Origin: Streptacidiphilus albus JL83
Lineage (GTDB): Bacteria; Actinomycetota; Actinomycetes; Streptomycetales; Streptomycetaceae
Direction: 5' to 3'
Assembly: GCF_000744705.1 (NCBI RefSeq)
Contig: NZ_JQML01000001.1
Span: forward strand, 4,164,017 to 4,228,016
DNA: 64,000 bases
Positions 1 to 64,000 of this stretch are shown piece after piece. Numbering within the stretch: the stretch's first letter is position 1; every line of letters begins with the position of its first letter. The notes beneath the pieces are model-generated. The model saw only the letters and a list, made by a program, of their open reading frames with translations, was not told the DNA's origin and did not search any database. Position numbers and translations under genes: made by a program.

Positions 1-3000
1 CGCAGAGCAGCGCGTCCAGGAACTGTTCGCCGTAGCGGGCGGCCAGCAGCTCCCGCGCCCGCCGTGCCCCGGCCTCGGCCTGCCCGTACAGGCCCGCGTC
101 GCCTTGGACGTTGGCCAGGTTGGCCATCGAGCAGAGCGTGACCGGGTGGTTCTCGCCGAGCACCCGGACCAGCCCGGCCAGCGTCCGCCGGCCGAGCTCC
201 AGCGCCTCCCGCAGCCGCTCCGGGCCGCCGCCGTCGCTCAGGTAGACCATCACGTTGTCGGCGGCGCCGAGGGTGTTCGGGTGCTCCTCGCCGAGGTCCC
301 GGAGGAACTGCCGGTGCACCTCCCGGGCCTCGGCCAGGGCCCGGTCCGGGTCGCCGGTCACCCACAGGTCGGCGGCGTAGCTCAGCCGGCACAGCCGGGT
401 CTCCGGGTGGCCCTCGCCGTACTCGCTCCGGTACCGGTCGTAGGTGGCCCCGGTCAGCCGCAGCGCCTCCTCGCCGTGTCCGACCAGGCGCAGCGACACG
501 GCCAGGCTCCGGGCCAGCGCCAGCGAGTCGATGTGCTGCTCGCCGACCAGCGCGTCCATCCGCTCCTTCAGCGGGCGCAGCCGGTCCACCGCGTCCACCA
601 GGTGGCCCAGGTCCCTGGCCTCGCGCGCCTGCATGGCCTGGAGCAGCAGGGTCTCCCGGTGCTCCGGGCCGAGCCGCTGGGCCCAGCCCTGGGCGGTGGC
701 CGCGTCGAGCGCCTGGGCCTGGACGAAGTTGCCGACCAGCCGGTGGTCGACGGCGAGGTTGCCGGCCAGCCGGAGGGTGCGGACGTCGTACTCGCCCAGC
801 GACTGGCTCATGGTGGCGTGGGTGCGCCCGTCCAGGGCCAGGGCCTCCTGGTAGCGGCCGAGCGCCCGCAGGTCGGAGGCCAGGTTGCCGGCCGTGAACA
901 GGGTGTGGACATGGCTCTCGCCGATCATCGCGGTCTGCCGGGCCAGGGTGTCCCGGTCCAGCGACAGCGACTCCCGGTAACGGCCCTGCATCCGCAGGGT
1001 GTTGCCGAGTTCGGTGCGCAGCCGCAGGGTGAGCCAGTCCGGACCGGCGACCCCCGCGTGCCCGGTCCAGCGCCGGTCCAGCTGCTCGGCCAGGGTCCGG
1101 GCGGAGTCGTAGTCGCCGCCGCGCCACAGGTACCTGACCCGGTCCAGCATCAGCTGCCGGACCCGCTTGTCGTAGCAGTGGTGCGCCCCGGCCGGCAGCA
1201 GGTGCGGCCAGATCTGCTCCAGCCGCCCGTGGTTGCGGTCGTCGTCGACCTCGCCCTCGATCCGGTCCCGCGCGCCGACCAGGAGCCCGTGGACCAGGTG
1301 CCGGGTCTCCTCGCGCTGCTCCTCGCCCAGGCTCTCCCGGACCACCGCCTGGACCAGCCGGTGCATCTGGACGCTGCCGTCGCCGCTGTCGATCCGCGCC
1401 AGCGAGTACCGGCCGATCTGCTCGAAGACCGTGCCGAAGCTGCTGGGGTCGACGATCCTCGGGTCGAGCTCCCCCAACTGCTGGAGCAGCAGGTCGCTCT
1501 GGAGCAGCGAGCGGGCGATCGGCTCGGTGCCGAAGTGGGCGCAGATCTCCAGCACCCGGACCGCCGCCGGGGCGGTCGCCCGCAGGGTGTTGATGGACAG
1601 GCCCCAGGTCGCCACGACCGGGTTGGGGTCCTCGGTCTCCACCGCCTGGCTGAGGATCAGCGCCAGCCGCCCCTCCAGCAGCCGCAGGTACTCCTCGACC
1701 GGGATCCCGGTGCTGGAGAGGTAGGCGGCGGCCTGCTCGACCGCCAGCGGCAGGTCGCCGAGGCGTTCGGCGATCCGCTCGGCCTGCTCCGGCGAGAGCG
1801 TGGCGACCCGTTCGCAGAGGTGCTCGATGCTCTCCGCGCGCTCGAAGACGTCGAGCGGCACGGCGTCGGCGACGGTGCCCCAGGTGTGGTTGCGGGAGGT
1901 GATCAGCACGTGGCCGCTGCCCTGCGGGAGGTAGCCGGCCAGCTCGGCCGGCTCCCTGACGTTGTCGAACACCAGCAGCCAGCGCGGGCCGGGGCGGTCC
2001 TGGCCCAGCCACTCGACCGCGGCGGCGGCGGCGAGCACGGTGCTGTCGGCCGCCGGGAACCCCGCCCCGGAGCGGTCGCCGGCGGCCGCGGCGGGCCGCT
2101 CGATCTCGCGCGCCAGCGCCGCGAGCGCCGCCAGCGAGTCCGGCACCAGCTCGGGACGGTCGGCGGCGACCCACCAGACCAGGTCGTAGTCGGAGCGGTA
2201 CCGGTGGGCGTACTCCTTGGCCAGCTGGGTCTTGCCGACGCCGCCGAGGCCGTGGAGCGCGATCGGCCCGGCCGGTCGCGCCGGGTCGGCGCCGGCCCGG
2301 AGCTGGTCGTGCAGCCGCTCCAGCGCCTCGGCCCGGCCGGTGAAGGTGCCGTTGCGGGCGGGCACGTTCCAGATCCGCGGCCGTCCGCCGGGGAAGCGGG
2401 TGGCGACGGCGGGCTCCCCCGCCCCGTCCGGCGCGCGTTCCGGGTCGAGGCCGCGCAGCAGCGCCTGGACGGCGGCGGGTGCGGCCAGGCCGACCAGGTC
2501 CACCAGCCTGGCGTCGGCGCCGCCGGACGCCTGGTCGTGCCAGACCTGGTCGACCCGGACCACCAGCGGCCGGGCGGCCCCGTTCCGGCGGCTGCGGGCC
2601 ACCACCCGCTGCCAGAACGCGGCGGCCCCGGCGGAGCGCTGGAAGGAGCGGGACAGCACCGCCAGCACCCGGTGCGAGCCGTCGGTGCTCCGGTCCTCGT
2701 CCGGATTCGGCGCCCAGTCCGCGGCGATCTCCCCGGTGGTCACCCGGTAGCCGCCGACCCGCAGCACCTCGGCCATCCACTCGGCCCAGCCGCGGTCCTC
2801 GCGGACGTGCCCGAGGTGCAGGGCGGAGGTCGCGGCGTAGCGGCGGAGGTACTCCTCCTTGGCGGCACGGCGCTGCGCCTCGCCGGTGCCGGGCAGGGCG
2901 GACACCTCGCCCCGGGTGATCACGTCGGTCAGCCGCTCGCAGGCCGCGAGCAGCGAGCCGCTGATCCCGGGGGCGTCGCCGAAGGCCGCCAGAATCTCCT

Positions 3001-3865
3001 CGTAGGCGTAGAAGGGCTGGTAGGGAAGCTGGACCGAGCCCAGGAAGTGCCCGGGGTCGGGCAGCGCGAGCGGGTCGAGCACCCGGGAGAGCCGGCGCCG
3101 GGCGGACTCCCGTCCGGTCTCGGCCTTCTTCAACTCGGCCTCGTCGACCCGCATCGGCACCGGCAGGATCCGGCCGGGCAGCGCTGCCCGACGGTCCGGC
3201 GCCGGCTGGTCCGCGGGCCGGCGGTCGGACAGCACCCGGTCGGCGAAGCGGGCGGCGCCCTCGGTGCCCTGGCCGCTGAGGGTGAAGCAGAGCACCAGGG
3301 TGTCCGGCAGTTCGGTGGCGCAGAGCAGCGCCGAGGCGCCGAGCCCGGCCCGGCTGTCGATCAGGACGTAGTCGTACCCGCTCCGCATGGACTCGCGCAG
3401 GGCGCGGAGGAACCGCGCCCCCTCGGGCCGGGCGTGGCGGCAGGGCCGCGCGGGGTCGGGCGGCCGGACGCGGCCGACGCCGCCCGCGGGCAGGAAGCCG
3501 AGGCTGCCGCCGGGCGGGAACCAGGGCCAGTCGAGCTCCAGCACGTAGCGGTCCACCGAGGCGCTGCGGGCCAGCAGTTCGTCGGTCTCCGGCGGGGCCC
3601 CGGGGCTGTCGGCCGCCTCGTCGTACTCGGCGAGCAGGTCGGCGATGCCGGTGGCGGTGTCGTGCTTCCCGGGGTCGAGGAAGGGGCGGAGGAAGCACTC
3701 CAGTCCGGGCGCCTCCAGGTCCCAGTCGACGGCCAGCACCCGTCGGCCGGCGGCGGCCAGGATCCAGGCCGTGTTGGCGAGGGCCGAGGTCCGGCCGGTG
3801 CCGCCCTTGTAGGAGGCGAAGGTGACCACCTGGCCCTTCCGGGCCGGTTCCTGACTGCCGATCAT
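1..3865 (-). CDS. fxsT: FxsT1: ParA-like/TIR-like/NB-ARC/TPR STAND protein of FxSxx-COOH systems (3' end cut by window)
   Basis: About 1,288 codons are visible; the C-terminus lies beyond base 1. The ATG start is preceded by GGAGGG about 5 bases upstream. Domains in order: a ParA/MinD-like ATPase with the deviant Walker A KGGTGRT at about residues 20-26, a TIR-like segment around residues 345-420, an NB-ARC module with P-loop GLGGVGKT near residue 537 and Walker B LLVFDN, then a TPR array to the edge. The family accompanies FxSxx-COOH peptides; its role is unknown, but the layout resembles NLR/STAND signalling proteins. It reads closest to FxsT3 (16429-20463), sharing for example the stretch [19 protein letters not shown], and less closely to FxsT2. 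No fxsA, fxsB or fxsC gene lies upstream; the next gene is a divergent hydrolase, so it is an orphan copy. Confidence 0.88.
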
Positions 3866-4112
3866 GTCGCCCTCCGCACCGCTCGGGCTCGTCCAGCTGG
3901 AAAAGCCGTACCGCTGCTCGTTCCGACGGGAAGCCTCCCGGGCATTCAAGCACAGTGCCGGGCTCCTGCCGCCTTCTGGGCAAAGCGGCCGGTCCGGGTG
4001 ACACTGTTCTCGGACGACAAGGGGGAGAGATGATCCGTCAGGAACTGCTCTATTCAGTCCATTCGGCCGGGTCGGCCAAGGGCCGGCGTCGGCCCCGGCG
4101 GAGGGGCGGGGC

Positions 4113-5027
4113 GTGACCGTACGCATGATCACGGCGTCGGACGGCCGGACCCTCGCCGCACACAGCACCGGTGACCCGCGCGGACGGGCGGTCTTCCTGC
4201 TGCACGGGACGCCCGGCAGCCGGTTCGGGCCCGCCCCGCGCGGGTCGCTGCTCTACCGGCTGGGCATCCATCTGATCGCCTTCGACCGGCCCGGATACGG
4301 CGACTCCGACCGCCGCCCCGGGCGCCGGGTGGTGGACGCGGCCGAGGACGTGGCCCTGGTCGCCGACACCTTCCGGCTGCGGCGCTTCGCCGTGGTGGGC
4401 CGCTCCGGCGGCGCCCCGCACGCCCTGGCCTGCGCCGCCCGGCTGGGCGACCGGGTGACCAGGACTGCGGCCCTGGTCAGCCTCGCGCCCAAGGACGCAC
4501 CCGGCCTCGACTGGTACACCGGCATGTCCGCCTCCAACATCCGCCAGTACACGATCGCGGAGCAGCAGCCCGAGCTGCTGGCCCCGGGGCTGCACGCCCG
4601 GAGTCGCGAAATCCGGGAGGACCCGCACCGGCTGATCGTCGCGCTGCGCCGGGAATTGACCGAATCCGACCGTCGGGTGGTCGGCGACGCCGGAATGCGG
4701 CAGCAGCTGGAGCAGACCTACCGGGAGGCGCTGCGCACCGACGCCGGCGGCTGGATCGACGACACCGTGGCGCTCAGCAGCGCCTGGGGCTTCGATCCGG
4801 CCGAGATCGACCCCGCCGTCCCGGTGCTGCTCTGGCACGGCGAGGACGACGTCTTCTCGCCGGTCCAGCACACCGTCTGGCTGTCCCGGCGGATCCCCGG
4901 GGCCCAGCTCGTGATCGAACCCTGGGCTGCGCACTTCGCCGCCTTCCCGCTGATGCCGCAGGTCCTCCAGTGGGCGGCGCGGGAGGGCTCGCCCGCCCGC
5001 TTCGAACGCACCGGCCCCGCCTACTGA
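4113..5027 (+). CDS. alpha/beta hydrolase (copy 1, associated with fxsT)
   Basis: 304 aa. The GTG start is preceded by GAGGGGCGG. It has the alpha/beta hydrolase oxyanion motif HGTPGSR, the nucleophile elbow GRSGG near residue 97, a probable acid Asp in [10 protein letters not shown], and a late His in WAAHFAAF. This is a standard serine hydrolase set; the substrate is unknown. It lies divergent from fxsT1 and convergent with fxsT2, with a strong hairpin between it and fxsT2. It is a clear paralogue of the hydrolase at 15390-16364: both share GTPGSR, DRPGYG, GRSGG, a DWY-x-GM-x-x-SN stretch and GGW-x-DD. Being present twice beside fxsT genes suggests a link to the peptide system, which is inference. 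Confidence 0.88.
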
Positions 5028-5031
5028 GCCG

Positions 5032-5061
5032 GGTCGGCCCCGCCACGGGGCGGGGCCGACC
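5032..5061. terminator. Bidirectional hairpin between hydrolase 1 and fxsT2
   Basis: Perfect 13-bp inverted repeat, GGTCGGCCCCGCC and its complement, around the loop ACGG. It sits between two convergent genes whose stop codons are 37 bases apart. No T-tract is seen, as is usual in high-GC actinobacteria. Confidence 0.75.
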
Positions 5062-5064
5062 GCA

Positions 5065-8000
5065 CTAGACCGGCTGGATCTCCAGCGAACGGCCGAGCCG
5101 GCGCCACTCGCGACAGGCCCGGGTGGCCGGGTGCTCGTCGCCGAGCTGCCGGATCAGCTCCTCGATCACCCGGCCGCGCAGCTCCTGCGCCTCCGAGCGG
5201 CGGCCGGAGGCGCGCAGGGTCACCGCCAGGTTGGCCTCGCAGACCACGACGTCCGGGTGGGTCGGCCCGTACCGGGCGACCAGCCCGGCCAGCGCGGTCC
5301 GCCCCAGCTCCTCCGAGCGGACCAGGTCGCCGTCCTCGCCCACCGAGTTGGCCAGGTTGAGCAGCGAGGTCAGCGTGAACGGGTGGTCCGGGCCGACCAC
5401 CCGCTCCAGGGTGCTGGTGGTGTGCTCGCCGAGCGCGACCGCCTCCTCGGCCTGGCCGCTGTCGCGCAGGTAGATGGAGACGTTCACGGCGACGGCCAGG
5501 GTGAACGGGTGCTCCGGGCCGAGCTGGGCCAGGTAGCCGTCGTAGACCTCCTGGGCGAAGTCCCGGGCCAGCTCCTTGTCGCCGGAGGCCGAGTAGTCCG
5601 CGGCCAGGTTCAGCGCGCAGGCCAGGGTGTCCGGCGCGTTCTCGCCGTAGTTGTCCAGGAACCGGGCGTAGGTCTCCTTGGTGATCTGCCTCGCCTCGCC
5701 CTCGCGTCCGGCCTTGCGGAGGGCCACTGCGAGGCTCTTGGCGTAGCGCAGCGTCGGCAGGTCCATCACCGGCACCGCCCGGTACTCCTCCTGGAACTCC
5801 TCCAGCAGCTCCACCGAGCCCCGGTAGTCGCCGAGCGCCCGCAGGTCCTCGGCCAGCGCGGCCTTGGTGGTCAGGGTGTACAGGTGGCGCGGGCCGAGCA
5901 CGGCGACGCGGCGGTCCAGGGTCTCCTGGTCCAGCTGCCGGGCCGCCTCGTAGTCGCCGGTGAAGCGGTAGTCGATGGCGAGGTTGTTGACCGTGGACAG
6001 GGTCTGCGGGTCCTCGTCGCCGAACTGCTCCTTGAACTTGTCCAATATCTCCTTGTCGATGTCCAGCGCCTCGGCGAACCGGCCGAGCGCCCGGAGGTCG
6101 GCGGCCAGGCCGCGGGCGGTCATCAGGGTGTACGGGTGGTCGGCGCTGAGCAGTTCGCGCTGCTTGTCCAGGGTCGCCTGGTCCAGGGTCAGCGCCTCGG
6201 CGAAACGGCCCTGGCTGCGCAGCACGTTGGCCATGTGGAAGCGCAGCAGCAGGGTCTGCCGGTCGTCCTCGCCGAGCTTGGCCACCCAGAGCCGGTTCAG
6301 CTCGTTGCCCAACTGCTCGGCGGCGTCCAGCTCGCCGCGCTTCCACAGGTAGCGGACCCGGTCGAGCAGCAGCTGCCGGGTGTCGGCCTGGTCGCACTCC
6401 TCGGCCCGGGAGGAGGCCAGGTGCGGCCAGATCCGCTCGAAGGCCGGCCAGTTCTCCGGGTCGTCGGTGTCGCCGACGGCCGGCCTGGCCCCCACCAGGA
6501 TGTCGTGCACCTCGTGCATGGTGCTGTCCTGCTGCAGGGGGTTCAGCTTGGACCGGATCACCGCCTGGACCATCCGGTGCACCTGGAAGGTGTTGCTGCC
6601 GGGGTCGACCTTGGCCAGCCCGTAGCGGCCGATCGCCTGGATCACCTTGCCCAGCATGAACTTGTCGCGCAGGTCCGGGTCGTAGCCGACCAGCACCTTG
6701 ATCATCTGGTCCCGGTAGAAGAGGTCCATGGAGATCGGGTCGGCCGAGAAGTAGGCGCAGAGCTCCAGCAGCCGGGCCGCGGCCGGGGCCTGCTGGGCCA
6801 GCCGCTCGATGGAGATGTTCCAGGCGACGCCGAAGACGTGCGGGTAGTCGGCGGGCTGCTGGGCCAGCGCCAGCGCCCGGACCGCCTCCTGCTGCAGCTG
6901 GGCGACGTAGGCGTCGACCGGCGTGCCGGTGGTGTTCAGCCAGGCGGCGGCCAGGCCGACGGCCAGCGGCAGGTCGCCGACGGCCTCGGCGACCCGGTTG
7001 GCGTCCTGCCGGCTGAGCCCCTTGGCCTGCCGGCACAGGTGCTCGATGCTCTCGCTGCGGGTGAAGACGTCCACTTCCAGCGGCTCGGCGTGGTTGGACC
7101 AGGCCTGGTTCCGGGAGGTCACCAGGATGTGGCCGGAGCCGCCGGGGAAGTAACGGGCGATCTTCGCCGGGTCGTCGGCGTTGTCGAAGATCAGTAGCCA
7201 GCGGTCGATCGGGCTGCCCCGGCGCAGGGCGTCACGCGCCGCCTCGGCGGCCTCGGCGACATTGTCGCCGACCCGGAGTTCGAGCTTCTTGGCCAGCTCG
7301 CCCAGCGACAGCGCCACCCGGTCCGGCTGCTCGGCCTCGATCCACCAGACCAGGTCGTAGTCGGCCATGAACCGGTAGGCGTACTCCAGCGCCACCTGGG
7401 TCTTGCCGACGCCGCCGAGGCCGTAGAGGGCCTGCGGGGGCGGCAGCACCACGGTCGTGCCGCCGCCGAGCTGGCTGCGCAGCCGCTCCAGCGCCGCCGC
7501 ACGGCCGGTGAAGGAGGTGTTACGGAACTGGACGTTCCAGATCCGCGGCCGGGTTCCCGGGAACCGGGGGCCGCTGCCCACCGGGTGCTCGACCGCGGCC
7601 AGGTCGGACCGGCCCAGCGCGCGCAGCAGCGCGGCCGCCGCCGGGGCCTCCTCCATCCGGACCAGGTCCACCGAGTTGCGGTTGCTGAACGGCGCGGTGG
7701 GCCGTACGTCGCCGACCCGGACCGGGATCAACTGCCGCCTGGTGCCGGAGGGATCCGACTTGGCCACCGACTCCCACAGGGCCTGGGCCTGCGGCGAGCG
7801 GACGTAGGAGGGCGAGAGTATGGCCACCGTCCGGTAGGAGGCGTCCATCGACCGCTCCGCCTCGGCCCGCGGGTCGGACCCGGCCGAGACGTCGCGCGGC
7901 AGCACCCGGAAGCCCGCGCCCTTGAGCACGCTCTCGATCCAGTCGGCCCACATCCGGTCCTCGGGCACGTACGAGAGGTAGAGGTCGGCCAGGACCGGCG

Positions 8001-9105
8001 GCCGGCGCCGGGTGAACGAGTCGACATAGCGCAGCCGGGTGTCCTGCGGGATGGCCGGCAGCGCGGTCACCCGCTCGTCGGTCAGCACCGCCGTCAGCCG
8101 CTCGAAGGCGGAGAGCATCGAGGTGGGCACCCCGGACTGGTCGCCGAAGGTCGCCAGGATCTCCTCGTAGGCGTAGAAGGGCCGGTAGGGGACCTCGACC
8201 GCGCCCCAGTAGCGGGTCAGCTCCTCGCCGCTCAGGCCCTGCGGCAACCCGTCGAAGCGGACCCGGGACAGCGCCCGGCCGGCGTCGACCTTCTCCTTCT
8301 CGCCGTCGTCGATGCGCATCGGCACCGGCAGGATCCGGATGTTCCGGTCGTGGTAGCGGTCAGCGATGTGCTGGGCTATGGAGGAGGCGCCGTCGATGCT
8401 CTGGTTGCTGAGGGTGAAGCAGACCACCAGGTCGTCCGGCATCTGCACGGTGCAGATCTCGGCGATGTCGGAGAGCCCGGTCCGGCTGTCGATCAGCACG
8501 TAGTCGTAGTTGCGGCGCATGTCGTCGCGCAGCGCGTCGAAGAACTGCCCGCCGTCCAGGTCGTCGTAGAACTTGTCCCAGTTGATGCTGGCCAGGGTGG
8601 CCGAGTAGTCGCTGTTCAGCCGGCCCGCCGAGAGGAAGTCCAGGCTGCCGCCGGGCTCGAACCACTGCCAGGCCAGCGGCACCGCGTGCGGGCGGACCCG
8701 GGCGAACTCGCGGTACCACTCCGGGCCGCGCTCCAGGCCGCGCAGCGCCTCCTCCCGGTACTCGGTGATCAGGTCGATCACGCCGCTGGTCGCCGCCTGC
8801 ACCTCGGGCGCCAGGAAGGGCTCGAAGAAGCGCGCGAGACCGGGCGCCTCCAGGTCCCAGTCGACGGCCAGCACCCGGAAGCCGTTGGAGGCCAGGATCC
8901 AGGCGGTGTTGGCCAGCGCCATGGTCCGACCGGTGCCGCCCTTGTACGAGTAGAAGGTGATGATGCGTCCGTTGCGATCGTCGGGGCGGGCGGCCGACTC
9001 GGGTCCGGACCGGACTCCCTCCGCCGTCGCCGCCTCGCCGTTCACGCGTTCCGCGTCCGGTCCGTCCGTCGTCCCGTGGTCGTCCGCTGCACGGTGCTCA
9101 GTCAT
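5065..9105 (-). CDS. fxsT: FxsT2: ParA-like/TIR-like/NB-ARC/TPR STAND protein
   Basis: 1,346 aa. The ATG at 9105 overlaps the fxsC1 stop by four bases (ATGA) and has GGAGGA upstream; longer readings of this frame run into fxsC1 and are not real. A hydrophilic N-terminus of about 45 residues precedes a ParA-like ATPase (KGGTGRT at 55-61, with IDSRTGLSD later). A TIR-like segment follows near residues 370-440 (LYLSYVPEDR to ILSPSY). The NB-ARC P-loop GLGGVGKT is near residue 561 and Walker B LLIFDNADD follows. TPR repeats run from about residue 930 to the end. The TIR-like segment has Leu where active TIR NADases carry the catalytic Glu. It is the last gene of fxs operon 1 and probably translationally coupled to fxsC1. 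A sensing or signalling role is inferred. Confidence 0.92.
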   Translation of the reverse strand: MTEHRAADDHGTTDGPDAERVNGEAATAEGVRSGPESAARPDDRNGRIITFYSYKGGTGRTMALANTAWILASNGFRVLAVDWDLEAPGLARFFEPFLAPEVQAATSGVIDLITEYREEALRGLERGPEWYREFARVRPHAVPLAWQWFEPGGSLDFLSAGRLNSDYSATLASINWDKFYDDLDGGQFFDALRDDMRRNYDYVLIDSRTGLSDIAEICTVQMPDDLVVCFTLSNQSIDGASSIAQHIADRYHDRNIRILPVPMRIDDGEKEKVDAGRALSRVRFDGLPQGLSGEELTRYWGAVEVPYRPFYAYEEILATFGDQSGVPTSMLSAFERLTAVLTDERVTALPAIPQDTRLRYVDSFTRRRPPVLADLYLSYVPEDRMWADWIESVLKGAGFRVLPRDVSAGSDPRAEAERSMDASYRTVAILSPSYVRSPQAQALWESVAKSDPSGTRRQLIPVRVGDVRPTAPFSNRNSVDLVRMEEAPAAAALLRALGRSDLAAVEHPVGSGPRFPGTRPRIWNVQFRNTSFTGRAAALERLRSQLGGGTTVVLPPPQALYGLGGVGKTQVALEYAYRFMADYDLVWWIEAEQPDRVALSLGELAKKLELRVGDNVAEAAEAARDALRRGSPIDRWLLIFDNADDPAKIARYFPGGSGHILVTSRNQAWSNHAEPLEVDVFTRSESIEHLCRQAKGLSRQDANRVAEAVGDLPLAVGLAAAWLNTTGTPVDAYVAQLQQEAVRALALAQQPADYPHVFGVAWNISIERLAQQAPAAARLLELCAYFSADPISMDLFYRDQMIKVLVGYDPDLRDKFMLGKVIQAIGRYGLAKVDPGSNTFQVHRMVQAVIRSKLNPLQQDSTMHEVHDILVGARPAVGDTDDPENWPAFERIWPHLASSRAEECDQADTRQLLLDRVRYLWKRGELDAAEQLGNELNRLWVAKLGEDDRQTLLLRFHMANVLRSQGRFAEALTLDQATLDKQRELLSADHPYTLMTARGLAADLRALGRFAEALDIDKEILDKFKEQFGDEDPQTLSTVNNLAIDYRFTGDYEAARQLDQETLDRRVAVLGPRHLYTLTTKAALAEDLRALGDYRGSVELLEEFQEEYRAVPVMDLPTLRYAKSLAVALRKAGREGEARQITKETYARFLDNYGENAPDTLACALNLAADYSASGDKELARDFAQEVYDGYLAQLGPEHPFTLAVAVNVSIYLRDSGQAEEAVALGEHTTSTLERVVGPDHPFTLTSLLNLANSVGEDGDLVRSEELGRTALAGLVARYGPTHPDVVVCEANLAVTLRASGRRSEAQELRGRVIEELIRQLGDEHPATRACREWRRLGRSLEIQPV

Positions 9106-10667
9106 GGCATTCCTCCGCCGGGTCCATGGTCCTGCTGCCGGGGGTCGTCGTGGTCGATGCGCGGGTCGGGCCGCCGGACGGGTGGGTCCGGAGCGGACGA
9201 GTGGGACGGGGGGAGGTGCTCCGGGGTGTCCGGCGCGAACGGGTCGACCGCCCCGAAGTCGGTCGGCCCGTAGTCGGTCGGCCCGTAGTCGGTGGGTCCG
9301 AAGTCGGTGGCTCCGTAGTCGGTGGGGCCTGCGTCCGCCGCGCCGGTGGCCGGCAGGCCGAAGCCGGGCATCCCCGGCGGCACCGCCCGCCACTGCCCGC
9401 CGCGCGAGGGGTCGGGTCTGGCGTCCCGCAGGCTCGGACGGGACGAGGACCCGCTCTTGGCCGGGGAACGCGGCCGGCGGTGCTCCTCGTAGGCGTGCAT
9501 GGCCCGCTGCGCCGCCCGGGGCAGCTCCTCCGAGAAGGAGCGCAGGGTCGGCAGCTCGGTGGTGCTGTGGAAGGAGGGCTTCAACCCCCTCCGGCTGGAC
9601 CGGAAGGTGTCCGCCTGCAGTCCCCGGAGCTCGACCTCGCCGGTCGCGCGGTCCGGGTCGTTCTCGCACCAGGGCTCCATCACGCTCACCCAGGGCGGGT
9701 TCACCCGGTCGAACTCCCGGGCCAGCCGCTGCTTCTCCGGGTTCAGCAGTGCCCAGCGGTCGAACAGCAGGAGCTCCGGGGCCTTGGGCTCGACCGCCGC
9801 CAGTAACTCCTCGGCGGTGTCCTCGAAGGCGTGGATGCTCGGCTGGAAGTCCAGCTGCCGGGCCACCCTGGCGGCGTGCTCGGCCAGCGTCCGGCCCTCG
9901 TCCGGGCCCGGACGGTAGGGCTGCCAGTCGACCGGGCGGTCGCCGTAGCAGGAGCCGTCGGACCGGCCCGGGAGCGGCACCGACCGGTCCGCCGCCAGCA
10001 CCGAGATCCGCAGCTCCCGGCCCTTGTCCTGGGTCTCGAAGGCGCTCGGCAGGCTCGGGTAGTCCTGCTGCTCGGTGTCGATCGGGATCATCGCCTGCTT
10101 GGCGACCTCGACTATCCGCTTGGCGATCCCGTACAGGGCCATCTCGTAGGCCTCGTGCAGGTAGCCGAACTTGAGCAGCGCGAACAGGCCCTCGTCGGCG
10201 TAGCCCCGGCCCAGACCCGGGTGCTTGTACTGGAGCCGGCTGGCGACCTCGGGCAGGCTGTCGACGTCCTGCGGGATCCACAGCACCGGCACCACCCCGC
10301 TGGTCAGGTTGGCGTCCGCCTTGCGCAGGTACACCGGCCTGCGTTCGAAGGCGTACCACTCCTGGCCGCAGTTGACGCTGCGGAAGTAGCGCGGGGAGTA
10401 CAGCGGGACGAAGACCCGGCAGCGCGCCAGCGCGTCCGAGAGCACATCCGGCCAGGGCTCGCCGGGACGCATCTGCCGGTCCATGAAGCCGATCTCCGGC
10501 GTGCTCGGCAGGTCGCCGAAGTGCACGATCAGCCGGCGCAGATCATTGAAGAACTTGTCCACCCAGATGTCCGGGTCGGGCTCGCCGGCCGCACCGTACA
10601 CCGGCGTGTGCGCATAGCTGAGGAAGAAGTACGGCCGGTCCTCGTCCCGTCCAGCCCGCTCGGCCAC
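9102..10667 (-). CDS. fxsC: FxsC1: TIR-like protein of FxSxx-COOH system
   Basis: 521 aa. The GTG start at 10667 was chosen because GGGGGAGG lies five bases upstream and the conserved start of the fold (RPYFFLSYAHTP) follows closely; an ATG at 10763 is in frame but has no such site. The first 200 residues are a TIR fold. Its key stretch has S-P-x-Y, a second Ser, then NCGQEW, which keeps the Glu-Trp pair used by catalytic TIRs. A second FxsC-type domain follows, then a low-complexity tail with TDYG/TDFG repeats encoded by 15-bp DNA units at 9254-9328. Codon 288 is TTA (9804-9806), a rare codon in this GC context and a possible bldA control point. It lies 126 bases below the acyltransferase gene and overlaps fxsT2. 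Confidence 0.88.
   Translation of the reverse strand: MAERAGRDEDRPYFFLSYAHTPVYGAAGEPDPDIWVDKFFNDLRRLIVHFGDLPSTPEIGFMDRQMRPGEPWPDVLSDALARCRVFVPLYSPRYFRSVNCGQEWYAFERRPVYLRKADANLTSGVVPVLWIPQDVDSLPEVASRLQYKHPGLGRGYADEGLFALLKFGYLHEAYEMALYGIAKRIVEVAKQAMIPIDTEQQDYPSLPSAFETQDKGRELRISVLAADRSVPLPGRSDGSCYGDRPVDWQPYRPGPDEGRTLAEHAARVARQLDFQPSIHAFEDTAEELLAAVEPKAPELLLFDRWALLNPEKQRLAREFDRVNPPWVSVMEPWCENDPDRATGEVELRGLQADTFRSSRRGLKPSFHSTTELPTLRSFSEELPRAAQRAMHAYEEHRRPRSPAKSGSSSRPSLRDARPDPSRGGQWRAVPPGMPGFGLPATGAADAGPTDYGATDFGPTDYGPTDYGPTDFGAVDPFAPDTPEHLPPSHSSAPDPPVRRPDPRIDHDDPRQQDHGPGGGMP
9254..9328 (-). repeat. Five 15-bp in-frame tandem repeats in fxsC1
   Basis: Five imperfect 15-bp units (plus-strand form CGAAGTCGGTCGGCC) encode the TDYGP/TDFGP pentapeptides in the tail of FxsC1. 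The unit is in frame, so copy number could change without breaking the gene. Confidence 0.85.
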
Positions 10668-10793
10668 CCGCGCCTCCCCCGATCCGCCGGCACAGCCGCC
10701 ATGCGTCATGTACCGGCCCATTCGACCCGGTGTTTGACTGAGCGTCAACCATGCCTTGTGCAAGAACCATTGAACACCTGCTGGGGCCGTGCG

Positions 10794-11600
10794 TCAGTGG
10801 GGCGGGAAATTCCGGCGCTCCCGGAGCCAGCGGTCGGCGGCGTCCACGGCGGGCGCCACCGGCACCAGGAAGCACTCGGCGGCGCCCACCCAGCCCTCGC
10901 CGAACTTCACCGACTGCCGTACCGCCGAGCCCAGTTCCGGGAAGTGCCGGTCGTCGAACCGGATTCCCTCGAACTCCGCCCATTCGGCCGTCCCGTCCTG
11001 CCCGGCGACCCGGCAGCGGTACAGCTGGGTGGGCGGCTCCGGCTGTCGGCAGTCGGCCAGGTGGTAGGGGCTCAGCAGCCAACTGGGGATGCCCAGCAGC
11101 AGGGCCGAGGCCCCGAGTTCATACAGGCGGCCGATGGGTGACTCCTCGCCGAGGTGGCAGGAGCGGGGGTGGACGGCGGTGATCCGCGCCGCCTCCGGGC
11201 CGACCGCGGCGAAGGAGCACTGCGGATGGCTGCTGCGCAGGGCCCCGCGGGTGCGGCGGACCTCCTCGGAGAGTGCGCCCATCGTCGGCGAGCTGGGTGT
11301 GGTCGCCGGATCGAAGGCGGGCATCGCCGCCAGGAAGCGTTCCAGCGCCCCGCGGTCCAGGCCGGCCGTGGCCTCCCGGTGGGCCCGGGAGCTCAGCGAG
11401 TTCTCCGGCGTGCCGGTGTACGCGACCAGCGTGCCGGTCGGACCGAGCGCCCGCCGCAGCGCCTGCACCACCGTCCGCGCGCCGCCCCGGACCGGGCCGA
11501 GCCTCCGCATCGACGCCTGCACCAGCAGCACGCCGCCCTCGGTCACTCCCAACTCCCGCAGCTCCCGCAGCAACTGCGTCCCGCCGATCGCCCCGCTCAT
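10794..11600 (-). CDS. AAC(3)-family acyltransferase in fxs operon 1
   Basis: 268 aa. The fold is that of aminoglycoside 3-N-acetyltransferases: an N-terminal LLVQASMRRLG stretch, GTLVAYTGTPENS, and the family signature HP-x-x-SF-x-A-x-G seen here as HPQCSFAAVG. The ATG abuts the fxsB1 stop directly (TGAATG), so it is cotranslated with the peptide maturase. Position in the operon suggests that it acylates the FxsA1 peptide or a related amine rather than giving antibiotic resistance; that is inference. No counterpart exists in operon 2. The mixed AAC(3) superfamily also includes biosynthetic acyltransferases, which fits this setting. Confidence 0.85.
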   Translation of the reverse strand: MSGAIGGTQLLRELRELGVTEGGVLLVQASMRRLGPVRGGARTVVQALRRALGPTGTLVAYTGTPENSLSSRAHREATAGLDRGALERFLAAMPAFDPATTPSSPTMGALSEEVRRTRGALRSSHPQCSFAAVGPEAARITAVHPRSCHLGEESPIGRLYELGASALLLGIPSWLLSPYHLADCRQPEPPTQLYRCRVAGQDGTAEWAEFEGIRFDDRHFPELGSAVRQSVKFGEGWVGAAECFLVPVAPAVDAADRWLRERRNFPPH

Positions 11601-14078
11601 TCAGCCCCCTACGGCCGCACCGTGCTCGCCGGCCCAGACCGCCTCGTCCCGGGCGACGCGTTCCGCCACCGCAGCCTCGACGCCGCGGCCCACCGGCTCC
11701 TTCGTCCACGGTCCCACCGTCGCCCGCATTCCGACAGTGAAACGTGCCCCGAGTCCGGTCAGCGCACCGGAACCGGCCAGTGTCTCCACGGCGGCGGCGG
11801 TGTGGTCCCGCCAGCGGACGAACTCCTCCTCGGCATGGCGCAGCACCGGATCCGGGCTGCCCTGGGCGCGGTGGTCGCGGACCCGGGACAGCCAGTACTC
11901 GGTGACCCCCAGATGCGCGTAGGTGCCCTGGAACAGCCCCTCCAGCGGACGCGGGTCCGGGCGCCAGGGGGCGCGGTAGCGCCGCTCGTGCGCCGGGTCG
12001 AACAGCTGGTACAGGTCGAATGCCGCACCCAGCTTGACGTGCTGGAACTCGTGCACCAGCAGCAGTGCCAGCAGGTCGTCGGCCGGGGGGCGGGCGATGC
12101 CGACCGCACCGTAGGAGTGCCGGGTGGCGGCGCTGCTGCCGCGCCCGCCCGGGAGTTGGACCAGCGGGGTGACCACGGCCAGGCCCTCGGCCAGCCCGGG
12201 GGCGTAGCCCGGCAGGGCGCGCTCGATCAGCCGCCGGGCCCCGGCCAGGCCCTCGGCCCAGGCCCGGTACTCGGCCCGGTCCAGCCGCCCGGCCGCCGCG
12301 TGCCCGACCCCGTAGCGGTCCCGCAGCGGGTCGGTGTCGTCCAGTGCCAGGCTCAGCCCGGGTCCGAGCGCCACCCGGCGCAGCGGCAGCCAGCGCGGGT
12401 CCGCGGCGGCGCCCTCCGCGGCGTCTCCGGGCAGCGGCAGCCGCAGCCGTTCGCCGTCGCAGTCCACGGTGAACCGGTCCGCGCCGTCGGGCGCGACCAG
12501 CGCCTCGCGCGCGCCCTCCAGCCGCAGCACGCCCAGGGTGGGCAGCCGCAGCAGCCCGCCGCGCACCGGGACCGCGACCGGCTCGCCCTGGCCGGCCCGC
12601 AGCGTCGCGGCGGCGGCGATCTCGGCGATCCCGCCCAGGTCGACGGCCGGTCCGGAGCCGTCCATCCGGAGCGCGGCGGCGGCCCAGGAGCGGGTGTAGG
12701 GGTGGGCCAGCACCTGGTCGAGGGCGTCGGGGGCAGCCGCGTCCAGCTCGGTGACCCGGGCCCAGGCGGTCCGGTCGGCCGGGGTCGGCTCGGCCCCGCT
12801 CCAGACCTCGGCCAGCAGCTGGCGGTTCAGCTCCAGCTGGAGCTCGGTCAGTGCCCTGACTGTTTCGGCGCTGCCGTATCCGGCAGCCAGCTCGTCGAAC
12901 TGAGTACCGGTCAGTTCGTCCTCGACGGAACGCTCGTCCTCGACGGCCATCGGTGCTTCCCTCCGCTGCTCACGTTGGCTGACCCCGGTGATGAACGCGT
13001 AGAGGTCGTCGCAGAACACCGAGGGGTTGTCGAAGTCCGAACCGGTGCGGTAGCGGTGGGCGTACAGCCCGCCCCCACAGGAGCGCACCACCGGGCACTC
13101 CTGGCAGGCGGCCGAGAGGCCGGCCAGCCCGCCCTGACGGTCGATCATGCCCGGGTGCCGGGCGGCGGTGTCCAGGTCGTCGGCGAAGACGTCGAAGCCG
13201 GTGGCCGGGGCCCCGTCGAAGGCCGTCTTCAACGAGTCCGCCTGCTCCAGCGTCCCGTCGGTCTCGATCACCACCAGGTCGGCCGGGTCCAGGCCGAGCG
13301 ACTCGGTCAGACTGGGTCCGCCGCGAAGGGTGCTGTGGATCGAGTCGAACATCCGCACCGCTACCGGCCGGCCCTGGGCGTCCCAGCGGTCGTAGACGGC
13401 GCGCAGCCAGTCCGCATAGGGGGTGGCCGTGCCCTCGGGGCGCAGCGGCGGGGTGTCCCAGGTCGCGTGCGGCAGCAGGAAGTCGATCCGCGGCGGGCGG
13501 AGCTCCACCAGCGCGTCGTAGACCGCGACCGGATCGTTCCGCACGTCGACGGTGCAGAGCAGCCCGGCGTAGAGCGGGCGGTAGCGGGGACGATTCAGCA
13601 GCTCGATGGCGCTCAGCACCCGGTCGTGGCTGCTGCGCCCGTCGGCGTAGCGGCGGTGCAGGTCGTTGGCGGCCCGGTCGCCGTCCAGCGAGACCCCCAC
13701 GGCGATGTTCTGCTCCAGGAACAACTCGCAGTAGCGCTCACTGAGTTGGACCCCATTGGTGTGGATCCGCAGATCCAGCGCACAGACGCCGTCCAGCGCC
13801 TTGTGCAGCAGCTCGCCGGCCCGGCGTAACAGTGCCGGACCGGCCAGCAGCGGTTCTCCGCCGTGAAGGACGACATGAACCTTGTCCAGCCGATGGCCGC
13901 GGGCGTGCTCGGCGATCCGCTCCGCCGTCCGCGCCAGCACCTCCTCGGAGGCCACCTTGGGCCTGCCCCGCCAACTGGTGTCCTCGTGCTCGTAGACGTA
14001 GCAGTGGTCGCACGCGAGGTCGCAGCGGCTGTGCACCTTCAGCACGAACTGACGGAAGGGCACCGAGGAGGCTTCCAT
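11601..14078 (-). CDS. fxsB: FxsB1: radical SAM/SPASM peptide maturase fused to an HExxH domain
   Basis: 825 aa. The radical SAM [4Fe-4S] motif C-x3-C-x2-C is at C19, C23 and C26, in CDLACDHC. A SPASM-type cysteine cluster follows (CQECPVVRSCGGG, then a Cys-Asp-Asp further on). After a linker the C-terminal domain carries HEFQH at residues 676-680, the mark of the HExxH peptide-modification domain (annotated in recent family models as an alpha-ketoglutarate-dependent peptide beta-hydroxylase). FxsB-family enzymes are known to make aromatic-ring-to-side-chain cyclophanes, so the likely substrate is the Phe-Asn-Ser end of FxsA1. Codon 84 is TTA. The start is 27 bases after the fxsA1 stop, with only a distant AGGA upstream. 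Confidence 0.93.
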   Translation of the reverse strand: MEASSVPFRQFVLKVHSRCDLACDHCYVYEHEDTSWRGRPKVASEEVLARTAERIAEHARGHRLDKVHVVLHGGEPLLAGPALLRRAGELLHKALDGVCALDLRIHTNGVQLSERYCELFLEQNIAVGVSLDGDRAANDLHRRYADGRSSHDRVLSAIELLNRPRYRPLYAGLLCTVDVRNDPVAVYDALVELRPPRIDFLLPHATWDTPPLRPEGTATPYADWLRAVYDRWDAQGRPVAVRMFDSIHSTLRGGPSLTESLGLDPADLVVIETDGTLEQADSLKTAFDGAPATGFDVFADDLDTAARHPGMIDRQGGLAGLSAACQECPVVRSCGGGLYAHRYRTGSDFDNPSVFCDDLYAFITGVSQREQRREAPMAVEDERSVEDELTGTQFDELAAGYGSAETVRALTELQLELNRQLLAEVWSGAEPTPADRTAWARVTELDAAAPDALDQVLAHPYTRSWAAAALRMDGSGPAVDLGGIAEIAAAATLRAGQGEPVAVPVRGGLLRLPTLGVLRLEGAREALVAPDGADRFTVDCDGERLRLPLPGDAAEGAAADPRWLPLRRVALGPGLSLALDDTDPLRDRYGVGHAAAGRLDRAEYRAWAEGLAGARRLIERALPGYAPGLAEGLAVVTPLVQLPGGRGSSAATRHSYGAVGIARPPADDLLALLLVHEFQHVKLGAAFDLYQLFDPAHERRYRAPWRPDPRPLEGLFQGTYAHLGVTEYWLSRVRDHRAQGSPDPVLRHAEEEFVRWRDHTAAAVETLAGSGALTGLGARFTVGMRATVGPWTKEPVGRGVEAAVAERVARDEAVWAGEHGAAVGG

Positions 14079-14105
14079 GAATTTTCGTTTTTCCTGTGGC
14101 CGGTT

Positions 14106-14291
14106 TCAGATGGAGGAATTGAAACCGGCGACGGCGAGCCGATCCGCCGGGTTCTCCGCGAGAACGCGAGCGGCCATGGAGCGCTGGGCCGAGGCGTCCT
14201 GCCCGGTCATCTGGTCCAGCGACCGGCGGCGGCCCTTCTTTGGCGCGTCGATAACCGTACGGGAAACAGTGGTCTGGAGAACGAGGTTCAC
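14106..14291 (-). CDS. fxsA: FxsA1: FxSxx-COOH precursor peptide
   Basis: 61 aa. It ends in FNSSI, an exact fit to the F-x-S-x-x-COOH signature. The GTG start has AGGATG about seven bases upstream; a nearby ATG at 14299 is out of frame and stops after three codons. The N-terminal part is a polar leader with a basic cluster (PKKGRRR). The Phe-Asn-Ser triplet is the expected site of the FxsB1 cyclophane. It is the first gene of operon 1, followed immediately by fxsB1. A 1.1-kb gene-free stretch with inverted repeats lies upstream and probably holds the operon promoter. Confidence 0.93.
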   Translation of the reverse strand: MNLVLQTTVSRTVIDAPKKGRRRSLDQMTGQDASAQRSMAARVLAENPADRLAVAGFNSSI

Positions 14292-14471
14292 GGCGTCATC
14301 CTTTGGGTAGGGGGAAGCTGGAGAGGATCAGCCGCTCGACGCGCGCATACCGCTCCTTGGCGCGAATCCTAGACACACCGGGACCGGTCGCGCATGACCA
14401 TGACTCGAGCCGACCCATCGCGTCGGCTGCGGCTTCCGTGGCGCACGCCTCTTCCCTTCCGATTCGGTGTC

Positions 14472-14509
14472 ACTCGAACGGAGGACCAGCACAGTTGGGC
14501 CGTTCGAGT
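14472..14509. promoter_or_regulatory. Inverted repeat ACTCGAACGG-18-CCGTTCGAGT upstream of fxsA1
   Basis: Perfect 10-bp arms at 14472-14481 and 14500-14509 with an 18-base spacer, about 180-220 bases upstream of the fxsA1 start. The CGAACGG core recurs in the palindrome just beyond. It may be a regulator site; the binding protein is unknown. Confidence 0.5.
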
Positions 14510-14522
14510 AGACGGCTGTCGG

Positions 14523-14538
14523 CCGTTCGGCCGAACGG
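14523..14538. promoter_or_regulatory. 16-bp palindrome CCGTTCGGCCGAACGG
   Basis: Perfect palindrome that repeats the CCGTTCG core of the inverted repeat 14 bases away. Two related sites this close suggest an operator pair for the fxsA1 promoter or the hydrolase promoter. Confidence 0.5.
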
Positions 14539-15389
14539 AGCTACGCCACCGGTAGCGGCCGGTCCCGCGCCCCCGTGGCCGCGCGGCGGACAAAGGCCCT
14601 GGACGAAGACCCGGCGGACATTCCGCGGCGATCCCCCGGCAGCCGCGTCCAGGATTTCCGGCCGGAACTCCGGCGGCACGCGCCGGAGAGCCGAGAATTC
14701 CGGCTGCTTTTCGAGCGACTCGCAGACGACGCATTGTCGGGATTTCCGGGTCCGACCGGACCCGCCCCCGGGCGGAGCAATCCCGCTTTCGCCGGGCCCC
14801 GCCCCCCGCCCCGGTGCGCCGGGCCTCATTCCCCGCATCCGCCGAATTCCCCGGCCGACCGGCCCGACCGTTCCGGCCCGCGCCCGACCGCTGCCGCCGC
14901 CCCGGGACGGCCCCGGGGAGGACCGCCCGGGAGCCGTACGGCACCGCGTGCCACCGGGTCCGTCCGGAGCAGGAACGTCCAGCGAGCCGTCGGCATCCAA
15001 TCGGCTCGCGACGGGACCCGACCCGTTACGGCCAACTCCTGGGCAGACCCTCGACAGTCGGCAGCCGACGACGGCATAATCGAGGTCCTGCCACGATCCA
15101 TTTCTGACTACCAATCATATATGACTGCCAGCTCGTATGTTGATGCGATCCACCACCGGGCGGGCGCATGCGGCGCACATAGGGGGCTGGGACCGGAGTG
15201 GGACGCATGGGCGAGCAGATCCACACGATCGGGCGAACTTCCGCACCACCCGCCCCGAGTGCCACTCTGAGCAGCCAGGCGTCCACCACAATGGTGCCTC
15301 CGGTGCGTCCCCCGCAGTACCTCCTCCCCGCGAACCACGACGACTGCCCTCCACGCGCCGATCGGTCCAGCGCAGAGAGAAAGGCGTCG

Positions 15390-16364
15390 ATGAGGGTCGA
15401 GCCCCACCAGGCCGGTTCAGCGCAGGGGCGCACCGGCGAAGCCGTCCTCCCCGACCGGTCCGAGGCCCCCGGCTTCCACTCCGTCGCGGGTCCGGGCGGG
15501 CGTACCCTCGCGGTCGAGACCTGGGGCGACCCTCAGGGCGATCCGGTCTTCCTGATGCACGGCACCCCCGGCAGCAGGCTGGGCCCGGTGCCCCGACCGG
15601 TCGAGCTGTACCGCCGCGGTGTCCGGCTGATCAGCTACGACCGCCCCGGCTACGGCCAGTCGAGCCGTCAGGCCAACCGCCGGGTCAAGGACGCCGCCGC
15701 CGACGTCGGGAGCATCGCGGACGCCCTGGGTCTGGATCGCTTCTCCGTCGTGGGCCGCTCCGGCGGAGGTCCGCACGCACTGGCCGCGGCGGCGCTGCTC
15801 AGCGACCGGGTGCGCCGGGTCGTGGCGATGGTGTCGCTCGCCCCGCCGAAGGCCGAGGACCTGGACTGGTACGCGGGCATGGTCGACTCCAACGTCACCG
15901 CCTACCAGCGGGCCGGCCGGGAGTCCTACCAGGAGTTCCAGGAGCTGCTCAAGGACAGGCGGCTGCCGATCGCCGGGGAGAACGGCGATCCGGGGCATCT
16001 GATCCAGGAGCTCAACCAGGAGTGGGAGGACTCGGACCGCAATGTGGTGGCCGACTCCGGCATCCGGGTGCAGCTGCGCGACTCCGTCTTCGAGGCCCTG
16101 CACTACGACCCGCAGGCCGGCGGCTGGGTCGACGACGTGGTCGCGCTGACCAGCGACTGGGGATTCCGTCCCGAGGACATCCCGCCCACCGTCAAGACCC
16201 TGCTGTGGCACGGGCAGCAGGACCACTTCACCCCCTCCGACCACACCCGCTGGCTGGGACGGCACATCGACCACGCGACGGTGGTGGTCGAGGAGGCGTT
16301 CGCCCACTTCACCGCGCTGACCCGGTTGCCCGACGTGCTCACCTGGGCGGTTTCACGGGGCTGA
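15390..16364 (+). CDS. alpha/beta hydrolase (copy 2, associated with fxsT)
   Basis: 324 aa from the ATG at 15390, chosen because AAAGG lies six bases upstream; a longer frame from 15198 has a Pro/Ser-rich non-conserved N-terminus. Motifs: HGTPGSR, nucleophile elbow GRSGGG, probable acid in WHGQQDHFTP, late His in AFAHFTAL. It is paralogous to the hydrolase at 4113-5027 but has an extra N-terminal segment and a short insertion in the cap region. It is convergent with fxsT3, as copy 1 is with fxsT2. The substrate is unknown. Confidence 0.87.
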   Translation: MRVEPHQAGSAQGRTGEAVLPDRSEAPGFHSVAGPGGRTLAVETWGDPQGDPVFLMHGTPGSRLGPVPRPVELYRRGVRLISYDRPGYGQSSRQANRRVKDAAADVGSIADALGLDRFSVVGRSGGGPHALAAAALLSDRVRRVVAMVSLAPPKAEDLDWYAGMVDSNVTAYQRAGRESYQEFQELLKDRRLPIAGENGDPGHLIQELNQEWEDSDRNVVADSGIRVQLRDSVFEALHYDPQAGGWVDDVVALTSDWGFRPEDIPPTVKTLLWHGQQDHFTPSDHTRWLGRHIDHATVVVEEAFAHFTALTRLPDVLTWAVSRG

Positions 16365-16375
16365 CCCCGCCCCGC

Positions 16376-16410
16376 CCGGCCGGGCAGCCGCTCGGCGGAC
16401 GCCCGGCCGG
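16376..16410. terminator. Hairpin between hydrolase 2 and fxsT3
   Basis: 10-bp perfect arms, CCGGCCGGGC and its complement, around a 15-base loop between two convergent genes. It is in the same relative place as the hairpin beside hydrolase 1. Confidence 0.55.
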
Positions 16411-16428
16411 CCGTTCACCCGCGCCTCC

Positions 16429-19400
16429 TCACCACTGCTGGAGTTCCAGGATCCGGCTCACCCGGTTGCCCGCCCTGATCCGGAGGTAGTCCGGGTGACC
16501 GTTGCCGAGTGCGCGGGCCAGGTCCTGCATCAGGTCGATCCGCAGCCGCTGCGCCTCCACCGGTCGTTCCGCGTCCTCCAGCGTGACCGCGAGATTGGCG
16601 GTGCAGACCAGCGCGTCCAGGTTCTTCTCGCCGTAGCGCGCCTTCAGCAGTTCCGTCGCCCGGCGCGCGCCGGCCTCCGACTCCTCGTAGAGGCCCAGCT
16701 CACCCTGGATGTTGGCCAGGTTGGCCATCGAGCAGAGCGAGAAGGGGTGGTTCTCCCCCAGCACCCGGACCAGCAGCGACAGCGTCCGCCGTCCCAGTTC
16801 CAGCGCCTCCTGCAGCCTGGCCGGGTTCTTGCCGGCCCCGCGCAGGTACACCACCACGTTGTCCGCGGCGCCGAGGGTGCTCGGGTGCTCCTCCCCCAGG
16901 TCGCGCAGATACTCCCGGTGCACCTCGGCGGCCTGCTCCAGGGCGGCGTCGGCCTGCCCGGTCGCCCACAGGTCCGCGGCGTGGCCCAGCCGGCAGAGCC
17001 GGGTCTCCGGGTGGCCGTCGCCGTACTGGGCCTTGTAGGTGCTGTAGGTCGCCCGGCTCAGCAGCAGCGCCTCGTCGGCCCGGCCGACCAGGCGCATGGA
17101 GACGGCCAGACTGCGCGTCAGCGCGAGGGCGTCGATGTCCTGCTCGCCCAGCAGTTCGTCGCCGCGCTCCTTCAGCAGCCGCAGCCGGTCCAGCGCGTCG
17201 AGCAGGTTGCCGAGGTCGCGCGTGTCCCGCGCCAGCAGGCCCTGGGAGCGCAGGGTCTCCCGGTGCCCCGGGCCCAGCTTCCTGGACCACCCCTGCGCGG
17301 TGGAGGTGTCGATCTCCAGTGCCTGGAAGTAGTTGCCCGCGAGCCGGTGGTCCACGGCCAGGTTCCCCGCCATCAGCAGGGTGCGGCTGCTGAACTGGCC
17401 CAGCGTCGTGCGCATGGTCGCGTAGGTCTGCTCGTCGAGCTCCAGCGCCTCGGCGAACCGGCCCAGCGCCCGCAGGTCGGAGCCCAGGTTCCCGGCGGTC
17501 ATCAGTGCGTGCACGTGCCCCTGGCCGTTCATCTCGGTCTGCCGCCGCAGGGTGTCCTGGTCCAGCCGCAGCGACTCCTGGTAACGGCCCTGCATCCGCA
17601 GCGCGTTGCCGAGCTCGGTGCGCAGCCGCAGCGTGACCCAGTCCGGCTCCTGCTCGGCCGCCGACGCGGTCCAGCGGGCGTTCAGGTCCTCGGCCAGGAC
17701 CTGGGCGGCGGCATGGTCGCCGCTGCGCCACAGGTAGCGGACCCGGTCCAGCATCAGCTGCCGCACGTCCTTCTCCAGGCAGCGGTCCGCCCGGGAGGGA
17801 ATCAGGTGCGGCCAGATCTGCTCCATCCGGAAGCGGTTGACGTCCTCGTCGACCTCGCCCTCGATCCGCTCGCGCGCGTTCACCAGCAACTGGTGGACCA
17901 GGTGCTGGGTCTGCTCGCGCTGCTCGGCGGACAACGAGTCCCGCACCACGGCCTGGACCAGCCGGTGCATCTGGACGCTGTCGTCCCCGGTGTCGATCCG
18001 GGCCAGCGAGAGCTTGCCGATCTGCTCGAACACCGTGCTGAAGCTGCTGGGGTCGATGATCGTCGGGTCGAACTGCTCCAGGTGCCGACGCAGGGCGTCG
18101 GTCCGCAGCAGGGTCCGGGCGATCGGCTCCGGGCCGAAGTGGGCACAGATCTCCAGCAGCCGGGCGGCGGCCGGGGAGGTCGCCCGCAACGCCTCGATCG
18201 ACACCTGCCAGGTGGCCTTCACCGAGTCCGGGTTCTCGCCGTCCGCGCCGAGGTCGAAGGCGACGCCGAGCCTTCCGTCCAGCAGTCGCAGGTACTCCTC
18301 GACCGGGATGTGCGTGGTGTCCATGTAGGCGGCGGCCTGCTCGACGGCCAGCGGGAGGTCGCCCAACCGCTCGGCGACCCGGTCCGCCTGCTCCAGGGTG
18401 AGCTGCGGAACCCGGCCGCGCAGGTGGTCGGTGCTCTCCTTGCGCTCGAAGACGTCGACCGGGACCAGTTGGGCGTAGTCCCCCCAGGCGTGGTTGCGCG
18501 AGGTGATGATCACGTGGCCCTGGCCCTGCCCCTGGCCGCCGCTCGGCATGTAGGCACTGACATCGGCGGGCTCGCGGGCATTGTCGAAGATCAGCAGCCA
18601 GCGCGCGGTCGGACGGTCCTGGCGCAGCGCATCCACGGCCGCGTTGGCGGCGACGGTCGTCACGTTGGAGACCGTGACCCCCGTCCCGCCGGGCAGCCCG
18701 CCCGCGTTGGCACCGGTGACGACGGATCGGCGCTCGATCTCGCGGGCCAGTTCCGCCAGGGAGTCGGCCACCATCTCCGGCTGGTCCGCCGAGATCCACC
18801 AGATCAGGTCGTAGCTGGACCGGTAGCGGTGCGCGTACTCCTTGGCGAGCTGGGTCTTCCCCACACCGCCGAGGCCGTGCAGCGCGGCCGGCACCAGCAC
18901 CGTGTGCTGCCCGCCCTGGAGTTGGTCCCGCAGCCGGTCCAGCTCCTCGATCCGGCCGGTGAAGGTGCGGTTCCGGGTGGGCACGTTCCAGATCTGCGGC
19001 TGGCTGGCCGGGAAGCGGGCGGTCACGCCCATGTTCTCGGTCGGCAGCCCCCGGCGGTCCGCGTCGACTCCGCGGAGCAGCGTCTGGGCCGCCGCCGTGC
19101 TGCTCAGTCCGGCCAGGTCGACCAGCTTGCTGTCGCTCTCGCCGACGCCGCTGAACACCTGGTCGAGCTGGACGTCGCCGACCCGCACCGCCAGCGGCCT
19201 GATCGTCCCGGACAGCTGGCTGCGGGCCACGATGCGCTGCCAGAAGGCCGCCGCCCTGGCCGACCGCCGGAAGGACCTGGAGAGGACGGCGACGACCCGG
19301 TGCGCGCCGTCGACCAGGCGGTCCTCCTCCAGGCTCTCCACCCAGTCCGTCCCGATCTCGGTGCTGGTCACCTGGTAGCCGCTGGTCTGGAAGACGTCCA

Positions 19401-20463
19401 TCATCCACTCGGCCCAGTTGCGGTCCTCGCGCGCGTAGGCGAGGTGCAGGCCCGAGGCGACGGTGTGCTGCCGGGTGTAGCCCTCGCTCCCGCGCTTGCG
19501 CAGGGCCTCGTCCATCCGCGGCATCGCGGTCACCTCGCCCCGGGTGATCACGTCCGTCAGTCGTTCGCAGGCGGCCAGCAGCGAGCCGCTGACGCCGGGC
19601 GCGTCACCGAAGGTCGCCAGGATCTCCTCGTAGGCGTAGAAGGGCTTGTAGGGGAACTGGATGGATCCCCAGTACTCGCCGGGATCGGGCTCGGCCAGGT
19701 TGTCGAGGATCCTGGCGAACTTGCGGCGGGCCAACTCCCGTCCCGCTTCCGCCTTCTTGAGCTCGCCCTCGTCGATGCGCATCGGCACCGGCAGGATCCG
19801 GGACGGCCGGGGGCGCTTCCGGTCGAGGATCCAGTTGGCGATCCGCGAGGCCCCGTCGATGCCCTGACTGCTCAGGGTGAAGCAGACCACCAGGGTGTCC
19901 GGCAGGTCCGTGGTGCAGACGCTGGAGCTGTCGCTGAGACCGGTGCGGCTGTCGATCAGGATGTAGTCGTACTCGCGTCGCATGTCCTCGCGCATGGCCT
20001 CGAAGAACTGGCCGCCGTTGCGCTTCTCGTAGAAGTCGTCCCACTTGATGCTGCCCAGGGCACTGGAGTAGCGCTGGTCGATGTGGCCGGTGGGAACGAA
20101 GGTCAGGCTGCCGCCGGGAGGGAAGTGCGCCCAGTCGAGCTCCACCGTGTGCCGGGCCACCGAGGCGTACTGCGGGATGAGTTCACTGATCTCGCTCTGC
20201 GACCAGCGGCGGCGCGAGAACATGTCGCTGTACTCGGTGATCATGTCGATGACCCCGGTGCAGTGGTCGAGCTTCTTGGGGTCGAGGAACGGCCGGAAGA
20301 AGCTGTCGAGGCCGGGCGCCTCCAGGTCCCAGTCGACCGCCAGCACCTTCTTCCCCGAAGCGGCGAGGATCCACGCGGTGTTGGCCAGCGCCATGGTCCG
20401 CCCGGTTCCGCCCTTGTAGGAGTAGAAGGTGATGACGTGTCCGTTGCGGCCGTTGTCCGTCAT
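16429..20463 (-). CDS. fxsT: FxsT3: ParA-like/TIR-like/NB-ARC/TPR STAND protein
   Basis: 1,344 aa. The ATG at 20463 overlaps the upstream TIR-like gene by ATGA and has AGAGGAA before it. Domains: ParA-like ATPase with KGGTGRT at 17-23 and IDSRTGLSDSSS; a TIR-like segment around residues 335-410 (LHLAYAREDR to VLSRSF); an NB-ARC P-loop GLGGVGKT near residue 530 with Walker B LLIFDNARE; then TPR repeats to the C-terminus. In the TIR-like segment Phe replaces the catalytic Glu (AAFWQRI). It is closest to FxsT1. It is the last gene of fxs operon 2, probably coupled to the TIR-like gene before it. It probably links the peptide system to an unknown input or output. Confidence 0.92.
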   Translation of the reverse strand: MTDNGRNGHVITFYSYKGGTGRTMALANTAWILAASGKKVLAVDWDLEAPGLDSFFRPFLDPKKLDHCTGVIDMITEYSDMFSRRRWSQSEISELIPQYASVARHTVELDWAHFPPGGSLTFVPTGHIDQRYSSALGSIKWDDFYEKRNGGQFFEAMREDMRREYDYILIDSRTGLSDSSSVCTTDLPDTLVVCFTLSSQGIDGASRIANWILDRKRPRPSRILPVPMRIDEGELKKAEAGRELARRKFARILDNLAEPDPGEYWGSIQFPYKPFYAYEEILATFGDAPGVSGSLLAACERLTDVITRGEVTAMPRMDEALRKRGSEGYTRQHTVASGLHLAYAREDRNWAEWMMDVFQTSGYQVTSTEIGTDWVESLEEDRLVDGAHRVVAVLSRSFRRSARAAAFWQRIVARSQLSGTIRPLAVRVGDVQLDQVFSGVGESDSKLVDLAGLSSTAAAQTLLRGVDADRRGLPTENMGVTARFPASQPQIWNVPTRNRTFTGRIEELDRLRDQLQGGQHTVLVPAALHGLGGVGKTQLAKEYAHRYRSSYDLIWWISADQPEMVADSLAELAREIERRSVVTGANAGGLPGGTGVTVSNVTTVAANAAVDALRQDRPTARWLLIFDNAREPADVSAYMPSGGQGQGQGHVIITSRNHAWGDYAQLVPVDVFERKESTDHLRGRVPQLTLEQADRVAERLGDLPLAVEQAAAYMDTTHIPVEEYLRLLDGRLGVAFDLGADGENPDSVKATWQVSIEALRATSPAAARLLEICAHFGPEPIARTLLRTDALRRHLEQFDPTIIDPSSFSTVFEQIGKLSLARIDTGDDSVQMHRLVQAVVRDSLSAEQREQTQHLVHQLLVNARERIEGEVDEDVNRFRMEQIWPHLIPSRADRCLEKDVRQLMLDRVRYLWRSGDHAAAQVLAEDLNARWTASAAEQEPDWVTLRLRTELGNALRMQGRYQESLRLDQDTLRRQTEMNGQGHVHALMTAGNLGSDLRALGRFAEALELDEQTYATMRTTLGQFSSRTLLMAGNLAVDHRLAGNYFQALEIDTSTAQGWSRKLGPGHRETLRSQGLLARDTRDLGNLLDALDRLRLLKERGDELLGEQDIDALALTRSLAVSMRLVGRADEALLLSRATYSTYKAQYGDGHPETRLCRLGHAADLWATGQADAALEQAAEVHREYLRDLGEEHPSTLGAADNVVVYLRGAGKNPARLQEALELGRRTLSLLVRVLGENHPFSLCSMANLANIQGELGLYEESEAGARRATELLKARYGEKNLDALVCTANLAVTLEDAERPVEAQRLRIDLMQDLARALGNGHPDYLRIRAGNRVSRILELQQW

Positions 20464-21725
20464 GGTGATTCCTCTGCTGTTACTGCGGTCTGGTCGGTCT
20501 GCCCGGTTCTCCCGGCGTCCTGCCTTCGTCCCTGGTCGGTTCCTGCGAGCGGGCCCAACAGCCGGCCGAGACCTGTGCCCCTGCTGGAGAGGCTCGCCTG
20601 CTCCGGCTCCACCGCGCTGGCGACACGCCGTAGTTCGGCGGACAACTGCCGCTCCAGCTCGTGCTCGTCGGCGACCACGTACAGCGGTTGCCCCCACTGT
20701 CTGCGGAACCGGCCCCACCAGGGTTCCAGCAGGTCGACGGCGCGGACCAGCAGCGCGTCGACGGGGTCCGCGCGGACCCGCCCGCTCTGCGGATCCGCCG
20801 CCTGCTCCCAGGGCACCAGCACCGAGAGCGCCGAGACGTCGCAGTCGGCCAGCGCCCTGCACAGGGCGTCGGCGCGGCTGCTGCTGCGCAGCGCCCGGGG
20901 GTCGACCACCAGCACGGTGGGCGCGCCCGCCACGACGGCCCCGGTGGCCGGGTCGAACTCCTCGACGACCGGCCGCAGTCCGCTCCTGGCCGCCTGCCGG
21001 GCCACCAGCGCGGCGACCTCGCGGGGGGAGCCCAGCGCCCCGTAGGGGACCCGGCCCTCGAAGTCCCCCTCCGGGGAGGTCAGGAACAGCACCCGGACCT
21101 CCGCCGTCGACCGGTCGTCCGGCGCGACCGGGAACGTGCCGGGCCCGGCGGCGAGGTCGGGTCCCACCGGGCCGCCGGCCTTCGGCCCGACGCGGCCGAG
21201 CGGGAGGGCGCTCCGGCCGGCGGCGACCGACTGCTGCGCCACCCCGTCCACCACCCGGAGGTACTGCTGCTCCCAGTAGCTGAGCCTGATCAGGGCCGAG
21301 AGCCCGTACCGGGCATAGCGCTCGCCCAACTGCGCGTGGTCGGTCGGCGGCGTGCGGGCGTCCGGCGGCAGCAGCGCGCGCGGCACCGCCTCCCAGAGCA
21401 CCGGGACGATCCGCCGGGGTCCGGCCTCCGGCCGGGCGGCGTACCACCACTCGCGTCCGCAGCGGACGTCCTCGAAGTAGGCCGCCGAGTAGAGCGGCAC
21501 CAGCACCCGGCACTCGGCCAGGGCCTCCTCCCGCTGCTTCTCCGCCTCCTCGGGGACCCGGTCCGCGATGCTGAGGAAGACCAGCGGCGGCACGCCGGAC
21601 GCACCCCACCAGTACGCCACCCGCTGCTCCAGGTCCCCGTGGAACCGCTCCAGCCAGGGGCTGCCCCGGTGCCGGCGCGGAGCGCTCAGGTAGACCAGGG
21701 GCGACCGAACCGCAGGGCACGCCAT
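20460..21725 (-). CDS. fxsC: FxsC-type TIR-like protein (long, operon 2)
   Basis: 421 aa. The N-terminal TIR-like half has LVYLSAPR in place of the usual FLSYAH strand, and keeps the core CGREW with the Glu-Trp pair, though the Ser before it is replaced by Asp (S-A-A-Y-F-E-D). The second half (from VRVLFLTSPEGDF) follows the plan of the FxsC1 C-terminal domain. The C-terminus is rich in Gly, Gln and Thr. The ATG has GGAG nine bases upstream. It overlaps fxsT3 by four bases and follows the short TIR gene by 32 bases. Operon 2 thus has two FxsC-type proteins where operon 1 has one. Confidence 0.82.
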   Translation of the reverse strand: MACPAVRSPLVYLSAPRRHRGSPWLERFHGDLEQRVAYWWGASGVPPLVFLSIADRVPEEAEKQREEALAECRVLVPLYSAAYFEDVRCGREWWYAARPEAGPRRIVPVLWEAVPRALLPPDARTPPTDHAQLGERYARYGLSALIRLSYWEQQYLRVVDGVAQQSVAAGRSALPLGRVGPKAGGPVGPDLAAGPGTFPVAPDDRSTAEVRVLFLTSPEGDFEGRVPYGALGSPREVAALVARQAARSGLRPVVEEFDPATGAVVAGAPTVLVVDPRALRSSSRADALCRALADCDVSALSVLVPWEQAADPQSGRVRADPVDALLVRAVDLLEPWWGRFRRQWGQPLYVVADEHELERQLSAELRRVASAVEPEQASLSSRGTGLGRLLGPLAGTDQGRRQDAGRTGQTDQTAVTAEESP

Positions 21726-21757
21726 CTACCCGACTCCGTCCGTGGCCATCCGCTTCC

Positions 21758-22471
21758 CTAACCGAGGTCCGGCACCGGGGGCGGGGCGCCGGCCGGGCCG
21801 CTCAGCATGTGCTCGAACCTGTCGGCCGTGGGCTCGAACGGGTTCTTCGCAGCGGCCACGTCCATGGGCTCGCCCGGCTCGGTGACCGTCCTCCGGGCGA
21901 CCCGCCTGATCCGCTCGGCCAGCAGCCAGAGCGACCGGTCGCAGTCCTCCCACAGGTCCGGACGCGCCAACAGGGCGTACAGGCCCAGCCGTTCGTAGGA
22001 CTCGGGGAACTCGACGTCCCAGAACTGGTACTTGCTCGCGATCTCGGGCACCGGCAGGTCGCCGAACGGGATCCAGTGCACCGGGACGATGGCCTTGGTG
22101 TCGGTCTCGACGCCCTCCACCCGGGCGACCCGCTGCTCGAAGACCCACCACTCCTTGCCGCACCACTCGCTGGCGAAGAAGCGCGGCGACAGCACCGGCA
22201 CGAACACCTTGCAGCGGGCCAGTTCGACCGACAGCCGGTTCTGCCAGTCCTCGCCCAGCCAGATCCGACTGTCGATCATGCCGATGTCGGCGTCCTTCGC
22301 CAGCGGCGTGGCCATCTCCCCGAGATGGTCCCAGAGCGCTTCGAAGAGGCGCTCCACCGGACCGCGCGGCCCGCGCGCGGGATGCCTGCGCGTGGGCGGG
22401 GCAGGCGGATGCGCATGGCTCAGGAAGAAGTAGGGACCGCGATCCTCGCCCGCGTTCGTGCCCATCCGCAC
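21758..22471 (-). CDS. Short FxsC-type TIR protein (operon 2)
   Basis: 237 aa from the GTG at 22471; the ATG two codons later (22465) is an equally possible start. It consists of a TIR fold alone: GPYFFLSHAHPP at the N-terminus, then S-P-R-F-F-A-S-E-W-C-G-K-E-W, the best match in this window to the active-site region of NAD-cleaving TIR domains. It lacks the second domain of FxsC1. It lies 67 bases below the fxsB2 stop; that gap contains TAGGAT, a possible -10 element, so an internal promoter cannot be excluded. NADase activity is inferred from the motif only. Confidence 0.85.
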   Translation of the reverse strand: MRMGTNAGEDRGPYFFLSHAHPPAPPTRRHPARGPRGPVERLFEALWDHLGEMATPLAKDADIGMIDSRIWLGEDWQNRLSVELARCKVFVPVLSPRFFASEWCGKEWWVFEQRVARVEGVETDTKAIVPVHWIPFGDLPVPEIASKYQFWDVEFPESYERLGLYALLARPDLWEDCDRSLWLLAERIRRVARRTVTEPGEPMDVAAAKNPFEPTADRFEHMLSGPAGAPPPVPDLG

Positions 22472-22538
22472 CCCCGACTCAGCCCGATCGAGTCAGATCC
22501 TAGCTGAACCGTGACGTGACGTACCATCATCTGTCTTA

Positions 22539-24881
22539 CTAATCTGTCAACTTGAGTCGCATTTCGATCCATTCCAGAAACTGCGAGCCGATGTCGGTCA
22601 ACGCCCGGGAGCCCCGCAACTGCTCCGCCGCCGCGGTCACCTCGCTCCGGAGGCGTTCGTGCCGCCGCAGCGCGTCCGGGTCCGCGTCCGACCGCGCCCG
22701 CGACATCCAGTAGTCCATCACCGCGAGGTGCGCGTACACGCCCTGCAGCACGCCCTCCGGGGGGCGCGGGTCGGGACGCCAGCCCACCGGGATCAGCACC
22801 TCCGCGTCCGGCAGGCAGAACCGGTCCAGGTCCAGCAGCGCGTCCAGCTTCACGTGCTGGAGCTCGTGGACCAGCAGCAGCGCCAGCCGCTCGGCCGAGA
22901 CCGGCCGCGCGATGCCCACCGCGCCGAAGCCGTAGCGGGGGGTGCCGCTGACCTCCTCGCCGGGCGCCCCCGGCCGCTGCGGAACGATCGAGCGGAGCCC
23001 TGCGGCCAGACCCCCGGCGTAGGCCGGCAGTCTCGCCCCGACGATCCGCCAGGCCTCCCGGAGCGCCGCCTCCCAGGCGGCGAATCCGGACTCGTCGGGA
23101 CGCTCGACCGGGAGCATCCCGGCGGCCGGATCGGTGTCCTCCAGGGCGACACCGACCGTCCCGTCCACCACGAGCCGGCGCAGCGGCTCCCAGCGTCCGC
23201 CCACCCGCTCCGCCCAGTCCGCCAGCGCCGTCGCCGGATCGGCCGAAGGCGGCAGGTCCACCGGCACCGGGTCCCCGGGGATCCGGTCGAAGACCACCCG
23301 GCCCCAGGTCGGCAGGGACAGCACGCCGTTCCGGCGCACCGGGACCGGGACCGGCCGGTGCCAACCGGCGTGGAGCACCGCCGCTGCGGCCGTCCGGGCC
23401 AGGGCGGCCTCCACGTCCGCGCCCCGGAATCCGCCGGGCAGGTCGAGGCAGCCGCGCAGCCAGTACTGCACGAACGGCTGCGCCAGCACCGCGTCCAGCG
23501 CCGCCGGAGCCTGCGCGTCCAACGCGGTGAGCAGCCGCGGGACCTGGTCGTCGGGGCACAGGCCGATGACCCGCGCCAACAGGCCCCGGTTCAGCTCCCC
23601 CTGACTCTCCGCCAGCGCCTGCACGGCTTCGGCGCTGCCGGGCCCCTGGGCCAGCTCGGCGAACTGCTCCTCGCGGAGGACCAGGGCGTGCACCGGCGCC
23701 GCCGTGCCGGACGGCCCGGTCCGCCGCGCCGTTCGCGCCGCGTCGGCCGCCTCCAGGCCGCCGATGAAGTCCAGCAGGTCGTCGCAGTAGACCGACGGAT
23801 GGTCGAAGCCTCCGCCGCCGGGCTCGGAGCGGTAGCGGTGCGCGTAGAGGCCGCCGCCGCAGGCCCGGACGACCGGACAGTCGCGGCACTGGCGGCACAG
23901 CCCGTCGAGGCCCTGCTGCCGGGCCAGAATGCCCGGATGGGCCGCGATCTCGTCGAAGGAGTCGGCGAAGACGTCCAGGCCGGTGGCCGGAGCCCCGTCG
24001 AAGGCCGTCTTCAGCGAGTCGGCCTGCTCCAGCGTTCCGTCGACCTCGATGACCACCAGGTCGACCGGCTCCAGGCCGAAGGACTCGCTCCGGCTCCGGC
24101 CGCCGGCCAGCGCCTGGTGCAGCGACTCGAAGATCCGCACCGGCACCGCCCGGCCGTCCTCCTCCCAGCGCTCGTGGACCACCCGGAGCCAGTCCGCGTA
24201 GGGGGTCCGCACCCCCTCCGGGCGCAGCGGCGGACGGTCCCAGGTGGCGTGCGGCAGCAGGAAGTCGAGCTGTGGCGGCGCCAGCTCCACGAGCGCGTCG
24301 TAGACCTGGCGCGGATCGTTGCGGACGTCGACGGTGCACAGCAGTCCGGCGAAGAGGTGGCGGTAGCGCGGGCGTTTGAGCAGCTGGACCGCCCGCATCA
24401 CCTCGGCGTGGCTGCTCCGCCCGTTGCGGTAGCGGCGGTGGAGGTCGTTGGCCCGGCGGTCGCCGTCCAGGGAGATGCCGACCCGGATCCCGTAGTGCAG
24501 GAAGAGCTCGCAGAACGCCTCGTCCAACCGCACCCCGTTGGTGTGCACGCACAGGTCCAGCTCGGCCACGCCGTCCAGGGCCCGGTGCAGGATCTCGGCG
24601 GCGCGGCGCAGCAGTTCGTGCCCGGCCAGCAGCGGTTCCCCGCCGTGCAGCACGACGTAGACCACCGGCAGCGCGTGGGAGCGGGCGTGCTCGGCGATCC
24701 TGGCCGCGGCCGCCCGCAGCACGGCGTCCGAGGCCGCGCCGGGACGCCCGCGCCAGCTGCTGTCCTGGTGCTCGTACACGTAGCAGTGGTCGCAGGCGAG
24801 GTCGCACCGGCTGTGCAGTTTCAGCACGAACTGGCGCAGCGGAACCACCGGCCCGCCGATCGGGCGAAGGTCCGGCGTCAC
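22539..24881 (-). CDS. fxsB: FxsB2: radical SAM/SPASM peptide maturase fused to an HExxH domain
   Basis: 780 aa from the GTG at 24881, whose GTGA overlaps the fxsA2 stop; the frame stays open further upstream but crosses fxsA2. Radical SAM cysteines are C26, C30 and C33 (CDLACDHC). A SPASM cysteine set follows (CRQCRDCPVVRACGGG). The C-terminal HExxH motif is HELQH at residues 672-676. It is a clear paralogue of FxsB1, with the same IDGTLEQ-type region (here VDGTLEQADSLKTAFDGAP). Its peptide substrate is FxsA2, whose C-terminus departs from the canonical form. Translation is probably coupled to the precursor. Confidence 0.92.
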   Translation of the reverse strand: MTPDLRPIGGPVVPLRQFVLKLHSRCDLACDHCYVYEHQDSSWRGRPGAASDAVLRAAAARIAEHARSHALPVVYVVLHGGEPLLAGHELLRRAAEILHRALDGVAELDLCVHTNGVRLDEAFCELFLHYGIRVGISLDGDRRANDLHRRYRNGRSSHAEVMRAVQLLKRPRYRHLFAGLLCTVDVRNDPRQVYDALVELAPPQLDFLLPHATWDRPPLRPEGVRTPYADWLRVVHERWEEDGRAVPVRIFESLHQALAGGRSRSESFGLEPVDLVVIEVDGTLEQADSLKTAFDGAPATGLDVFADSFDEIAAHPGILARQQGLDGLCRQCRDCPVVRACGGGLYAHRYRSEPGGGGFDHPSVYCDDLLDFIGGLEAADAARTARRTGPSGTAAPVHALVLREEQFAELAQGPGSAEAVQALAESQGELNRGLLARVIGLCPDDQVPRLLTALDAQAPAALDAVLAQPFVQYWLRGCLDLPGGFRGADVEAALARTAAAAVLHAGWHRPVPVPVRRNGVLSLPTWGRVVFDRIPGDPVPVDLPPSADPATALADWAERVGGRWEPLRRLVVDGTVGVALEDTDPAAGMLPVERPDESGFAAWEAALREAWRIVGARLPAYAGGLAAGLRSIVPQRPGAPGEEVSGTPRYGFGAVGIARPVSAERLALLLVHELQHVKLDALLDLDRFCLPDAEVLIPVGWRPDPRPPEGVLQGVYAHLAVMDYWMSRARSDADPDALRRHERLRSEVTAAAEQLRGSRALTDIGSQFLEWIEMRLKLTD

Positions 24882-25072
24882 CTGGCCGAGGAGCCGAACG
24901 CGGCCACTCCCGTGTTCTCCGCAGCGCGGCCGGTCGCGGCGGCCCGCTCCAGCATCGCGGTCAGCAGCGGCCCGCCCTCGGCGGCCATGAGCGCCAGCGG
25001 AACCCGGGTCCCGGGCCGTCCACCGCCCGTCGGCCCGGTCCGGGTGAGCACACGCATCTCGGGTGAGTTCAT
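24878..25072 (-). CDS. fxsA: FxsA2: FxSxx-type precursor peptide with an extended C-terminus
   Basis: 64 aa from the ATG at 25072, chosen for GGAAGG and GGA upstream and for a length like FxsA1; an in-frame ATG at 25132 would add 20 residues. The C-terminus is FGSSAR, one residue longer than F-x-S-x-x-COOH. A VPLALM stretch and an Ala/Arg-rich region precede it. The stop overlaps the fxsB2 start (GTGA), which explains why the end is constrained. The F-G-S triplet remains a plausible cyclophane site. Confidence 0.85.
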   Translation of the reverse strand: MNSPEMRVLTRTGPTGGGRPGTRVPLALMAAEGGPLLTAMLERAAATGRAAENTGVAAFGSSAR

Positions 25073-25352
25073 CAGATGTCCAGCCTTCCGCACGCAGCGA
25101 ATCCCCGTGGTCGCCGCCGTGGATGCCCGCACCGATTCCGGCTTCCCCGGTGTCCTGCCGCCGAGGACCTGCCCTGCCGCGCGCGCACCCCGCCCGGCGC
25201 TTCGTGGTACTGGTCACATTGTCGCCACGGGGACAGGCCGAGCCGCAAGACCCCCGCCGTGGGGAAAGCGCGAAAGGACCGGTAAGCACCTTCTGGCGCC
25301 CGGCCCTTGGCCAGAATTCAACGCCGGACCGCAGGCCGCCCCGCCGCCCGGG
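25073..25352. other. Upstream region of fxs operon 2
   Basis: 280 bases between fxsA2 and the pdxH stop, both on the minus strand. No gene is seen. It should hold the operon 2 promoter; the CCGTTCG repeats found upstream of fxsA1 are not present here, so the two operons may be controlled differently. Confidence 0.5.
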
Positions 25353-26084
25353 TCACGGCTGCAGTCGCTGCACCGCCCATCCGCCCGCCTCCGCCCGGTA
25401 CCGGAGCCGGTCGTGGAGGCGGTTCTCCCGGCCCTGCCAGAACTCGACGGCGCTCGGGACGACCCGGTAACCGCCCCAGTACGGCGGCACCGGCACCTCC
25501 TCGCCCTCCGGGTGGAGCACGGCCAGCTCGGCGTAGCGCCGCTCCAGCTCCTCCCGGGAGGCGACCGGCCGGGACTGCTCGCTGGCCCAGGCGCCGAGCT
25601 GGGAACCGTGCGGACGGCTGTGGAAGTATCCCTCGGTCTCCGGGCGCGGAACCCGCTCGGCCCGGCCGACGACGGTCACCTGCCGGGCGATCTGGTGCCA
25701 GGGGAAGAGCAGCGCGACCCGGGGGTTGGCCGCCAGCTCGTCGCCCTTGCGCGAGCCGTAGTTGCTGTAGAAGACGAATCCGCGCCGGTCGTAGCCCTTG
25801 AGCAGGACGGTGCGGGCGCTCGGCTGCCCGTCGGCGTCGGCCGTGGAGACCACCATCGCATTGGGCTCGTCCAGGCCGGCCGCCGTCGCCTCGGCCAGCC
25901 AGTGGGCGAACTGGTCCATCGGATGCGCGGCGAGGTCGGCCTCCACCAGCCCGGCCGCGCTGTAGTGGCGGCGCATGCCCGAGACGTCGACGGCGGACGC
26001 GGCGGGGGCGGGGGCGCCGTCCGGCGTGGCCGTGCGGGCGGTGGGCGCGGAGGGCGCGGTGAGGGCGCGGTCGGAGGAGTGCAC
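25353..26084 (-). CDS. pdxH: Pyridoxamine 5'-phosphate oxidase
   Basis: 243 aa. This FMN enzyme oxidises pyridoxine and pyridoxamine phosphates to pyridoxal phosphate in the cytosol. Family stretches are clear: [40 protein letters not shown] and the C-terminal PLP-site region [13 protein letters not shown]. The GTG at 26084 is the best in-frame start; GGAGGAGG lies about 15 bases upstream, rather far, so a later start near the MRRHYSA stretch cannot be ruled out. It is divergent from citA. The first 45 residues are Ala/Pro-rich and not conserved. Confidence 0.92.
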
Positions 26085-26435
26085 GCCACCATCATCCTCC
26101 TCCGGCCGGGCCCCCGAGCAGGGTCCCGCGGCCCCGGAACCGGCCGTACCGGGCCGCCGCATCGGCCGCCACCAGGGACGATGCACCACCCTGGGCGACA
26201 ATCTTGATATCGAGAGATATCCTGCCTCCGGGCCCGGGCCGAACCCGTGCGGGGGATCACCGCGTTGTCCTCTGGCGCAATGCACCCAGTGCCTGCCACC
26301 CTGACACTGCGTGCCATGCAACGAAGCATCATCCACGCGCGCCACCGCGCGCCGCGCAACCGCGCGGAGCGCACACACAGCCGACGACTTGGCCACACCA
26401 CAGTCACCGACGTCGATTTCATAGGAGCCGCCTTT
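26085..26435. other. Divergent promoter region pdxH/citA
   Basis: 350 bases without a gene, between divergent starts. It contains the GATATC repeat element described separately and an AT-richer patch around 26196-26222 that is likely promoter or operator sequence. Confidence 0.55.
26201..26221. promoter_or_regulatory. GATATC repeat element upstream of citA
   Basis: Two GATATC hexamers separated by GAGA (26206-26211 and 26216-26221), preceded by ATCTT, giving TCTT-GATATC-GAGA as an imperfect dyad. It stands out in GC-rich sequence and lies about 215 bases before the citA start. Probably a regulator site; the protein is unknown. Confidence 0.45.
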
Positions 26436-27536
26436 ATGTCCGATTTCGTCCCCGGGCTTGAGGGAGTCGTAGCGTTCGAGTCCGAGATCGCCGAGCCCGA
26501 CAAGGAAGGCGGCTCGCTGCGGTACCGAGGCGTCGACATCGAGGAGCTGGTCGGCCACGTCTCCTTCGGCAACACCTGGGGCCTGCTGGTCGACGGCAAG
26601 TTCAACCCCGGCCTCCCGGCCGCCGAGCCGTTCCCGCTGCCGATCCACTCCGGCGACATCCGGGTCGACGTCCAGTCCGCGCTCGCCATGCTCGCCCCGG
26701 CCTGGGGCCTCAAGCCGCTGCTGGACATCAGCCCCGAGCAGGCCCGCGACGACCTCGCCCGGGCCGCCGTCATGGCCCTCTCCTACGTGGCCCAGTCCGC
26801 CCGCGGCCAGGGTCTGCCGATGGTCCCGCAGAGCGAGATCGACAAGGCCCAGACCATCGTCGAGCGCTTCATGATCCGCTGGCGCGGCGAGCCCGACCCC
26901 AAGCACATCAAGGCCATCGACGCCTACTGGACGTCCGCCGCCGAGCACGGCATGAACGCCTCCACCTTCACCGCCCGGGTCATCGCCTCGACCGGCGCGG
27001 ACGTCGCCGCGGCCCTGTCCGGCGCGGTCGGCGCCATGTCGGGCCCGCTGCACGGCGGCGCCCCCTCCCGCGTGCTCGGCATGATCGAGGAGATCGAGCG
27101 CACCGGCGACGCCACCGCCTGGGTCAAGAACGCCCTGGACAAGGGTGAGCGGCTGATGGGCTTCGGCCACCGGATCTACCGCGCCGAGGACCCGCGCGCC
27201 CGCGTGCTCCGCCGCACCGCCCAGGAGCTCGGCGCCCCCCGCTACGAGGTCGCCGCCGCCCTGGAGAAGGCCGCGCTGGAGGAGCTGCACGCCCGCCGCC
27301 CCGACCGCGTCCTGGCCACCAACGTGGAGTTCTGGGCCGCCATCGTGCTCGACTTCGCCGAGGTCCCGGCGCACATGTTCACCTCGATGTTCACCTGTGC
27401 CCGCACCGCCGGGTGGAGCGCCCACATCCTGGAGCAGAAGCGCACCGGACGCCTGGTCCGGCCCGCCGCCCGCTACATCGGCCCGGGCCCGCGCAGCCCG
27501 CAGGAAGTCACCGGCTTCGACGACATCGCGCGCTAG
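26436..27536 (+). CDS. citA: Citrate synthase (citrate synthase 2 type)
   Basis: 366 aa. It condenses oxaloacetate with acetyl-CoA. Catalytic landmarks: His in [11 protein letters not shown], His in GFGHRIYR, and Asp in VLDFAEVP. The ATG at 26436 has TAGGAG nine bases upstream; the frame extends further up but is non-conserved there. The length suits the short actinobacterial citrate synthase class, with no N-terminal extension. It is followed by a hairpin and then serC. Confidence 0.93.
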
Positions 27537-27556
27537 CACCCGACCGGGTGGTGCGT

Positions 27557-27596
27557 GGGGGTGTGCGGAGCGGAAGACGACCGTCCGCACGCCCCC
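27557..27596 (+). terminator. Hairpin after citA
   Basis: 13-bp arms (GGGGGTGTGCGGA against TCCGCACGCCCCC, one G-U pair) around a 14-base loop, starting 20 bases after the citA stop. Confidence 0.65.
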
Positions 27597-27671
27597 TCGT
27601 TCGTGTCCCACTGACCCCGTTCGTGTCTCATTGGCCGGACCCGGCCGCTCCGGGCCGGCGGCAGCCACTAG

Positions 27672-28799
<1,128 letters not shown>

Positions 28800-28814
28800 C
28801 CTGAACGGACGAGC

Positions 28815-28844
28815 GGGGCCCGACCGGTGAACCGGTCGGGCCCC
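28815..28844. terminator. Strong bidirectional terminator hairpin after serC
   Basis: Perfect 14-bp arms GGGGCCCGACCGGT and complement with a two-base loop (or a 13-bp stem with TGAA). Outer ACGAG/CTCGT at 28809-28813 and 28846-28850 extend the stem. It serves convergent serC and the small membrane gene. Confidence 0.85.
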
Positions 28845-28860
28845 ACTCGTTCCAACGCGT

Positions 28861-28947
28861 TCAGTGCGCGATGGCGCTGATCACAACGGCCAGCAGCAGC
28901 AGTACCAGCGCGCCGCTGACGATCCGGGTACGGGTCTTCGGGTTCAC
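28861..28947 (-). CDS. 28-aa single-pass membrane peptide
   Basis: 28 aa: a basic start (NPKTRTR) followed by one hydrophobic segment ([15 protein letters not shown]). The GTG start is three bases after the stop of the DUF4229 gene and has GGGGAA upstream. Its place in the operon and its clear transmembrane character support it; the function is unknown. Confidence 0.55.
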
Positions 28948-28950
28948 GGG

Positions 28951-29289
28951 TCAGTTCCCCTGCTGGGCCCGGACCGCGTCGTCCAGGGCGTCCTCGGCGG
29001 CGGCGTCGGCGGCGAAGCGCGACTTCATGCTGCGCGGCCGGGCCTGCCGCTGCTCGATCCCGGTGGTGATCTGCGCGGACATCGCGTCGCGCTGCTTGCT
29101 GAGCACGACGTAGCTCAGCGGTGCGGAGACGATCCCGGCGAGGATCAGCAGCAGGAACACCCCCGACGCCCCGGCCGTGACCGGCAGGATGCCGAAGTGG
29201 GCGAGCGCCAGGGCGACGACGAAACAGGCGCCGAAGATACTCGTCCGCATCGAGGTGTAGCGGAGGGTGGCGTGCGACTTGCTGCTCAC
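28951..29289 (-). CDS. DUF4229-family membrane protein
   Basis: 112 aa. It opens with LRYTSMRTSIFGACF and has two hydrophobic segments (about residues 17-35 and 41-62), then a charged cytoplasmic tail of about 45 residues. This fits the small actinobacterial DUF4229 family, function unknown. Starts with GTG and has a weak ribosome site. The 28-aa membrane peptide follows at once, so the pair is probably cotranscribed. Confidence 0.75.
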   Translation of the reverse strand: MSSKSHATLRYTSMRTSIFGACFVVALALAHFGILPVTAGASGVFLLLILAGIVSAPLSYVVLSKQRDAMSAQITTGIEQRQARPRSMKSRFAADAAAEDALDDAVRAQQGN

Positions 29290-29426
29290 GGCGGGTCCAT
29301 CTCTTTCCCGAGGTCTTCACCCGAGCCCCGAGGCTGGGTCCGGACAACCTGTCCAGTACAGCACGCCCGCCCCGGTGTTCCGCACGGAGGGGGGCGCAGC
29401 GCGGCCGTCGGCGCGGCCCGGCTCGG

Positions 29427-29951
29427 TCAGCGCAGGTCCAGCCACATGGTGACGTCGTCGCGTTCGTCGCCCGGGGCCACCCGGATCGCGCCGGGCACCC
29501 GGCCGACCTCCTTGTAGCCGCTGCGGGCGTAGAAGTCCTCCAGCCCGAGGCCGCCGCGCAGGGTGAGCCGCAGCCCGCTCAGGCCCCACCCCCGGGCCAC
29601 CCGCTCGGCCTCGGCCAGCAGCTCCGAGCCGTAGCCGCGGCCCTGCGCGGCCGGGTCGACCATCACCCGCTTCAGCAGCCGCCAGTGGGTCATCAGGTTG
29701 AACCGCTGGTCCTCGAAGAAGACCAGCGCGACCGGGCGGCCGCCGGGCTCCTCCTGGGCGATCAGCAGCCGGTCGGGCCCCTCGGCCACCCCCGCGAACT
29801 GCCGCTCCGCCGCCGGGCGGACGGTCTCGGCGGTGACCGGCGGGACGAAGCCGACGGCGCCGCCGGCGTTGCTGACGTCGGTCCAGAGCGCGGTGATCCC
29901 GGCCCGGAGCTCGGGGGTGAGCCGGGGGTCCAGCGTGAAGAGGAGGGCCAC
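29427..29951 (-). CDS. GNAT-family N-acetyltransferase
   Basis: 174 aa. The acetyl-CoA site is PAAQGRGYGSELL, following the strand KRVMVDP, with FYARSGYKEVGR near the end as in GNAT proteins. Substrate unknown. The GTG is three bases after the mqnE stop, so it is cotranscribed with mqnE; whether it serves menaquinone synthesis is not shown. Confidence 0.88.
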   Translation of the reverse strand: MALLFTLDPRLTPELRAGITALWTDVSNAGGAVGFVPPVTAETVRPAAERQFAGVAEGPDRLLIAQEEPGGRPVALVFFEDQRFNLMTHWRLLKRVMVDPAAQGRGYGSELLAEAERVARGWGLSGLRLTLRGGLGLEDFYARSGYKEVGRVPGAIRVAPGDERDDVTMWLDLR

Positions 29952-29954
29952 TGC

Positions 29955-31118
29955 TCAGAAGCGCATCAGCTGCGGGGTCTCGCGCCGGTCGGCGACCGGT
30001 CCGTCGTACTCGCGGATGATCTCGTAGCGGGTGTTCCGCTCGACCGGGCGGAAGCCGGCGTCGCGGATCAGCTCCAGCAGGTCCTCGCGGCTCATCTTGT
30101 TCGGGGTGCCGAAGCCGTCCGCGTCGTGGGTGATCTTGTACTCGACCACCGAGCCGTCCATGTCGTCCGCGCCGTGGTTGAGCATCAGCTGCGCGCCGGC
30201 CAGGCCGTGCATCACCCAGAAGACCTTGACGTGCGGGACGTTGTCGAAGAGCAGCCGGGAGACCGCGAAGGTCCTGGCCATGTCGGCGCCGGTGGCCATG
30301 GTGGTCCTGGCCTGGAGCCGGTTGCGGACCACGCCGTCCTTGGAGTCGTGGAAGTCGTGCTGGTAGCGCAGCGGGATGAAGACCTGGAAGCCGCCGGTCT
30401 CGTCCTGCAGCTCGCGCAGCCGCAGCACGTGGTCGACCCGGTGCCGGGGCTCCTCGATGTGGCCGTAGAGCATCGTGGCCGGCGTCTTCAGCCCCTTGGA
30501 GTGCGCCAGCCGGTGGATCCGCGACCAGTCCTCCCAGTGGGTGTCGTGGTCGACGATGTGCTGGCGGACCTCCCAGTCGAAGATCTCCGCGCCGCCGCCG
30601 GTCAGCGACTCCAGGCCGGCGTCGATGAGTTCGTCCAGGATCTCGTCGGCGGACAGGCCGGAGATCTTCTCGAACCAGTGGATCTCGGTGGCGGTGAAGC
30701 ACTTGAGACCGACGTTCGGCAGCGCCTTCTTCAGCTCCCGCAGGCTGCGCGGGTAGTAGCGCCAGGGCAGGGTCGGGTGCAGGCCGTTGACGATGTGCAG
30801 CTCGGTGAGCTGGTCGTTCTCCATCGCCTTGGCCAGCCGCACGGCCTCCTCGATGCGCATGGTGTACGCGTCCTTCTCGCCCGGCTTGCGCTGGAACGAG
30901 CAGTAGGCGCAGGAGGCGCTGCAGACATTGGTCATGTTCAGATGGCGGTTGACGTTGAAGTGGACGACGTCGCCGTTCTTCTGCGTCCGCACGTGGTGGG
31001 CCAGACCGCCCAGCCAGGCCAGGTCGTCGGTCTCGTAGAGGGCGATGCCGTCCTCGCGGGACAGCCGCTCCCCGGCGTAGACCTTCGCCTCGAGCTCCCG
31101 CTTGAGTCCTGCGTCCAT
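29955..31118 (-). CDS. mqnE: Aminofutalosine synthase MqnE
   Basis: 387 aa. Radical SAM enzyme that joins the enolpyruvyl benzoate product of MqnA to the adenosyl group, giving aminofutalosine. The cluster motif C-x3-C-x2-C is in NVCSASCAYCSF. NGLHPTLPWRYY and TMLYGHIEEP fit MqnE rather than MqnC. The ATG at 31118 has GAGGGCGG directly upstream. It belongs to the futalosine route, whose other members here are ubiX/mqnM, mqnP, mqnL, mqnB and mqnD. Confidence 0.93.
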   Translation of the reverse strand: MDAGLKRELEAKVYAGERLSREDGIALYETDDLAWLGGLAHHVRTQKNGDVVHFNVNRHLNMTNVCSASCAYCSFQRKPGEKDAYTMRIEEAVRLAKAMENDQLTELHIVNGLHPTLPWRYYPRSLRELKKALPNVGLKCFTATEIHWFEKISGLSADEILDELIDAGLESLTGGGAEIFDWEVRQHIVDHDTHWEDWSRIHRLAHSKGLKTPATMLYGHIEEPRHRVDHVLRLRELQDETGGFQVFIPLRYQHDFHDSKDGVVRNRLQARTTMATGADMARTFAVSRLLFDNVPHVKVFWVMHGLAGAQLMLNHGADDMDGSVVEYKITHDADGFGTPNKMSREDLLELIRDAGFRPVERNTRYEIIREYDGPVADRRETPQLMRF

Positions 31119-31172
31119 CCGCCCTCAACCCTTCACTTGCCTGGTGACGCTGATCCCGATGAGCCTACGCCC

Positions 31173-32147
31173 TCACTGCGAGAGCAGTTCACTGAGCAGG
31201 GCCGGGTCCAGATTGCCGCCGCTGACCACCGCCGCGACGCTGCGCCCCTGCGGCAGTCGGTCCGCGTGGTGGAGGTAGGCGGCGGTGGCCACCGCCCCGG
31301 AGGGCTCGGCCACCAGCCGGCCGCGCCGGGCCAGCACCGCGACGGTGGAGCGGATCTCCGCCTCGGTGACGGTGATGATGTCGTCCACGTACGCCTGGAC
31401 GTGCTCCCAGGGCAGCAGGCCCAGGGTGTTGGTGCGCAGCCCGTCGGCGATCGTCCGGTGGGTCAGCTCGAAGGGCCAGACCGCGCGTTCGCCGGTACGG
31501 AAGCTCTCGGCCGCGTCGCCGGCCAGCTCCGGCTCGACGCCGACGACCCGGACGCCGGGCATGGTGAGCTTCAGCGCGGCGGCGGTGCCGCTGATCAGCC
31601 CGCCGCCGCTGACCGGTACCAGCACCGTGCGCAGGTCCAGGTCGAGCGCGGTGGCGTCCTCGGCGATCTCCAGGCCGACGGTGCCCTGTCCGGCGATGAT
31701 CCACGGGTCGTCGTAGGGCGGCACCCAGACGTAGCCGTGCTCGGCGGCCAGTTCACCCGGGACGTCGTCCCGCTCGTGCATCCGGACCAGGATCACCTCG
31801 GCACCGAAGGAGCGGGTGTTCTCGACCTTGACGGCGGGCGAGGTGTCCGGCATCACGATGACGGCCTTGATGCCCAGCGCCCGCGCCGCGTAGGCCACGG
31901 CCTGGGCGTGGTTGCCGCTGGACTGGGCGACGACGCCGCGCGCCCGCTCCTCCGGGGTCAGCGCCGCGAGCCGGTTGTAGGCGCCGCGGATCTTGAAGGC
32001 CCCGGTCGGCTGCAGCATCTCCGGCTTGAGGTGCAGGGTCCGGTGCTCGGTCTCCGCCCAGGGGCAGGGGAGCAGCGGGGTGCGCACCGCCACGCCGGCG
32101 ATGCGCTTCTGCGCGGCACGCAGATCGTCCAGGGATATCAGGGCCAC
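31173..32147 (-). CDS. Threonine/serine dehydratase (PLP fold type II)
   Basis: 324 aa. Deaminates threonine or serine to the 2-oxo acid. The PLP lysine lies in PTGAFKIRGAYN; SSGNHAQ and the glycine loop SGGGL bind the cofactor. It lacks the C-terminal ACT regulatory domain of biosynthetic IlvA, so it is the short catabolic or serine/threonine type. The GTG is nine bases after the lrp stop, so both probably form one unit and the Lrp protein may control it. Confidence 0.88.
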   Translation of the reverse strand: MALISLDDLRAAQKRIAGVAVRTPLLPCPWAETEHRTLHLKPEMLQPTGAFKIRGAYNRLAALTPEERARGVVAQSSGNHAQAVAYAARALGIKAVIVMPDTSPAVKVENTRSFGAEVILVRMHERDDVPGELAAEHGYVWVPPYDDPWIIAGQGTVGLEIAEDATALDLDLRTVLVPVSGGGLISGTAAALKLTMPGVRVVGVEPELAGDAAESFRTGERAVWPFELTHRTIADGLRTNTLGLLPWEHVQAYVDDIITVTEAEIRSTVAVLARRGRLVAEPSGAVATAAYLHHADRLPQGRSVAAVVSGGNLDPALLSELLSQ

Positions 32148-32156
32148 GGTGCTCGC

Positions 32157-32633
32157 CTACGCCTTCCGCTCGGTCACGACATCGGTGTCGGGCAGTTCGG
32201 TCGCCCGGTTCTCCCACTTGGTGGAGAGCACGACCGTGGTCCTGGTCCTGGCCACGCCCTTGGTGCCGGAGAGCCGCTTGACGATGGACTCCAGCCCGTC
32301 GACGTCGGGCATCCGGACCTTGAGCATGTAGGAGTCGTCGCCGGCGATGAACCAGCAGTCCTCGACCTCGGTGAGGTCGTGCAGCCGGTGGGCGACGTCG
32401 TCGTGGTCGGCCGCGTCGGAGAGCTGGAGGCCGATCAGCGCGGTCACCCCGAGGCCGAGCGAGGCCGGGTTGACGGTCGCCCGGTAGCCGGTGATGATCC
32501 CGGCCTGCTCCAGCCGGTTGATCCGGTCGGTGACACTGGGCCCGGAGAGTCCGACCAGACGTCCCAGCTCAGCGTACGAGGCACGGCCGTTCTCCCGCAG
32601 CGCCTGGATGAGCTGCCTGTCCACCGCGTCCAT
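32157..32633 (-). CDS. Lrp/AsnC-family transcriptional regulator
   Basis: 158 aa from the ATG at 32633, the family's usual opening (MDAVDRQLIQALREN). The N-terminal helix-turn-helix covers ASYAELGRLVGLSGPSVTDRI; the C-terminal RAM ligand-binding domain follows (GLQLSDAADHDDVAHRL, CWFIAGDDSYML). Expected to sense an amino acid. It sits directly before the threonine dehydratase gene, which is its likely target. Confidence 0.9.
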   Translation of the reverse strand: MDAVDRQLIQALRENGRASYAELGRLVGLSGPSVTDRINRLEQAGIITGYRATVNPASLGLGVTALIGLQLSDAADHDDVAHRLHDLTEVEDCWFIAGDDSYMLKVRMPDVDGLESIVKRLSGTKGVARTRTTVVLSTKWENRATELPDTDVVTERKA

Positions 32634-32750
32634 GTGAATAACCTGGGCCTTCCGATCGTTGGGGAACCCACCGACATTATCCGGAATCGAAGCATCCCGA
32701 GCTGTCGCCCCTGCCATCCCAATGACGATACCGGGTGCGGGTGACCCAGC

Positions 32751-33461
32751 TCACTCGGCCCGGTCGCTCCCCCCGTCACTCCCCCGGGCCCCGCCCAGCG
32801 CACCCGTCCAGCGCCGGTAGAGGTCGTGCCGGACGCCGACGGCGTCGAGCACCCGCCCGGCCACGAAGTCCACCAGCTGCTGGGCGCTGCCCACCCCGGC
32901 GTAGAAGCCCGGCGCGGCCGGCAGGACCACCGCCCCGGCGTCGTCCAGCGCCACCAGCTGGCGCAGCGTCTGCCCGCTGAGCGGGGTCTCCCGGACACAC
33001 ACCACCAGCGGCCGACGCTCCTTGAGCACCACGCTCGCGGCCCGCTGCAGCAGGTCCTTGGACAGCCCGAGCGCGATCCCGGCCACCGAGGCGGTGCTGC
33101 ACGGCACCACCAGCATCCCCCTGGCCGGGTAGGAGCCGCTGGAGGGTCCGGCGGCCAGGTCCCCCGCCGCCCAGTAGCGGACCCGGTCCAGCTCCACCGG
33201 CTGCGGCTGGCCGGCGTCCAGCGGCTGCTCCAGCCACTCCCGGAGGTCCTCCTGCCAGTGGCCGTCCCGGAAGGCGATCCCGGTCTCGTCCAGCAGGGTC
33301 AGCCTGGCGGCCCGGCTGACCACCAGGTCGACGTCCTCGCCGGCCGCCAGCAGCGCGCGCAGCACCGCCGCCGCGTACGGCGTCCCGGACGCCCCGGACA
33401 CCCCGACCACCCAGGGCCGCCGCCCGGCGCCACCACTCTTGCCCGCCTCGTTCAGCTCCAC
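32751..33461 (-). CDS. UbiX-family flavin prenyltransferase (MqnM-type)
   Basis: 236 aa. It makes prenylated FMN, the cofactor of UbiD-family decarboxylases. The flavin-binding opening GVSGASGTPYAAAVLRAL and VVPCSTASVAGIALGLS with later VCVRETPLS are typical. A UbiD homologue (mqnL) lies at 36071-37528, so this is the probable cofactor supplier for menaquinone synthesis. The C-terminus has an extra Gly-rich tail. Confidence 0.9.
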   Translation of the reverse strand: MELNEAGKSGGAGRRPWVVGVSGASGTPYAAAVLRALLAAGEDVDLVVSRAARLTLLDETGIAFRDGHWQEDLREWLEQPLDAGQPQPVELDRVRYWAAGDLAAGPSSGSYPARGMLVVPCSTASVAGIALGLSKDLLQRAASVVLKERRPLVVCVRETPLSGQTLRQLVALDDAGAVVLPAAPGFYAGVGSAQQLVDFVAGRVLDAVGVRHDLYRRWTGALGGARGSDGGSDRAE

Positions 33462-33612
33462 CCGGCCGACCCTACCGGCGACGGGCGACGGCGGACGTTC
33501 GGCCCATTACCGCCCGAAGCGTTCAAACATGATTGCGACCATCAAACCGAGTCCCTATGGTTTCAGCTCTCTGCACGGCGTGTTCCGTGCTCGTCACTGG
33601 GGGAACTCCACC

Positions 33613-34347
33613 ATGTCCTGCTCTGCCTGCAACACTGCCGACGCCGTTCTCGGCGACGGCCACCCCTGCCCGGGCGCCGCCCAGGCCGCCCCGGTCGGAT
33701 TCGGCGCGCCGATGGCCGCCCCGATGGCCGCCCCGCGCCCGCCGCTCTCGAACTCCTGGCAGAACACGGCCTGGCTGAGCATCGGCCTGTCCGCCCTCTA
33801 CCTGGTCGTCTGCGTGGTCCGGCTGGTCTTCACCTTCCACGAGACCTCCCGGATCGAGAGCATTCTGAACGCTCCCGGCCCGGACTCCGTGGCCCAGCTC
33901 AACTCGCTGCAGAGCACCGACAGCCTGCTGAACAACCTGACCCTGGTCGGGTTCGTCGCCTATCTCGTCGGCTACCTCGTCTACTTCGCGGCCGTCCGCA
34001 AGGCGGTCCGCGCCGCCGGGCTGAACTCCGCCCTCCTGGTCAAGCACTGGACGTACTACGCCTGGCGCGGTGCGATCCTGGTCTCGCTGCTGGCCTCCTT
34101 CTTCAACGCCGGCAGCAACAGCACCGACGGCTCCTCCGACGACGCGGCCCAGCTGATCGACCAGTTCAAGCACATCGCCATGACCACCGAGCTCTACCTG
34201 GCGGCCCGCATCGTCACCATCGGCGTGCTGATCGTCGCGGTGGTCGTCACCCGCAACCGGGTCCGCGCCGCCATCCAGCAGGTCCGGCCCACCGCCCCCT
34301 TCGGGGCCGGCTACCAGCCGCAGGGCATGGCGCCGCAGCCGTACTGA
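33613..34347 (+). CDS. Four-helix membrane protein, DUF4328-like
   Basis: 244 aa from the ATG at 33613 (GGGGGAA upstream). A short Cys-containing start (MSCSAC) and Pro/Ala linker are followed by four hydrophobic segments: about residues 57-80, 117-138, 153-168 and 194-213. The order fits the DUF4328 membrane family; this match is moderate. The C-terminus is Pro/Gln-rich. Followed by a strong hairpin. Confidence 0.72.
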   Translation: MSCSACNTADAVLGDGHPCPGAAQAAPVGFGAPMAAPMAAPRPPLSNSWQNTAWLSIGLSALYLVVCVVRLVFTFHETSRIESILNAPGPDSVAQLNSLQSTDSLLNNLTLVGFVAYLVGYLVYFAAVRKAVRAAGLNSALLVKHWTYYAWRGAILVSLLASFFNAGSNSTDGSSDDAAQLIDQFKHIAMTTELYLAARIVTIGVLIVAVVVTRNRVRAAIQQVRPTAPFGAGYQPQGMAPQPY

Positions 34348-34358
34348 GCCCCCAACGA

Positions 34359-34403
34359 CGCGAGCCCGCCCCCGCCGGTGCCTTCGGCGGGGGCGGGCTC
34401 GCG
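34359..34403. terminator. Terminator hairpin after membrane protein gene
   Basis: Perfect 19-bp stem, opening CGCGAGCCCGCCCCCGCCG, with a 7-base loop, between convergent genes. Confidence 0.85.
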
Positions 34404-34409
34404 TTCGGC

Positions 34410-35003
34410 TCAGCCCCGGCCGAGGATGTGCAGGCCGACGTGCCGACCGGACCGCTCCAGCTCGGGAAGGAGCAGCCACAGCACGGCGTCCGCCAGGTCC
34501 TGCTTGTCCGGGCCGACGTAGTAGGGACGCAGGCCGACCGCCTCGATCAGCTCCGCCACCCTCACCTCGTCCGCGCCGGCCCGGGCCGTGAAGACCAGGT
34601 CGCCCCGGACGCCGTCCCAGGTCGGCTCCGCGTAGGACTCCCACGGCTGCGAGTTGAAGGCGCGGGCGTACCGCGCGCCCGGCGCCAGCTCGGCCACGGC
34701 TGCGGCCGCGTTCAGCACCGGGCCGGGGAAGTTGTTGCTCGCGTCGACGACCAGCTTGCCGTCGAGCGCGGCGCCGTGGTCGCGCAGGAGTGCGGGGACC
34801 CCGCCCCCGGGCACGGCGAGCAGGACGGTGTCGGCCTCCGCGACCGCCTCCGCGACGGTGGCGACCCGGGCCGCGGTCTCGCCCGCCGCCTTCGAGGCCA
34901 GCGGGTCGCGGGACCCGAAGACCACGTCGAGACCGGCCCGGGCGAGGGCCCGGCCGATGGTGCCGCCGATGTTGCCGCTTCCAATGACTGCGATGACGCC
35001 CAT
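34410..35003 (-). CDS. NADPH-dependent F420 reductase-like protein
   Basis: 197 aa. Rossmann start VIAVIGSGNIGGTIGRAL, then GSRDP, LAVPGGGV and the FNSQPWESYAEP region typical of the F420 oxidoreductase/NADP-binding family. It may reduce coenzyme F420 with NADPH or act on another dinucleotide-linked substrate; the true substrate cannot be read here. Strong AGGGGAG ribosome site. Confidence 0.82.
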   Translation of the reverse strand: MGVIAVIGSGNIGGTIGRALARAGLDVVFGSRDPLASKAAGETAARVATVAEAVAEADTVLLAVPGGGVPALLRDHGAALDGKLVVDASNNFPGPVLNAAAAVAELAPGARYARAFNSQPWESYAEPTWDGVRGDLVFTARAGADEVRVAELIEAVGLRPYYVGPDKQDLADAVLWLLLPELERSGRHVGLHILGRG

Positions 35004-35144
35004 GGAGGTTCTCCCCTTCGACGGTGGATCCGACCACTGTCGGACCCTACCGAAGAAGGCCCCCGGGGCCCCCGGAATTCCGCCCGAAAGCCAGGAATTC
35101 CAAGGGCCCTGACGATGTTTCAGTGCACTCGTCGGACGGCCGGG

Positions 35145-36074
35145 TCAGACCCCGAGCCCGCGCAGCACCAGGTCCAGCAGGGCAAAGGCGAAGAGCGAGA
35201 TCCCGACGAAGCCGTTCACCTGGAAGAAGGCCCGGTTCAGCCGGGACAGGTCGCCGGGCCTGACGATCGAGTGCTCGTAGACGAAGGCGCAGCAGACCAC
35301 GATCAGACCGACCCAGAAGGCCCATCCGGCGTCGGTCAGCACCGCGTACCAACCCAGCAGCAGCACGGTCACGACGTGCGCGACCCGGGCGCCGCGCAGC
35401 GCGTTGTCCACGCCGAAGCGGGCCGGGACGGAGCGGACGCCGTCGGCGCGGTCGGCGGCGACGTCCTGGCTGCCGAAGATCAGGTCGAAACCGCCGATCC
35501 AGACGCCCACGGCGAGCCCCAGCACCAGGGCGTCCCAGGACCAGTGGCCGGTGACGGCCAGCCAGGCCCCGATCGGGCCCATCGCCTGCGCCAGGCCCAG
35601 GATCGCGTGCGGGAAGTCGGTGAACCGCTTGCCGTAGGGGTAGACCACCATCGGGATCACCGCGACCGGCGCCAGCGCCAGGCAGAGCGGGTTGAGCAGC
35701 GCCGCCGCGCCCAGGAAGACCAGCAGCGCGACCGCCGAGCCGACGTACGCGGTGCGCATCGACACCGCGCCGGTGACCAGCTCGCGTCCGGCGGTGCGCG
35801 GGTTGCGGGCGTCGATCTCGCGGTCGATGATCCGGTTCGCGGCCATGGCGAAGGTCCGCAGGCCGACCATGGCGAGGGTGACCAGCAGCAGCTGCAGCCA
35901 GTGCACCCGGCCGTTGTCGAGGAACATGGCCGTCAGCGAGGCGATGTAGGCGAAGGGGAGGGCGAAGACCGAGTGCTCGATCATCACCAGCCGCAGGAAC
36001 GCCTTGGCCCTCCCCTGGACCGACCCGGATCCCGGCTCCGATCCGGGAGCGGGGGTGACGACGACGGCGCTCAC
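35145..36074 (-). CDS. mqnP: Menaquinone biosynthesis prenyltransferase MqnP
   Basis: 309 aa UbiA-superfamily integral membrane enzyme. First aspartate motif N-R-x-x-D-x-x-x-D is NRIIDREIDARN; second is in GSQDVAADRADG. About eight hydrophobic segments are visible. It attaches the isoprenoid chain to 1,4-dihydroxy-6-naphthoate. Its GTG overlaps the mqnL stop by four bases (GTGA), so prenylation and decarboxylation enzymes are cotranslated. Confidence 0.93.
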   Translation of the reverse strand: MSAVVVTPAPGSEPGSGSVQGRAKAFLRLVMIEHSVFALPFAYIASLTAMFLDNGRVHWLQLLLVTLAMVGLRTFAMAANRIIDREIDARNPRTAGRELVTGAVSMRTAYVGSAVALLVFLGAAALLNPLCLALAPVAVIPMVVYPYGKRFTDFPHAILGLAQAMGPIGAWLAVTGHWSWDALVLGLAVGVWIGGFDLIFGSQDVAADRADGVRSVPARFGVDNALRGARVAHVVTVLLLGWYAVLTDAGWAFWVGLIVVCCAFVYEHSIVRPGDLSRLNRAFFQVNGFVGISLFAFALLDLVLRGLGV

Positions 36075-37528
36075 AGGCCGTACTCCTTCCAGCGACGGGT
36101 GACGGTGGCGGCGGTACCCGGGTCCGACTCGACCATCTCCGGCCAGCCGCCGTCCCGGGTGTAGCCCTCCTCGGGCAGCTTACGGGTCGCGTCGATCCCG
36201 GCCTTGCCGCCCCAGAACTGCTGGTAGGAGGCGTGGTCCAGATGGTCGACCGGCCCTTCGACCACGCTCAGGTCGCGGCTGTAGTCGACGTTGCCCAGGG
36301 CCCGCCAGGCGACCTCCTGGTAGTCGTGGACGTCGCAGTCGGCGTCCACCACCACGATCAGCTTGGTGAGCGACATCATGTGCGCGCCCCAGATGGCGTG
36401 CATCACCTTCTGGGCGTGCTTGGGGTACTTCTTGTCGATCGAGACGATGACGCAGTTGTGGAAGCCGCCGGCCTCGGGCAGGTCGTAGTCGACGATGTCC
36501 GGAACGATGATCTTCAGCAGCGGCAGGAAGAAGCGCTCGGTGAACTTGCCCAGCGGCCCGTCCTCGGTCGGCGGCCGGCCGACCACGATGGACTGCAGCA
36601 GCGGGCGCTTCCGCATGGTCACGCAGTCGATGGTCAGCGCCGGGAACGGCTCCTGCGGCGTGTAGAAGCCGGTGTGGTCGCCGAACGGGCCCTCGGGCAG
36701 CAGCTGCCCCGGCTCCAGCCAGCCCTCCAGCACCACCTCGGCGTCGGCCGGGACCTGCAGCGGAACGGTCCTGCAGTCGACCATCCGGATCCGCTCACCG
36801 GCCACGAAGCCGGCGAACAGGTACTCGTCGATGTCGCCGGGCAGCGGCGCGGTCGCGGCGTAGGTCACGGCCGGCGGGCAGCCGAAGGCGATGGCGACCG
36901 GCAGCCGCTCGCCGCGCTTGGCGGCGACCGCGTAGTGGTTCCGGCTGTCCTTGTGGATCTGCCAGTGCATGCCGATGGTGCGCCTGTCGTGCCGCTGCAA
37001 CCGGTAGAGGCCGAGGTTGCGGATGCCCGAGTCGGGGTCCTTGGTGTGGGTGAGGCCCAGGTTGAAGAAGGAGCCGCCGTCCTGCGGCCAGGTGAACAGG
37101 GCCGGCAGCCGGTCCAGGTCGACCTGGTCGCCCTTGAGCACGACCTCCTGCACCGGGGCGTCCTCGCCCTTGACCTTCTTCGGCGGGACGTGGGTCATCC
37201 CGGCCAGCTTGCCGAAGGCCTCGCGGACGCCGGTGAAGCCGTGCGGCAGCTCGGGGCGCAGCAGTCCGGCGATCTTCTCGGCGATCTCCTCGGGGCCCTT
37301 CAGGCCCAGTGCCTTGGACAGCCGCCGCTCGGTCCCGAAGACGTTCATCGCCAGCGGCATGGACGCGCCCTTGACGTTCTCGAAGAGCAGCGCCGGGCCC
37401 TTGGCCTTCTGCACCCGGTCGACGATCTCCCCGACCTCCAGGTACGGGTCCACCTCCACCTTGATCCGCTTGAGGTCGCCCTCGCGTTCCAGCGCCCGTA
37501 GAAAGGACCGAAGATCGTCGTATGCCAT
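36071..37528 (-). CDS. mqnL: UbiD-family decarboxylase MqnL
   Basis: 485 aa from the ATG at 37528. UbiD signature regions: ALLFENVKGASMPLAMN, GMHWQIHKDS, EGPFGDHTGFYTP with the catalytic Glu region, and DVDYSRDL-like sequence near the end. It needs prenyl-FMN, probably made by the UbiX protein at 32751-33461. In the futalosine pathway it removes the carboxylate of the prenylated naphthoate. Weak ribosome site. Confidence 0.93.
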   Translation of the reverse strand: MAYDDLRSFLRALEREGDLKRIKVEVDPYLEVGEIVDRVQKAKGPALLFENVKGASMPLAMNVFGTERRLSKALGLKGPEEIAEKIAGLLRPELPHGFTGVREAFGKLAGMTHVPPKKVKGEDAPVQEVVLKGDQVDLDRLPALFTWPQDGGSFFNLGLTHTKDPDSGIRNLGLYRLQRHDRRTIGMHWQIHKDSRNHYAVAAKRGERLPVAIAFGCPPAVTYAATAPLPGDIDEYLFAGFVAGERIRMVDCRTVPLQVPADAEVVLEGWLEPGQLLPEGPFGDHTGFYTPQEPFPALTIDCVTMRKRPLLQSIVVGRPPTEDGPLGKFTERFFLPLLKIIVPDIVDYDLPEAGGFHNCVIVSIDKKYPKHAQKVMHAIWGAHMMSLTKLIVVVDADCDVHDYQEVAWRALGNVDYSRDLSVVEGPVDHLDHASYQQFWGGKAGIDATRKLPEEGYTRDGGWPEMVESDPGTAATVTRRWKEYGL

Positions 37529-37609
37529 GCCTGCCAGTATCCGCCACTCGCTAGGCTGGCCTTCACCGGCACCCGGGCGTGCCGCCGCAGGCCCCCGTGG
37601 CCGGACGTA

Positions 37610-37624
37610 CGTACGAAACGTACG
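37610..37624. promoter_or_regulatory. CGTACG-AAA-CGTACG inverted repeat
   Basis: Perfect dyad of two CGTACG hexamers with a 3-base spacer; another overlapping CGTACG lies at 37606-37611. It sits between divergent mqnL and permease genes, 69 bases before the permease start. Probable operator. Confidence 0.55.
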
Positions 37625-37692
37625 CCGCACGCCCCCGGAGACCCGTCGTTCCGACCGTTTACGGGATCCATACGTGCCCCGACACTGACCCT

Positions 37693-39135
37693 ATGACAGC
37701 CGCCCCCACCGAGATCTCCGCCTATGGAGACCACGTCGTCGCCGTCGAACCCACCGGTGCCGAACCCGTCCCCGCCGAGGCACGCCACGGCCGGCCGATC
37801 GGCCTGCTGTGGACCTGGACCTCGCCCAACATGGAGTTCGCCACGGTCTTCGTGGGCGTGCTCGCCGTCGGCGTCTTCGGGCTGGGCTTCTGGCCCGCCG
37901 TGCTGGCCATCGTGCTCGGCACCGGCCTCGGCGCGCTCGCCCACGCCTTCCTCGGCCTCAGCGGCCCGCGCTTCGGCGTCCCGCAGATGGCGGCGGGCCG
38001 CTCCGCCTTCGGCTTCGTCGGCAACGCGCTGCCGGCCGGGCTGAACGCGCTGACGGCCGGCATCGGCTGGTTCGCCGTCAACAGCGTCAGCGCCGCGTAC
38101 GCGCTGAACACCCTGCTCGGCTGGCCGCTGCTGCTCTGCCTGTTCATCGTGGTGGTGCTGCAGGTGACCCTGGCCTACTTCGGCCACAACTTCATCCACA
38201 GCGCCGAGAAGTACGCCTTCCCGGTGCTGACCCTGATCTTCGTGGTCGCCTCGGTGGCCATCCTCGGCAAGTCGCACATCGGCTCCGCCAACGGCGCGCA
38301 CGCCTTCCCCGGCGCGTTCCTGCTGACCGTCGGCGCGACCTTCGGCTACGCCGCCGGCTGGACCCCCTACGGCTCCGACTACACCCGCTACCTGCCGAAG
38401 GCGACGCCCAAGTGGGCCGTCGCGCTCTGGCCCGGACTGGGCGTCCTGGTCTCCTGCGTGCTCCTGGAGGTGGTCGGCGCGGCCTCGGCGACCGTGCTGA
38501 TCCCGGCCAAGCTGGCGGCCACCCTCTCCCCCACCGCCGCCTTCACCTACGCCCTGCCGGGCTGGCTGGCCGACTTCACCCTGCTGGCGATAGCCGTCGG
38601 CGGCATCGCCGCCAACGCGCTGAACATCTACTCGGGCGCGCTGTCCTTCCTGGCCACCGGCATCAAGCTGCCGCCGTTCCTGCGCCGGGCCGGGGTCTCC
38701 CTGGTGTTCGGCGTCGCCGGCACGCTGCTGGCCTGGTCGGGCCTGAGCGACTCGGCGACCAAGTACAACAACTTCCTGCTGGTCATCACCTACTGGATCG
38801 GCCCCTGGCTGGCCGTCACCTTCGTCGACCGCTGGCTGCGCCGGGGCGAGTCCGACGAGCAGGTCGCCGCGCTGCTGGACGACCGCCGACACACCAACTG
38901 GGCCGCCCCGCTGGCGATGGCGCTCGGCACCGGCCTCGGCGTCTGGCTGTTCTCCAACCAGACCGAGTACACCGGCCTGGTCGCCGAGCACGTCCCGGCC
39001 CTGGGCGACAGCGCCTTCGAGGCCGGCTTCGTCCTGGCCGCCCTCCTCTACCTCGCCCTCCGCCTCGTCCCCGGCCTCGGCGGCGCCCGCGCCACCGCCC
39101 CGTCCGCCCCCGCCCCGGACCCCTCCCGGGCCTAG
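37693..39135 (+). CDS. NCS1-type nucleobase permease (cytosine permease family)
   Basis: 480 aa with about twelve hydrophobic segments. NCS1 features include the early WTWTSPNMEF stretch and TPYGSDYTRYLPK. It probably imports a purine or pyrimidine base or related compound. It has no clear ribosome site before the ATG at 37693, so initiation may be leaderless. The nearby PucR regulator and nucleoside deaminase support a role in nucleobase use. Confidence 0.88.
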   Translation: MTAAPTEISAYGDHVVAVEPTGAEPVPAEARHGRPIGLLWTWTSPNMEFATVFVGVLAVGVFGLGFWPAVLAIVLGTGLGALAHAFLGLSGPRFGVPQMAAGRSAFGFVGNALPAGLNALTAGIGWFAVNSVSAAYALNTLLGWPLLLCLFIVVVLQVTLAYFGHNFIHSAEKYAFPVLTLIFVVASVAILGKSHIGSANGAHAFPGAFLLTVGATFGYAAGWTPYGSDYTRYLPKATPKWAVALWPGLGVLVSCVLLEVVGAASATVLIPAKLAATLSPTAAFTYALPGWLADFTLLAIAVGGIAANALNIYSGALSFLATGIKLPPFLRRAGVSLVFGVAGTLLAWSGLSDSATKYNNFLLVITYWIGPWLAVTFVDRWLRRGESDEQVAALLDDRRHTNWAAPLAMALGTGLGVWLFSNQTEYTGLVAEHVPALGDSAFEAGFVLAALLYLALRLVPGLGGARATAPSAPAPDPSRA

Positions 39136-39149
39136 ACCCGACGGCCGGC

Positions 39150-40400
39150 TCAGCCCGCCGCGCGCAGCAGCCGGTGGGCGCAGCAGGCGAGGAGGAGCTC
39201 GCTGTGGGCGTCGGGGTCGCCGACCGGGAAGCCGAGGAGTGACTCGATGCGTTCCAGCCGCTGGTAGAGCGACTGGCGGCCGACGTGCAGCAGGGCGGCG
39301 GTGCGGGTGGGGCTGCAGCCGTTGCGGAGGTGCACCTCCAGGGTGCGGACCAGGTCGCTGGGGTGGGCGGCCTCCCACTCCAGCAGCGGGCCGACGGCGC
39401 GGCTGACCAGGTGGGCCAGCCGGTCGCGGGCGGCGGGGGTGAGGCCCTCGCCGGTCAGCTGCCGTTCCAGCGCCAGTGCGCGGGAGGAGGTGACCAGCGC
39501 GCCCAGCGTCCCGCCGGGCCCGGTCGCGCAGCAGGAGGGCTCGGCGGCCGGGACGGTGAGGGCCAGCCCGAGGGTGGTCCTGGCCTCGCGCAGCGACTCG
39601 CCCCAGCGGCTCCAGGCCGCGTCGGCGAGGGTGGCCGGGCCCAGGGCCACCGTGCAGGGCAGCCCCGGCGCGCCCGGGGCCGCCAGCGCCGCCTGCGCGG
39701 CACGGACGGCGTCGCCCGCGCCCGCCGGGACGGCCAGCAGCGCCGCCAGTCCGCCCGCGACCGGGGCGCGCAGCAGCGCGGCGTCCAGCAGCAGCGCCGC
39801 CCGGTCGAGCGCGGCCGCCGCGCCGGGGCCGGTCGCGGCGACCCCGAGCAGCCGGTGGCTGCGCTCCGGCCGGAAGTCCAGGGCCCGGCAGCGGCCCAGG
39901 ACGTCGGGCTGGCTGCGGGCGGTGCCGGCGGCGAGGTCGGCGAGCAGCTCGGCGGCGCGGCCGTCGCGGTCGGCGGCGGGGTGCGGCCGGTCGGCCAGCG
40001 ACTGGGTGACGATGGCGGTGTTGGCGGCCTCGGCGATCCGGATGAACGGGACCACGGCGCGCAGCGCGACCAGTGGCAGGCCGCGTCTCCGGCTCTCGTC
40101 GAGCAGTTCGTAGGGCATCTCGGTGAGCGAACGGCCCAGCTCCACCGCGATCCCGGCGACGCCGCGCTCGGCGAGTTCGCGGACGTAGTGGCGGCGCGCC
40201 CCGGCGTCCGCGCCGGCCAGGCCGAGGCCGGTGGTGAGCAGCAGCTCCCCGCCGGACAGCAGCGGGCCTATCTCGTAGATCTCGCTGGAGTGCACCCAGC
40301 GCACGGGGCGGTCCAGCTCCGACTCCCCGCAGAGGATCTCCGGCGCGGCGTCGCCGAGCACGTCGAAGGAGAGGATCTCGCGGAGCGTCAGTGCGGCCAT
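39150..40400 (-). CDS. PucR-family transcriptional regulator
   Basis: 416 aa from the ATG at 40400 (GGGAG upstream). The N-terminal PucR domain runs through LTLREILSFDVLG, VRWVHSSEIYE and GELLLTTGLGL. The C-terminal helix-turn-helix is in TAALLHVGRQSLYQRLERIE. These proteins often control purine catabolism. It is divergent from the deaminase gene and convergent with the permease, both likely targets. Confidence 0.9.
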   Translation of the reverse strand: MAALTLREILSFDVLGDAAPEILCGESELDRPVRWVHSSEIYEIGPLLSGGELLLTTGLGLAGADAGARRHYVRELAERGVAGIAVELGRSLTEMPYELLDESRRRGLPLVALRAVVPFIRIAEAANTAIVTQSLADRPHPAADRDGRAAELLADLAAGTARSQPDVLGRCRALDFRPERSHRLLGVAATGPGAAAALDRAALLLDAALLRAPVAGGLAALLAVPAGAGDAVRAAQAALAAPGAPGLPCTVALGPATLADAAWSRWGESLREARTTLGLALTVPAAEPSCCATGPGGTLGALVTSSRALALERQLTGEGLTPAARDRLAHLVSRAVGPLLEWEAAHPSDLVRTLEVHLRNGCSPTRTAALLHVGRQSLYQRLERIESLLGFPVGDPDAHSELLLACCAHRLLRAAG

Positions 40401-40538
40401 GTGAGACTCCCGGAGCGAGTGGCGGACGGCGGCGGAGCGGGGGTGTCGCCCCCGACGGACAGGATGTCGGGCGCGGGGTGGGCTGGAGCGTACTTTCCGC
40501 ACGTTGCCTCGGTGTTTCCGGGCCGGGAGAGTGGTGAC

Positions 40539-40982
40539 ATGACAGACATTGCGGAGCTCCTGGGCGTGGCCGTCGAGGAGGCCAGGCTCGGCCTGGCGGA
40601 GGGCGGCATCCCGATCGGGGCGGCGCTGTTCGGCCCGGACGGGGAGCTGCTGGGCCGTGGCCACAACCGCCGGGTCCAGGACGGCGACCCGTCGATGCAC
40701 GCGGAGACGGCGGCGTTCCGGGCGGCCGGGCGGCTGCGCGGCTACGGCCGGACCACCATGGTCACCACCCTGTCGCCGTGCTGGTACTGCTCCGGCCTGG
40801 TCCGGCAGTTCGGCATCGGCCGGGTCGTCGTCGGCGAGGCCGAGACCTTCCACGGCGGCCACGAGTGGCTGGCCGAGCACGGCGTGCAGATCACCGTGCT
40901 GGACGACCCCGAGTGCACCGCACTGATGCGCGAGTTCATCGCCGCCCGCCCCGACCTGTGGTTCGAGGACATCGGCGAGTAG
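40539..40982 (+). CDS. Nucleoside/cytosine deaminase (CDA fold)
   Basis: 147 aa. The zinc site is complete: His-Ala-Glu in SMHAETAAF and Pro-Cys-x-x-Cys in LSPCWYCSGL. Deaminates cytosine, guanine or a related base; the exact substrate is not set by sequence. GGGAGAG lies upstream of the ATG. It is followed after 32 bases by the oxygenase gene, so they are cotranscribed. Confidence 0.92.
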   Translation: MTDIAELLGVAVEEARLGLAEGGIPIGAALFGPDGELLGRGHNRRVQDGDPSMHAETAAFRAAGRLRGYGRTTMVTTLSPCWYCSGLVRQFGIGRVVVGEAETFHGGHEWLAEHGVQITVLDDPECTALMREFIAARPDLWFEDIGE

Positions 40983-41014
40983 GCGTTCCGTCCACCCCCC
41001 AACAGAGGAGCAGC

Positions 41015-42097
41015 ATGTCCCCGCGCATACCGGTGATCGACCTCGTCCCCTGGCTGTCGGACGACCCCGAGGCCCGTGCCCGTACCGCCGCCGCCGTGGA
41101 CGCGGCGCTCAGCCGGGCCGGGTTCCTGCTGATCACCGGCCACGGGGTGAGCCTGGAGATGCGGGAGAGCGTCCGGGCCGCCGCCCGGGCCTTCTTCGCG
41201 CTGCCGACCGAGGTCAAGCAGCGCTACGCGGTCGGCGTCGGCGGACGCGGCTGGCTGGCGAAGGGCGCGGAGGCGAACGGCTACTCGGAGGGCACCGAGA
41301 CCCCGCCGGACCTGAAGGAGTCGTGGACCGTCGGCGCGGACCTGCCGACCGGCGACGCCGAGATCGACGACTTCTGGTTCCAGCCGAACCGCTGGCCGGC
41401 GGACGAGGTCCCGGCGCTGCAGCGGACCCTGGAGGCCTACCTGGCGCGGATGCGGGTGGTCGCGGACGAGGTGCTGCGGCTGCTGGCGGCGGCGCTGGGG
41501 CAGGAGCCGACCTTCTTCACCGACCACACCCGGCACCCCACCTACACCCTGAACGTCAACTGGTACCCGGGCACCGGCGTGGTCGGCGAGCCGCAGCCGG
41601 GCCAGTACCGGATCGGCCCGCACACCGACTTCGGCACGGTGACGCTGCTGGACCGGCAGCAGGGCCGGGGCGGACTTCAGGTCTGGATCGCCGGGGAGGA
41701 CGGCGAAGAGGACGGCGAAGAAGATGTGGCGCGAAGCGCCTCGGACGAGGGTGGCGGCGGGCGACGGGCGGGCGTCTGGGAGGACGCGCCGTTCGACCCG
41801 GACGCACTGACCGTGAACATCGGCGACCTGATGGCGCGCTGGACCGGTGACCGCTGGACCTCGGGCCGGCACCGGGTGCTGCCGCCCTCGCCGGACGCGC
41901 CGGAGGAGGACCTGATGTCGCTCGTCTACTTCTACGAGTGCGACCCGCACACGGTGGTCGCGCCGGTGGAGTGGCGGCGCGAGGCGCCTCAGCCGGGGGT
42001 GGCGGCCGGACGCCGGGCGGTCGGACCGGTGGCGTACGAGCCGGTGGACTCGTCGGAGTACCTGCGGGGCAAGCTCGACGCCATCAGCGTGGGCTGA
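41015..42097 (+). CDS. 2-oxoglutarate/Fe(II) oxygenase, isopenicillin N synthase family
   Basis: 360 aa. The iron site is His-x-Asp in GPHTDFGTVTLL and a distal His in SGRHRVLPP. The usual RxS 2-oxoglutarate motif is not clear-cut, though a Ser in DLMSLVYFYE fits its place. An acidic insertion of about 30 residues (repeated EDGEED) sits between the two halves of the iron site and is unusual. AGAGGAG precedes the ATG. Substrate unknown; the neighbours suggest a nucleobase or derivative. Confidence 0.88.
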   Translation: MSPRIPVIDLVPWLSDDPEARARTAAAVDAALSRAGFLLITGHGVSLEMRESVRAAARAFFALPTEVKQRYAVGVGGRGWLAKGAEANGYSEGTETPPDLKESWTVGADLPTGDAEIDDFWFQPNRWPADEVPALQRTLEAYLARMRVVADEVLRLLAAALGQEPTFFTDHTRHPTYTLNVNWYPGTGVVGEPQPGQYRIGPHTDFGTVTLLDRQQGRGGLQVWIAGEDGEEDGEEDVARSASDEGGGGRRAGVWEDAPFDPDALTVNIGDLMARWTGDRWTSGRHRVLPPSPDAPEEDLMSLVYFYECDPHTVVAPVEWRREAPQPGVAAGRRAVGPVAYEPVDSSEYLRGKLDAISVG

Positions 42098-42115
42098 CGC
42101 CGGTCGGCGACGCGC

Positions 42116-42154
42116 GAGGTGACGCCGCATCATCCCCTGATGCGGCGTCACCTC
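42116..42154 (+). terminator. Terminator hairpin after oxygenase gene
   Basis: Perfect 17-bp stem ending TGATGCGGCGTCACCTC, with loop TCCCC, between convergent genes. Confidence 0.85.
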
Positions 42155-42170
42155 CCGCGTTCGGGCGGGC

Positions 42171-43126
42171 TCAGCTGTGGCCGAGCTCCTCGTCCTGGTC
42201 GGCGCTGCCGACCGAGCCGCCCTCGCGGTCCGGGTGCAGCGGCATCGGCTCGACCGCGAACTCGTCCAGCACCGGCGGGACCGGCTGCGGCGGGGCGGGC
42301 AGCACCGCGGCCTCGGAGTGGCCGCCGCAGCCGTAGTTGAGCGCCACCACATGCCCGTCGGCGGGGCCGAACTCGTTGGCGCAGATGCCGAAGGTCTGGC
42401 TGAGGGTGCCGGCCACCGGCACCAGGAAGCCGCAGGAGGCGCAGTCGGCCGGGGCGGCCTGCGCCATCGGGGTGTGCGCGCCGTAGTCCTTCTCCCAGCG
42501 GTCGGCCGCGAGGTGCAGCCCGAGCCGGGACAGCACCCGGACCCGGCCCAGGCCGAGCTCCTCGGCGACCGCCGCGATCGCGCCCCGGTTGGTCGGCGCC
42601 GCCAGCTCCTCGCCGAGCGCCGTCGCGACCGGGGCGTCCCCGGCCCGGCCCCCGCCTCGGCCTCGGCCCCGGCGACCTCGCCGACCAGCGCCTCGGCCGC
42701 CGCGACCAGCGCGGAGTTCGGGGCGGGCTCGTCGACGCCGGTCCAGCCTGGTTCCAGCCGCAGGTCGTCCTCGTCGGTCGGCAGCAGGTCGCCGGGGCCC
42801 ATGTCGCCGGGGCGCAGCCGCTCGCTCCAGGGCACCCACTGCGGCGCGACCAGCGCCTCAGGGCCGGGGAGCAGCACCGTTTCGTCCAGCGTGACCAGCT
42901 TGCTGCGCGACGCACGGGTCACCGTGACGGCCCAGCGCCAGCCCCGGTAGGCCCATTCGCGGGTAGCGAAGTAGTGGGTGACGACCCGCTCGCCGTCGAC
43001 GTCCACACCCAGGTGCTCACCGACGGCGGCCTCGCCCGCGGCGTCGACGGCGGCAGCCCGCGCAAAGTCGACAGCTTCGGCACAGAGTCGGTCAGGGGTA
43101 CGGCTTCGCGTCGTCGCAGCACTCAT
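42171..43126 (-). pseudogene. DUF3027-family gene split by an apparent one-base frameshift
   Basis: The N-terminal half begins at the ATG at 43126 (MSAATTRSRTPDRLCAEAV) and reads well to about 42660. The C-terminal half (ALGEELAAPTNRGAIAAVAEE to DEELGHS at 42171) continues in a different frame. The frames meet at a run of five C (42649-42653, five G on the coding strand); one extra G would join them perfectly. The C-terminal part has two CxxC-like sites (CASCGF, YGCGGHS) as DUF3027 proteins do. A sequencing error is the simplest cause; a true inactive allele is possible. Confidence 0.82.
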
Positions 43127-43400
43127 CACAGGATCGATTCTCTCCCAAAGACTTACCCCTGGATTGCCACCGGCTCCGGGCGGCACGGCGCGGGCTGTCC
43201 ACCGGAGGGTGTTGGACGTCCATTCTGCGGGACGAAGAGCACCGCAACCGAACGGCAGACAGAGGGCACGCTACCGGTTGGTCCGCCTCGCCGGACAGTA
43301 CCCCTTTTCCTGCGGCGGATGGTCCTGTCCTGGCCGAATGATCCGCGTCCGGCCCGGAAATGCCGTATGACAGGCCGTCCGGTCGGGCAGGATGGGGCTC

Positions 43401-44855
43401 GTGGCCGATGATGCGCCCCCGGAGTCCGAGGCCGGGAGCCCGGAGCGCCCCTCCCCGTCCGGACCGGCGGGAGGCGAGGGGCGGGCTGTCGGGCGCGGGC
43501 ATTCACGGCTGGGCCGGGTCGCCGACCGGGCGCACCGCGCCGCCGGGGCCACCGCCGTCGGCACCGGTCGGGCCGTGGGCGCGACCGGGCGCCGGATCCG
43601 CCGGGCCACCTCGGCCGAGGGCGCGGGCGAGTCGGGCCTGGCCAAGCTGATCGAACTGCACGCGGTGAACTCGGCCGGCGACATGATGGTGACCGTGGCG
43701 CTGGCGTCCACCATCTTCTTCTCGGTGCCGACCGGCGAGGCCCGGGGCCGGGTCGCGCTCTACCTGCTGATCACCATGGCGCCGTTCGTGCTGCTGGCGC
43801 CGGTGATCGGGCCGCTGCTGGACCGGCTGCCGAGCGGCCGGCGCAGCGCCATGGCGCTGTCGATGCTGGCCCGGGCCGCCATCGCCTGGATGATGACCAG
43901 CTCCATCGCCGGCGGCGGCCTGGCCGTCTACCCGGAGGCACTGGGCGTGCTGGTCGCCTCCAAGGCCTACGGGGTGGTCCGCAGCGTGGTCGTGCCCCGG
44001 CTGCTGCCGGCCCGGGTGACGCTGGTGAAGGCCAACGCCCGGGTGACCCTGGCCGGGCTGCTGGCCACCGGGCTGGCCGGCGCGGTCGGCGGGCTGCTGC
44101 ACCTGGTCGGCCCGGACTGGCCGCTGCGCGGGGCCTTCCTGGTCTACCTGGGCGGCGCGCTGCTGGCCTTCCAGCTGCCGCACCAGGTGGACCTGGCCAA
44201 GGACGAGGAGCGGGCGCTGCTGCACACCCGTCCCCCGGACGAACCCCGGCTCCGGCTGCGGGCGGTGGGGCCCTCGGTGGTGCTGGCGCTGGGCGCGGAG
44301 GGCACCCTGCGCGGGCTGTCCGGGTTCCTGACGTTCTTCCTCGCGTTCCTGCTGCGGGTGCACCCGGCGAGCGGCCTGCCGTCGACGGCGGCGCTGGGCA
44401 TCGTGGTCGGCGCGCTGGGCGTCGGGAACGCCCTGGGGACGGCGCTGGGCTCCTGGCTGCGCTCCCGGGGGCCTGAGATCCTGGTCACATTCCTGCTGGC
44501 GGTCGCCGCTGCGGCGGCCGTCGCCGCCGCCGTCTTCTACGGCATCCTCACCCTGACCCTGCTGGCGGGCACCGCCGGAGTGACCCAGTCGCTGGGCAAG
44601 GTCGCCCTGGACTCGCTGATCCAGCGGGACGTGCCCGAACGGGTCAGAACCTCGGCCTTCGCCCGTTCGGAGACGCTGATGCAGCTGGCCTGGGTGCTCG
44701 GCGGCGGCCTCGGCATCGTGCTGCCGCTGATCGGCCGGGTCGGCGCGAGCACGGCGGCCGGACTGCTGCTGCTCGCACTGGTGCTGACCGTGCACGGGCT
44801 GCTCCGACTGCCGCCCGCGTCCCGGCGGGTCGCGGGTGCCCCCGACGTGGCTTGA
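43401..44855 (+). CDS. MFS-type transporter
   Basis: 484 aa from the GTG at 43401; an ATG three codons earlier (43392) is the alternative. The first 85 residues are hydrophilic and Gly/Arg-rich. About ten to twelve hydrophobic segments follow, with LDRLPSGRR in the loop after the second segment, as in MFS proteins. Substrate unknown. It heads a plus-strand run with DUF2771, mqnB and mqnD at spacings of 27-34 bases. Confidence 0.8.
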   Translation: MADDAPPESEAGSPERPSPSGPAGGEGRAVGRGHSRLGRVADRAHRAAGATAVGTGRAVGATGRRIRRATSAEGAGESGLAKLIELHAVNSAGDMMVTVALASTIFFSVPTGEARGRVALYLLITMAPFVLLAPVIGPLLDRLPSGRRSAMALSMLARAAIAWMMTSSIAGGGLAVYPEALGVLVASKAYGVVRSVVVPRLLPARVTLVKANARVTLAGLLATGLAGAVGGLLHLVGPDWPLRGAFLVYLGGALLAFQLPHQVDLAKDEERALLHTRPPDEPRLRLRAVGPSVVLALGAEGTLRGLSGFLTFFLAFLLRVHPASGLPSTAALGIVVGALGVGNALGTALGSWLRSRGPEILVTFLLAVAAAAAVAAAVFYGILTLTLLAGTAGVTQSLGKVALDSLIQRDVPERVRTSAFARSETLMQLAWVLGGGLGIVLPLIGRVGASTAAGLLLLALVLTVHGLLRLPPASRRVAGAPDVA

Positions 44856-44882
44856 TCGCGGAGGCCGGGTAGCCTCAGCACC

Positions 44883-45440
44883 ATGAGTATCAACCGTGCT
44901 GTCCTCGCCCTCGGAGCCGTCGCCGTCGTGGGCGTCGCCACGGTCGGCGCCTCCGCCGCCCTTGCCAACCACTACGGCAAGCCCGTGCCCAAGGTCGCCG
45001 TGACCACCGGCGCCAACTGGACCCAGCTGGCCCCGACCGCGCACTGCTACAACGCCGGCAAGCCGCTCACGGTGAACCAGCAGAAGAGCTGCCAGGCGGA
45101 CTACGTCACCCTGGTCAAGGCCGGGAAGCTGAAGACGATCACCGTCGCCCCGAACGCGAACTACTCCATCAACATGGACAAGATCGGCGCGGACAAGGGC
45201 TGGTCGGCCGTGAGCATCGGCAGCCAGCCGGTCGCGCAGACCAACCGCTCCTACGCGGGCAACCTCTCCGCCGCCACGCTGATCGCGACCGCCAACAGCG
45301 CCGAGCAGCAGGCCGCCCAGCAGGCCGGGCAGACCAGCGCGCCGGCGGCCATGACCTCCGTGCCGATCCAGGTCACCGAGGGCGACGGGACCAACGTCTA
45401 CGGCCTCTGGTACTTCCTGATCAAGCAGGACCCGAGCTGA
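44883..45440 (+). CDS. DUF2771-family exported protein
   Basis: 185 aa. An N-terminal hydrophobic segment (AVLALGAVAVVGVATVGASAA) acts as a signal or anchor. Two cysteines (in AHCYN and KSCQA) may form a disulfide. The rest matches the actinobacterial DUF2771 pattern, function unknown. It lies 27 bases after the MFS gene. Confidence 0.82.
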   Translation: MSINRAVLALGAVAVVGVATVGASAALANHYGKPVPKVAVTTGANWTQLAPTAHCYNAGKPLTVNQQKSCQADYVTLVKAGKLKTITVAPNANYSINMDKIGADKGWSAVSIGSQPVAQTNRSYAGNLSAATLIATANSAEQQAAQQAGQTSAPAAMTSVPIQVTEGDGTNVYGLWYFLIKQDPS

Positions 45441-45472
45441 CGACCGCTCACCGGTCGGACCCGGCGGACCCG

Positions 45473-46222
45473 ATGCCACTGCCGCGCCTGCTCGTCGTGA
45501 CCGCCGTCGCCCCCGAGGCGGCGGCGGTGCTGCGCGGCGTGACGACGGCCCTGGGGCACACCGGGCCGGTGGAGGTCGCCCTGCCGGGCGGGCTGCTGCT
45601 GACGCGCTGCGGCCCGGTGGACGTCCTGGCCGCCGGGGTCGGCCCGGCGGCCGCCGCCGCGGCCACCGCCACCGCGCTGACCGCAGCGGCCCTGACCGCC
45701 GGCGGCCCGACCGCCGCCCCCCCGTGGGCCTACCGGCTGGCCGTCTCCGCCGGGATCGCCGGCGGCTTCGCCCCGGCCGCGCCGCTGGGCTGCGCCGTGG
45801 CCGCCGAGGCGATCGTCGCCGCCGACCTCGGCGCGGACACCCCCGAGGGTTTCGCCGACGCCGCCGCACTCGGCTTCGGCCGGGTCCGCCACACGACCGT
45901 CCATGCCGAGCAGGTCGCCCGCCGACTGCGCGGCGCCGGAGTGCCGACCGCGCTGGGCACCGTGCTGACCGTGTCCACGGTCACCGGCAGCGCCGAGCGC
46001 GCCGCCGCCCTGACGGACCGCCACCCGGGCGCGGTGGCCGAGGCCATGGAGGGTTTCGGGGTGGCCGAGGCCGCCGCCGCGCACGGCGTCCCGGTGCTGG
46101 AGCTGCGGTCCGTCTCCAACGCCGTCGGCCCCCGCGACCGGGCGGCCTGGCGGATGGGCGAGGCGTTCGCCACCCTGGAACGGGTCTTCGCGCACCTGCC
46201 CTACGCCGACCTGACCGGCTGA
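45473..46222 (+). CDS. mqnB: Futalosine hydrolase MqnB
   Basis: 249 aa nucleoside phosphorylase-fold protein that cleaves the base from (amino)futalosine. AGVGPAAAAAA, AGIAGGF and the active-site VAEAMEGFGVAEAA are typical. Starts 32 bases after DUF2771 and is followed by mqnD 34 bases later, so these steps are probably in one transcript. Confidence 0.9.
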   Translation: MPLPRLLVVTAVAPEAAAVLRGVTTALGHTGPVEVALPGGLLLTRCGPVDVLAAGVGPAAAAAATATALTAAALTAGGPTAAPPWAYRLAVSAGIAGGFAPAAPLGCAVAAEAIVAADLGADTPEGFADAAALGFGRVRHTTVHAEQVARRLRGAGVPTALGTVLTVSTVTGSAERAAALTDRHPGAVAEAMEGFGVAEAAAAHGVPVLELRSVSNAVGPRDRAAWRMGEAFATLERVFAHLPYADLTG

Positions 46223-46256
46223 ACCAGCCCGCCGAACCCTCCACAGGAGCCGCCGC

Positions 46257-47132
46257 ATGACCGGCACCAGCAGCACCAGCCTGAGCACGGCCTACTCGCC
46301 CTGCCCGAACGACACCTTCACCTTCCACGCCTGGGCGCACGGCCTGGTGCCGAGCCCACTGGCGCCGGAGGTGGCCTTCGCCGACATCGACGTCACCAAC
46401 GGGCTCGCCGAGCGCGGCGAGCTGGACCTGCTGAAGATCTCGTACGCGGCGCTGCCCTGGGTGCTGGAGGAGTACGCGCTGCTGCCCTGCGGCGGCGCGC
46501 TGGGACGCGGCTGCGGCCCGCTGGTGCTCACCGGCCCGGACGCCTCGGCGGACCCGGCCGACCTGGCCGGCCGGACCATCGCGGTGCCCAGCGAGCGCAG
46601 CACCGCCTACCTGCTGTTCCGGCTGTGGGCGGCGGAGGCGGTGCCCGGCGGCCTGGGCGGGATCGTGGTGCTGCCCTTCGACGAGATCATGCCGGCCGTC
46701 GGCGACGGCAGGGTCGACGCCGGGCTGGTGATCCACGAGGCCCGGTTCACCTACCAGCGCTACGGGCTGCGCTCGCTCGCCGACATGGGCGAGGCCTGGG
46801 AGGCCGCGACCGGACTGCCGATCCCGCTCGGCGCGATCGTCGCCCGCCGTTCGCTCGGCGCGGAGCGGCTGGCCGAGCTGGCCTCGGCGATCCGCGCCAG
46901 CGTCCGCTACGCCTGGGCGAACCCGGAGGCCAGCCGGGGCTATGTGCTGGAGCACGCGCAGGAGATGGACCCGGCCGTCGCCGACCAGCACATCGCGCTG
47001 TATGTGAACGACTTCACCGCCGACCTGGGCGAGGACGGCTACGCGGCCGTGCGCGGCCTGCTGGAGCGGGCGGCGGCAGCCGGGCTGGTGCCGGCGACGG
47101 CCCCGGGGGCGCTGGACTTCCCCGGGGCCTGA
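46257..47132 (+). CDS. mqnD: 1,4-dihydroxy-6-naphthoate synthase MqnD
   Basis: 291 aa, periplasmic-binding-protein fold. It converts cyclic dehypoxanthine futalosine to 1,4-dihydroxy-6-naphthoate. The opening AYSPCPNDTFTFHAW is the family signature; DAGLVIHEARFTYQ holds the usual His-Glu pair. AGGAG precedes the ATG. Product passes to MqnP and MqnL, encoded at 35145-37528. Confidence 0.93.
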   Translation: MTGTSSTSLSTAYSPCPNDTFTFHAWAHGLVPSPLAPEVAFADIDVTNGLAERGELDLLKISYAALPWVLEEYALLPCGGALGRGCGPLVLTGPDASADPADLAGRTIAVPSERSTAYLLFRLWAAEAVPGGLGGIVVLPFDEIMPAVGDGRVDAGLVIHEARFTYQRYGLRSLADMGEAWEAATGLPIPLGAIVARRSLGAERLAELASAIRASVRYAWANPEASRGYVLEHAQEMDPAVADQHIALYVNDFTADLGEDGYAAVRGLLERAAAAGLVPATAPGALDFPGA

Positions 47133-47163
47133 CGCCGGAACCGCCGACGCGGGCGGGGCGGTC

Positions 47164-47547
47164 TCAGACGTCCAGCTGGTCCGCGACCGCCCGCAGCAGC
47201 GTCGCGACCTGGTGGCCGGCCTGCTTCTCCGGGTACCGGCCGCGCTGCAGTCCGGGCAGGATCCGCTCCAGCAGCGTGGTCAGGTCCTGGACGATCGGTG
47301 CGAGGTCGTCCGGCTTGCGCCGGTTGGCCGCCGCGAGCGAGGGCGCGTCCTCCAGCAGCGTCACCGACAGCGCCTGATCACCCCGGTGGCCCGCGACCAC
47401 GCCGAACTCCACCCGCTGACCGGGCTTCAGCGCCTCGACCCCGGCCGGGAGCGCCTTGGAGTGGACGAAGACGTCGCCGCCGTCGTCGCGGGAGAGGAAG
47501 CCGAAGCCCTTCTCGGTGTTGAACCACTTGACCTTGCCCGTGGGCAT
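47164..47547 (-). CDS. Cold-shock-domain protein with C-terminal extension
   Basis: 127 aa. The first 66 residues are a cold-shock OB fold: GKVKWFNTEKGFGFLSRDDG (RNP1-like) and DVFVHSKAL (RNP2-like). A 60-residue tail (residues 67-127) with DLTTLLERILPGL follows, as in the long actinobacterial CspA-like proteins. Binds single-stranded nucleic acid. It converges on mqnD. Confidence 0.9.
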   Translation of the reverse strand: MPTGKVKWFNTEKGFGFLSRDDGGDVFVHSKALPAGVEALKPGQRVEFGVVAGHRGDQALSVTLLEDAPSLAAANRRKPDDLAPIVQDLTTLLERILPGLQRGRYPEKQAGHQVATLLRAVADQLDV

Positions 47548-47946
47548 CAGGGACCTCGTCGCTGGTGAGTCGGAGAGAGAACAGTGTGGGTGGAGCGGAA
47601 CTGCGCCCGGCCGCCGGACGCCGGACCGTGCGGTGACGGCAGGCTCCGGTGGGTTCCGGGTGGATCAGGGACGGGCCATTGTTCCAGGTCGGCACCGTGA
47701 TGATCGAGCGAATTCCCCCGGAGGGAGCCATCGTCCCCAGGGGGCGCCGGGATCCGCGGGACGCCGGAAGCGTCGTGCTGTCGCAGCCAATTGGCACACC
47801 CCCGATCGATCCGTCCGCGGGGGCGGCGACCACTGGTGGTCGCCGCACAGTCCCCGTGCGTGACGTGCATACCCGGCGGGAGTACCGGCTTAACCCCCCG
47901 GCCGGGGACGGCGCCGGGGAGATCGCGGCGGACGTATCGTGGTGCC
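47548..47946. other. 400-base intergenic region
   Basis: Between divergent cold-shock and small membrane protein genes. No gene with coding character is seen. A long 5' leader is usual for cold-shock genes, so regulatory RNA structure may be present, but none was identified. Confidence 0.5.
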
Positions 47947-48186
47947 GTGACTACCGAAACTCCGAAGCCCGGCGACTCCCTGGTCCGGGTCGGCGCGATC
48001 CTGTTCCTGATCGGCGCCGTCGCCACCGTCGTGACGGTGGCCCCGCTCTTCCTCCACCTGCACCGGCTGCCGACGCCCGCGTACTTCGTCTGCATGGTGA
48101 TGCCGCTGGGCTTCGCCGTGGCCCTGGCCGGGCTGCTGACCTCGGCCCGCAGCCAGCGGCGCAGCGCGGTCGCGGCCCGCGGCTGA
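47947..48186 (+). CDS. Small two-helix membrane protein
   Basis: 79 aa from the GTG at 47947. Two hydrophobic segments (about residues 15-36 and 46-64) separated by a short loop, then a basic tail. The family is not recognised; such proteins are common in streptomycetes. Ribosome site weak. Confidence 0.65.
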   Translation: MTTETPKPGDSLVRVGAILFLIGAVATVVTVAPLFLHLHRLPTPAYFVCMVMPLGFAVALAGLLTSARSQRRSAVAARG

Positions 48187-48813
48187 TCAGACCCGGGCGG
48201 CCAGGTGGCCGGCCAGCCAGTCCGGGAAGTCGGTGAGGTCCGCCAGGACCACGGCCGCACCGGCCTCGGTCAGCGCGGCGGCGTCGTAGGGCCCGGTGCT
48301 GACCCCGACCGGGACGGCCTCGGCCGCCAGCGCGCCGACGATGTCGCCGAGGTGGTCGCCGACGTAGACGGCGGCGCCCTCGGCGCGGAGCACCGTCCCC
48401 TTCTCCGGCCCGAAGACCAGGCCGTGCAGGGCGTCCACGTCCAGCCCCAGCGCGTCCAGGTTGAGCCGGGCGTTGGGCGTGTACTTGCCGGTGACCACGA
48501 TGGCGCGGCCCCCGTGGGCGCGGACGGCGGCGATGGCCGCGTGCGCACCCGGCAGCGCCAGGCAGCCGGCCACGGCGTGCTCGGCGTAGATGGCGCGGTA
48601 GCGGTCCGCCGTCCGGTCGACGGCCTCGGCCGGGAACCAGTTGGCGATCTCCTGCTCGACCGGCGGGCCCAGTCGGCCGACCACCAGGTCGCTGTCGATC
48701 GGCACCCCGGTCTCGGCGGAGAGCAGGTCGTAGGCGACCTTGATCCCGGGCCGCGAGTCGATCAGCGTCATGTCGAGGTCGAATCCGACGGTGAGACCCG
48801 CTCGTGAGTTCAT
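48187..48813 (-). CDS. HAD-family phosphatase
   Basis: 208 aa from the ATG at 48813; a GTG three codons earlier is possible. Motif I is FDLDMTLIDSR, with both catalytic Asp; a Lys-containing motif is VVTGKYTPN; motif IV is YVGDHLGD. Resembles phosphoglycolate phosphatases (Gph-like). Its stop codon abuts that of the convergent small membrane gene. Confidence 0.88.
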   Translation of the reverse strand: MNSRAGLTVGFDLDMTLIDSRPGIKVAYDLLSAETGVPIDSDLVVGRLGPPVEQEIANWFPAEAVDRTADRYRAIYAEHAVAGCLALPGAHAAIAAVRAHGGRAIVVTGKYTPNARLNLDALGLDVDALHGLVFGPEKGTVLRAEGAAVYVGDHLGDIVGALAAEAVPVGVSTGPYDAAALTEAGAAVVLADLTDFPDWLAGHLAARV

Positions 48814-48896
48814 GACGATCACTGTACGGCGCGGCCCCTCCGCGTCCGCCGGCCCGCCGGGCGCAGACTGTCCGGATTCCTCCGGCTACAGCTCTT

Positions 48897-49883
48897 GTGA
48901 CCCACATCACTCAGAGCCACCATGGCAGGATGCCGACCACAGAGCAGGCAGCAGCAGAGGCAGCAGCAGAGCGGGCCCGGACGGAGCGGAAGGCGTCCAT
49001 CGCCCATGGATTCGACCTGGTCGCGCCGGTCTACGGCACGGCGGGCGGCGACTTCTTCCGGAGCCTCGGCCGACGGCTGACGGCCTTCGCCGGGATCAAG
49101 CCCGGGGACCGGGTGCTGGACCTGGGCTGCGGCCGCGGCGCGGTGCTCTTCGCCGCCGCCGACGCCGTCGGCCCCGACGGCTACGCGGCCGGGATCGACC
49201 TCTCCTCCGGGATGGTCCACGCCACCGCCGCCGAGGCGGCCGGACGCGGGCTGCGCAATGTCGCGGTCCGGGTCGGCGACGCGGAGGACCCGGGATTCCC
49301 CTCCCACTCCTTCGAGACGGTCACCGCCGGGCTGATGATGTTCATCACCCCGGAGCCGGAGGCCGTGCTGGCGGCGGTGCGGCGGGTGCTGGTGCCCGGC
49401 GGCCGGTTCGCGATGACCACCCTGTGTCCGGAGCAGACCGGCTGGCAGACGGCCCTCCACGCCGCCCTGGCCTTCCAGGACCCCCCGCCCGGAGCCCTGC
49501 CGACCACCGTCAAGGGCGGCAACGGCCGCTTCGACACCCTGGACGGCATCAGCGCGACCATGGACCGGGCCGGCTTCGCCGAGGTGCGCACGGTCGAGGA
49601 CGAGCACGTCGCCACGGTCGCCGACGCCGAGGCGTGGTGGGCCTCCGTCTGGGCGTCCGGGGTCCGCGGCGCCCTGGAGAAGATCCCCGAGCAGCGCCGG
49701 GCGGAGGCGAAGGCGGCCGCCTTCGCCGTGGTCGACGGCCTGGCCGTGGACGGGGTGCTGACCCGGCGCACCGGCGTCCGCTTCACTTCGGGGATCAGTA
49801 CTTCGGGGATCAGCACCTCGGGGACCGGCACTTCGGGGACCGGCAGCACCGGGCCCGGCCCGGCCGGTCCTACCGCCGACTGA
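48897..49883 (+). CDS. SAM-dependent methyltransferase
   Basis: 328 aa from the GTG at 48897 (an ATG at 48930 is possible). Motif I VLDLGCGRGAVLF and LVPGGRFAMTT fit class I methyltransferases of the UbiE/small-molecule type. The C-terminal tail has TSGIS/TSGTG repeats encoded by four 15-bp DNA units at 49785-49844. Substrate unknown. It could be considered for the menaquinone methylation step (MqnG/UbiE), but the best UbiE signatures are not evident. Confidence 0.85.
   Translation: MTHITQSHHGRMPTTEQAAAEAAAERARTERKASIAHGFDLVAPVYGTAGGDFFRSLGRRLTAFAGIKPGDRVLDLGCGRGAVLFAAADAVGPDGYAAGIDLSSGMVHATAAEAAGRGLRNVAVRVGDAEDPGFPSHSFETVTAGLMMFITPEPEAVLAAVRRVLVPGGRFAMTTLCPEQTGWQTALHAALAFQDPPPGALPTTVKGGNGRFDTLDGISATMDRAGFAEVRTVEDEHVATVADAEAWWASVWASGVRGALEKIPEQRRAEAKAAAFAVVDGLAVDGVLTRRTGVRFTSGISTSGISTSGTGTSGTGSTGPGPAGPTAD
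49785..49844 (+). repeat. Four 15-bp tandem repeats in methyltransferase tail
   Basis: Units of the form ACTTCGGGGATCAGT, in frame, encoding TSGIS/TSGTG at the C-terminus. Confidence 0.8.
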
Positions 49884-50895
49884 TCCGCCAGGCCAGGTAC
49901 AGCGCCGAGCAGCCCGCCGAGGTCCGCAGCCACAGCCCGGCGGCGGAGGTCAGCGCCGACCTGGCCGCGTCATTGCTCAACTGGTGCCCGTGGACCTGGG
50001 AGTAGAGCTGGAAGCCGAAGACCAGGGCCGCCGCCACCGGGATCCAGATCGAGGCGACCCGGGCGGTACTGAGGCCGAGCCGCCGGGCGGAGTAGGCGAA
50101 GAACCAGCCCAGCAGCACCACGTACCAGAGGTCCAGCACCGCGCCGGACGCCAGCACCAGCGCCGCCAGCGCCTCCACCAGCGGCAGCCGCCCGCGCGGG
50201 GCCGAGGGCGCGGCGGCCGGACGGCGGCCGGACGGCCGGAGCAGCCGGCGCAGCAGTGAGCCGCGCGGCTCCGCGGCGGCGTCCCCGGCGGTCCCGTCCT
50301 GCTCCGCGGCGGCGCCCTCGTCGAAGTCGTCCTCGACCGGCTGCCGGGGGGCGGGCACGCCCGGCCCCGGCTCCTCCTCCAGGCCGAGGAAGTCGGGCGA
50401 GTAGGTGGCGGACCAGCCGGGCATCTCCGGCCCGTACGTCCCCGCCCGGCCCCCGCCCACGAAGCCGCCACCGCCCCCCGCACCCGAGCCGGAGCCGGGG
50501 TCGGCGCCGGGGCCGGCGGGCTCGGCGGAGCCGGCCGGCTCCGGAGGCACCGGCAGATCCGCCGGCGAGACGGTGTACCGCCACGGAATCGAGGGACCCG
50601 GTCTCGGCACCGCCGGGCGCTGCGCGGCCTCCCCCTCCGGCTCGGCGCCCGGCACCCCGCCGTGCACGGCCTGCCGGACCACCTCGTCCGGCGTCCCGAG
50701 ACCGGAGAGGATCTTCCGCACCGCCGAGGTCTCGGCCCGGTCCGCCCCGGAGGAGCCGCCGCGTCGGCCGTCGATGTCCTGTCGGAGGCCGGCGACCAGC
50801 CGGGACCGCTCGGCGGCGGTCAGGCTGGTGGCCTGGGCCAGATCGCCGACCCGGCTCAGGTAGTCGTAGACGATCTGGTCGCTCTCGATACCCAT
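49870..50895 (-). CDS. Membrane protein with N-terminal HAAS/DUF1700-like helices
   Basis: 341 aa from the ATG at 50895 (GGAGGGG upstream). The first 80 residues (YDYLSRVGDLAQATSLTAAERSRLV, then LSGLGTPDEVV) are a helical domain like those found next to PadR regulators. A long Gly/Pro/Glu-rich disordered region follows, then three to four hydrophobic segments (VEALAALVLASGAVLDL, VVLLGWFFAYS, SIWIPVAAALVFGFQL). The stop overlaps the convergent methyltransferase gene end by 14 bases. Function unknown. Confidence 0.75.
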   Translation of the reverse strand: MGIESDQIVYDYLSRVGDLAQATSLTAAERSRLVAGLRQDIDGRRGGSSGADRAETSAVRKILSGLGTPDEVVRQAVHGGVPGAEPEGEAAQRPAVPRPGPSIPWRYTVSPADLPVPPEPAGSAEPAGPGADPGSGSGAGGGGGFVGGGRAGTYGPEMPGWSATYSPDFLGLEEEPGPGVPAPRQPVEDDFDEGAAAEQDGTAGDAAAEPRGSLLRRLLRPSGRRPAAAPSAPRGRLPLVEALAALVLASGAVLDLWYVVLLGWFFAYSARRLGLSTARVASIWIPVAAALVFGFQLYSQVHGHQLSNDAARSALTSAAGLWLRTSAGCSALYLAWRISRR

Positions 50896-51128
50896 GACGA
50901 CGCCCCTCCCGGTCGGCTCCCCAGCTGCCCCGCCCCGAAGCATAGGGCGCTGCTCTCGTGCGTACCCGCTGATCCAGGCGTTATCCCCGGCACCACCCGG
51001 GGCGCCGGACGGCACCGGAACCGCCCCCGTTCCGGCGTGCGGCCCGGCGCGCGGCCCGTCGGAAGCTCCCGGGCGGGCGATCCGCGCTGAATGGCCTTCC
51101 GCCGAAGGACGGGACTAGCCTGGGTCGG

Positions 51129-53549
51129 ATGAGCAGCCGAAGAAGCGGGCAGAACGGCAGCGCCGACCCCGCACCGCGCACCACCGCGCCGCGCACCCTC
51201 GCGGAGGAGCTGCGCGCCCGGCCGGACGACGGCCTCGCCGCGCTGCTCCGCGCCCGCCCCGACCTGCTCAACCCCGTGCCCGGCGACCTCACCCAGCTCG
51301 CCACCCGGCTGTCCACCCGCGCCTCCGTGGTGCGCGCGCTGGAGCGGCTGGACCGCTTCACCCTGCAGACCGCCGAGGCGCTGGCGGTCGCCCCCGACGA
51401 CAGCCCGCTCCCGGTGCTGACCGCGCTGCTGGACGGCGCCCGACCGACCGCACCGCTGGCGGTGCTCCGGGAACAGGCCCTGGTCTGGGGCCCCGCCGAC
51501 CGGCCGCGACTGGTCCGCACCGCCCGCGACGTGCTCGCGCCCACCGGCGGCACCCCCGGGCCGACCGGGCTCGGCCCGCCCTTCGCCGAGGCCGCCGCCG
51601 GGCTCTCCCCGGGGCGGCTCCAGGACGTCCTGGCCGACGCCGGGCTGCCCGCCACCCACGACCCGGTCAGCGCCGTCGCCGCGCTGGCCGCCCTGTGGGC
51701 GGACCGCGAGCGGGCGGAGGCGCTGCTCGCCACCGCGATTCCCGGGGTCAAGGACGTGCTGCGGCGGCTGATGTGGGGTCCGCCGAACGGTGCCACGCCC
51801 GCCCGCGGGGTCCGCGCCGCCGAGGCCAGGACCCCCGTCGAGTGGCTGCTGGCCCGGGGCGCGCTGCTGCCCTCGGGCCCCGACAACGTGGTCCTGCCGC
51901 GCGAGGTGGCGCTGCACCTGCGCGGCGGACGCGCCCACCGGCAGGTCGAGCCGAAGCCCCCGGCCGTGGCAGCGGCGGCCCGGCACGACCCGGGGCAGAC
52001 CGACCGCGCCGCAGCCGCGCAGGCGTTCACCGCCGTGCGGACCGTCGAGGAGGCGCTGGACCTGTGGAGCGCCGAACCGCCCGCCGTGCTGCGCACCGGC
52101 GGCCTCGGCGTCCGGGAGCTGCGCCGCACCGCGACCGCCCTGGACCTGCCGGAGGCCGAGGCCGCCTTCTGGCTGGAGCTGGCCTTCGGCGCCGGGCTGC
52201 TCGCCGCCGACGGCGAGGCCGCCGAGCGGTGGATGCCGACCCCGCTGTTCGACGAGTGGCTGCGGCAGCCGGTCGCCGAGCGCTGGCTGCTGCTGGCCCG
52301 GGGCTGGCTGGCGGCGACCCGGGTCGCCGCGCTGGTCGGCAGCCGGGACGCCAAGGACCGGGTGCTCTCCGCGCTCGGCGACGGGCTCGACCGCTCGATC
52401 GCGCCCGAGCTGCGCCGCGCCGTGCTGCGGGAGCTGGCCGAGCTGCCGCCGGGCTCGGTCCCGGAACCGGCCTCGCTGCTGGAGCGGCTGCGCTGGCAGC
52501 ACCCGCTGCGCGGCGGCGCCACCCGGGACCGGCTGGTCGACTGGACCCTCGCCGAGGCCGAACGGCTCGGCCTGAGCGGACGCGGCGCCCTCGCCTCCTA
52601 CGCCGCGCCGCTCGCCGCCGGCCAGGACCCGACGGCGGCGCTGGCCCCGCTGCTGCCCGAGCCGCTGGACCAGGTGATCCTGCAGCCGGACCTGACCGCG
52701 ATCGCCCCGGGACCGCTGCACACCCCGCTGGCGCAGACCCTCGCGGTCGCGGCCGACGTCGAGTCCAAGGGCGGGGCGACGGTCTACCGGTTCACCCCGG
52801 ACTCGGTCCGCCGGGCGCTGGACGCCGGGCGGACCGCCGACGAGCTGCACGCCTTCCTGGCCGCCCACTCCAGCACCCCGGTCCCGCAGCCGCTGACCTA
52901 CCTGGTCGACGACGTGGCCCGGCGGCACGGCCGGCTCCGGGTCGGCGCGGCCTCGGCCTACCTGCGCTGCGACGACGACGCGCTGCTGGCGGAGCTGCTG
53001 GCGGACCGGCGGGCGGCCCAGCTGCGGCTGCGGCGGCTGGCGCCGACCGTGCTGGCGGCGCAGGCCGACCCGGTGACCGTGCTGGCCCAGCTGCGGACGA
53101 TGGGCTACGCCCCGGCGGCGGAGTCGCCCGACGGCGATGTGCTGATCTCCCGCCCCGACGCCCGCCGCACCCCGCCGCGCAGCGCGCCGGTCCCGGTGCC
53201 GGACGGACCGCCGCCGGTGTCGGCGGCGCTGCTGGGCGCGGCGGTGCGGAGCGTCCGGGCCGGCGACCGGGCGGCCACGGCGGTGCACCGGGAGCCCGGG
53301 GCCGCCCCCGCGGAGCTGCCGCGCACGGCCGCCGCCGAGACCCTGGCGGCGCTGCAGACGGCGGTGCTGACCGGCGAGCGGGTCTGGATCGGCTATGTGA
53401 ACGCGGAGGGCTCGGCCAGCCAGCGGGTGGTGGAGCCGGTCCGGGTGGCCGGCGGCTTCGTGACCGCCTATGACCAGGCACGCGAGGAAATGCAAACGTT
53501 CAGCTTGCATCGGATCACTGGTGTCGCAGAGTTGGCCGAGGACTCCTGA
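51129..53549 (+). CDS. Helicase-associated (XPB/Ssl2-type) domain protein
   Basis: 806 aa. No Walker motifs, so it is not itself a helicase. The central part (PLDQVILQPDLTAIAPGPL and DVESKGGATVYRFTPDSVRRAL) matches the XPB/Ssl2-like helicase-associated domain, and the end (VWIGYVNAEGSASQRVVEPVRV) resembles a WYL fold. It lies two genes before an XPB helicase (54789-56441), its probable partner in DNA repair or transcription-coupled processes. Confidence 0.82.
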   Translation: MSSRRSGQNGSADPAPRTTAPRTLAEELRARPDDGLAALLRARPDLLNPVPGDLTQLATRLSTRASVVRALERLDRFTLQTAEALAVAPDDSPLPVLTALLDGARPTAPLAVLREQALVWGPADRPRLVRTARDVLAPTGGTPGPTGLGPPFAEAAAGLSPGRLQDVLADAGLPATHDPVSAVAALAALWADRERAEALLATAIPGVKDVLRRLMWGPPNGATPARGVRAAEARTPVEWLLARGALLPSGPDNVVLPREVALHLRGGRAHRQVEPKPPAVAAAARHDPGQTDRAAAAQAFTAVRTVEEALDLWSAEPPAVLRTGGLGVRELRRTATALDLPEAEAAFWLELAFGAGLLAADGEAAERWMPTPLFDEWLRQPVAERWLLLARGWLAATRVAALVGSRDAKDRVLSALGDGLDRSIAPELRRAVLRELAELPPGSVPEPASLLERLRWQHPLRGGATRDRLVDWTLAEAERLGLSGRGALASYAAPLAAGQDPTAALAPLLPEPLDQVILQPDLTAIAPGPLHTPLAQTLAVAADVESKGGATVYRFTPDSVRRALDAGRTADELHAFLAAHSSTPVPQPLTYLVDDVARRHGRLRVGAASAYLRCDDDALLAELLADRRAAQLRLRRLAPTVLAAQADPVTVLAQLRTMGYAPAAESPDGDVLISRPDARRTPPRSAPVPVPDGPPPVSAALLGAAVRSVRAGDRAATAVHREPGAAPAELPRTAAAETLAALQTAVLTGERVWIGYVNAEGSASQRVVEPVRVAGGFVTAYDQAREEMQTFSLHRITGVAELAEDS

Positions 53550-53576
53550 GAGTTGTCTAGGATTCTCCTGACAGTT
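53544..53576 (+). promoter_or_regulatory. Direct repeat TCCTGAGAGTT / TCCTGACAGTT
   Basis: Two 11-base repeats differing at one base, at 53544-53554 and 53566-53576, 22 bases apart (two helical turns), upstream of the esterase gene. Possible regulator site; the first copy overlaps the previous stop codon. Confidence 0.35.
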
Positions 53577-53644
53577 CGCGGAACCGGTCGGGAACGGACA
53601 CGCGTCTCGCACCACGTCCGTCCCCTTCCTCGGAGCGCCCCGCC

Positions 53645-54691
53645 ATGCCTGAGACCACCCGTCGTCCCCGTGCCCTCCGGGGTGGCCTGACGGCTGCCAT
53701 AACCGCGACCGCAGCCGCCGCGCTGCTGCTGACCGGCTGCGGCTCCTCCGCCCCGAAGGCGGGCTCGCAGAGCCCGGCGACCACCGCCCCGTCGAGCCCG
53801 GCGGCGGTTCCGTCCACCCCGGCGCCCTCGCCCTCGAACACCACGGTGTCGCTGCCGACCGGTCCGAAGGCGGCGCTGAAGCTGTTCGAGACCACCTCGG
53901 TCGGCCCGATCTACGAGACCACCCTGCACGGCGCCAAGTCCGGCGTCTCCGGCAAGGTCTGGGTCTGGCTGCCGCCGCAGTACAACGACCCGAAGTACGC
54001 CGCCTACGGCTTCCCGGTGGTCACCGCGTACTCGGGCGGCGCCAGCGACGGCTACAACACCTGGACCGACCAGGGCCAGCTGCCGCTGCTGGTCGACGAC
54101 GTCTCGCTGGCCAAGCAGGGCAAGGCCAGCCCGTTCATCATGGTCATGCCGATCCAGAACTTCCACGAGGACGAGAACCGGCTGCTGGACTGCAGCGACA
54201 TCCCGGGCCACCAGAAGATGGGCACCTGGATGGGCGTCGACGTCCCCGACTTCGCCCGGGCCAACTTCCGCACCCTGACCAGCCGCAACGGCTGGGGTGT
54301 GATGGGCGCCTCGACCGGCGGCCTGTGCAGCGCCAAGCTCGCGCTGCAGTTCCCGCAGACCTTCGCCGCCGCCGTCCCGATCGACGGCTACTTCCTGCCG
54401 GACTCGCTCTACTGGAAGGGCCACCACGCGGACTGGGTCGCCAACGCCCCGCAGCTGATGGTGGCCCACAGCACCGCCGATGTCAGCATGCTGGTCACCG
54501 CCGGCGGCGGCGAGGCCTACGAGGAGAACGTGGTCCAGGCGTTCGTCCACGCCGCGAAGAGCTCGCCCTCGGTCAAGCTGACCTACTACGTGCTGCCCAA
54601 CGCCCAGCACCTCACCTCGGACTTCAAGCGGCTGATCCCGACCACGCTGGAGTACCTCACCCAGCACCTCTCCCCGCCCACCGCGGGCTGA
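53645..54691 (+). CDS. Esterase-family lipoprotein
   Basis: 348 aa. A lipoprotein signal with lipobox LLTGC at the end of a hydrophobic stretch is followed by a Ser/Thr/Pro-rich linker. The catalytic domain has an esterase D-like plan with nucleophile elbow GASTGG, and a late His in PNAQHLTSD. Expected to be anchored outside the membrane. Substrate unknown. GGAG lies nine bases before the ATG. Confidence 0.86.
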   Translation: MPETTRRPRALRGGLTAAITATAAAALLLTGCGSSAPKAGSQSPATTAPSSPAAVPSTPAPSPSNTTVSLPTGPKAALKLFETTSVGPIYETTLHGAKSGVSGKVWVWLPPQYNDPKYAAYGFPVVTAYSGGASDGYNTWTDQGQLPLLVDDVSLAKQGKASPFIMVMPIQNFHEDENRLLDCSDIPGHQKMGTWMGVDVPDFARANFRTLTSRNGWGVMGASTGGLCSAKLALQFPQTFAAAVPIDGYFLPDSLYWKGHHADWVANAPQLMVAHSTADVSMLVTAGGGEAYEENVVQAFVHAAKSSPSVKLTYYVLPNAQHLTSDFKRLIPTTLEYLTQHLSPPTAG

Positions 54692-54705
54692 ACCAGCGCG
54701 GTCCG

Positions 54706-54738
54706 CGCATCCGCGCTCCGCGCCGGGGCGCGGATGCG
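54706..54738 (+). terminator. Hairpin after esterase gene
   Basis: 11-bp perfect arms (CGCATCCGCGC and complement) with an 11-base loop, 14 bases after the stop. Confidence 0.6.
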
Positions 54739-54788
54739 TCACACTGGAGGGTCCGCCCCGCGCTCGGCACCCACCGGAGGACCCGCAC

Positions 54789-56441
54789 GTGAACGATGGA
54801 CCGCTGATCGTCCAGTCCGACAAGACCCTGCTGCTGGAGACCGGCCACCCCAAGGCCGCCGACTGCCGCCGGGTGATCGCGCCCTTCGCCGAGCTGGAAC
54901 GCGCGCCGGAGCACGTCCACACCTACCGGGTCACCCCGCTCGGACTGTGGAACGCCCGCGCCGCCGGGCACGACGCCGAGCAGGTCGTCGACGCGCTGGT
55001 GACCTACTCGCGCTACCCCGTGCCGCACGCGCTGCTGGTCGACATCGCCGACACCATGGCCCGCTACGGGCGGCTGACGCTGTCCAAGCACCCGGTCCAC
55101 GGGCTGGTGCTGACCTCGACCGACCGCCCGGTGCTGGAGGAGGTGCTGCGCTCCAAGAAGATCATCCCGCTGGTCGGGCAGCGGCTGGACGCCGACACCG
55201 TGGCCGTCCACCCCTCCGAGCGCGGGCAGATCAAGCAGGTGCTGCTGAAGCTCGGCTGGCCGGCAGAGGACCTGGCCGGCTACGTCGACGGCGAGGCGCA
55301 CCCGATCGAGCTGGACCAGGACGGCTGGGAGCTGCGCCCCTACCAGCAGCAGGCGGTCGAGGGCTTCTGGCACGGCGGCTCCGGCGTGGTGGTGCTGCCC
55401 TGCGGGGCCGGGAAGACCCTGGTCGGGGCGGCGGCGATGGCCACCGCCAAGGCGACCACGCTGATCCTGGTCACCAACACCGTCTCGGCCCGGCAGTGGA
55501 AGCACGAGCTGGTCAAGCGGACCACGCTGACCGAGGACGAGATCGGCGAGTACAGCGGCACCCGGAAGGAGATCCGCCCGGTCACCATCGCCACGTACCA
55601 GGTGATGACCACCAAGCGGAAGGGCGTCTACGCCCACCTGGAGCTCTTCGACTCCCGTGACTGGGGCCTGGTCGTCTACGACGAGGTGCACCTGCTGCCC
55701 GCGCCGATCTTCCGCTTCACCGCCGACCTCCAGGCCCGCCGCCGGCTCGGGCTGACCGCGACCCTGGTCCGCGAGGACGGCCGCGAGGGCGACGTCTTCT
55801 CGCTGATCGGCCCCAAGCGCTTCGACGCGCCCTGGAAGGAGATCGAGGCCCAGGGCTACATCGCACCGGCCGACTGCTGCGAGGTCCGGGTCACCCTGAC
55901 CGACTCCGAGCGGCTGGCCTACGCCACCGCCGAGCCCGAGGAGCGCTACCGCTTCTGCGCGACCACCGCCACCAAGCGCAGGGTCACCCAGGCCCTGGTG
56001 GAGAAGCACCGGGGCATCCCGACCCTGGTCATCGGCCAGTACATCGACCAGCTGGACGAGCTGGGCGAGGCGCTGAACGCCCCGGTGATCAAGGGCGAGA
56101 CCAGCAACCCGCAGCGGGAGAAGCTCTTCGACGCCTTCCGCAACGGCGAGATCACCGTGCTGGTGGTCTCCAAGGTCGCCAACTTCTCCATCGACCTGCC
56201 CGAGGCGACCATCGCCATCCAGGTCTCCGGCACCTTCGGCTCCCGGCAGGAGGAGGCCCAGCGCCTCGGCCGGGTGCTCCGGCCGAAGGCGGACGGGCAC
56301 ACCGCCCACTTCTACTCGGTGGTCGCCCGGGACACCGTCGACCAGGACTTCGCCGCGCACCGGCAGCGCTTCCTGGCCGAGCAGGGCTACGCCTACCGGA
56401 TCGTCGACGCGGACGACGTGCTGGCCGGCGACGACGTCTGA
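54789..56441 (+). CDS. XPB-type DNA repair helicase
   Basis: 550 aa. Superfamily 2 helicase: motif I PCGAGKT near residue 205, DEVH box (VYDEVHLLP) near residue 297, RED motif (LVREDGREGD), and motif VI region GRVLRPKADG. Bacterial XPB homologues unwind DNA 3'-to-5'. The GTG start has GGAGG eight bases upstream. The accessory domain protein at 51129-53549 is its likely partner. Confidence 0.93.
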   Translation: MNDGPLIVQSDKTLLLETGHPKAADCRRVIAPFAELERAPEHVHTYRVTPLGLWNARAAGHDAEQVVDALVTYSRYPVPHALLVDIADTMARYGRLTLSKHPVHGLVLTSTDRPVLEEVLRSKKIIPLVGQRLDADTVAVHPSERGQIKQVLLKLGWPAEDLAGYVDGEAHPIELDQDGWELRPYQQQAVEGFWHGGSGVVVLPCGAGKTLVGAAAMATAKATTLILVTNTVSARQWKHELVKRTTLTEDEIGEYSGTRKEIRPVTIATYQVMTTKRKGVYAHLELFDSRDWGLVVYDEVHLLPAPIFRFTADLQARRRLGLTATLVREDGREGDVFSLIGPKRFDAPWKEIEAQGYIAPADCCEVRVTLTDSERLAYATAEPEERYRFCATTATKRRVTQALVEKHRGIPTLVIGQYIDQLDELGEALNAPVIKGETSNPQREKLFDAFRNGEITVLVVSKVANFSIDLPEATIAIQVSGTFGSRQEEAQRLGRVLRPKADGHTAHFYSVVARDTVDQDFAAHRQRFLAEQGYAYRIVDADDVLAGDDV

Positions 56442-56460
56442 GCCGACCGGCCCCCCGGCA

Positions 56461-57174
56461 TCAGTCGCCGATCGGACTGATGAAGGTGCCGGGGTGGGTC
56501 GCGCCGTCCTGGAGCAGCACGTTGCCCCAGCGCCAGGGCAGGTCGTAGGAGGTGGTCTCGTTCGGCGGGGTGATCACCAGCGTGGTCGCCGCGAAGTCGT
56601 TGCTCGCCACATTGCCCTCCGCCGTCCACGGCAGGAAGTGCACGGTGAACTGGGTGGAGTCGCCCGGGTGCAGGGTGATCGTCACCGGCTGCTGCGAGCT
56701 GCGCACCAGCGGCCACTGGATCCCGCTGTTGACCAGGTCGACGCCGGGGAAGCCGTGCATCGAGCAGGTGTGGCCGCTGGTGTTCTTGAGGATCACCACG
56801 GCGCTCTGCTGCTGGCTGGAGTCGCTGTTGGGGACGGCGTCGCCACCCGTGGCCCAGCTGTAGCCGAGGTCGGTGGTGTGGCAGCGGCTGCTGTCGGCCC
56901 CGGTGGTGGTGGCGTTGGTCGAGCCGGAGGCGCCGGAGGTCGGCGTGGCCCCGCCGTTCGAACCGCTGCTGCTCCCGCTCCCGCCGCTCCCGGCGGGGCC
57001 GCCTGCGGAGGCACCCGCCGACGCACCCGCCGAGGCACCCGCCGACGGGACGGACGCGCCGCTCGCCGAGGCGCCGGGTGCGGCCGTGGCACCCGTGCTG
57101 CCGCTGCAGGCGCTGAGCGCGAAACCACCGAGCAGAGCCGCCACCGCAATTGTCGCTGTCCGCTGAAGACGCAT
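56461..57174 (-). CDS. DUF4232-family lipoprotein
   Basis: 237 aa from the ATG at 57174 (AGGGAG upstream). The lipobox is ALSAC. A Ser/Ala/Gly-rich linker of about 75 residues with GASAGASA repeats follows, then the DUF4232 beta domain (two Cys: RCHTTDLGYSW and HTCSMHGFPGVDL). Surface-anchored, function unknown. Confidence 0.85.
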   Translation of the reverse strand: MRLQRTATIAVAALLGGFALSACSGSTGATAAPGASASGASVPSAGASAGASAGASAGGPAGSGGSGSSSGSNGGATPTSGASGSTNATTTGADSSRCHTTDLGYSWATGGDAVPNSDSSQQQSAVVILKNTSGHTCSMHGFPGVDLVNSGIQWPLVRSSQQPVTITLHPGDSTQFTVHFLPWTAEGNVASNDFAATTLVITPPNETTSYDLPWRWGNVLLQDGATHPGTFISPIGD

Positions 57175-57310
57175 CAGAACTCCCTGGGCCATTGGCGTCC
57201 CGGCCCGCGCCGTGATCACCGATCGTTGCTCATCGGGAATCACGCGGTGTGCGCAGCATCGGTTTCCCCGGCGGCGGGGCTGTGACCCAGCCGTGAAGAT
57301 GTCCCGGTCC

Positions 57311-57345
57311 GGTGCTGTTGCTGTTGCCGTTGCTGTTGCCGTTGC
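57311..57345. repeat. GTTGCY hexamer repeats
   Basis: About five to six tandem GTTGCT/GTTGCC hexamers just downstream of the small gene that ends at 57345. Simple-sequence tract. Confidence 0.6.
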
Positions 57346-57662
57346 TAGCGGGCCTTCATGCCCTCGTCGCCGAGGAGCACCACCCGCCAGGCGGTGTCGA
57401 GGACGATCCCGGTGTTCCGCAGCGCGCAGCGCAGCGGATGCCGGCTGCGCCCGGAGGCGGAGTGGGCGCCGGCCGGGGCGTGGGCCGAGGCGTCGCCGTG
57501 CGTCCCGTGGTGGCTGGGCCGGGTCCGGGCGCGGGGGTCGTGCCGGGTCTGGGTGCAGCTGTCGGTGCGGGTCTCGTTGTGGGTCTCGGTGCGGGCCTCG
57601 GCGGGGTCGGGGGCGGTGCCGCCGACTGCCACGACCTCGGAGTCGATCGGTGTGGTAGCCAT
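57345..57662 (-). CDS. Small hypothetical protein
   Basis: 105 aa. The N-terminal half is rich in Thr, Glu and Arg with alternating TET/TRT patterns; the C-terminal third (CALRNTGIVLDTAWRVVLLGDEG) is hydrophobic and looks like the conserved part. GGAG lies close before the ATG. It is divergent from helD. No family recognised; reality moderately likely. Confidence 0.5.
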   Translation of the reverse strand: MATTPIDSEVVAVGGTAPDPAEARTETHNETRTDSCTQTRHDPRARTRPSHHGTHGDASAHAPAGAHSASGRSRHPLRCALRNTGIVLDTAWRVVLLGDEGMKAR

Positions 57663-58008
57663 GACTCCACGGTAGGTTTTCGCAGCTGTCCGGGCGTCGC
57701 CCCGAAGGCCGAACCGGCCGCCGGCCTGCGGTCCTCCTCCAGAGGTACGGCTCTCCTGCCCGGATCAGGGTTTTCCCTGAGAGCCGCCGGGCGGCGCCCG
57801 GGCCCAATCGGTTCGCGTGCGCGCGGGACACCGTCTAGGATGTCGCGTCTGCCGCCTCCCCCACCGCGCGGCCCTGCGGTTCGACCGCCGGTGCTTGGGG
57901 AGTGCGCCATCCGGTCGGAACCGGGTGGCTCTCAAACTCCATCGCAGAAATTTGAGACCGCTGCGTGCCGGGCACCCCCCGGTGTTCCGCAGCCGGGAAG
58001 GCTCCCCC
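57663..58008. other. Divergent intergenic region before helD
   Basis: 346 bases without a supported gene; promoters for helD and the small gene should lie here. The frame open upstream of helD shows no ribosome site or conserved sequence. Confidence 0.45.
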
Positions 58009-60120
58009 GTGTCCACGCCCACGCCCCCGTCCACCTCCGTCGGCAGCGGCAATCCGCTCGACCGCGAACGCGCCCACCTCTCCGCCTCCCGCGCCGCGCT
58101 GCGCGCCATGCGCACCGACGTGGAGTCGCTGGACATCTCCGACGTCGCCGCCAACTGGGTCAACGCGGTGATCCTGCAGCGCGAGATCAGCGACCGGATC
58201 AAGGCCCTCGCCGACCTGGCGCACACCCCGCTGTTCTTCGGCCGGCTCGACTACCTCCACGCGCCCGGCATCGACCTGGCCGAGGGAGAGCAGTTCTACA
58301 TCGGTCGGCGGCACGTCCACGACGCCGACGGCGACCCGATGGTCATCGACTGGCGCGCGCCGGTCTCCCAGCCGTTCTACCGGGCCAGCCGCAAGGACCC
58401 GCAGGACGTCGGGCTGCGCCGGCGCTTCGGCTACACCGGCGGCGAGCTGACCGCCTACGAGGACGAGCACCTCACCGACGCCACCGAGGCCGACACCGGC
58501 AGCGCGCTGCTGGCCGCCGAGATCGAGCGCCCCCGCGTCGGGCCGATGCGCGACATCGTCGCCACCATCCAGCCCGAGCAGGACGAGATCGTCCGGGCCG
58601 ACATCCACGGCACCGTCTGCGTCCAGGGCGCGCCCGGCACCGGGAAGACCGCCGTGGGCCTGCACCGTGTGGCCTACCTGCTCTACGCCCACCGGGAGCG
58701 GCTGGCCCGCACCGGCACCCTGGTCATCGGCCCGAACCGGTCCTTCCTCCACTACATCGAGCAGGTGCTGCCGGCCCTGGGCGAGCTGGACGTCGCCCAG
58801 GCCACCGTCGAGGAGCTGGTCGACCATGTCGCGGTGACCGGTGCGGACCCGGCCGACACCGCCGTGGTCAAGGGCGACGCCCGGATGGCGCAGGTGCTGC
58901 GCCGGGCCGTCCGGGCCGGCATCCGGATGCCGACCGAGCCCTGCGTGGTGGTCCGCGGCTCCCGGCGCTGGCGGGTCCCGGCCTACGAGCTGGAGGAGAT
59001 CGTCCGCGAGCTGGCGGAGCGGGACATCCGCTACGGCGCGGCACTGGCCGCGCTGCCGCAGCGGATCGCGCACGCGGTGCTGGTGAAGATGGAGAACGGC
59101 GGCGAGGCCCCGGACGACCGGGTGCAGGACGCGGTGGCCCGCAATGCCGCGGTGAAGGCCGCGGTCAAGGCGGTCTGGCCGGTGGTGGACCCGGCGAAGC
59201 TGGTCTTCCGGCTGCTGAGCGACGCCGAGTTCCTGGCCGAGTGCGCCGAGGGCCTGCTGACGCCCGAGGAGCAGCAGTTGGTGCTGTGGGCGAAGCCGCC
59301 GCGCAGCCTGCGCTCCGCGCCCTGGTCGATGGCGGACGCGGTGCTGGTGGACGAGGCCAGGGACCTGGTGGAACGCACCCACTCGCTGGGCCATGTGGTG
59401 CTCGACGAGGCGCAGGACCTGTCGCCGATGCAGTACCGCGCGGTCGGCCGGCGCTGCACCACCGGCTCGGCGACGGTGCTGGGCGACATCGCCCAGGGCA
59501 CGACCCCGTGGTCCACCGCGACCTGGGCCGAGGCGCTGGCGCACCTGGGCAAGCCGGGCTCCCGGATCGAGCCGCTGACCAAGACCTTCCGGGTGCCGAG
59601 CGAGGTGATCACCTTCGCCTCGCGGCTGCTGCCCGGCATCGCGCCGGACCTGGAGCCGGCCGAGTCGGTGCGTGAGTCGAAGGGCGCCCTGTCGATCCGT
59701 CAGGTGGCCCCGGCCGAGCCTGCCGAGGACCCTGCCGAGGACCCCGGCGCAGCCTCCGCCGCGCTCGACGCGGCCGTGCTGGACGCCTGCCGGGAGTCGC
59801 TGCGGCACGAGGGCTCGATCGGCCTGATCGCCGCCGACGCCCGGGTGCCCCGGCTGGCCGCCCTGCTGGACGCGGCCGGCCTGCCGTACCTGGCGCCGGG
59901 CGAGGAGACCTCGGCCGAGGCCCGGCTCACCCTCGTCCCGGCTTCGCTGGCCAAGGGTCTGGAGTACGACTACGTGGTGCTGGACGAGCCGGCCGGGATC
60001 GTCGACGGCGAGCCGGACGTGCGCACCGGCCTGCGCCGGCTCTACGTCTGCCTGACCCGTCCGGTCTCGGGGCTGACGGTGCTGCACTCCCGTCCGCTGC
60101 CGGACGCGCTGGCCGGGTAG
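58009..60120 (+). CDS. HelD-like superfamily 1 helicase (RNA polymerase recycling factor family)
   Basis: 703 aa from the GTG at 58009 (AAGG eight bases upstream). An N-terminal coiled region of about 60 residues precedes the 1A domain: Walker A GAPGTGKTAVGLHR near residue 206, later VVLDEAQDLSPMQ (Walker B), GDIAQGTTPWS, and the C-terminal VLDEPAGIVDGEPDVR and RRLYVCLTRP. These fit HelD, which removes and recycles stalled RNA polymerase in Gram-positive bacteria. A UvrD/Rep-like role is the alternative. Confidence 0.88.
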   Translation: MSTPTPPSTSVGSGNPLDRERAHLSASRAALRAMRTDVESLDISDVAANWVNAVILQREISDRIKALADLAHTPLFFGRLDYLHAPGIDLAEGEQFYIGRRHVHDADGDPMVIDWRAPVSQPFYRASRKDPQDVGLRRRFGYTGGELTAYEDEHLTDATEADTGSALLAAEIERPRVGPMRDIVATIQPEQDEIVRADIHGTVCVQGAPGTGKTAVGLHRVAYLLYAHRERLARTGTLVIGPNRSFLHYIEQVLPALGELDVAQATVEELVDHVAVTGADPADTAVVKGDARMAQVLRRAVRAGIRMPTEPCVVVRGSRRWRVPAYELEEIVRELAERDIRYGAALAALPQRIAHAVLVKMENGGEAPDDRVQDAVARNAAVKAAVKAVWPVVDPAKLVFRLLSDAEFLAECAEGLLTPEEQQLVLWAKPPRSLRSAPWSMADAVLVDEARDLVERTHSLGHVVLDEAQDLSPMQYRAVGRRCTTGSATVLGDIAQGTTPWSTATWAEALAHLGKPGSRIEPLTKTFRVPSEVITFASRLLPGIAPDLEPAESVRESKGALSIRQVAPAEPAEDPAEDPGAASAALDAAVLDACRESLRHEGSIGLIAADARVPRLAALLDAAGLPYLAPGEETSAEARLTLVPASLAKGLEYDYVVLDEPAGIVDGEPDVRTGLRRLYVCLTRPVSGLTVLHSRPLPDALAG

Positions 60121-60128
60121 GGCCTGGC

Positions 60129-60150
60129 GGCGGCCCCGGCCGGGGCCGCC
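60129..60150. terminator. Hairpin between helD and cutC
   Basis: 9-bp perfect arms GGCGGCCCC and complement, loop GGCC, between convergent genes. Confidence 0.6.
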
Positions 60151-60152
60151 CG

Positions 60153-60860
60153 CTACGCGGCGGCGCCGACCTCGGCGTCGACCAGCCGGCGCCACTGCTG
60201 GACCAGGCCGGTGTCGACCGGGGTGTCCCAACCGCCGGTGCGGACCATGCCGCCGACGTGGAAGCCGTCCACGCCCAGCGAACGCAGCCCGGCCACCTGA
60301 TGGGTCTTCAGTCCGCCGCCGACGAGGATCTGCGGCTGGTAGCCGGGCTTGCCGGACAGCGCCACCTCGTTGGCGAGGACGTCCAGGCCGGAGGCCACGC
60401 CGGCCGACGATCCGGCGGTGAGGACGGTGTCGAGGCCGGGCAGCCCGTCGATGGCGGCGCGGACGGCGCAGCGGTCGGCGGCGTTGTCCAGCGCCCGGTG
60501 GAAGGTCCAGCGGCAGCCGGGGATGGCGTCGAGGACGGTGCGGACGGCGTCCAGGTCGACCTCGCCGTCGGGGGTGAGGAAGCCGAGGACGAACTCCTCC
60601 GCCCCCTCGGCGCGCAGTTGCCCGGCAGTGGCGCAGAGGCCGTCGAGGTCGCGCGGGACGAATCCGTCGCCGTCGCGCAGCATGACCCGGAGTGGGATGT
60701 GGACCGCCGCGCGGATGCGGGCGAACTCCTCCACCGAGGGGGTGAGCCCGTCGGCGCTCATGTCGCCGGCCAGCTCCAGGCGGTCCGCGCCACCGGCGGC
60801 CGCCGCCACCGCATCCTGCGCGGAGGTGGCGATCACCTCGAAGATTGCACGGTTGCTCAC
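60153..60860 (-). CDS. cutC: CutC-family protein (copper homeostasis family)
   Basis: 235 aa TIM-barrel protein. EVIATSAQDAVAAAAGGADRLEL at the start and TFHRALDN, LTAGSSAGV, VGGGL in order are CutC hallmarks. The GTG at 60860 has AAAGGG seven bases upstream. The link of CutC to copper is traditional and not proven in actinobacteria. Confidence 0.92.
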   Translation of the reverse strand: MSNRAIFEVIATSAQDAVAAAAGGADRLELAGDMSADGLTPSVEEFARIRAAVHIPLRVMLRDGDGFVPRDLDGLCATAGQLRAEGAEEFVLGFLTPDGEVDLDAVRTVLDAIPGCRWTFHRALDNAADRCAVRAAIDGLPGLDTVLTAGSSAGVASGLDVLANEVALSGKPGYQPQILVGGGLKTHQVAGLRSLGVDGFHVGGMVRTGGWDTPVDTGLVQQWRRLVDAEVGAAA

Positions 60861-61177
60861 GTGACACCCTTTCTCATCGCGCACCCGGCAATGCTGGTCA
60901 GGTGCGTGCAATCTCTCTCGGCCGTCGGTCCCAGCGGCGCTGAAGTTCCACGACACAACGACAACAGGTCTAGTCCACTGGGGTCAGCGTAGATCCTGCA
61001 AGGGCTTCCCCGCATCTCAGGGCCGACAGGAACATGACGACTTCTGCGCCGGGCCGGGGCGCGGCGGACCGGCGCGGCGGCCGGCCGGCGGGCGTGTCCG
61101 CAGGTGGCGGCGGCCCCGGGGGTTCGACCCCGGGGGCCGACCCCGGGGCCGCTGTTCCGCCGTCGTCCGTACGCCGT
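60861..61177. other. Intergenic region between cutC and aldehyde dehydrogenase
   Basis: 317 bases without a gene. It holds the cutC promoter and, near 61105-61150, a dense run of GGGG/CCCC inverted repeats that probably ends the aldehyde dehydrogenase transcript. Confidence 0.5.
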
Positions 61178-62518
61178 TCAGCCGAGCGGCACGTCGAGCA
61201 CGGCCTTGCGGTGGCTGAAGGTCTCCACCGAGAGCAGTCCGTGGTAGCCGCCCATGCCGCTCTCGCCGACCCCGCCGAAGGGCAGCTCGGGCACCCGCAG
61301 GTGCGCCATCGGCGCGCCGAAGCCCAGTCCGCCGGAGGAGGTCTCCTCGGCCAGCCGGCGGCGGGTGGCCGCGTTCCCGGTGAAGCCGTAGAGCGCCAGC
61401 GGCTTGTCCCGGTCGTTGATGAAGTCGATGGCCGCGTCCAGTCCGTCGACCTCGACGATCGGCAGCACCGGGCCGAAGATCTCCTCCCGCATCACCGGGG
61501 CGTCCGGCGCCACCCCTGCCAGCACCGTCGGCGCGATGTAGCGGTCGGCCCGGTCACGGGTCCCGCCGGTGACGGTGCGGCCGGAGTCCAGCAGCCCGGA
61601 CACCCGGTCGAAGTGCCGCTCGTTGACGATCCGGCCGTAGCGGGGCGACTGCTGCGGGTCGGCGCCGAACAGCTCCTCGACCGCCCGCGCCAGGGCCGGC
61701 TCCAGCCGGCGCGCGGTGGCCGGGTCGGTCAGCACGTAGTCCGGGGCGACGCAGGTCTGGCCGGCGTTGGCGAACTTGGCCTGCGCCAGCCGGCGCGCGG
61801 CGGCGTCGAGGTCCGCATCCGCGTCCACGAACACCGGGGACTTGCCGCCCAGCTCCAGGGTGACCGGCGTCAGGTGCTCGGCGGCGGCGCGCATGACGAT
61901 CCGTCCGACGGCGCCGTTGCCGGTGTAGAAGATGTGGTCCCAGTGCTGCTCCAGCAGCGCGGTGGTCTCCGGCACCGCGCCCTCGACCACGGCCACCGCC
62001 TCCGGGTCCAGGTAGCGCGGGATCAGCCGGGCCAGCGCGGCCGAGGTGGCCGGGGCCAGCTCGCTCGGCTTGACCACCACGGTGTTGCCCGCCGCCAGCG
62101 CGCCCGCCAGCGGCACCGTCAGTAGCTGCACCGGGTAGTTCCAGGGCGCGATCACCAGCACCGTGCCCAGCGGGTCGAGCCGGGTGCCGGCGGTGGCGTC
62201 GGCGCCGAACACCCCGGTCACGTCGACCGGCTGCGGGGCCAGCCACTCGGCCAGGTGCGCCAGGGTGTGGTCGATCTCCCGGACCGGGAGGTCGATGTCC
62301 GCGCCGGACGCCTCCGCCTCCGGCTTGCCCAGGTCCTGGTGCAGCGCCTCAACCAGCTCGGCCCGGTTCTCGGTCAGCAGCGCGCGCAGCCGGGTCAGCT
62401 GCTCCGTGCGCCAGTCCAGCGGCCTGGTCCGGCCGCTGCGGAAGGTGGCGCGCAGCCGCGCGACCAGCTCGGCGGGCTGCTCGGCGGCGGCACGGGGGGC
62501 GGCGGGGGCAGTGCTCAT
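61178..62518 (-). CDS. NAD(P)-dependent aldehyde dehydrogenase
   Basis: 446 aa from the ATG at 62518 (GAGG six bases upstream). Catalytic Cys in AGQTCVAPD, Glu in TLELGGKSPV, and the cofactor loop FYTGNGAVGR. The class with a short N-terminus and a final SHRKAVLD motif fits the ALDH3-type group. Substrate unknown. Divergent from the HD-domain gene, with a dyad in the shared control region. Confidence 0.92.
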   Translation of the reverse strand: MSTAPAAPRAAAEQPAELVARLRATFRSGRTRPLDWRTEQLTRLRALLTENRAELVEALHQDLGKPEAEASGADIDLPVREIDHTLAHLAEWLAPQPVDVTGVFGADATAGTRLDPLGTVLVIAPWNYPVQLLTVPLAGALAAGNTVVVKPSELAPATSAALARLIPRYLDPEAVAVVEGAVPETTALLEQHWDHIFYTGNGAVGRIVMRAAAEHLTPVTLELGGKSPVFVDADADLDAAARRLAQAKFANAGQTCVAPDYVLTDPATARRLEPALARAVEELFGADPQQSPRYGRIVNERHFDRVSGLLDSGRTVTGGTRDRADRYIAPTVLAGVAPDAPVMREEIFGPVLPIVEVDGLDAAIDFINDRDKPLALYGFTGNAATRRRLAEETSSGGLGFGAPMAHLRVPELPFGGVGESGMGGYHGLLSVETFSHRKAVLDVPLG

Positions 62519-62605
62519 GGGGTGCCTCATCGGTGCGTGGGGGTGGACGCGTTCGACGCGCGGTGCCGGCCTCTGGTCGGCATGTTTCGACGGTAAACCT
62601 CAATA

Positions 62606-62620
62606 GTTGATAATGTCAAC
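62606..62620. promoter_or_regulatory. GTTGA-TAATG-TCAAC inverted repeat
   Basis: Perfect 5-bp arms with a 5-base spacer in a notably AT-rich patch between divergent genes. On the minus strand it contains TTGACA, a consensus -35 hexamer, and on the plus strand GATAAT, a -10-like hexamer close to the HD-gene start. Probable operator overlapping both promoters. Confidence 0.55.
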
Positions 62621-62625
62621 AATAC

Positions 62626-63345
62626 ATGCCGACCACCTCCCCGAACGGCCGCTCCACGGCGCAGAATGGCCCCATGTCCTCGCTGCCCCACCCCGATACC
62701 GCACTCGCCGCCGCCCTGCTGGAACGCTGGACCGAGCTGGTCCACCGGGTCCGCCCCGGCGCCGGACCCGACCCCGCGCCCTACGGCGACCAACTGCTGC
62801 GCCGCTGGTCCGAGCCCTGGCGCCGGTACCACACGCTGCGCCATCTGGACGCGGTGCTGACCGTGCTCGACGAGCTGGCCGACGCCGGCGCGGCGGGAAA
62901 CGCCGACACCGCCCGGCTCGCCGCCTGGTTCCACGACGCCGTCTACGCGCCGGAGCGCAGCGAGAACGAGGAGCGCAGCGCCCGGCTGGCCGAGCGCGTC
63001 CTGCCGGAGCTGGGGCTGCCGGCCGCCGCCGTGGCCGGGACGGCCCGGCTGGTCCGGCTGACGGCCGCGCACGACCCCGCGCCCGACGACGCCGACGGCG
63101 CGCTGCTCTGCGACGCCGACCTGGCCGTCCTCGGCGGCCCGGCGGCGGCCTACGCCGCCTACGCGGCGGCGGTACGCGCCGAGTACGGCTTCGTCCCGGA
63201 CCCGGAGTTCCGGACCGGCCGGGCGGCGGTGCTGCGGCAGCTGCTCGCCCTCCCCCGGCTCTACCGCACCCCGGCCGCCGCGGCGGCCTACGGCGTCCGG
63301 GCGCGGGCCAATCTGGAGGCCGAGCTGGCCGAACTGGGCGGCTGA
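62626..63345 (+). CDS. HD-domain protein
   Basis: 239 aa from the ATG at 62626; an in-frame ATG at 62674 would give 223 aa and fits the conserved part better. Metal-binding HD signature: His in RYHTLRHLD and His-Asp in WFHDAVY. Expected to be a metal-dependent phosphohydrolase of unknown substrate. Neither start has a clear ribosome site; with a promoter at 62606-62620 the mRNA may be nearly leaderless. Confidence 0.8.
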   Translation: MPTTSPNGRSTAQNGPMSSLPHPDTALAAALLERWTELVHRVRPGAGPDPAPYGDQLLRRWSEPWRRYHTLRHLDAVLTVLDELADAGAAGNADTARLAAWFHDAVYAPERSENEERSARLAERVLPELGLPAAAVAGTARLVRLTAAHDPAPDDADGALLCDADLAVLGGPAAAYAAYAAAVRAEYGFVPDPEFRTGRAAVLRQLLALPRLYRTPAAAAAYGVRARANLEAELAELGG

Positions 63346-63350
63346 GGGCA

Positions 63351-63430
63351 CCGGTCGGTTCAGGGCGCGGTCGGTTGAGGGAGCGGTCGGGCGAGGGCGC
63401 CGGTCGGCCGAGGGTGCCGGTCGGGCGCGG
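63351..63430. repeat. Imperfect 16-17-bp direct repeats
   Basis: About four units of the form CGGTCGG-x-x-GAGGG-x-GC between the HD gene and the DUF4031 gene. Short noncoding tandem repeat. Confidence 0.55.
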
Positions 63431-63431
63431 C

Positions 63432-63692
63432 TCAGCCGGCGTGCTTGCGCCTGCGCAGTCCCGCCGCGGTGATCCGGGCGACCAGCTCCCGGCTGCCGAC
63501 CGGCTGCGCACCGGCGGCCAGCGCGTCGGCGTAGCGGGGCTCGGGGAGGTCGTAGTGGTCGCGCTCGAAGCCCCGCTCCGGCACCCCGAGCAGCCGGGCG
63601 AAGGCGTGCAGCTCCTCGTAGGAGCTGTCGCTGACCAGGTGCGACCAGAGCCGGCCGTGGCCCGGCCAGGTGGGCGGGTCGATCAGGATCAT
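63432..63692 (-). CDS. DUF4031-family protein
   Basis: 86 aa from the ATG at 63692, which overlaps the upstream gene stop by ATGA. The opening ILIDPPTWPGHGRLWSHLVS and FERDHYDLP are the DUF4031 signature. Function unknown. Longer readings of the frame run into the neighbour. Confidence 0.85.
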   Translation of the reverse strand: MILIDPPTWPGHGRLWSHLVSDSSYEELHAFARLLGVPERGFERDHYDLPEPRYADALAAGAQPVGSRELVARITAAGLRRRKHAG

Positions 63693-64000
63693 GCGCCCGA
63701 ACCGCCCGAACCCCCCAGCGCCCCGACCGGGGCGACCACGAGCCCCTCCTTCTCGCAGACCCAGTGCGGGTCCGGACCGAGCTCCGGCTCGACGCTGAGC
63801 GGCTGGAGGTCGCCCCCGGCCGTGCAGGAGGGGCAGAGCGGCCAGCGGCCGTAGCTCTCCAGCAGGGCGTCCTGGACGTCCTGGGCGACCAGCCCGAGGA
63901 CGTACTCCGCGCCCTCCGGCCACTGCTCGACCCACCAGCGGCGCTGCGCCACCGCGTCCTCCAGCAGCGACACCACGGTGGCATCGGCGACGTCCCTGGC
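63689..64000 (-). CDS. Hypothetical protein, probably Zn-ribbon (5' end beyond window)
   Basis: The frame stays open to base 64000, so the start probably lies outside; a GTG at 63976 is the last internal option. The visible part has EDAVAQRRWWVEQWPEGAEYV and CPSC followed by a later WVC, suggesting a zinc site. Four-base overlap with the DUF4031 gene indicates cotranslation. No function recognised. Confidence 0.65.
   Translation of the reverse strand, partial: ARDVADATVVSLLEDAVAQRRWWVEQWPEGAEYVLGLVAQDVQDALLESYGRWPLCPSCTAGGDLQPLSVEPELGPDPHWVCEKEGLVVAPVGALGGSGGSGA

What the first reader, a model, noticed from the sequence alone, without database searches (positions are those of the whole stretch)
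5065..25072. Two complete but unlike FxSxx-COOH peptide operons side by side
Seen: fxsA1-fxsB1-acyltransferase-fxsC1-fxsT2 and fxsA2-fxsB2-short TIR-TIR-like-fxsT3 lie in tandem on one strand. Known: FxsB enzymes install cyclophanes on F-x-S peptides; the role of the TIR and STAND partners is not established. Inferred: two separately specific peptide signals, each read by its own TIR/NLR-like module, perhaps a self-recognition or defence system. The loss or gain of the acyltransferase and the split FxsC show they have diverged.
Basis: partly seen in the sequence, partly recalled or inferred. Interest (0 to 1): 0.85.

Follow-up and report, generated by a model that had tools for sequence, protein, structure and literature searches.

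The report
Twin peptide-and-receptor alarm operons
A soil actinobacterium carries two diverged copies of a known but unexplained gene set that makes a tiny cross-linked peptide next to immune-receptor-like proteins, and comparison with relatives adds two further partners, a hydrolase and a predicted membrane-pore protein, which points to an internal self-destruct or defence circuit.

Summary
These are named families, and a 2020 paper already describes such standalone systems. Corrections: FxsA2 ends FGSSAR (one residue too long for FxSxx-COOH) and the FxsC is doubled, not split. New here: (1) an alpha/beta hydrolase lies tail-to-tail with fxsT (median stop-to-stop gap 57 bp). It is found in 123 of 128 genomes with fused-type FxsB against 7 of 121 others, and in 18 of 18 readable loci outside Streptomycetaceae; its Ser-Asp-His triad is invariant in 129 of 129 rows. 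(2) SLATT genes, predicted membrane effectors, occur in 59 of 80 family loci; two lie beside fxsT1 just outside the window. (3) The catalytic-position Glu is kept in 160 of 168 FxsC TIRs but lost in the TIR of FxsT. (4) FxsC and the FxsT NB domain differ between the operons more than FxsB predicts. Best reading: an intracellular TIR/SLATT conflict module gated by a cyclophane peptide; function untested. New variant of a known kind.

The parts
24878..25072 (-). fxsA2: 64-aa precursor ending AAFGSSAR-COOH (FxSxxx, one residue longer than the family motif)
   Evidence: no NCBIfam hit; place directly before fxsB2 and FxS tail; 1 of 7 long tails among 155 found by pattern in 162 operons (7 operons gave no tail, and the two locus sets share genomes)
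22539..24881 (-). fxsB2: radical SAM/SPASM cyclophane synthase fused to aKG-HExxH hydroxylase domain (HELQH intact)
   Evidence: TIGR04269 550.7 bits, TIGR04267 148.9 bits; alignment
21758..22471 (-). fxsC2a: short TIR protein, catalytic-position Glu kept
   Evidence: NF040588 147.5 bits, cut-off 130; PF13676
20460..21725 (-). fxsC2b: TIR plus weak FxsC C-terminal domain
   Evidence: NF040588 111.5 bits (under cut-off 130), TIGR04276 26.8 (under 55); PF13676 31.2 over its cut-off of 28
16429..20463 (-). fxsT3: MinD/ParA-like + degenerate TIR + NB-ARC + TPR; nearest relative is fxsT1 (64%)
   Evidence: NF040586 864.6 bits
15198..16364 (+). ABH1: alpha/beta hydrolase, tail-to-tail with fxsT3, 64 bp between the stops (homology begins about 15480, so the true start may lie downstream)
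   Evidence: PF00561; 53% to ABH2
14106..14291 (-). fxsA1: 61-aa precursor ending FNSSI-COOH
   Evidence: TIGR04268 26.2 bits, cut-off 28
11601..14078 (-). fxsB1: radical SAM/SPASM + aKG-HExxH (HEFQH intact)
   Evidence: TIGR04269 575.1 bits, TIGR04267 151.4; solved relatives 22nu (hydroxylase part) and ChlB 9gm3
10794..11600 (-). AAC(3)-fold acyltransferase, likely a tailoring enzyme
   Evidence: PF02522 206.8 bits; best solved relative FrbF 3sma; in 68 of 80 family loci
9102..10709 (-). fxsC1: TIR plus FxsC C-terminal domain (start codon uncertain: 10721, 10709 or 10667)
5065..9105 (-). fxsT2: MinD/ParA-like + degenerate TIR + NB-ARC + TPR
4113..5027 (+). ABH2: alpha/beta hydrolase, tail-to-tail with fxsT2, 37 bp between the stops
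   Evidence: PF00561; triad S98-D246-H274 invariant in 129 of 129 rows
1..3865 (-). fxsT1: orphan third receptor, continues past the left edge; its 3' end faces a pair of SLATT genes outside the window
   Evidence: NF040586 819.2 bits for the part in the window; full match G000 4163847-4167860; SLATT matches G000 4161832-4162827 and 4162860-4163801

Best explanation
Each operon is an intracellular conflict (self-destruct or defence) module. Shown by sequence: a short precursor (FxsA), a fused cyclophane synthase/hydroxylase (FxsB), a TIR protein with its catalytic-position Glu (FxsC), an NLR-like receptor (FxsT) whose own TIR has lost that Glu, a tail-to-tail alpha/beta hydrolase with an intact triad, and SLATT genes in the same island. 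Inferred: FxsB cross-links and may hydroxylate the FxS tail, and the tail stays in the cell and sets the state of FxsT. When FxsT is triggered it assembles FxsC into an active NADase, whose ADP-ribose-type product or NAD depletion acts through the SLATT membrane effector. The hydrolase trims or removes the peptide or an acyl group, and the AAC(3)-like enzyme of operon 1 is an optional tailoring step. The two operons and the extra fxsT1 form a tandem array in which the receptor side has diverged, so each operon probably listens to its own peptide.
Against: No biochemistry. SLATT is missing from 21 of 80 family loci, though flanks are limited. AAC(3) is missing from 12 of 80 family and 39 of 80 named loci. 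In 10 of 71 readable family loci no convergent hydrolase lies within 5 kb (8 of them have one elsewhere in the locus, 2 none), and 4 of 61 readable named loci have none. Two columns after the lost Glu, FxsT TIRs often have Glu or Asp (72 and 32 of 150), so a shifted active site is not excluded. PADLOC gives no hit for FxsC or AAC(3), and only a candidate family for FxsT and distant viperin hits for FxsB. FxsT is common in genomes without FxsB (45 of 57), so receptors of this type do not always need the peptide.
Confidence: 0.45

Rival explanations
1. The operons make an exported peptide (antibiotic or pheromone), and FxsC/FxsT are its regulators or immunity genes.
For: FxsB belongs to a family that makes natural-product-like cyclophanes; AAC(3)-fold tailoring and a hydrolase fit a biosynthetic pathway.
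Against: No transporter among the 18 neighbour families held by 8 or more family loci; a secreted alpha-lytic-type protease recurs in only 14 of 80. The conserved tail is mostly five residues.
Confidence: 0.2
2. Guard model: modification of FxsA reports the state of SAM, iron-sulphur and 2-oxoglutarate/oxygen metabolism, and FxsT is held off by the modified tail and fires when modification fails, for example during phage takeover.
For: Enzymes of the FxsB type need SAM, Fe-S, Fe(II), 2-oxoglutarate and oxygen (family knowledge; HExxH chemistry summarised in PMC12636437, passages read); enzyme and receptor are coupled in one operon.
Against: No binding data. FxsC-FxsT modules without fxsB lie next to full operons.
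Confidence: 0.15
3. Operon 2 is a fast-evolving or decaying duplicate without its own specificity.
For: Long FxsB2 branch, no AAC(3), FxsC2b under cut-offs, non-standard FxsA2 tail, FxsT3/FxsT1 lineage without a close full-length relative in 394 family genomes (two candidates scored per genome).
Against: All frames intact, HExxH and TIR Glu intact, own convergent hydrolase kept, translational overlaps kept.
Confidence: 0.15
4. The hydrolase and SLATT genes are bystanders kept beside the operon by shared descent.
For: Part of the family set shares one chromosomal site (citrate synthase in 25 and PdxH in 21 of 80 loci).
Against: Hydrolase convergent in 18 of 18 readable loci of other families, and rare in genomes without a fused-type FxsB (7 of 121); it is duplicated with the operon in this window; SLATT occurs upstream-divergent or downstream-convergent.
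Confidence: 0.1

Closest known systems
Standalone FxSxx peptide-processing systems of actinobacteria (eLife 2020, PMC7159879; section 24 read, other passages by term search; figures and source data not seen)
   Same: Small FxSxx protein, radical SAM-SPASM enzyme, HExxH domain, AP-ATPase with TIR and TPR plus a MinD/ParA-like domain; peptide proposed as toxin or signal that amplifies a conflict system
   Different: The text I saw calls the HExxH domain a peptidase; its alpha/beta hydrolase mentions concern MoxR-vWA and GAP1 systems and its SLATT mentions concern GAP1 systems, not these. Here there are two tandem operons, an orphan receptor and an FxSxxx tail
Fused radical SAM/aKG-HExxH cyclophane synthase-hydroxylases, ChlB/ChlBH (Nat. 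Chem. 2024, seen only as cited in PMC12636437)
   Same: FxsB1 matches the ChlB radical SAM domain (9gm3) and a solved HExxH domain (22nu)
   Different: Hydroxylation there is on Asp and His; the last six residues of FxsA1 and FxsA2 hold neither, so the hydroxylated residue here is unknown
TIR-SLATT pairs (PMC9503650, one passage read; PMC7159879, passages)
   Same: TIR with catalytic-position Glu near a 2TM SLATT gene
   Different: Here with an NLR-like protein and a RiPP-type peptide operon
Thoeris and other TIR NADase defence systems
   Same: TIR fold with a Glu at the expected place
   Different: No ThsA/ThsB-like partner found; ThcB4 score of 15.7 bits against a cut-off of 220

Membership tests
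FxSxx-COOH cyclophane peptide system | FxsB family radical SAM/SPASM maturase over the NCBIfam cut-off | tested here: met
   575.1 and 550.7 bits, cut-off 370
FxSxx-COOH cyclophane peptide system | Precursor ending F-x-S-x-x-COOH, operon 1 | tested here: met
   FNSSI; TIGR04268 26.2 bits, just under the cut-off of 28
FxSxx-COOH cyclophane peptide system | Precursor ending F-x-S-x-x-COOH, operon 2 | tested here: not met
   FGSSAR, one residue longer; no NCBIfam hit. Operon 2 works like, but is not strictly, an FxSxx-COOH system
FxSxx-COOH cyclophane peptide system | FxsT (NF040586) receptor beside the maturase | tested here: met
   1032.8 and 864.6 bits, plus orphan 819.2 (part); cut-off 300
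FxSxx-COOH cyclophane peptide system | FxsC N- and C-terminal domains over cut-off | tested here: inconclusive
   fxsC1 met (199 and 135.9 bits); fxsC2a N-terminal met (147.5); fxsC2b under both cut-offs (111.5 of 130, 26.8 of 55)
FxSxx-COOH cyclophane peptide system | Cyclophane formed on the F-x-S tail | not testable with these tools
   needs mass spectrometry and NMR
aKG-HExxH peptide hydroxylase | Family score and HExxH motif | tested here: met
   151.4 and 148.9 bits, cut-off 40; HEFQH and HELQH
TIR NADase | TIR fold and catalytic-position Glu in FxsC | tested here: met
TIR NADase | NAD cleavage | not testable with these tools
   enzyme assay needed
SLATT effector | SLATT_3 and SLATT_1 domains over Pfam cut-off beside the array | tested here: met
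   144.7 and 111.7; 130.9 and 75.7 bits, cut-offs 26.3
SLATT effector | Membrane permeabilisation in response to a nucleotide signal | not testable with these tools
   a published prediction; needs an assay
Thoeris | ThsA plus ThsB pair | tested here: not met
   no PADLOC Thoeris hit for the nine proteins given; ThcB4 15.7 bits against a cut-off of 220

The most novel reading that the evidence does not exclude
FxS systems are seven-part, peptide-gated immune circuits: a made-in-house cyclophane peptide holds or triggers an NLR-like receptor (FxsT, itself enzymatically dead), which switches on a separate TIR NADase (FxsC) whose product opens a SLATT membrane effector, while a tail-to-tail alpha/beta hydrolase removes the peptide. 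Tandem arrays such as this one evolve new peptide-receptor pairs the way plant NLR clusters do.
Probability: 0.25. Interest if true: 0.88.

Novelty: new variant of a known kind. Interest (0 to 1): 0.6.

Why it matters
The chemistry of FxsB-type enzymes is being worked out (PMC12636437 and its citations), but in the searches listed I found no tested function for their peptides. A hydrolase found in 123 of 128 genomes with the fused-type FxsB, plus a predicted TIR-to-SLATT output, turns 'function unknown' into a concrete circuit with a testable enzyme (FxsC), a testable effector (SLATT) and a candidate for an unassigned processing step. Two diverged copies in one chromosome give a natural test of peptide-receptor specificity. 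If right, a ribosomal peptide natural product would act as an internal immune ligand.

Tried and rejected
HExxH state against FxsA tail: in the first 80 loci an intact HExxH seemed tied to F-x-S-S-I and a lost one to F-x-S-A-L. In 162 operons there were 73 intact/S and 38 lost/not-S, but also 19 intact/not-S and 18 lost/S (some of the last from a strict motif pattern or broken frames), 7 long tails and 7 without a tail, so it follows clades and is not claimed.

I looked for FxsB2 among other two-FxsC operons (L045, L084, L050). It does not group there: its nearest row is FxsB1, 72%, in an unresolved part of the tree. FxsT3 pairs with FxsT1, and L054 (G003) is next by path; long branches make the deeper order unsure.

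Paper searches (terms for FxsB/FxSxx-COOH, FxsA with cyclophane and TIR, triceptide/HExxH, SLATT with radical SAM, SjiA/SjiB, FxsC/FxsT) gave one paper on these systems that I used, PMC7159879. PMC12734244, a fungal adaptation paper, also holds the term FxSxx-COOH and was seen only as a listing. The library lacks most subscription journals, so 'not described' for the hydrolase or SLATT link holds only for those searches. NCBIfam has no family over cut-off for the hydrolase (generic hits far below cut-off).

The first named-genome scan with fxsT3 found nothing; the allowed second scan used an FxsB alignment. The SLOG-like gene near SLATT (22 of 80 family loci) has no Pfam hit; its label is my recollection of a motif.

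The FxsC C-terminal domain: the structure search was filled by TIR matches to residues 1-182, so that part is barely tested.

Full report
WHAT IS THERE. The window lies in a 9.9 Mb chromosome. Its genus is probably Streptacidiphilus: genome G046 of the same genus has a contig of the same length (754,832 bases) as Streptacidiphilus jiangxiensis NZ_FOAZ01000001.1. On the minus strand stand operon 2 (fxsA2, fxsB2, two TIR proteins, fxsT3; 25072-16429), operon 1 (fxsA1, fxsB1, an AAC(3)-fold acyltransferase, fxsC1, fxsT2; 14291-5065) and an orphan third receptor fxsT1 from 3865 past the left edge. Three gene pairs overlap by four bases, as in co-translated operons: fxsA2/fxsB2, fxsC1/fxsT2 and fxsC2b/fxsT3. 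Three details are not. FxsA2 ends FGSSAR, one residue more than F-x-S-x-x, and matches no NCBIfam model, while FxsA1 ends FNSSI. The FxsC of operon 2 is doubled rather than split, since both small proteins hold a TIR domain. And plus-strand genes stand beside the operons.

KNOWN PARTS. FxsB is the cyclophane-forming radical SAM family fused to an aKG-HExxH hydroxylase domain. Both copies have the HExxH motif (HEFQH, HELQH) and solved relatives exist (ChlB 9gm3, 22nu). FxsC and FxsT are named NCBIfam families. The eLife 2020 paper PMC7159879 (section 24 read, other passages by term search; figures and source data not seen) already describes standalone FxSxx/radical SAM/AP-ATPase systems with a MinD/ParA-like domain and suggests that the peptide is a toxin or signal that amplifies a conflict response.

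CO-CONSERVATION. In 249 genomes of the family, FxsB (E 1e-100 or better) is found in 192 and FxsT (1e-60 or better; three candidates scored per genome) in 235. Reading the lists, 190 of 192 FxsB genomes have FxsT, but so do 45 of 57 without FxsB. From the printed, truncated match list I picked 93 places by hand (92 with an open frame of 700 residues or more; one genus group thinned) and fetched 80 (L045-L124). Of these 80, FxsT lies downstream in 73, FxsC in 71 and the AAC(3) gene in 68. So the AAC(3) gene is optional and its absence from operon 2 is not unusual; in the 80 named loci it is in 41.

NEW PARTNER 1, A TAIL-TO-TAIL HYDROLASE. The plus-strand genes at 15198-16364 and 4113-5027 are alpha/beta hydrolases 53% identical to each other, each ending next to the end of an fxsT (gaps 64 and 37 bp). 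A profile of the two finds the same gene in most loci. Of 71 family loci with a readable fxsT end, 56 have it convergent within 1.5 kb, 61 within 5 kb and 69 somewhere in the locus. The ten exceptions are five loci where it lies upstream on the same strand, one on the same strand just downstream, two where it faces an upstream orphan fxsT instead, and two with none in the locus. In a second set of 80 named loci (some are the same genomes as the first set) 57 of 61 readable ends have it, including 18 of 18 outside Streptomycetaceae (Streptosporangiaceae, Micromonosporaceae, Actinomadura, Actinospica and others). Over the 125 FxsT frames that have a convergent one within 6 kb, the median stop-to-stop distance is 57 bp, 105 are within 300 bp, 13 overlap and 2 abut; three loci are counted twice. 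By genome, the hydrolase (1e-60 or better) is in 123 of 128 genomes with a fused-type FxsB (judged by score, E 1e-148 or better), 4 of 64 with only other FxsB and 3 of 57 with none. Ser98, Asp246 and His274 are invariant in 129 of 129 rows, some from the same genomes. Its nearest solved relative is an esterase-annotated protein, 9wlv (171 bits). As internal control, the commonest other neighbours (a SIS-domain protein, citrate synthase, an aminotransferase, PdxH) occur in 26, 25, 24 and 21 of 80 loci against 61 for the hydrolase in the same clustering.

NEW PARTNER 2, SLATT. The same clustering shows a 324-residue family in 56 loci whose representative is SLATT_3 plus SLATT_1 in Pfam. A profile finds it in 59 of 80 family loci and 31 of 80 named loci, either downstream (behind the hydrolase where both are seen) or upstream and divergent from fxsA. 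In this genome a pair of SLATT genes lies beyond fxsT1, the nearer ending 39 bp from the end of fxsT1, just outside the window. By genome the window-type SLATT (1e-50 or better) is in 86 of 128, 3 of 64 and 1 of 57; more distant SLATT types are not counted there. Published predictions call SLATT a nucleotide- or ADP-ribose-regulated membrane effector and note TIR-SLATT pairs (passages of PMC7159879 and PMC9503650).

DIVERGENCE OF THE PAIR. Between operons 1 and 2 FxsB is 72% identical. Among other operon pairs with like FxsB identity, FxsC domains are much more alike (medians 54% and 38%, against 35% and 19% here; 0.2% and 0.1% of background pairs are as low). The FxsT domains are also low: NB 48% against 60% (1.2%), MinD-like 59% against 67% (2.6%), TPR 43% against 52% (3%), TIR 34% against 46% (6%). 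The hydroxylase domain is ordinary (23% of pairs as low). Background pairs are not independent. FxsT3 and FxsT1 are nearest to each other (64%); full-length matches in 394 family genomes stay at 49% or less (two candidates scored per genome, list truncated), and in the 14 genus genomes, searched more deeply, only partial matches reach 52 to 57%. Extra FxsC-FxsT modules without a seen FxsB stand beside full operons in genus members G002 and G030 (20 kb upstream checked), with partial ones in G058 and G019 (the G019 contig ends there). In 9 of 80 family loci, Kitasatospora-type, an unfused FxsB with its own FxsC-FxsT stands directly upstream. Tandem arrays are therefore a habit of this system, not a quirk of this window.

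MECHANISM. The most economical reading is an internal alarm: a peptide made and kept in the cell, a receptor, a TIR enzyme, a membrane effector and a hydrolase. The parts and their linkage are shown; each functional arrow is inferred. The hydrolase is a candidate for the processing or clearing step, because the HExxH domain once taken for the peptidase is now known in a relative to be a hydroxylase (PMC12636437, passages read; that paper also shows backbone cleavage by other HExxH enzymes, so a cleaving role of this domain is not excluded). A guard version, in which modification keeps FxsT silent, and an export version remain open.

VERDICT. A real and well-read observation of a known kind of system, with an unusual pair and two partners that I did not find described in the searches listed. 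New variant of a known kind.

Noticed in passing
L134-L136 with L120, L067, L070 (and L152, L165, L170, L171, L204): Unfused FxsB and HExxH genes behind an FxsC-FxsT pair lie directly upstream of the fused FxsB operon: two unlike FxsB systems side by side in Kitasatospora-type genomes.
   Followed up: partly
L127 and L069 (G002:C113): Three receptor modules in a row (two FxsC-FxsT modules without a seen fxsB, with two hydrolase genes between them, plus a full operon).
   Followed up: partly
L058 15894-16406 and 21 other family loci: Small gene near SLATT with a VTGHR motif that looks SLOG-like to me (recalled) but has no Pfam match.
   Followed up: partly
L068, L079, L080, L045, L056, L215: Other FxsA-like tails longer than FxSxx (FQSFSR, FQSFSSK twice, FQSSLL, FQSKIKG, FESSIG), so the C-terminal length is not fixed.
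   Followed up: no
L173 (Acidobacteriaceae MAG contig): A fused FxsB relative (51% identity) on a contig labelled as outside the actinobacteria, or a binning error; the contig is too short to tell.
   Followed up: no
L059 1808-3034 and 13 other family loci: A secreted alpha-lytic-type protease gene (Pfam, one representative) recurs near the operon.
   Followed up: no
fxsT1, fxsT2 and fxsT3 of the window (MinD-like domain): The KGGTGR domain of all three FxsT proteins matches the PADLOC candidate family PDC-M28B (E 2.6e-23 to 5.2e-25).
   Followed up: no
G000:C1 7445642-7445968 and 7717188-7717487: Two further TIR_2 domains elsewhere in the same genome, not examined.
   Followed up: no
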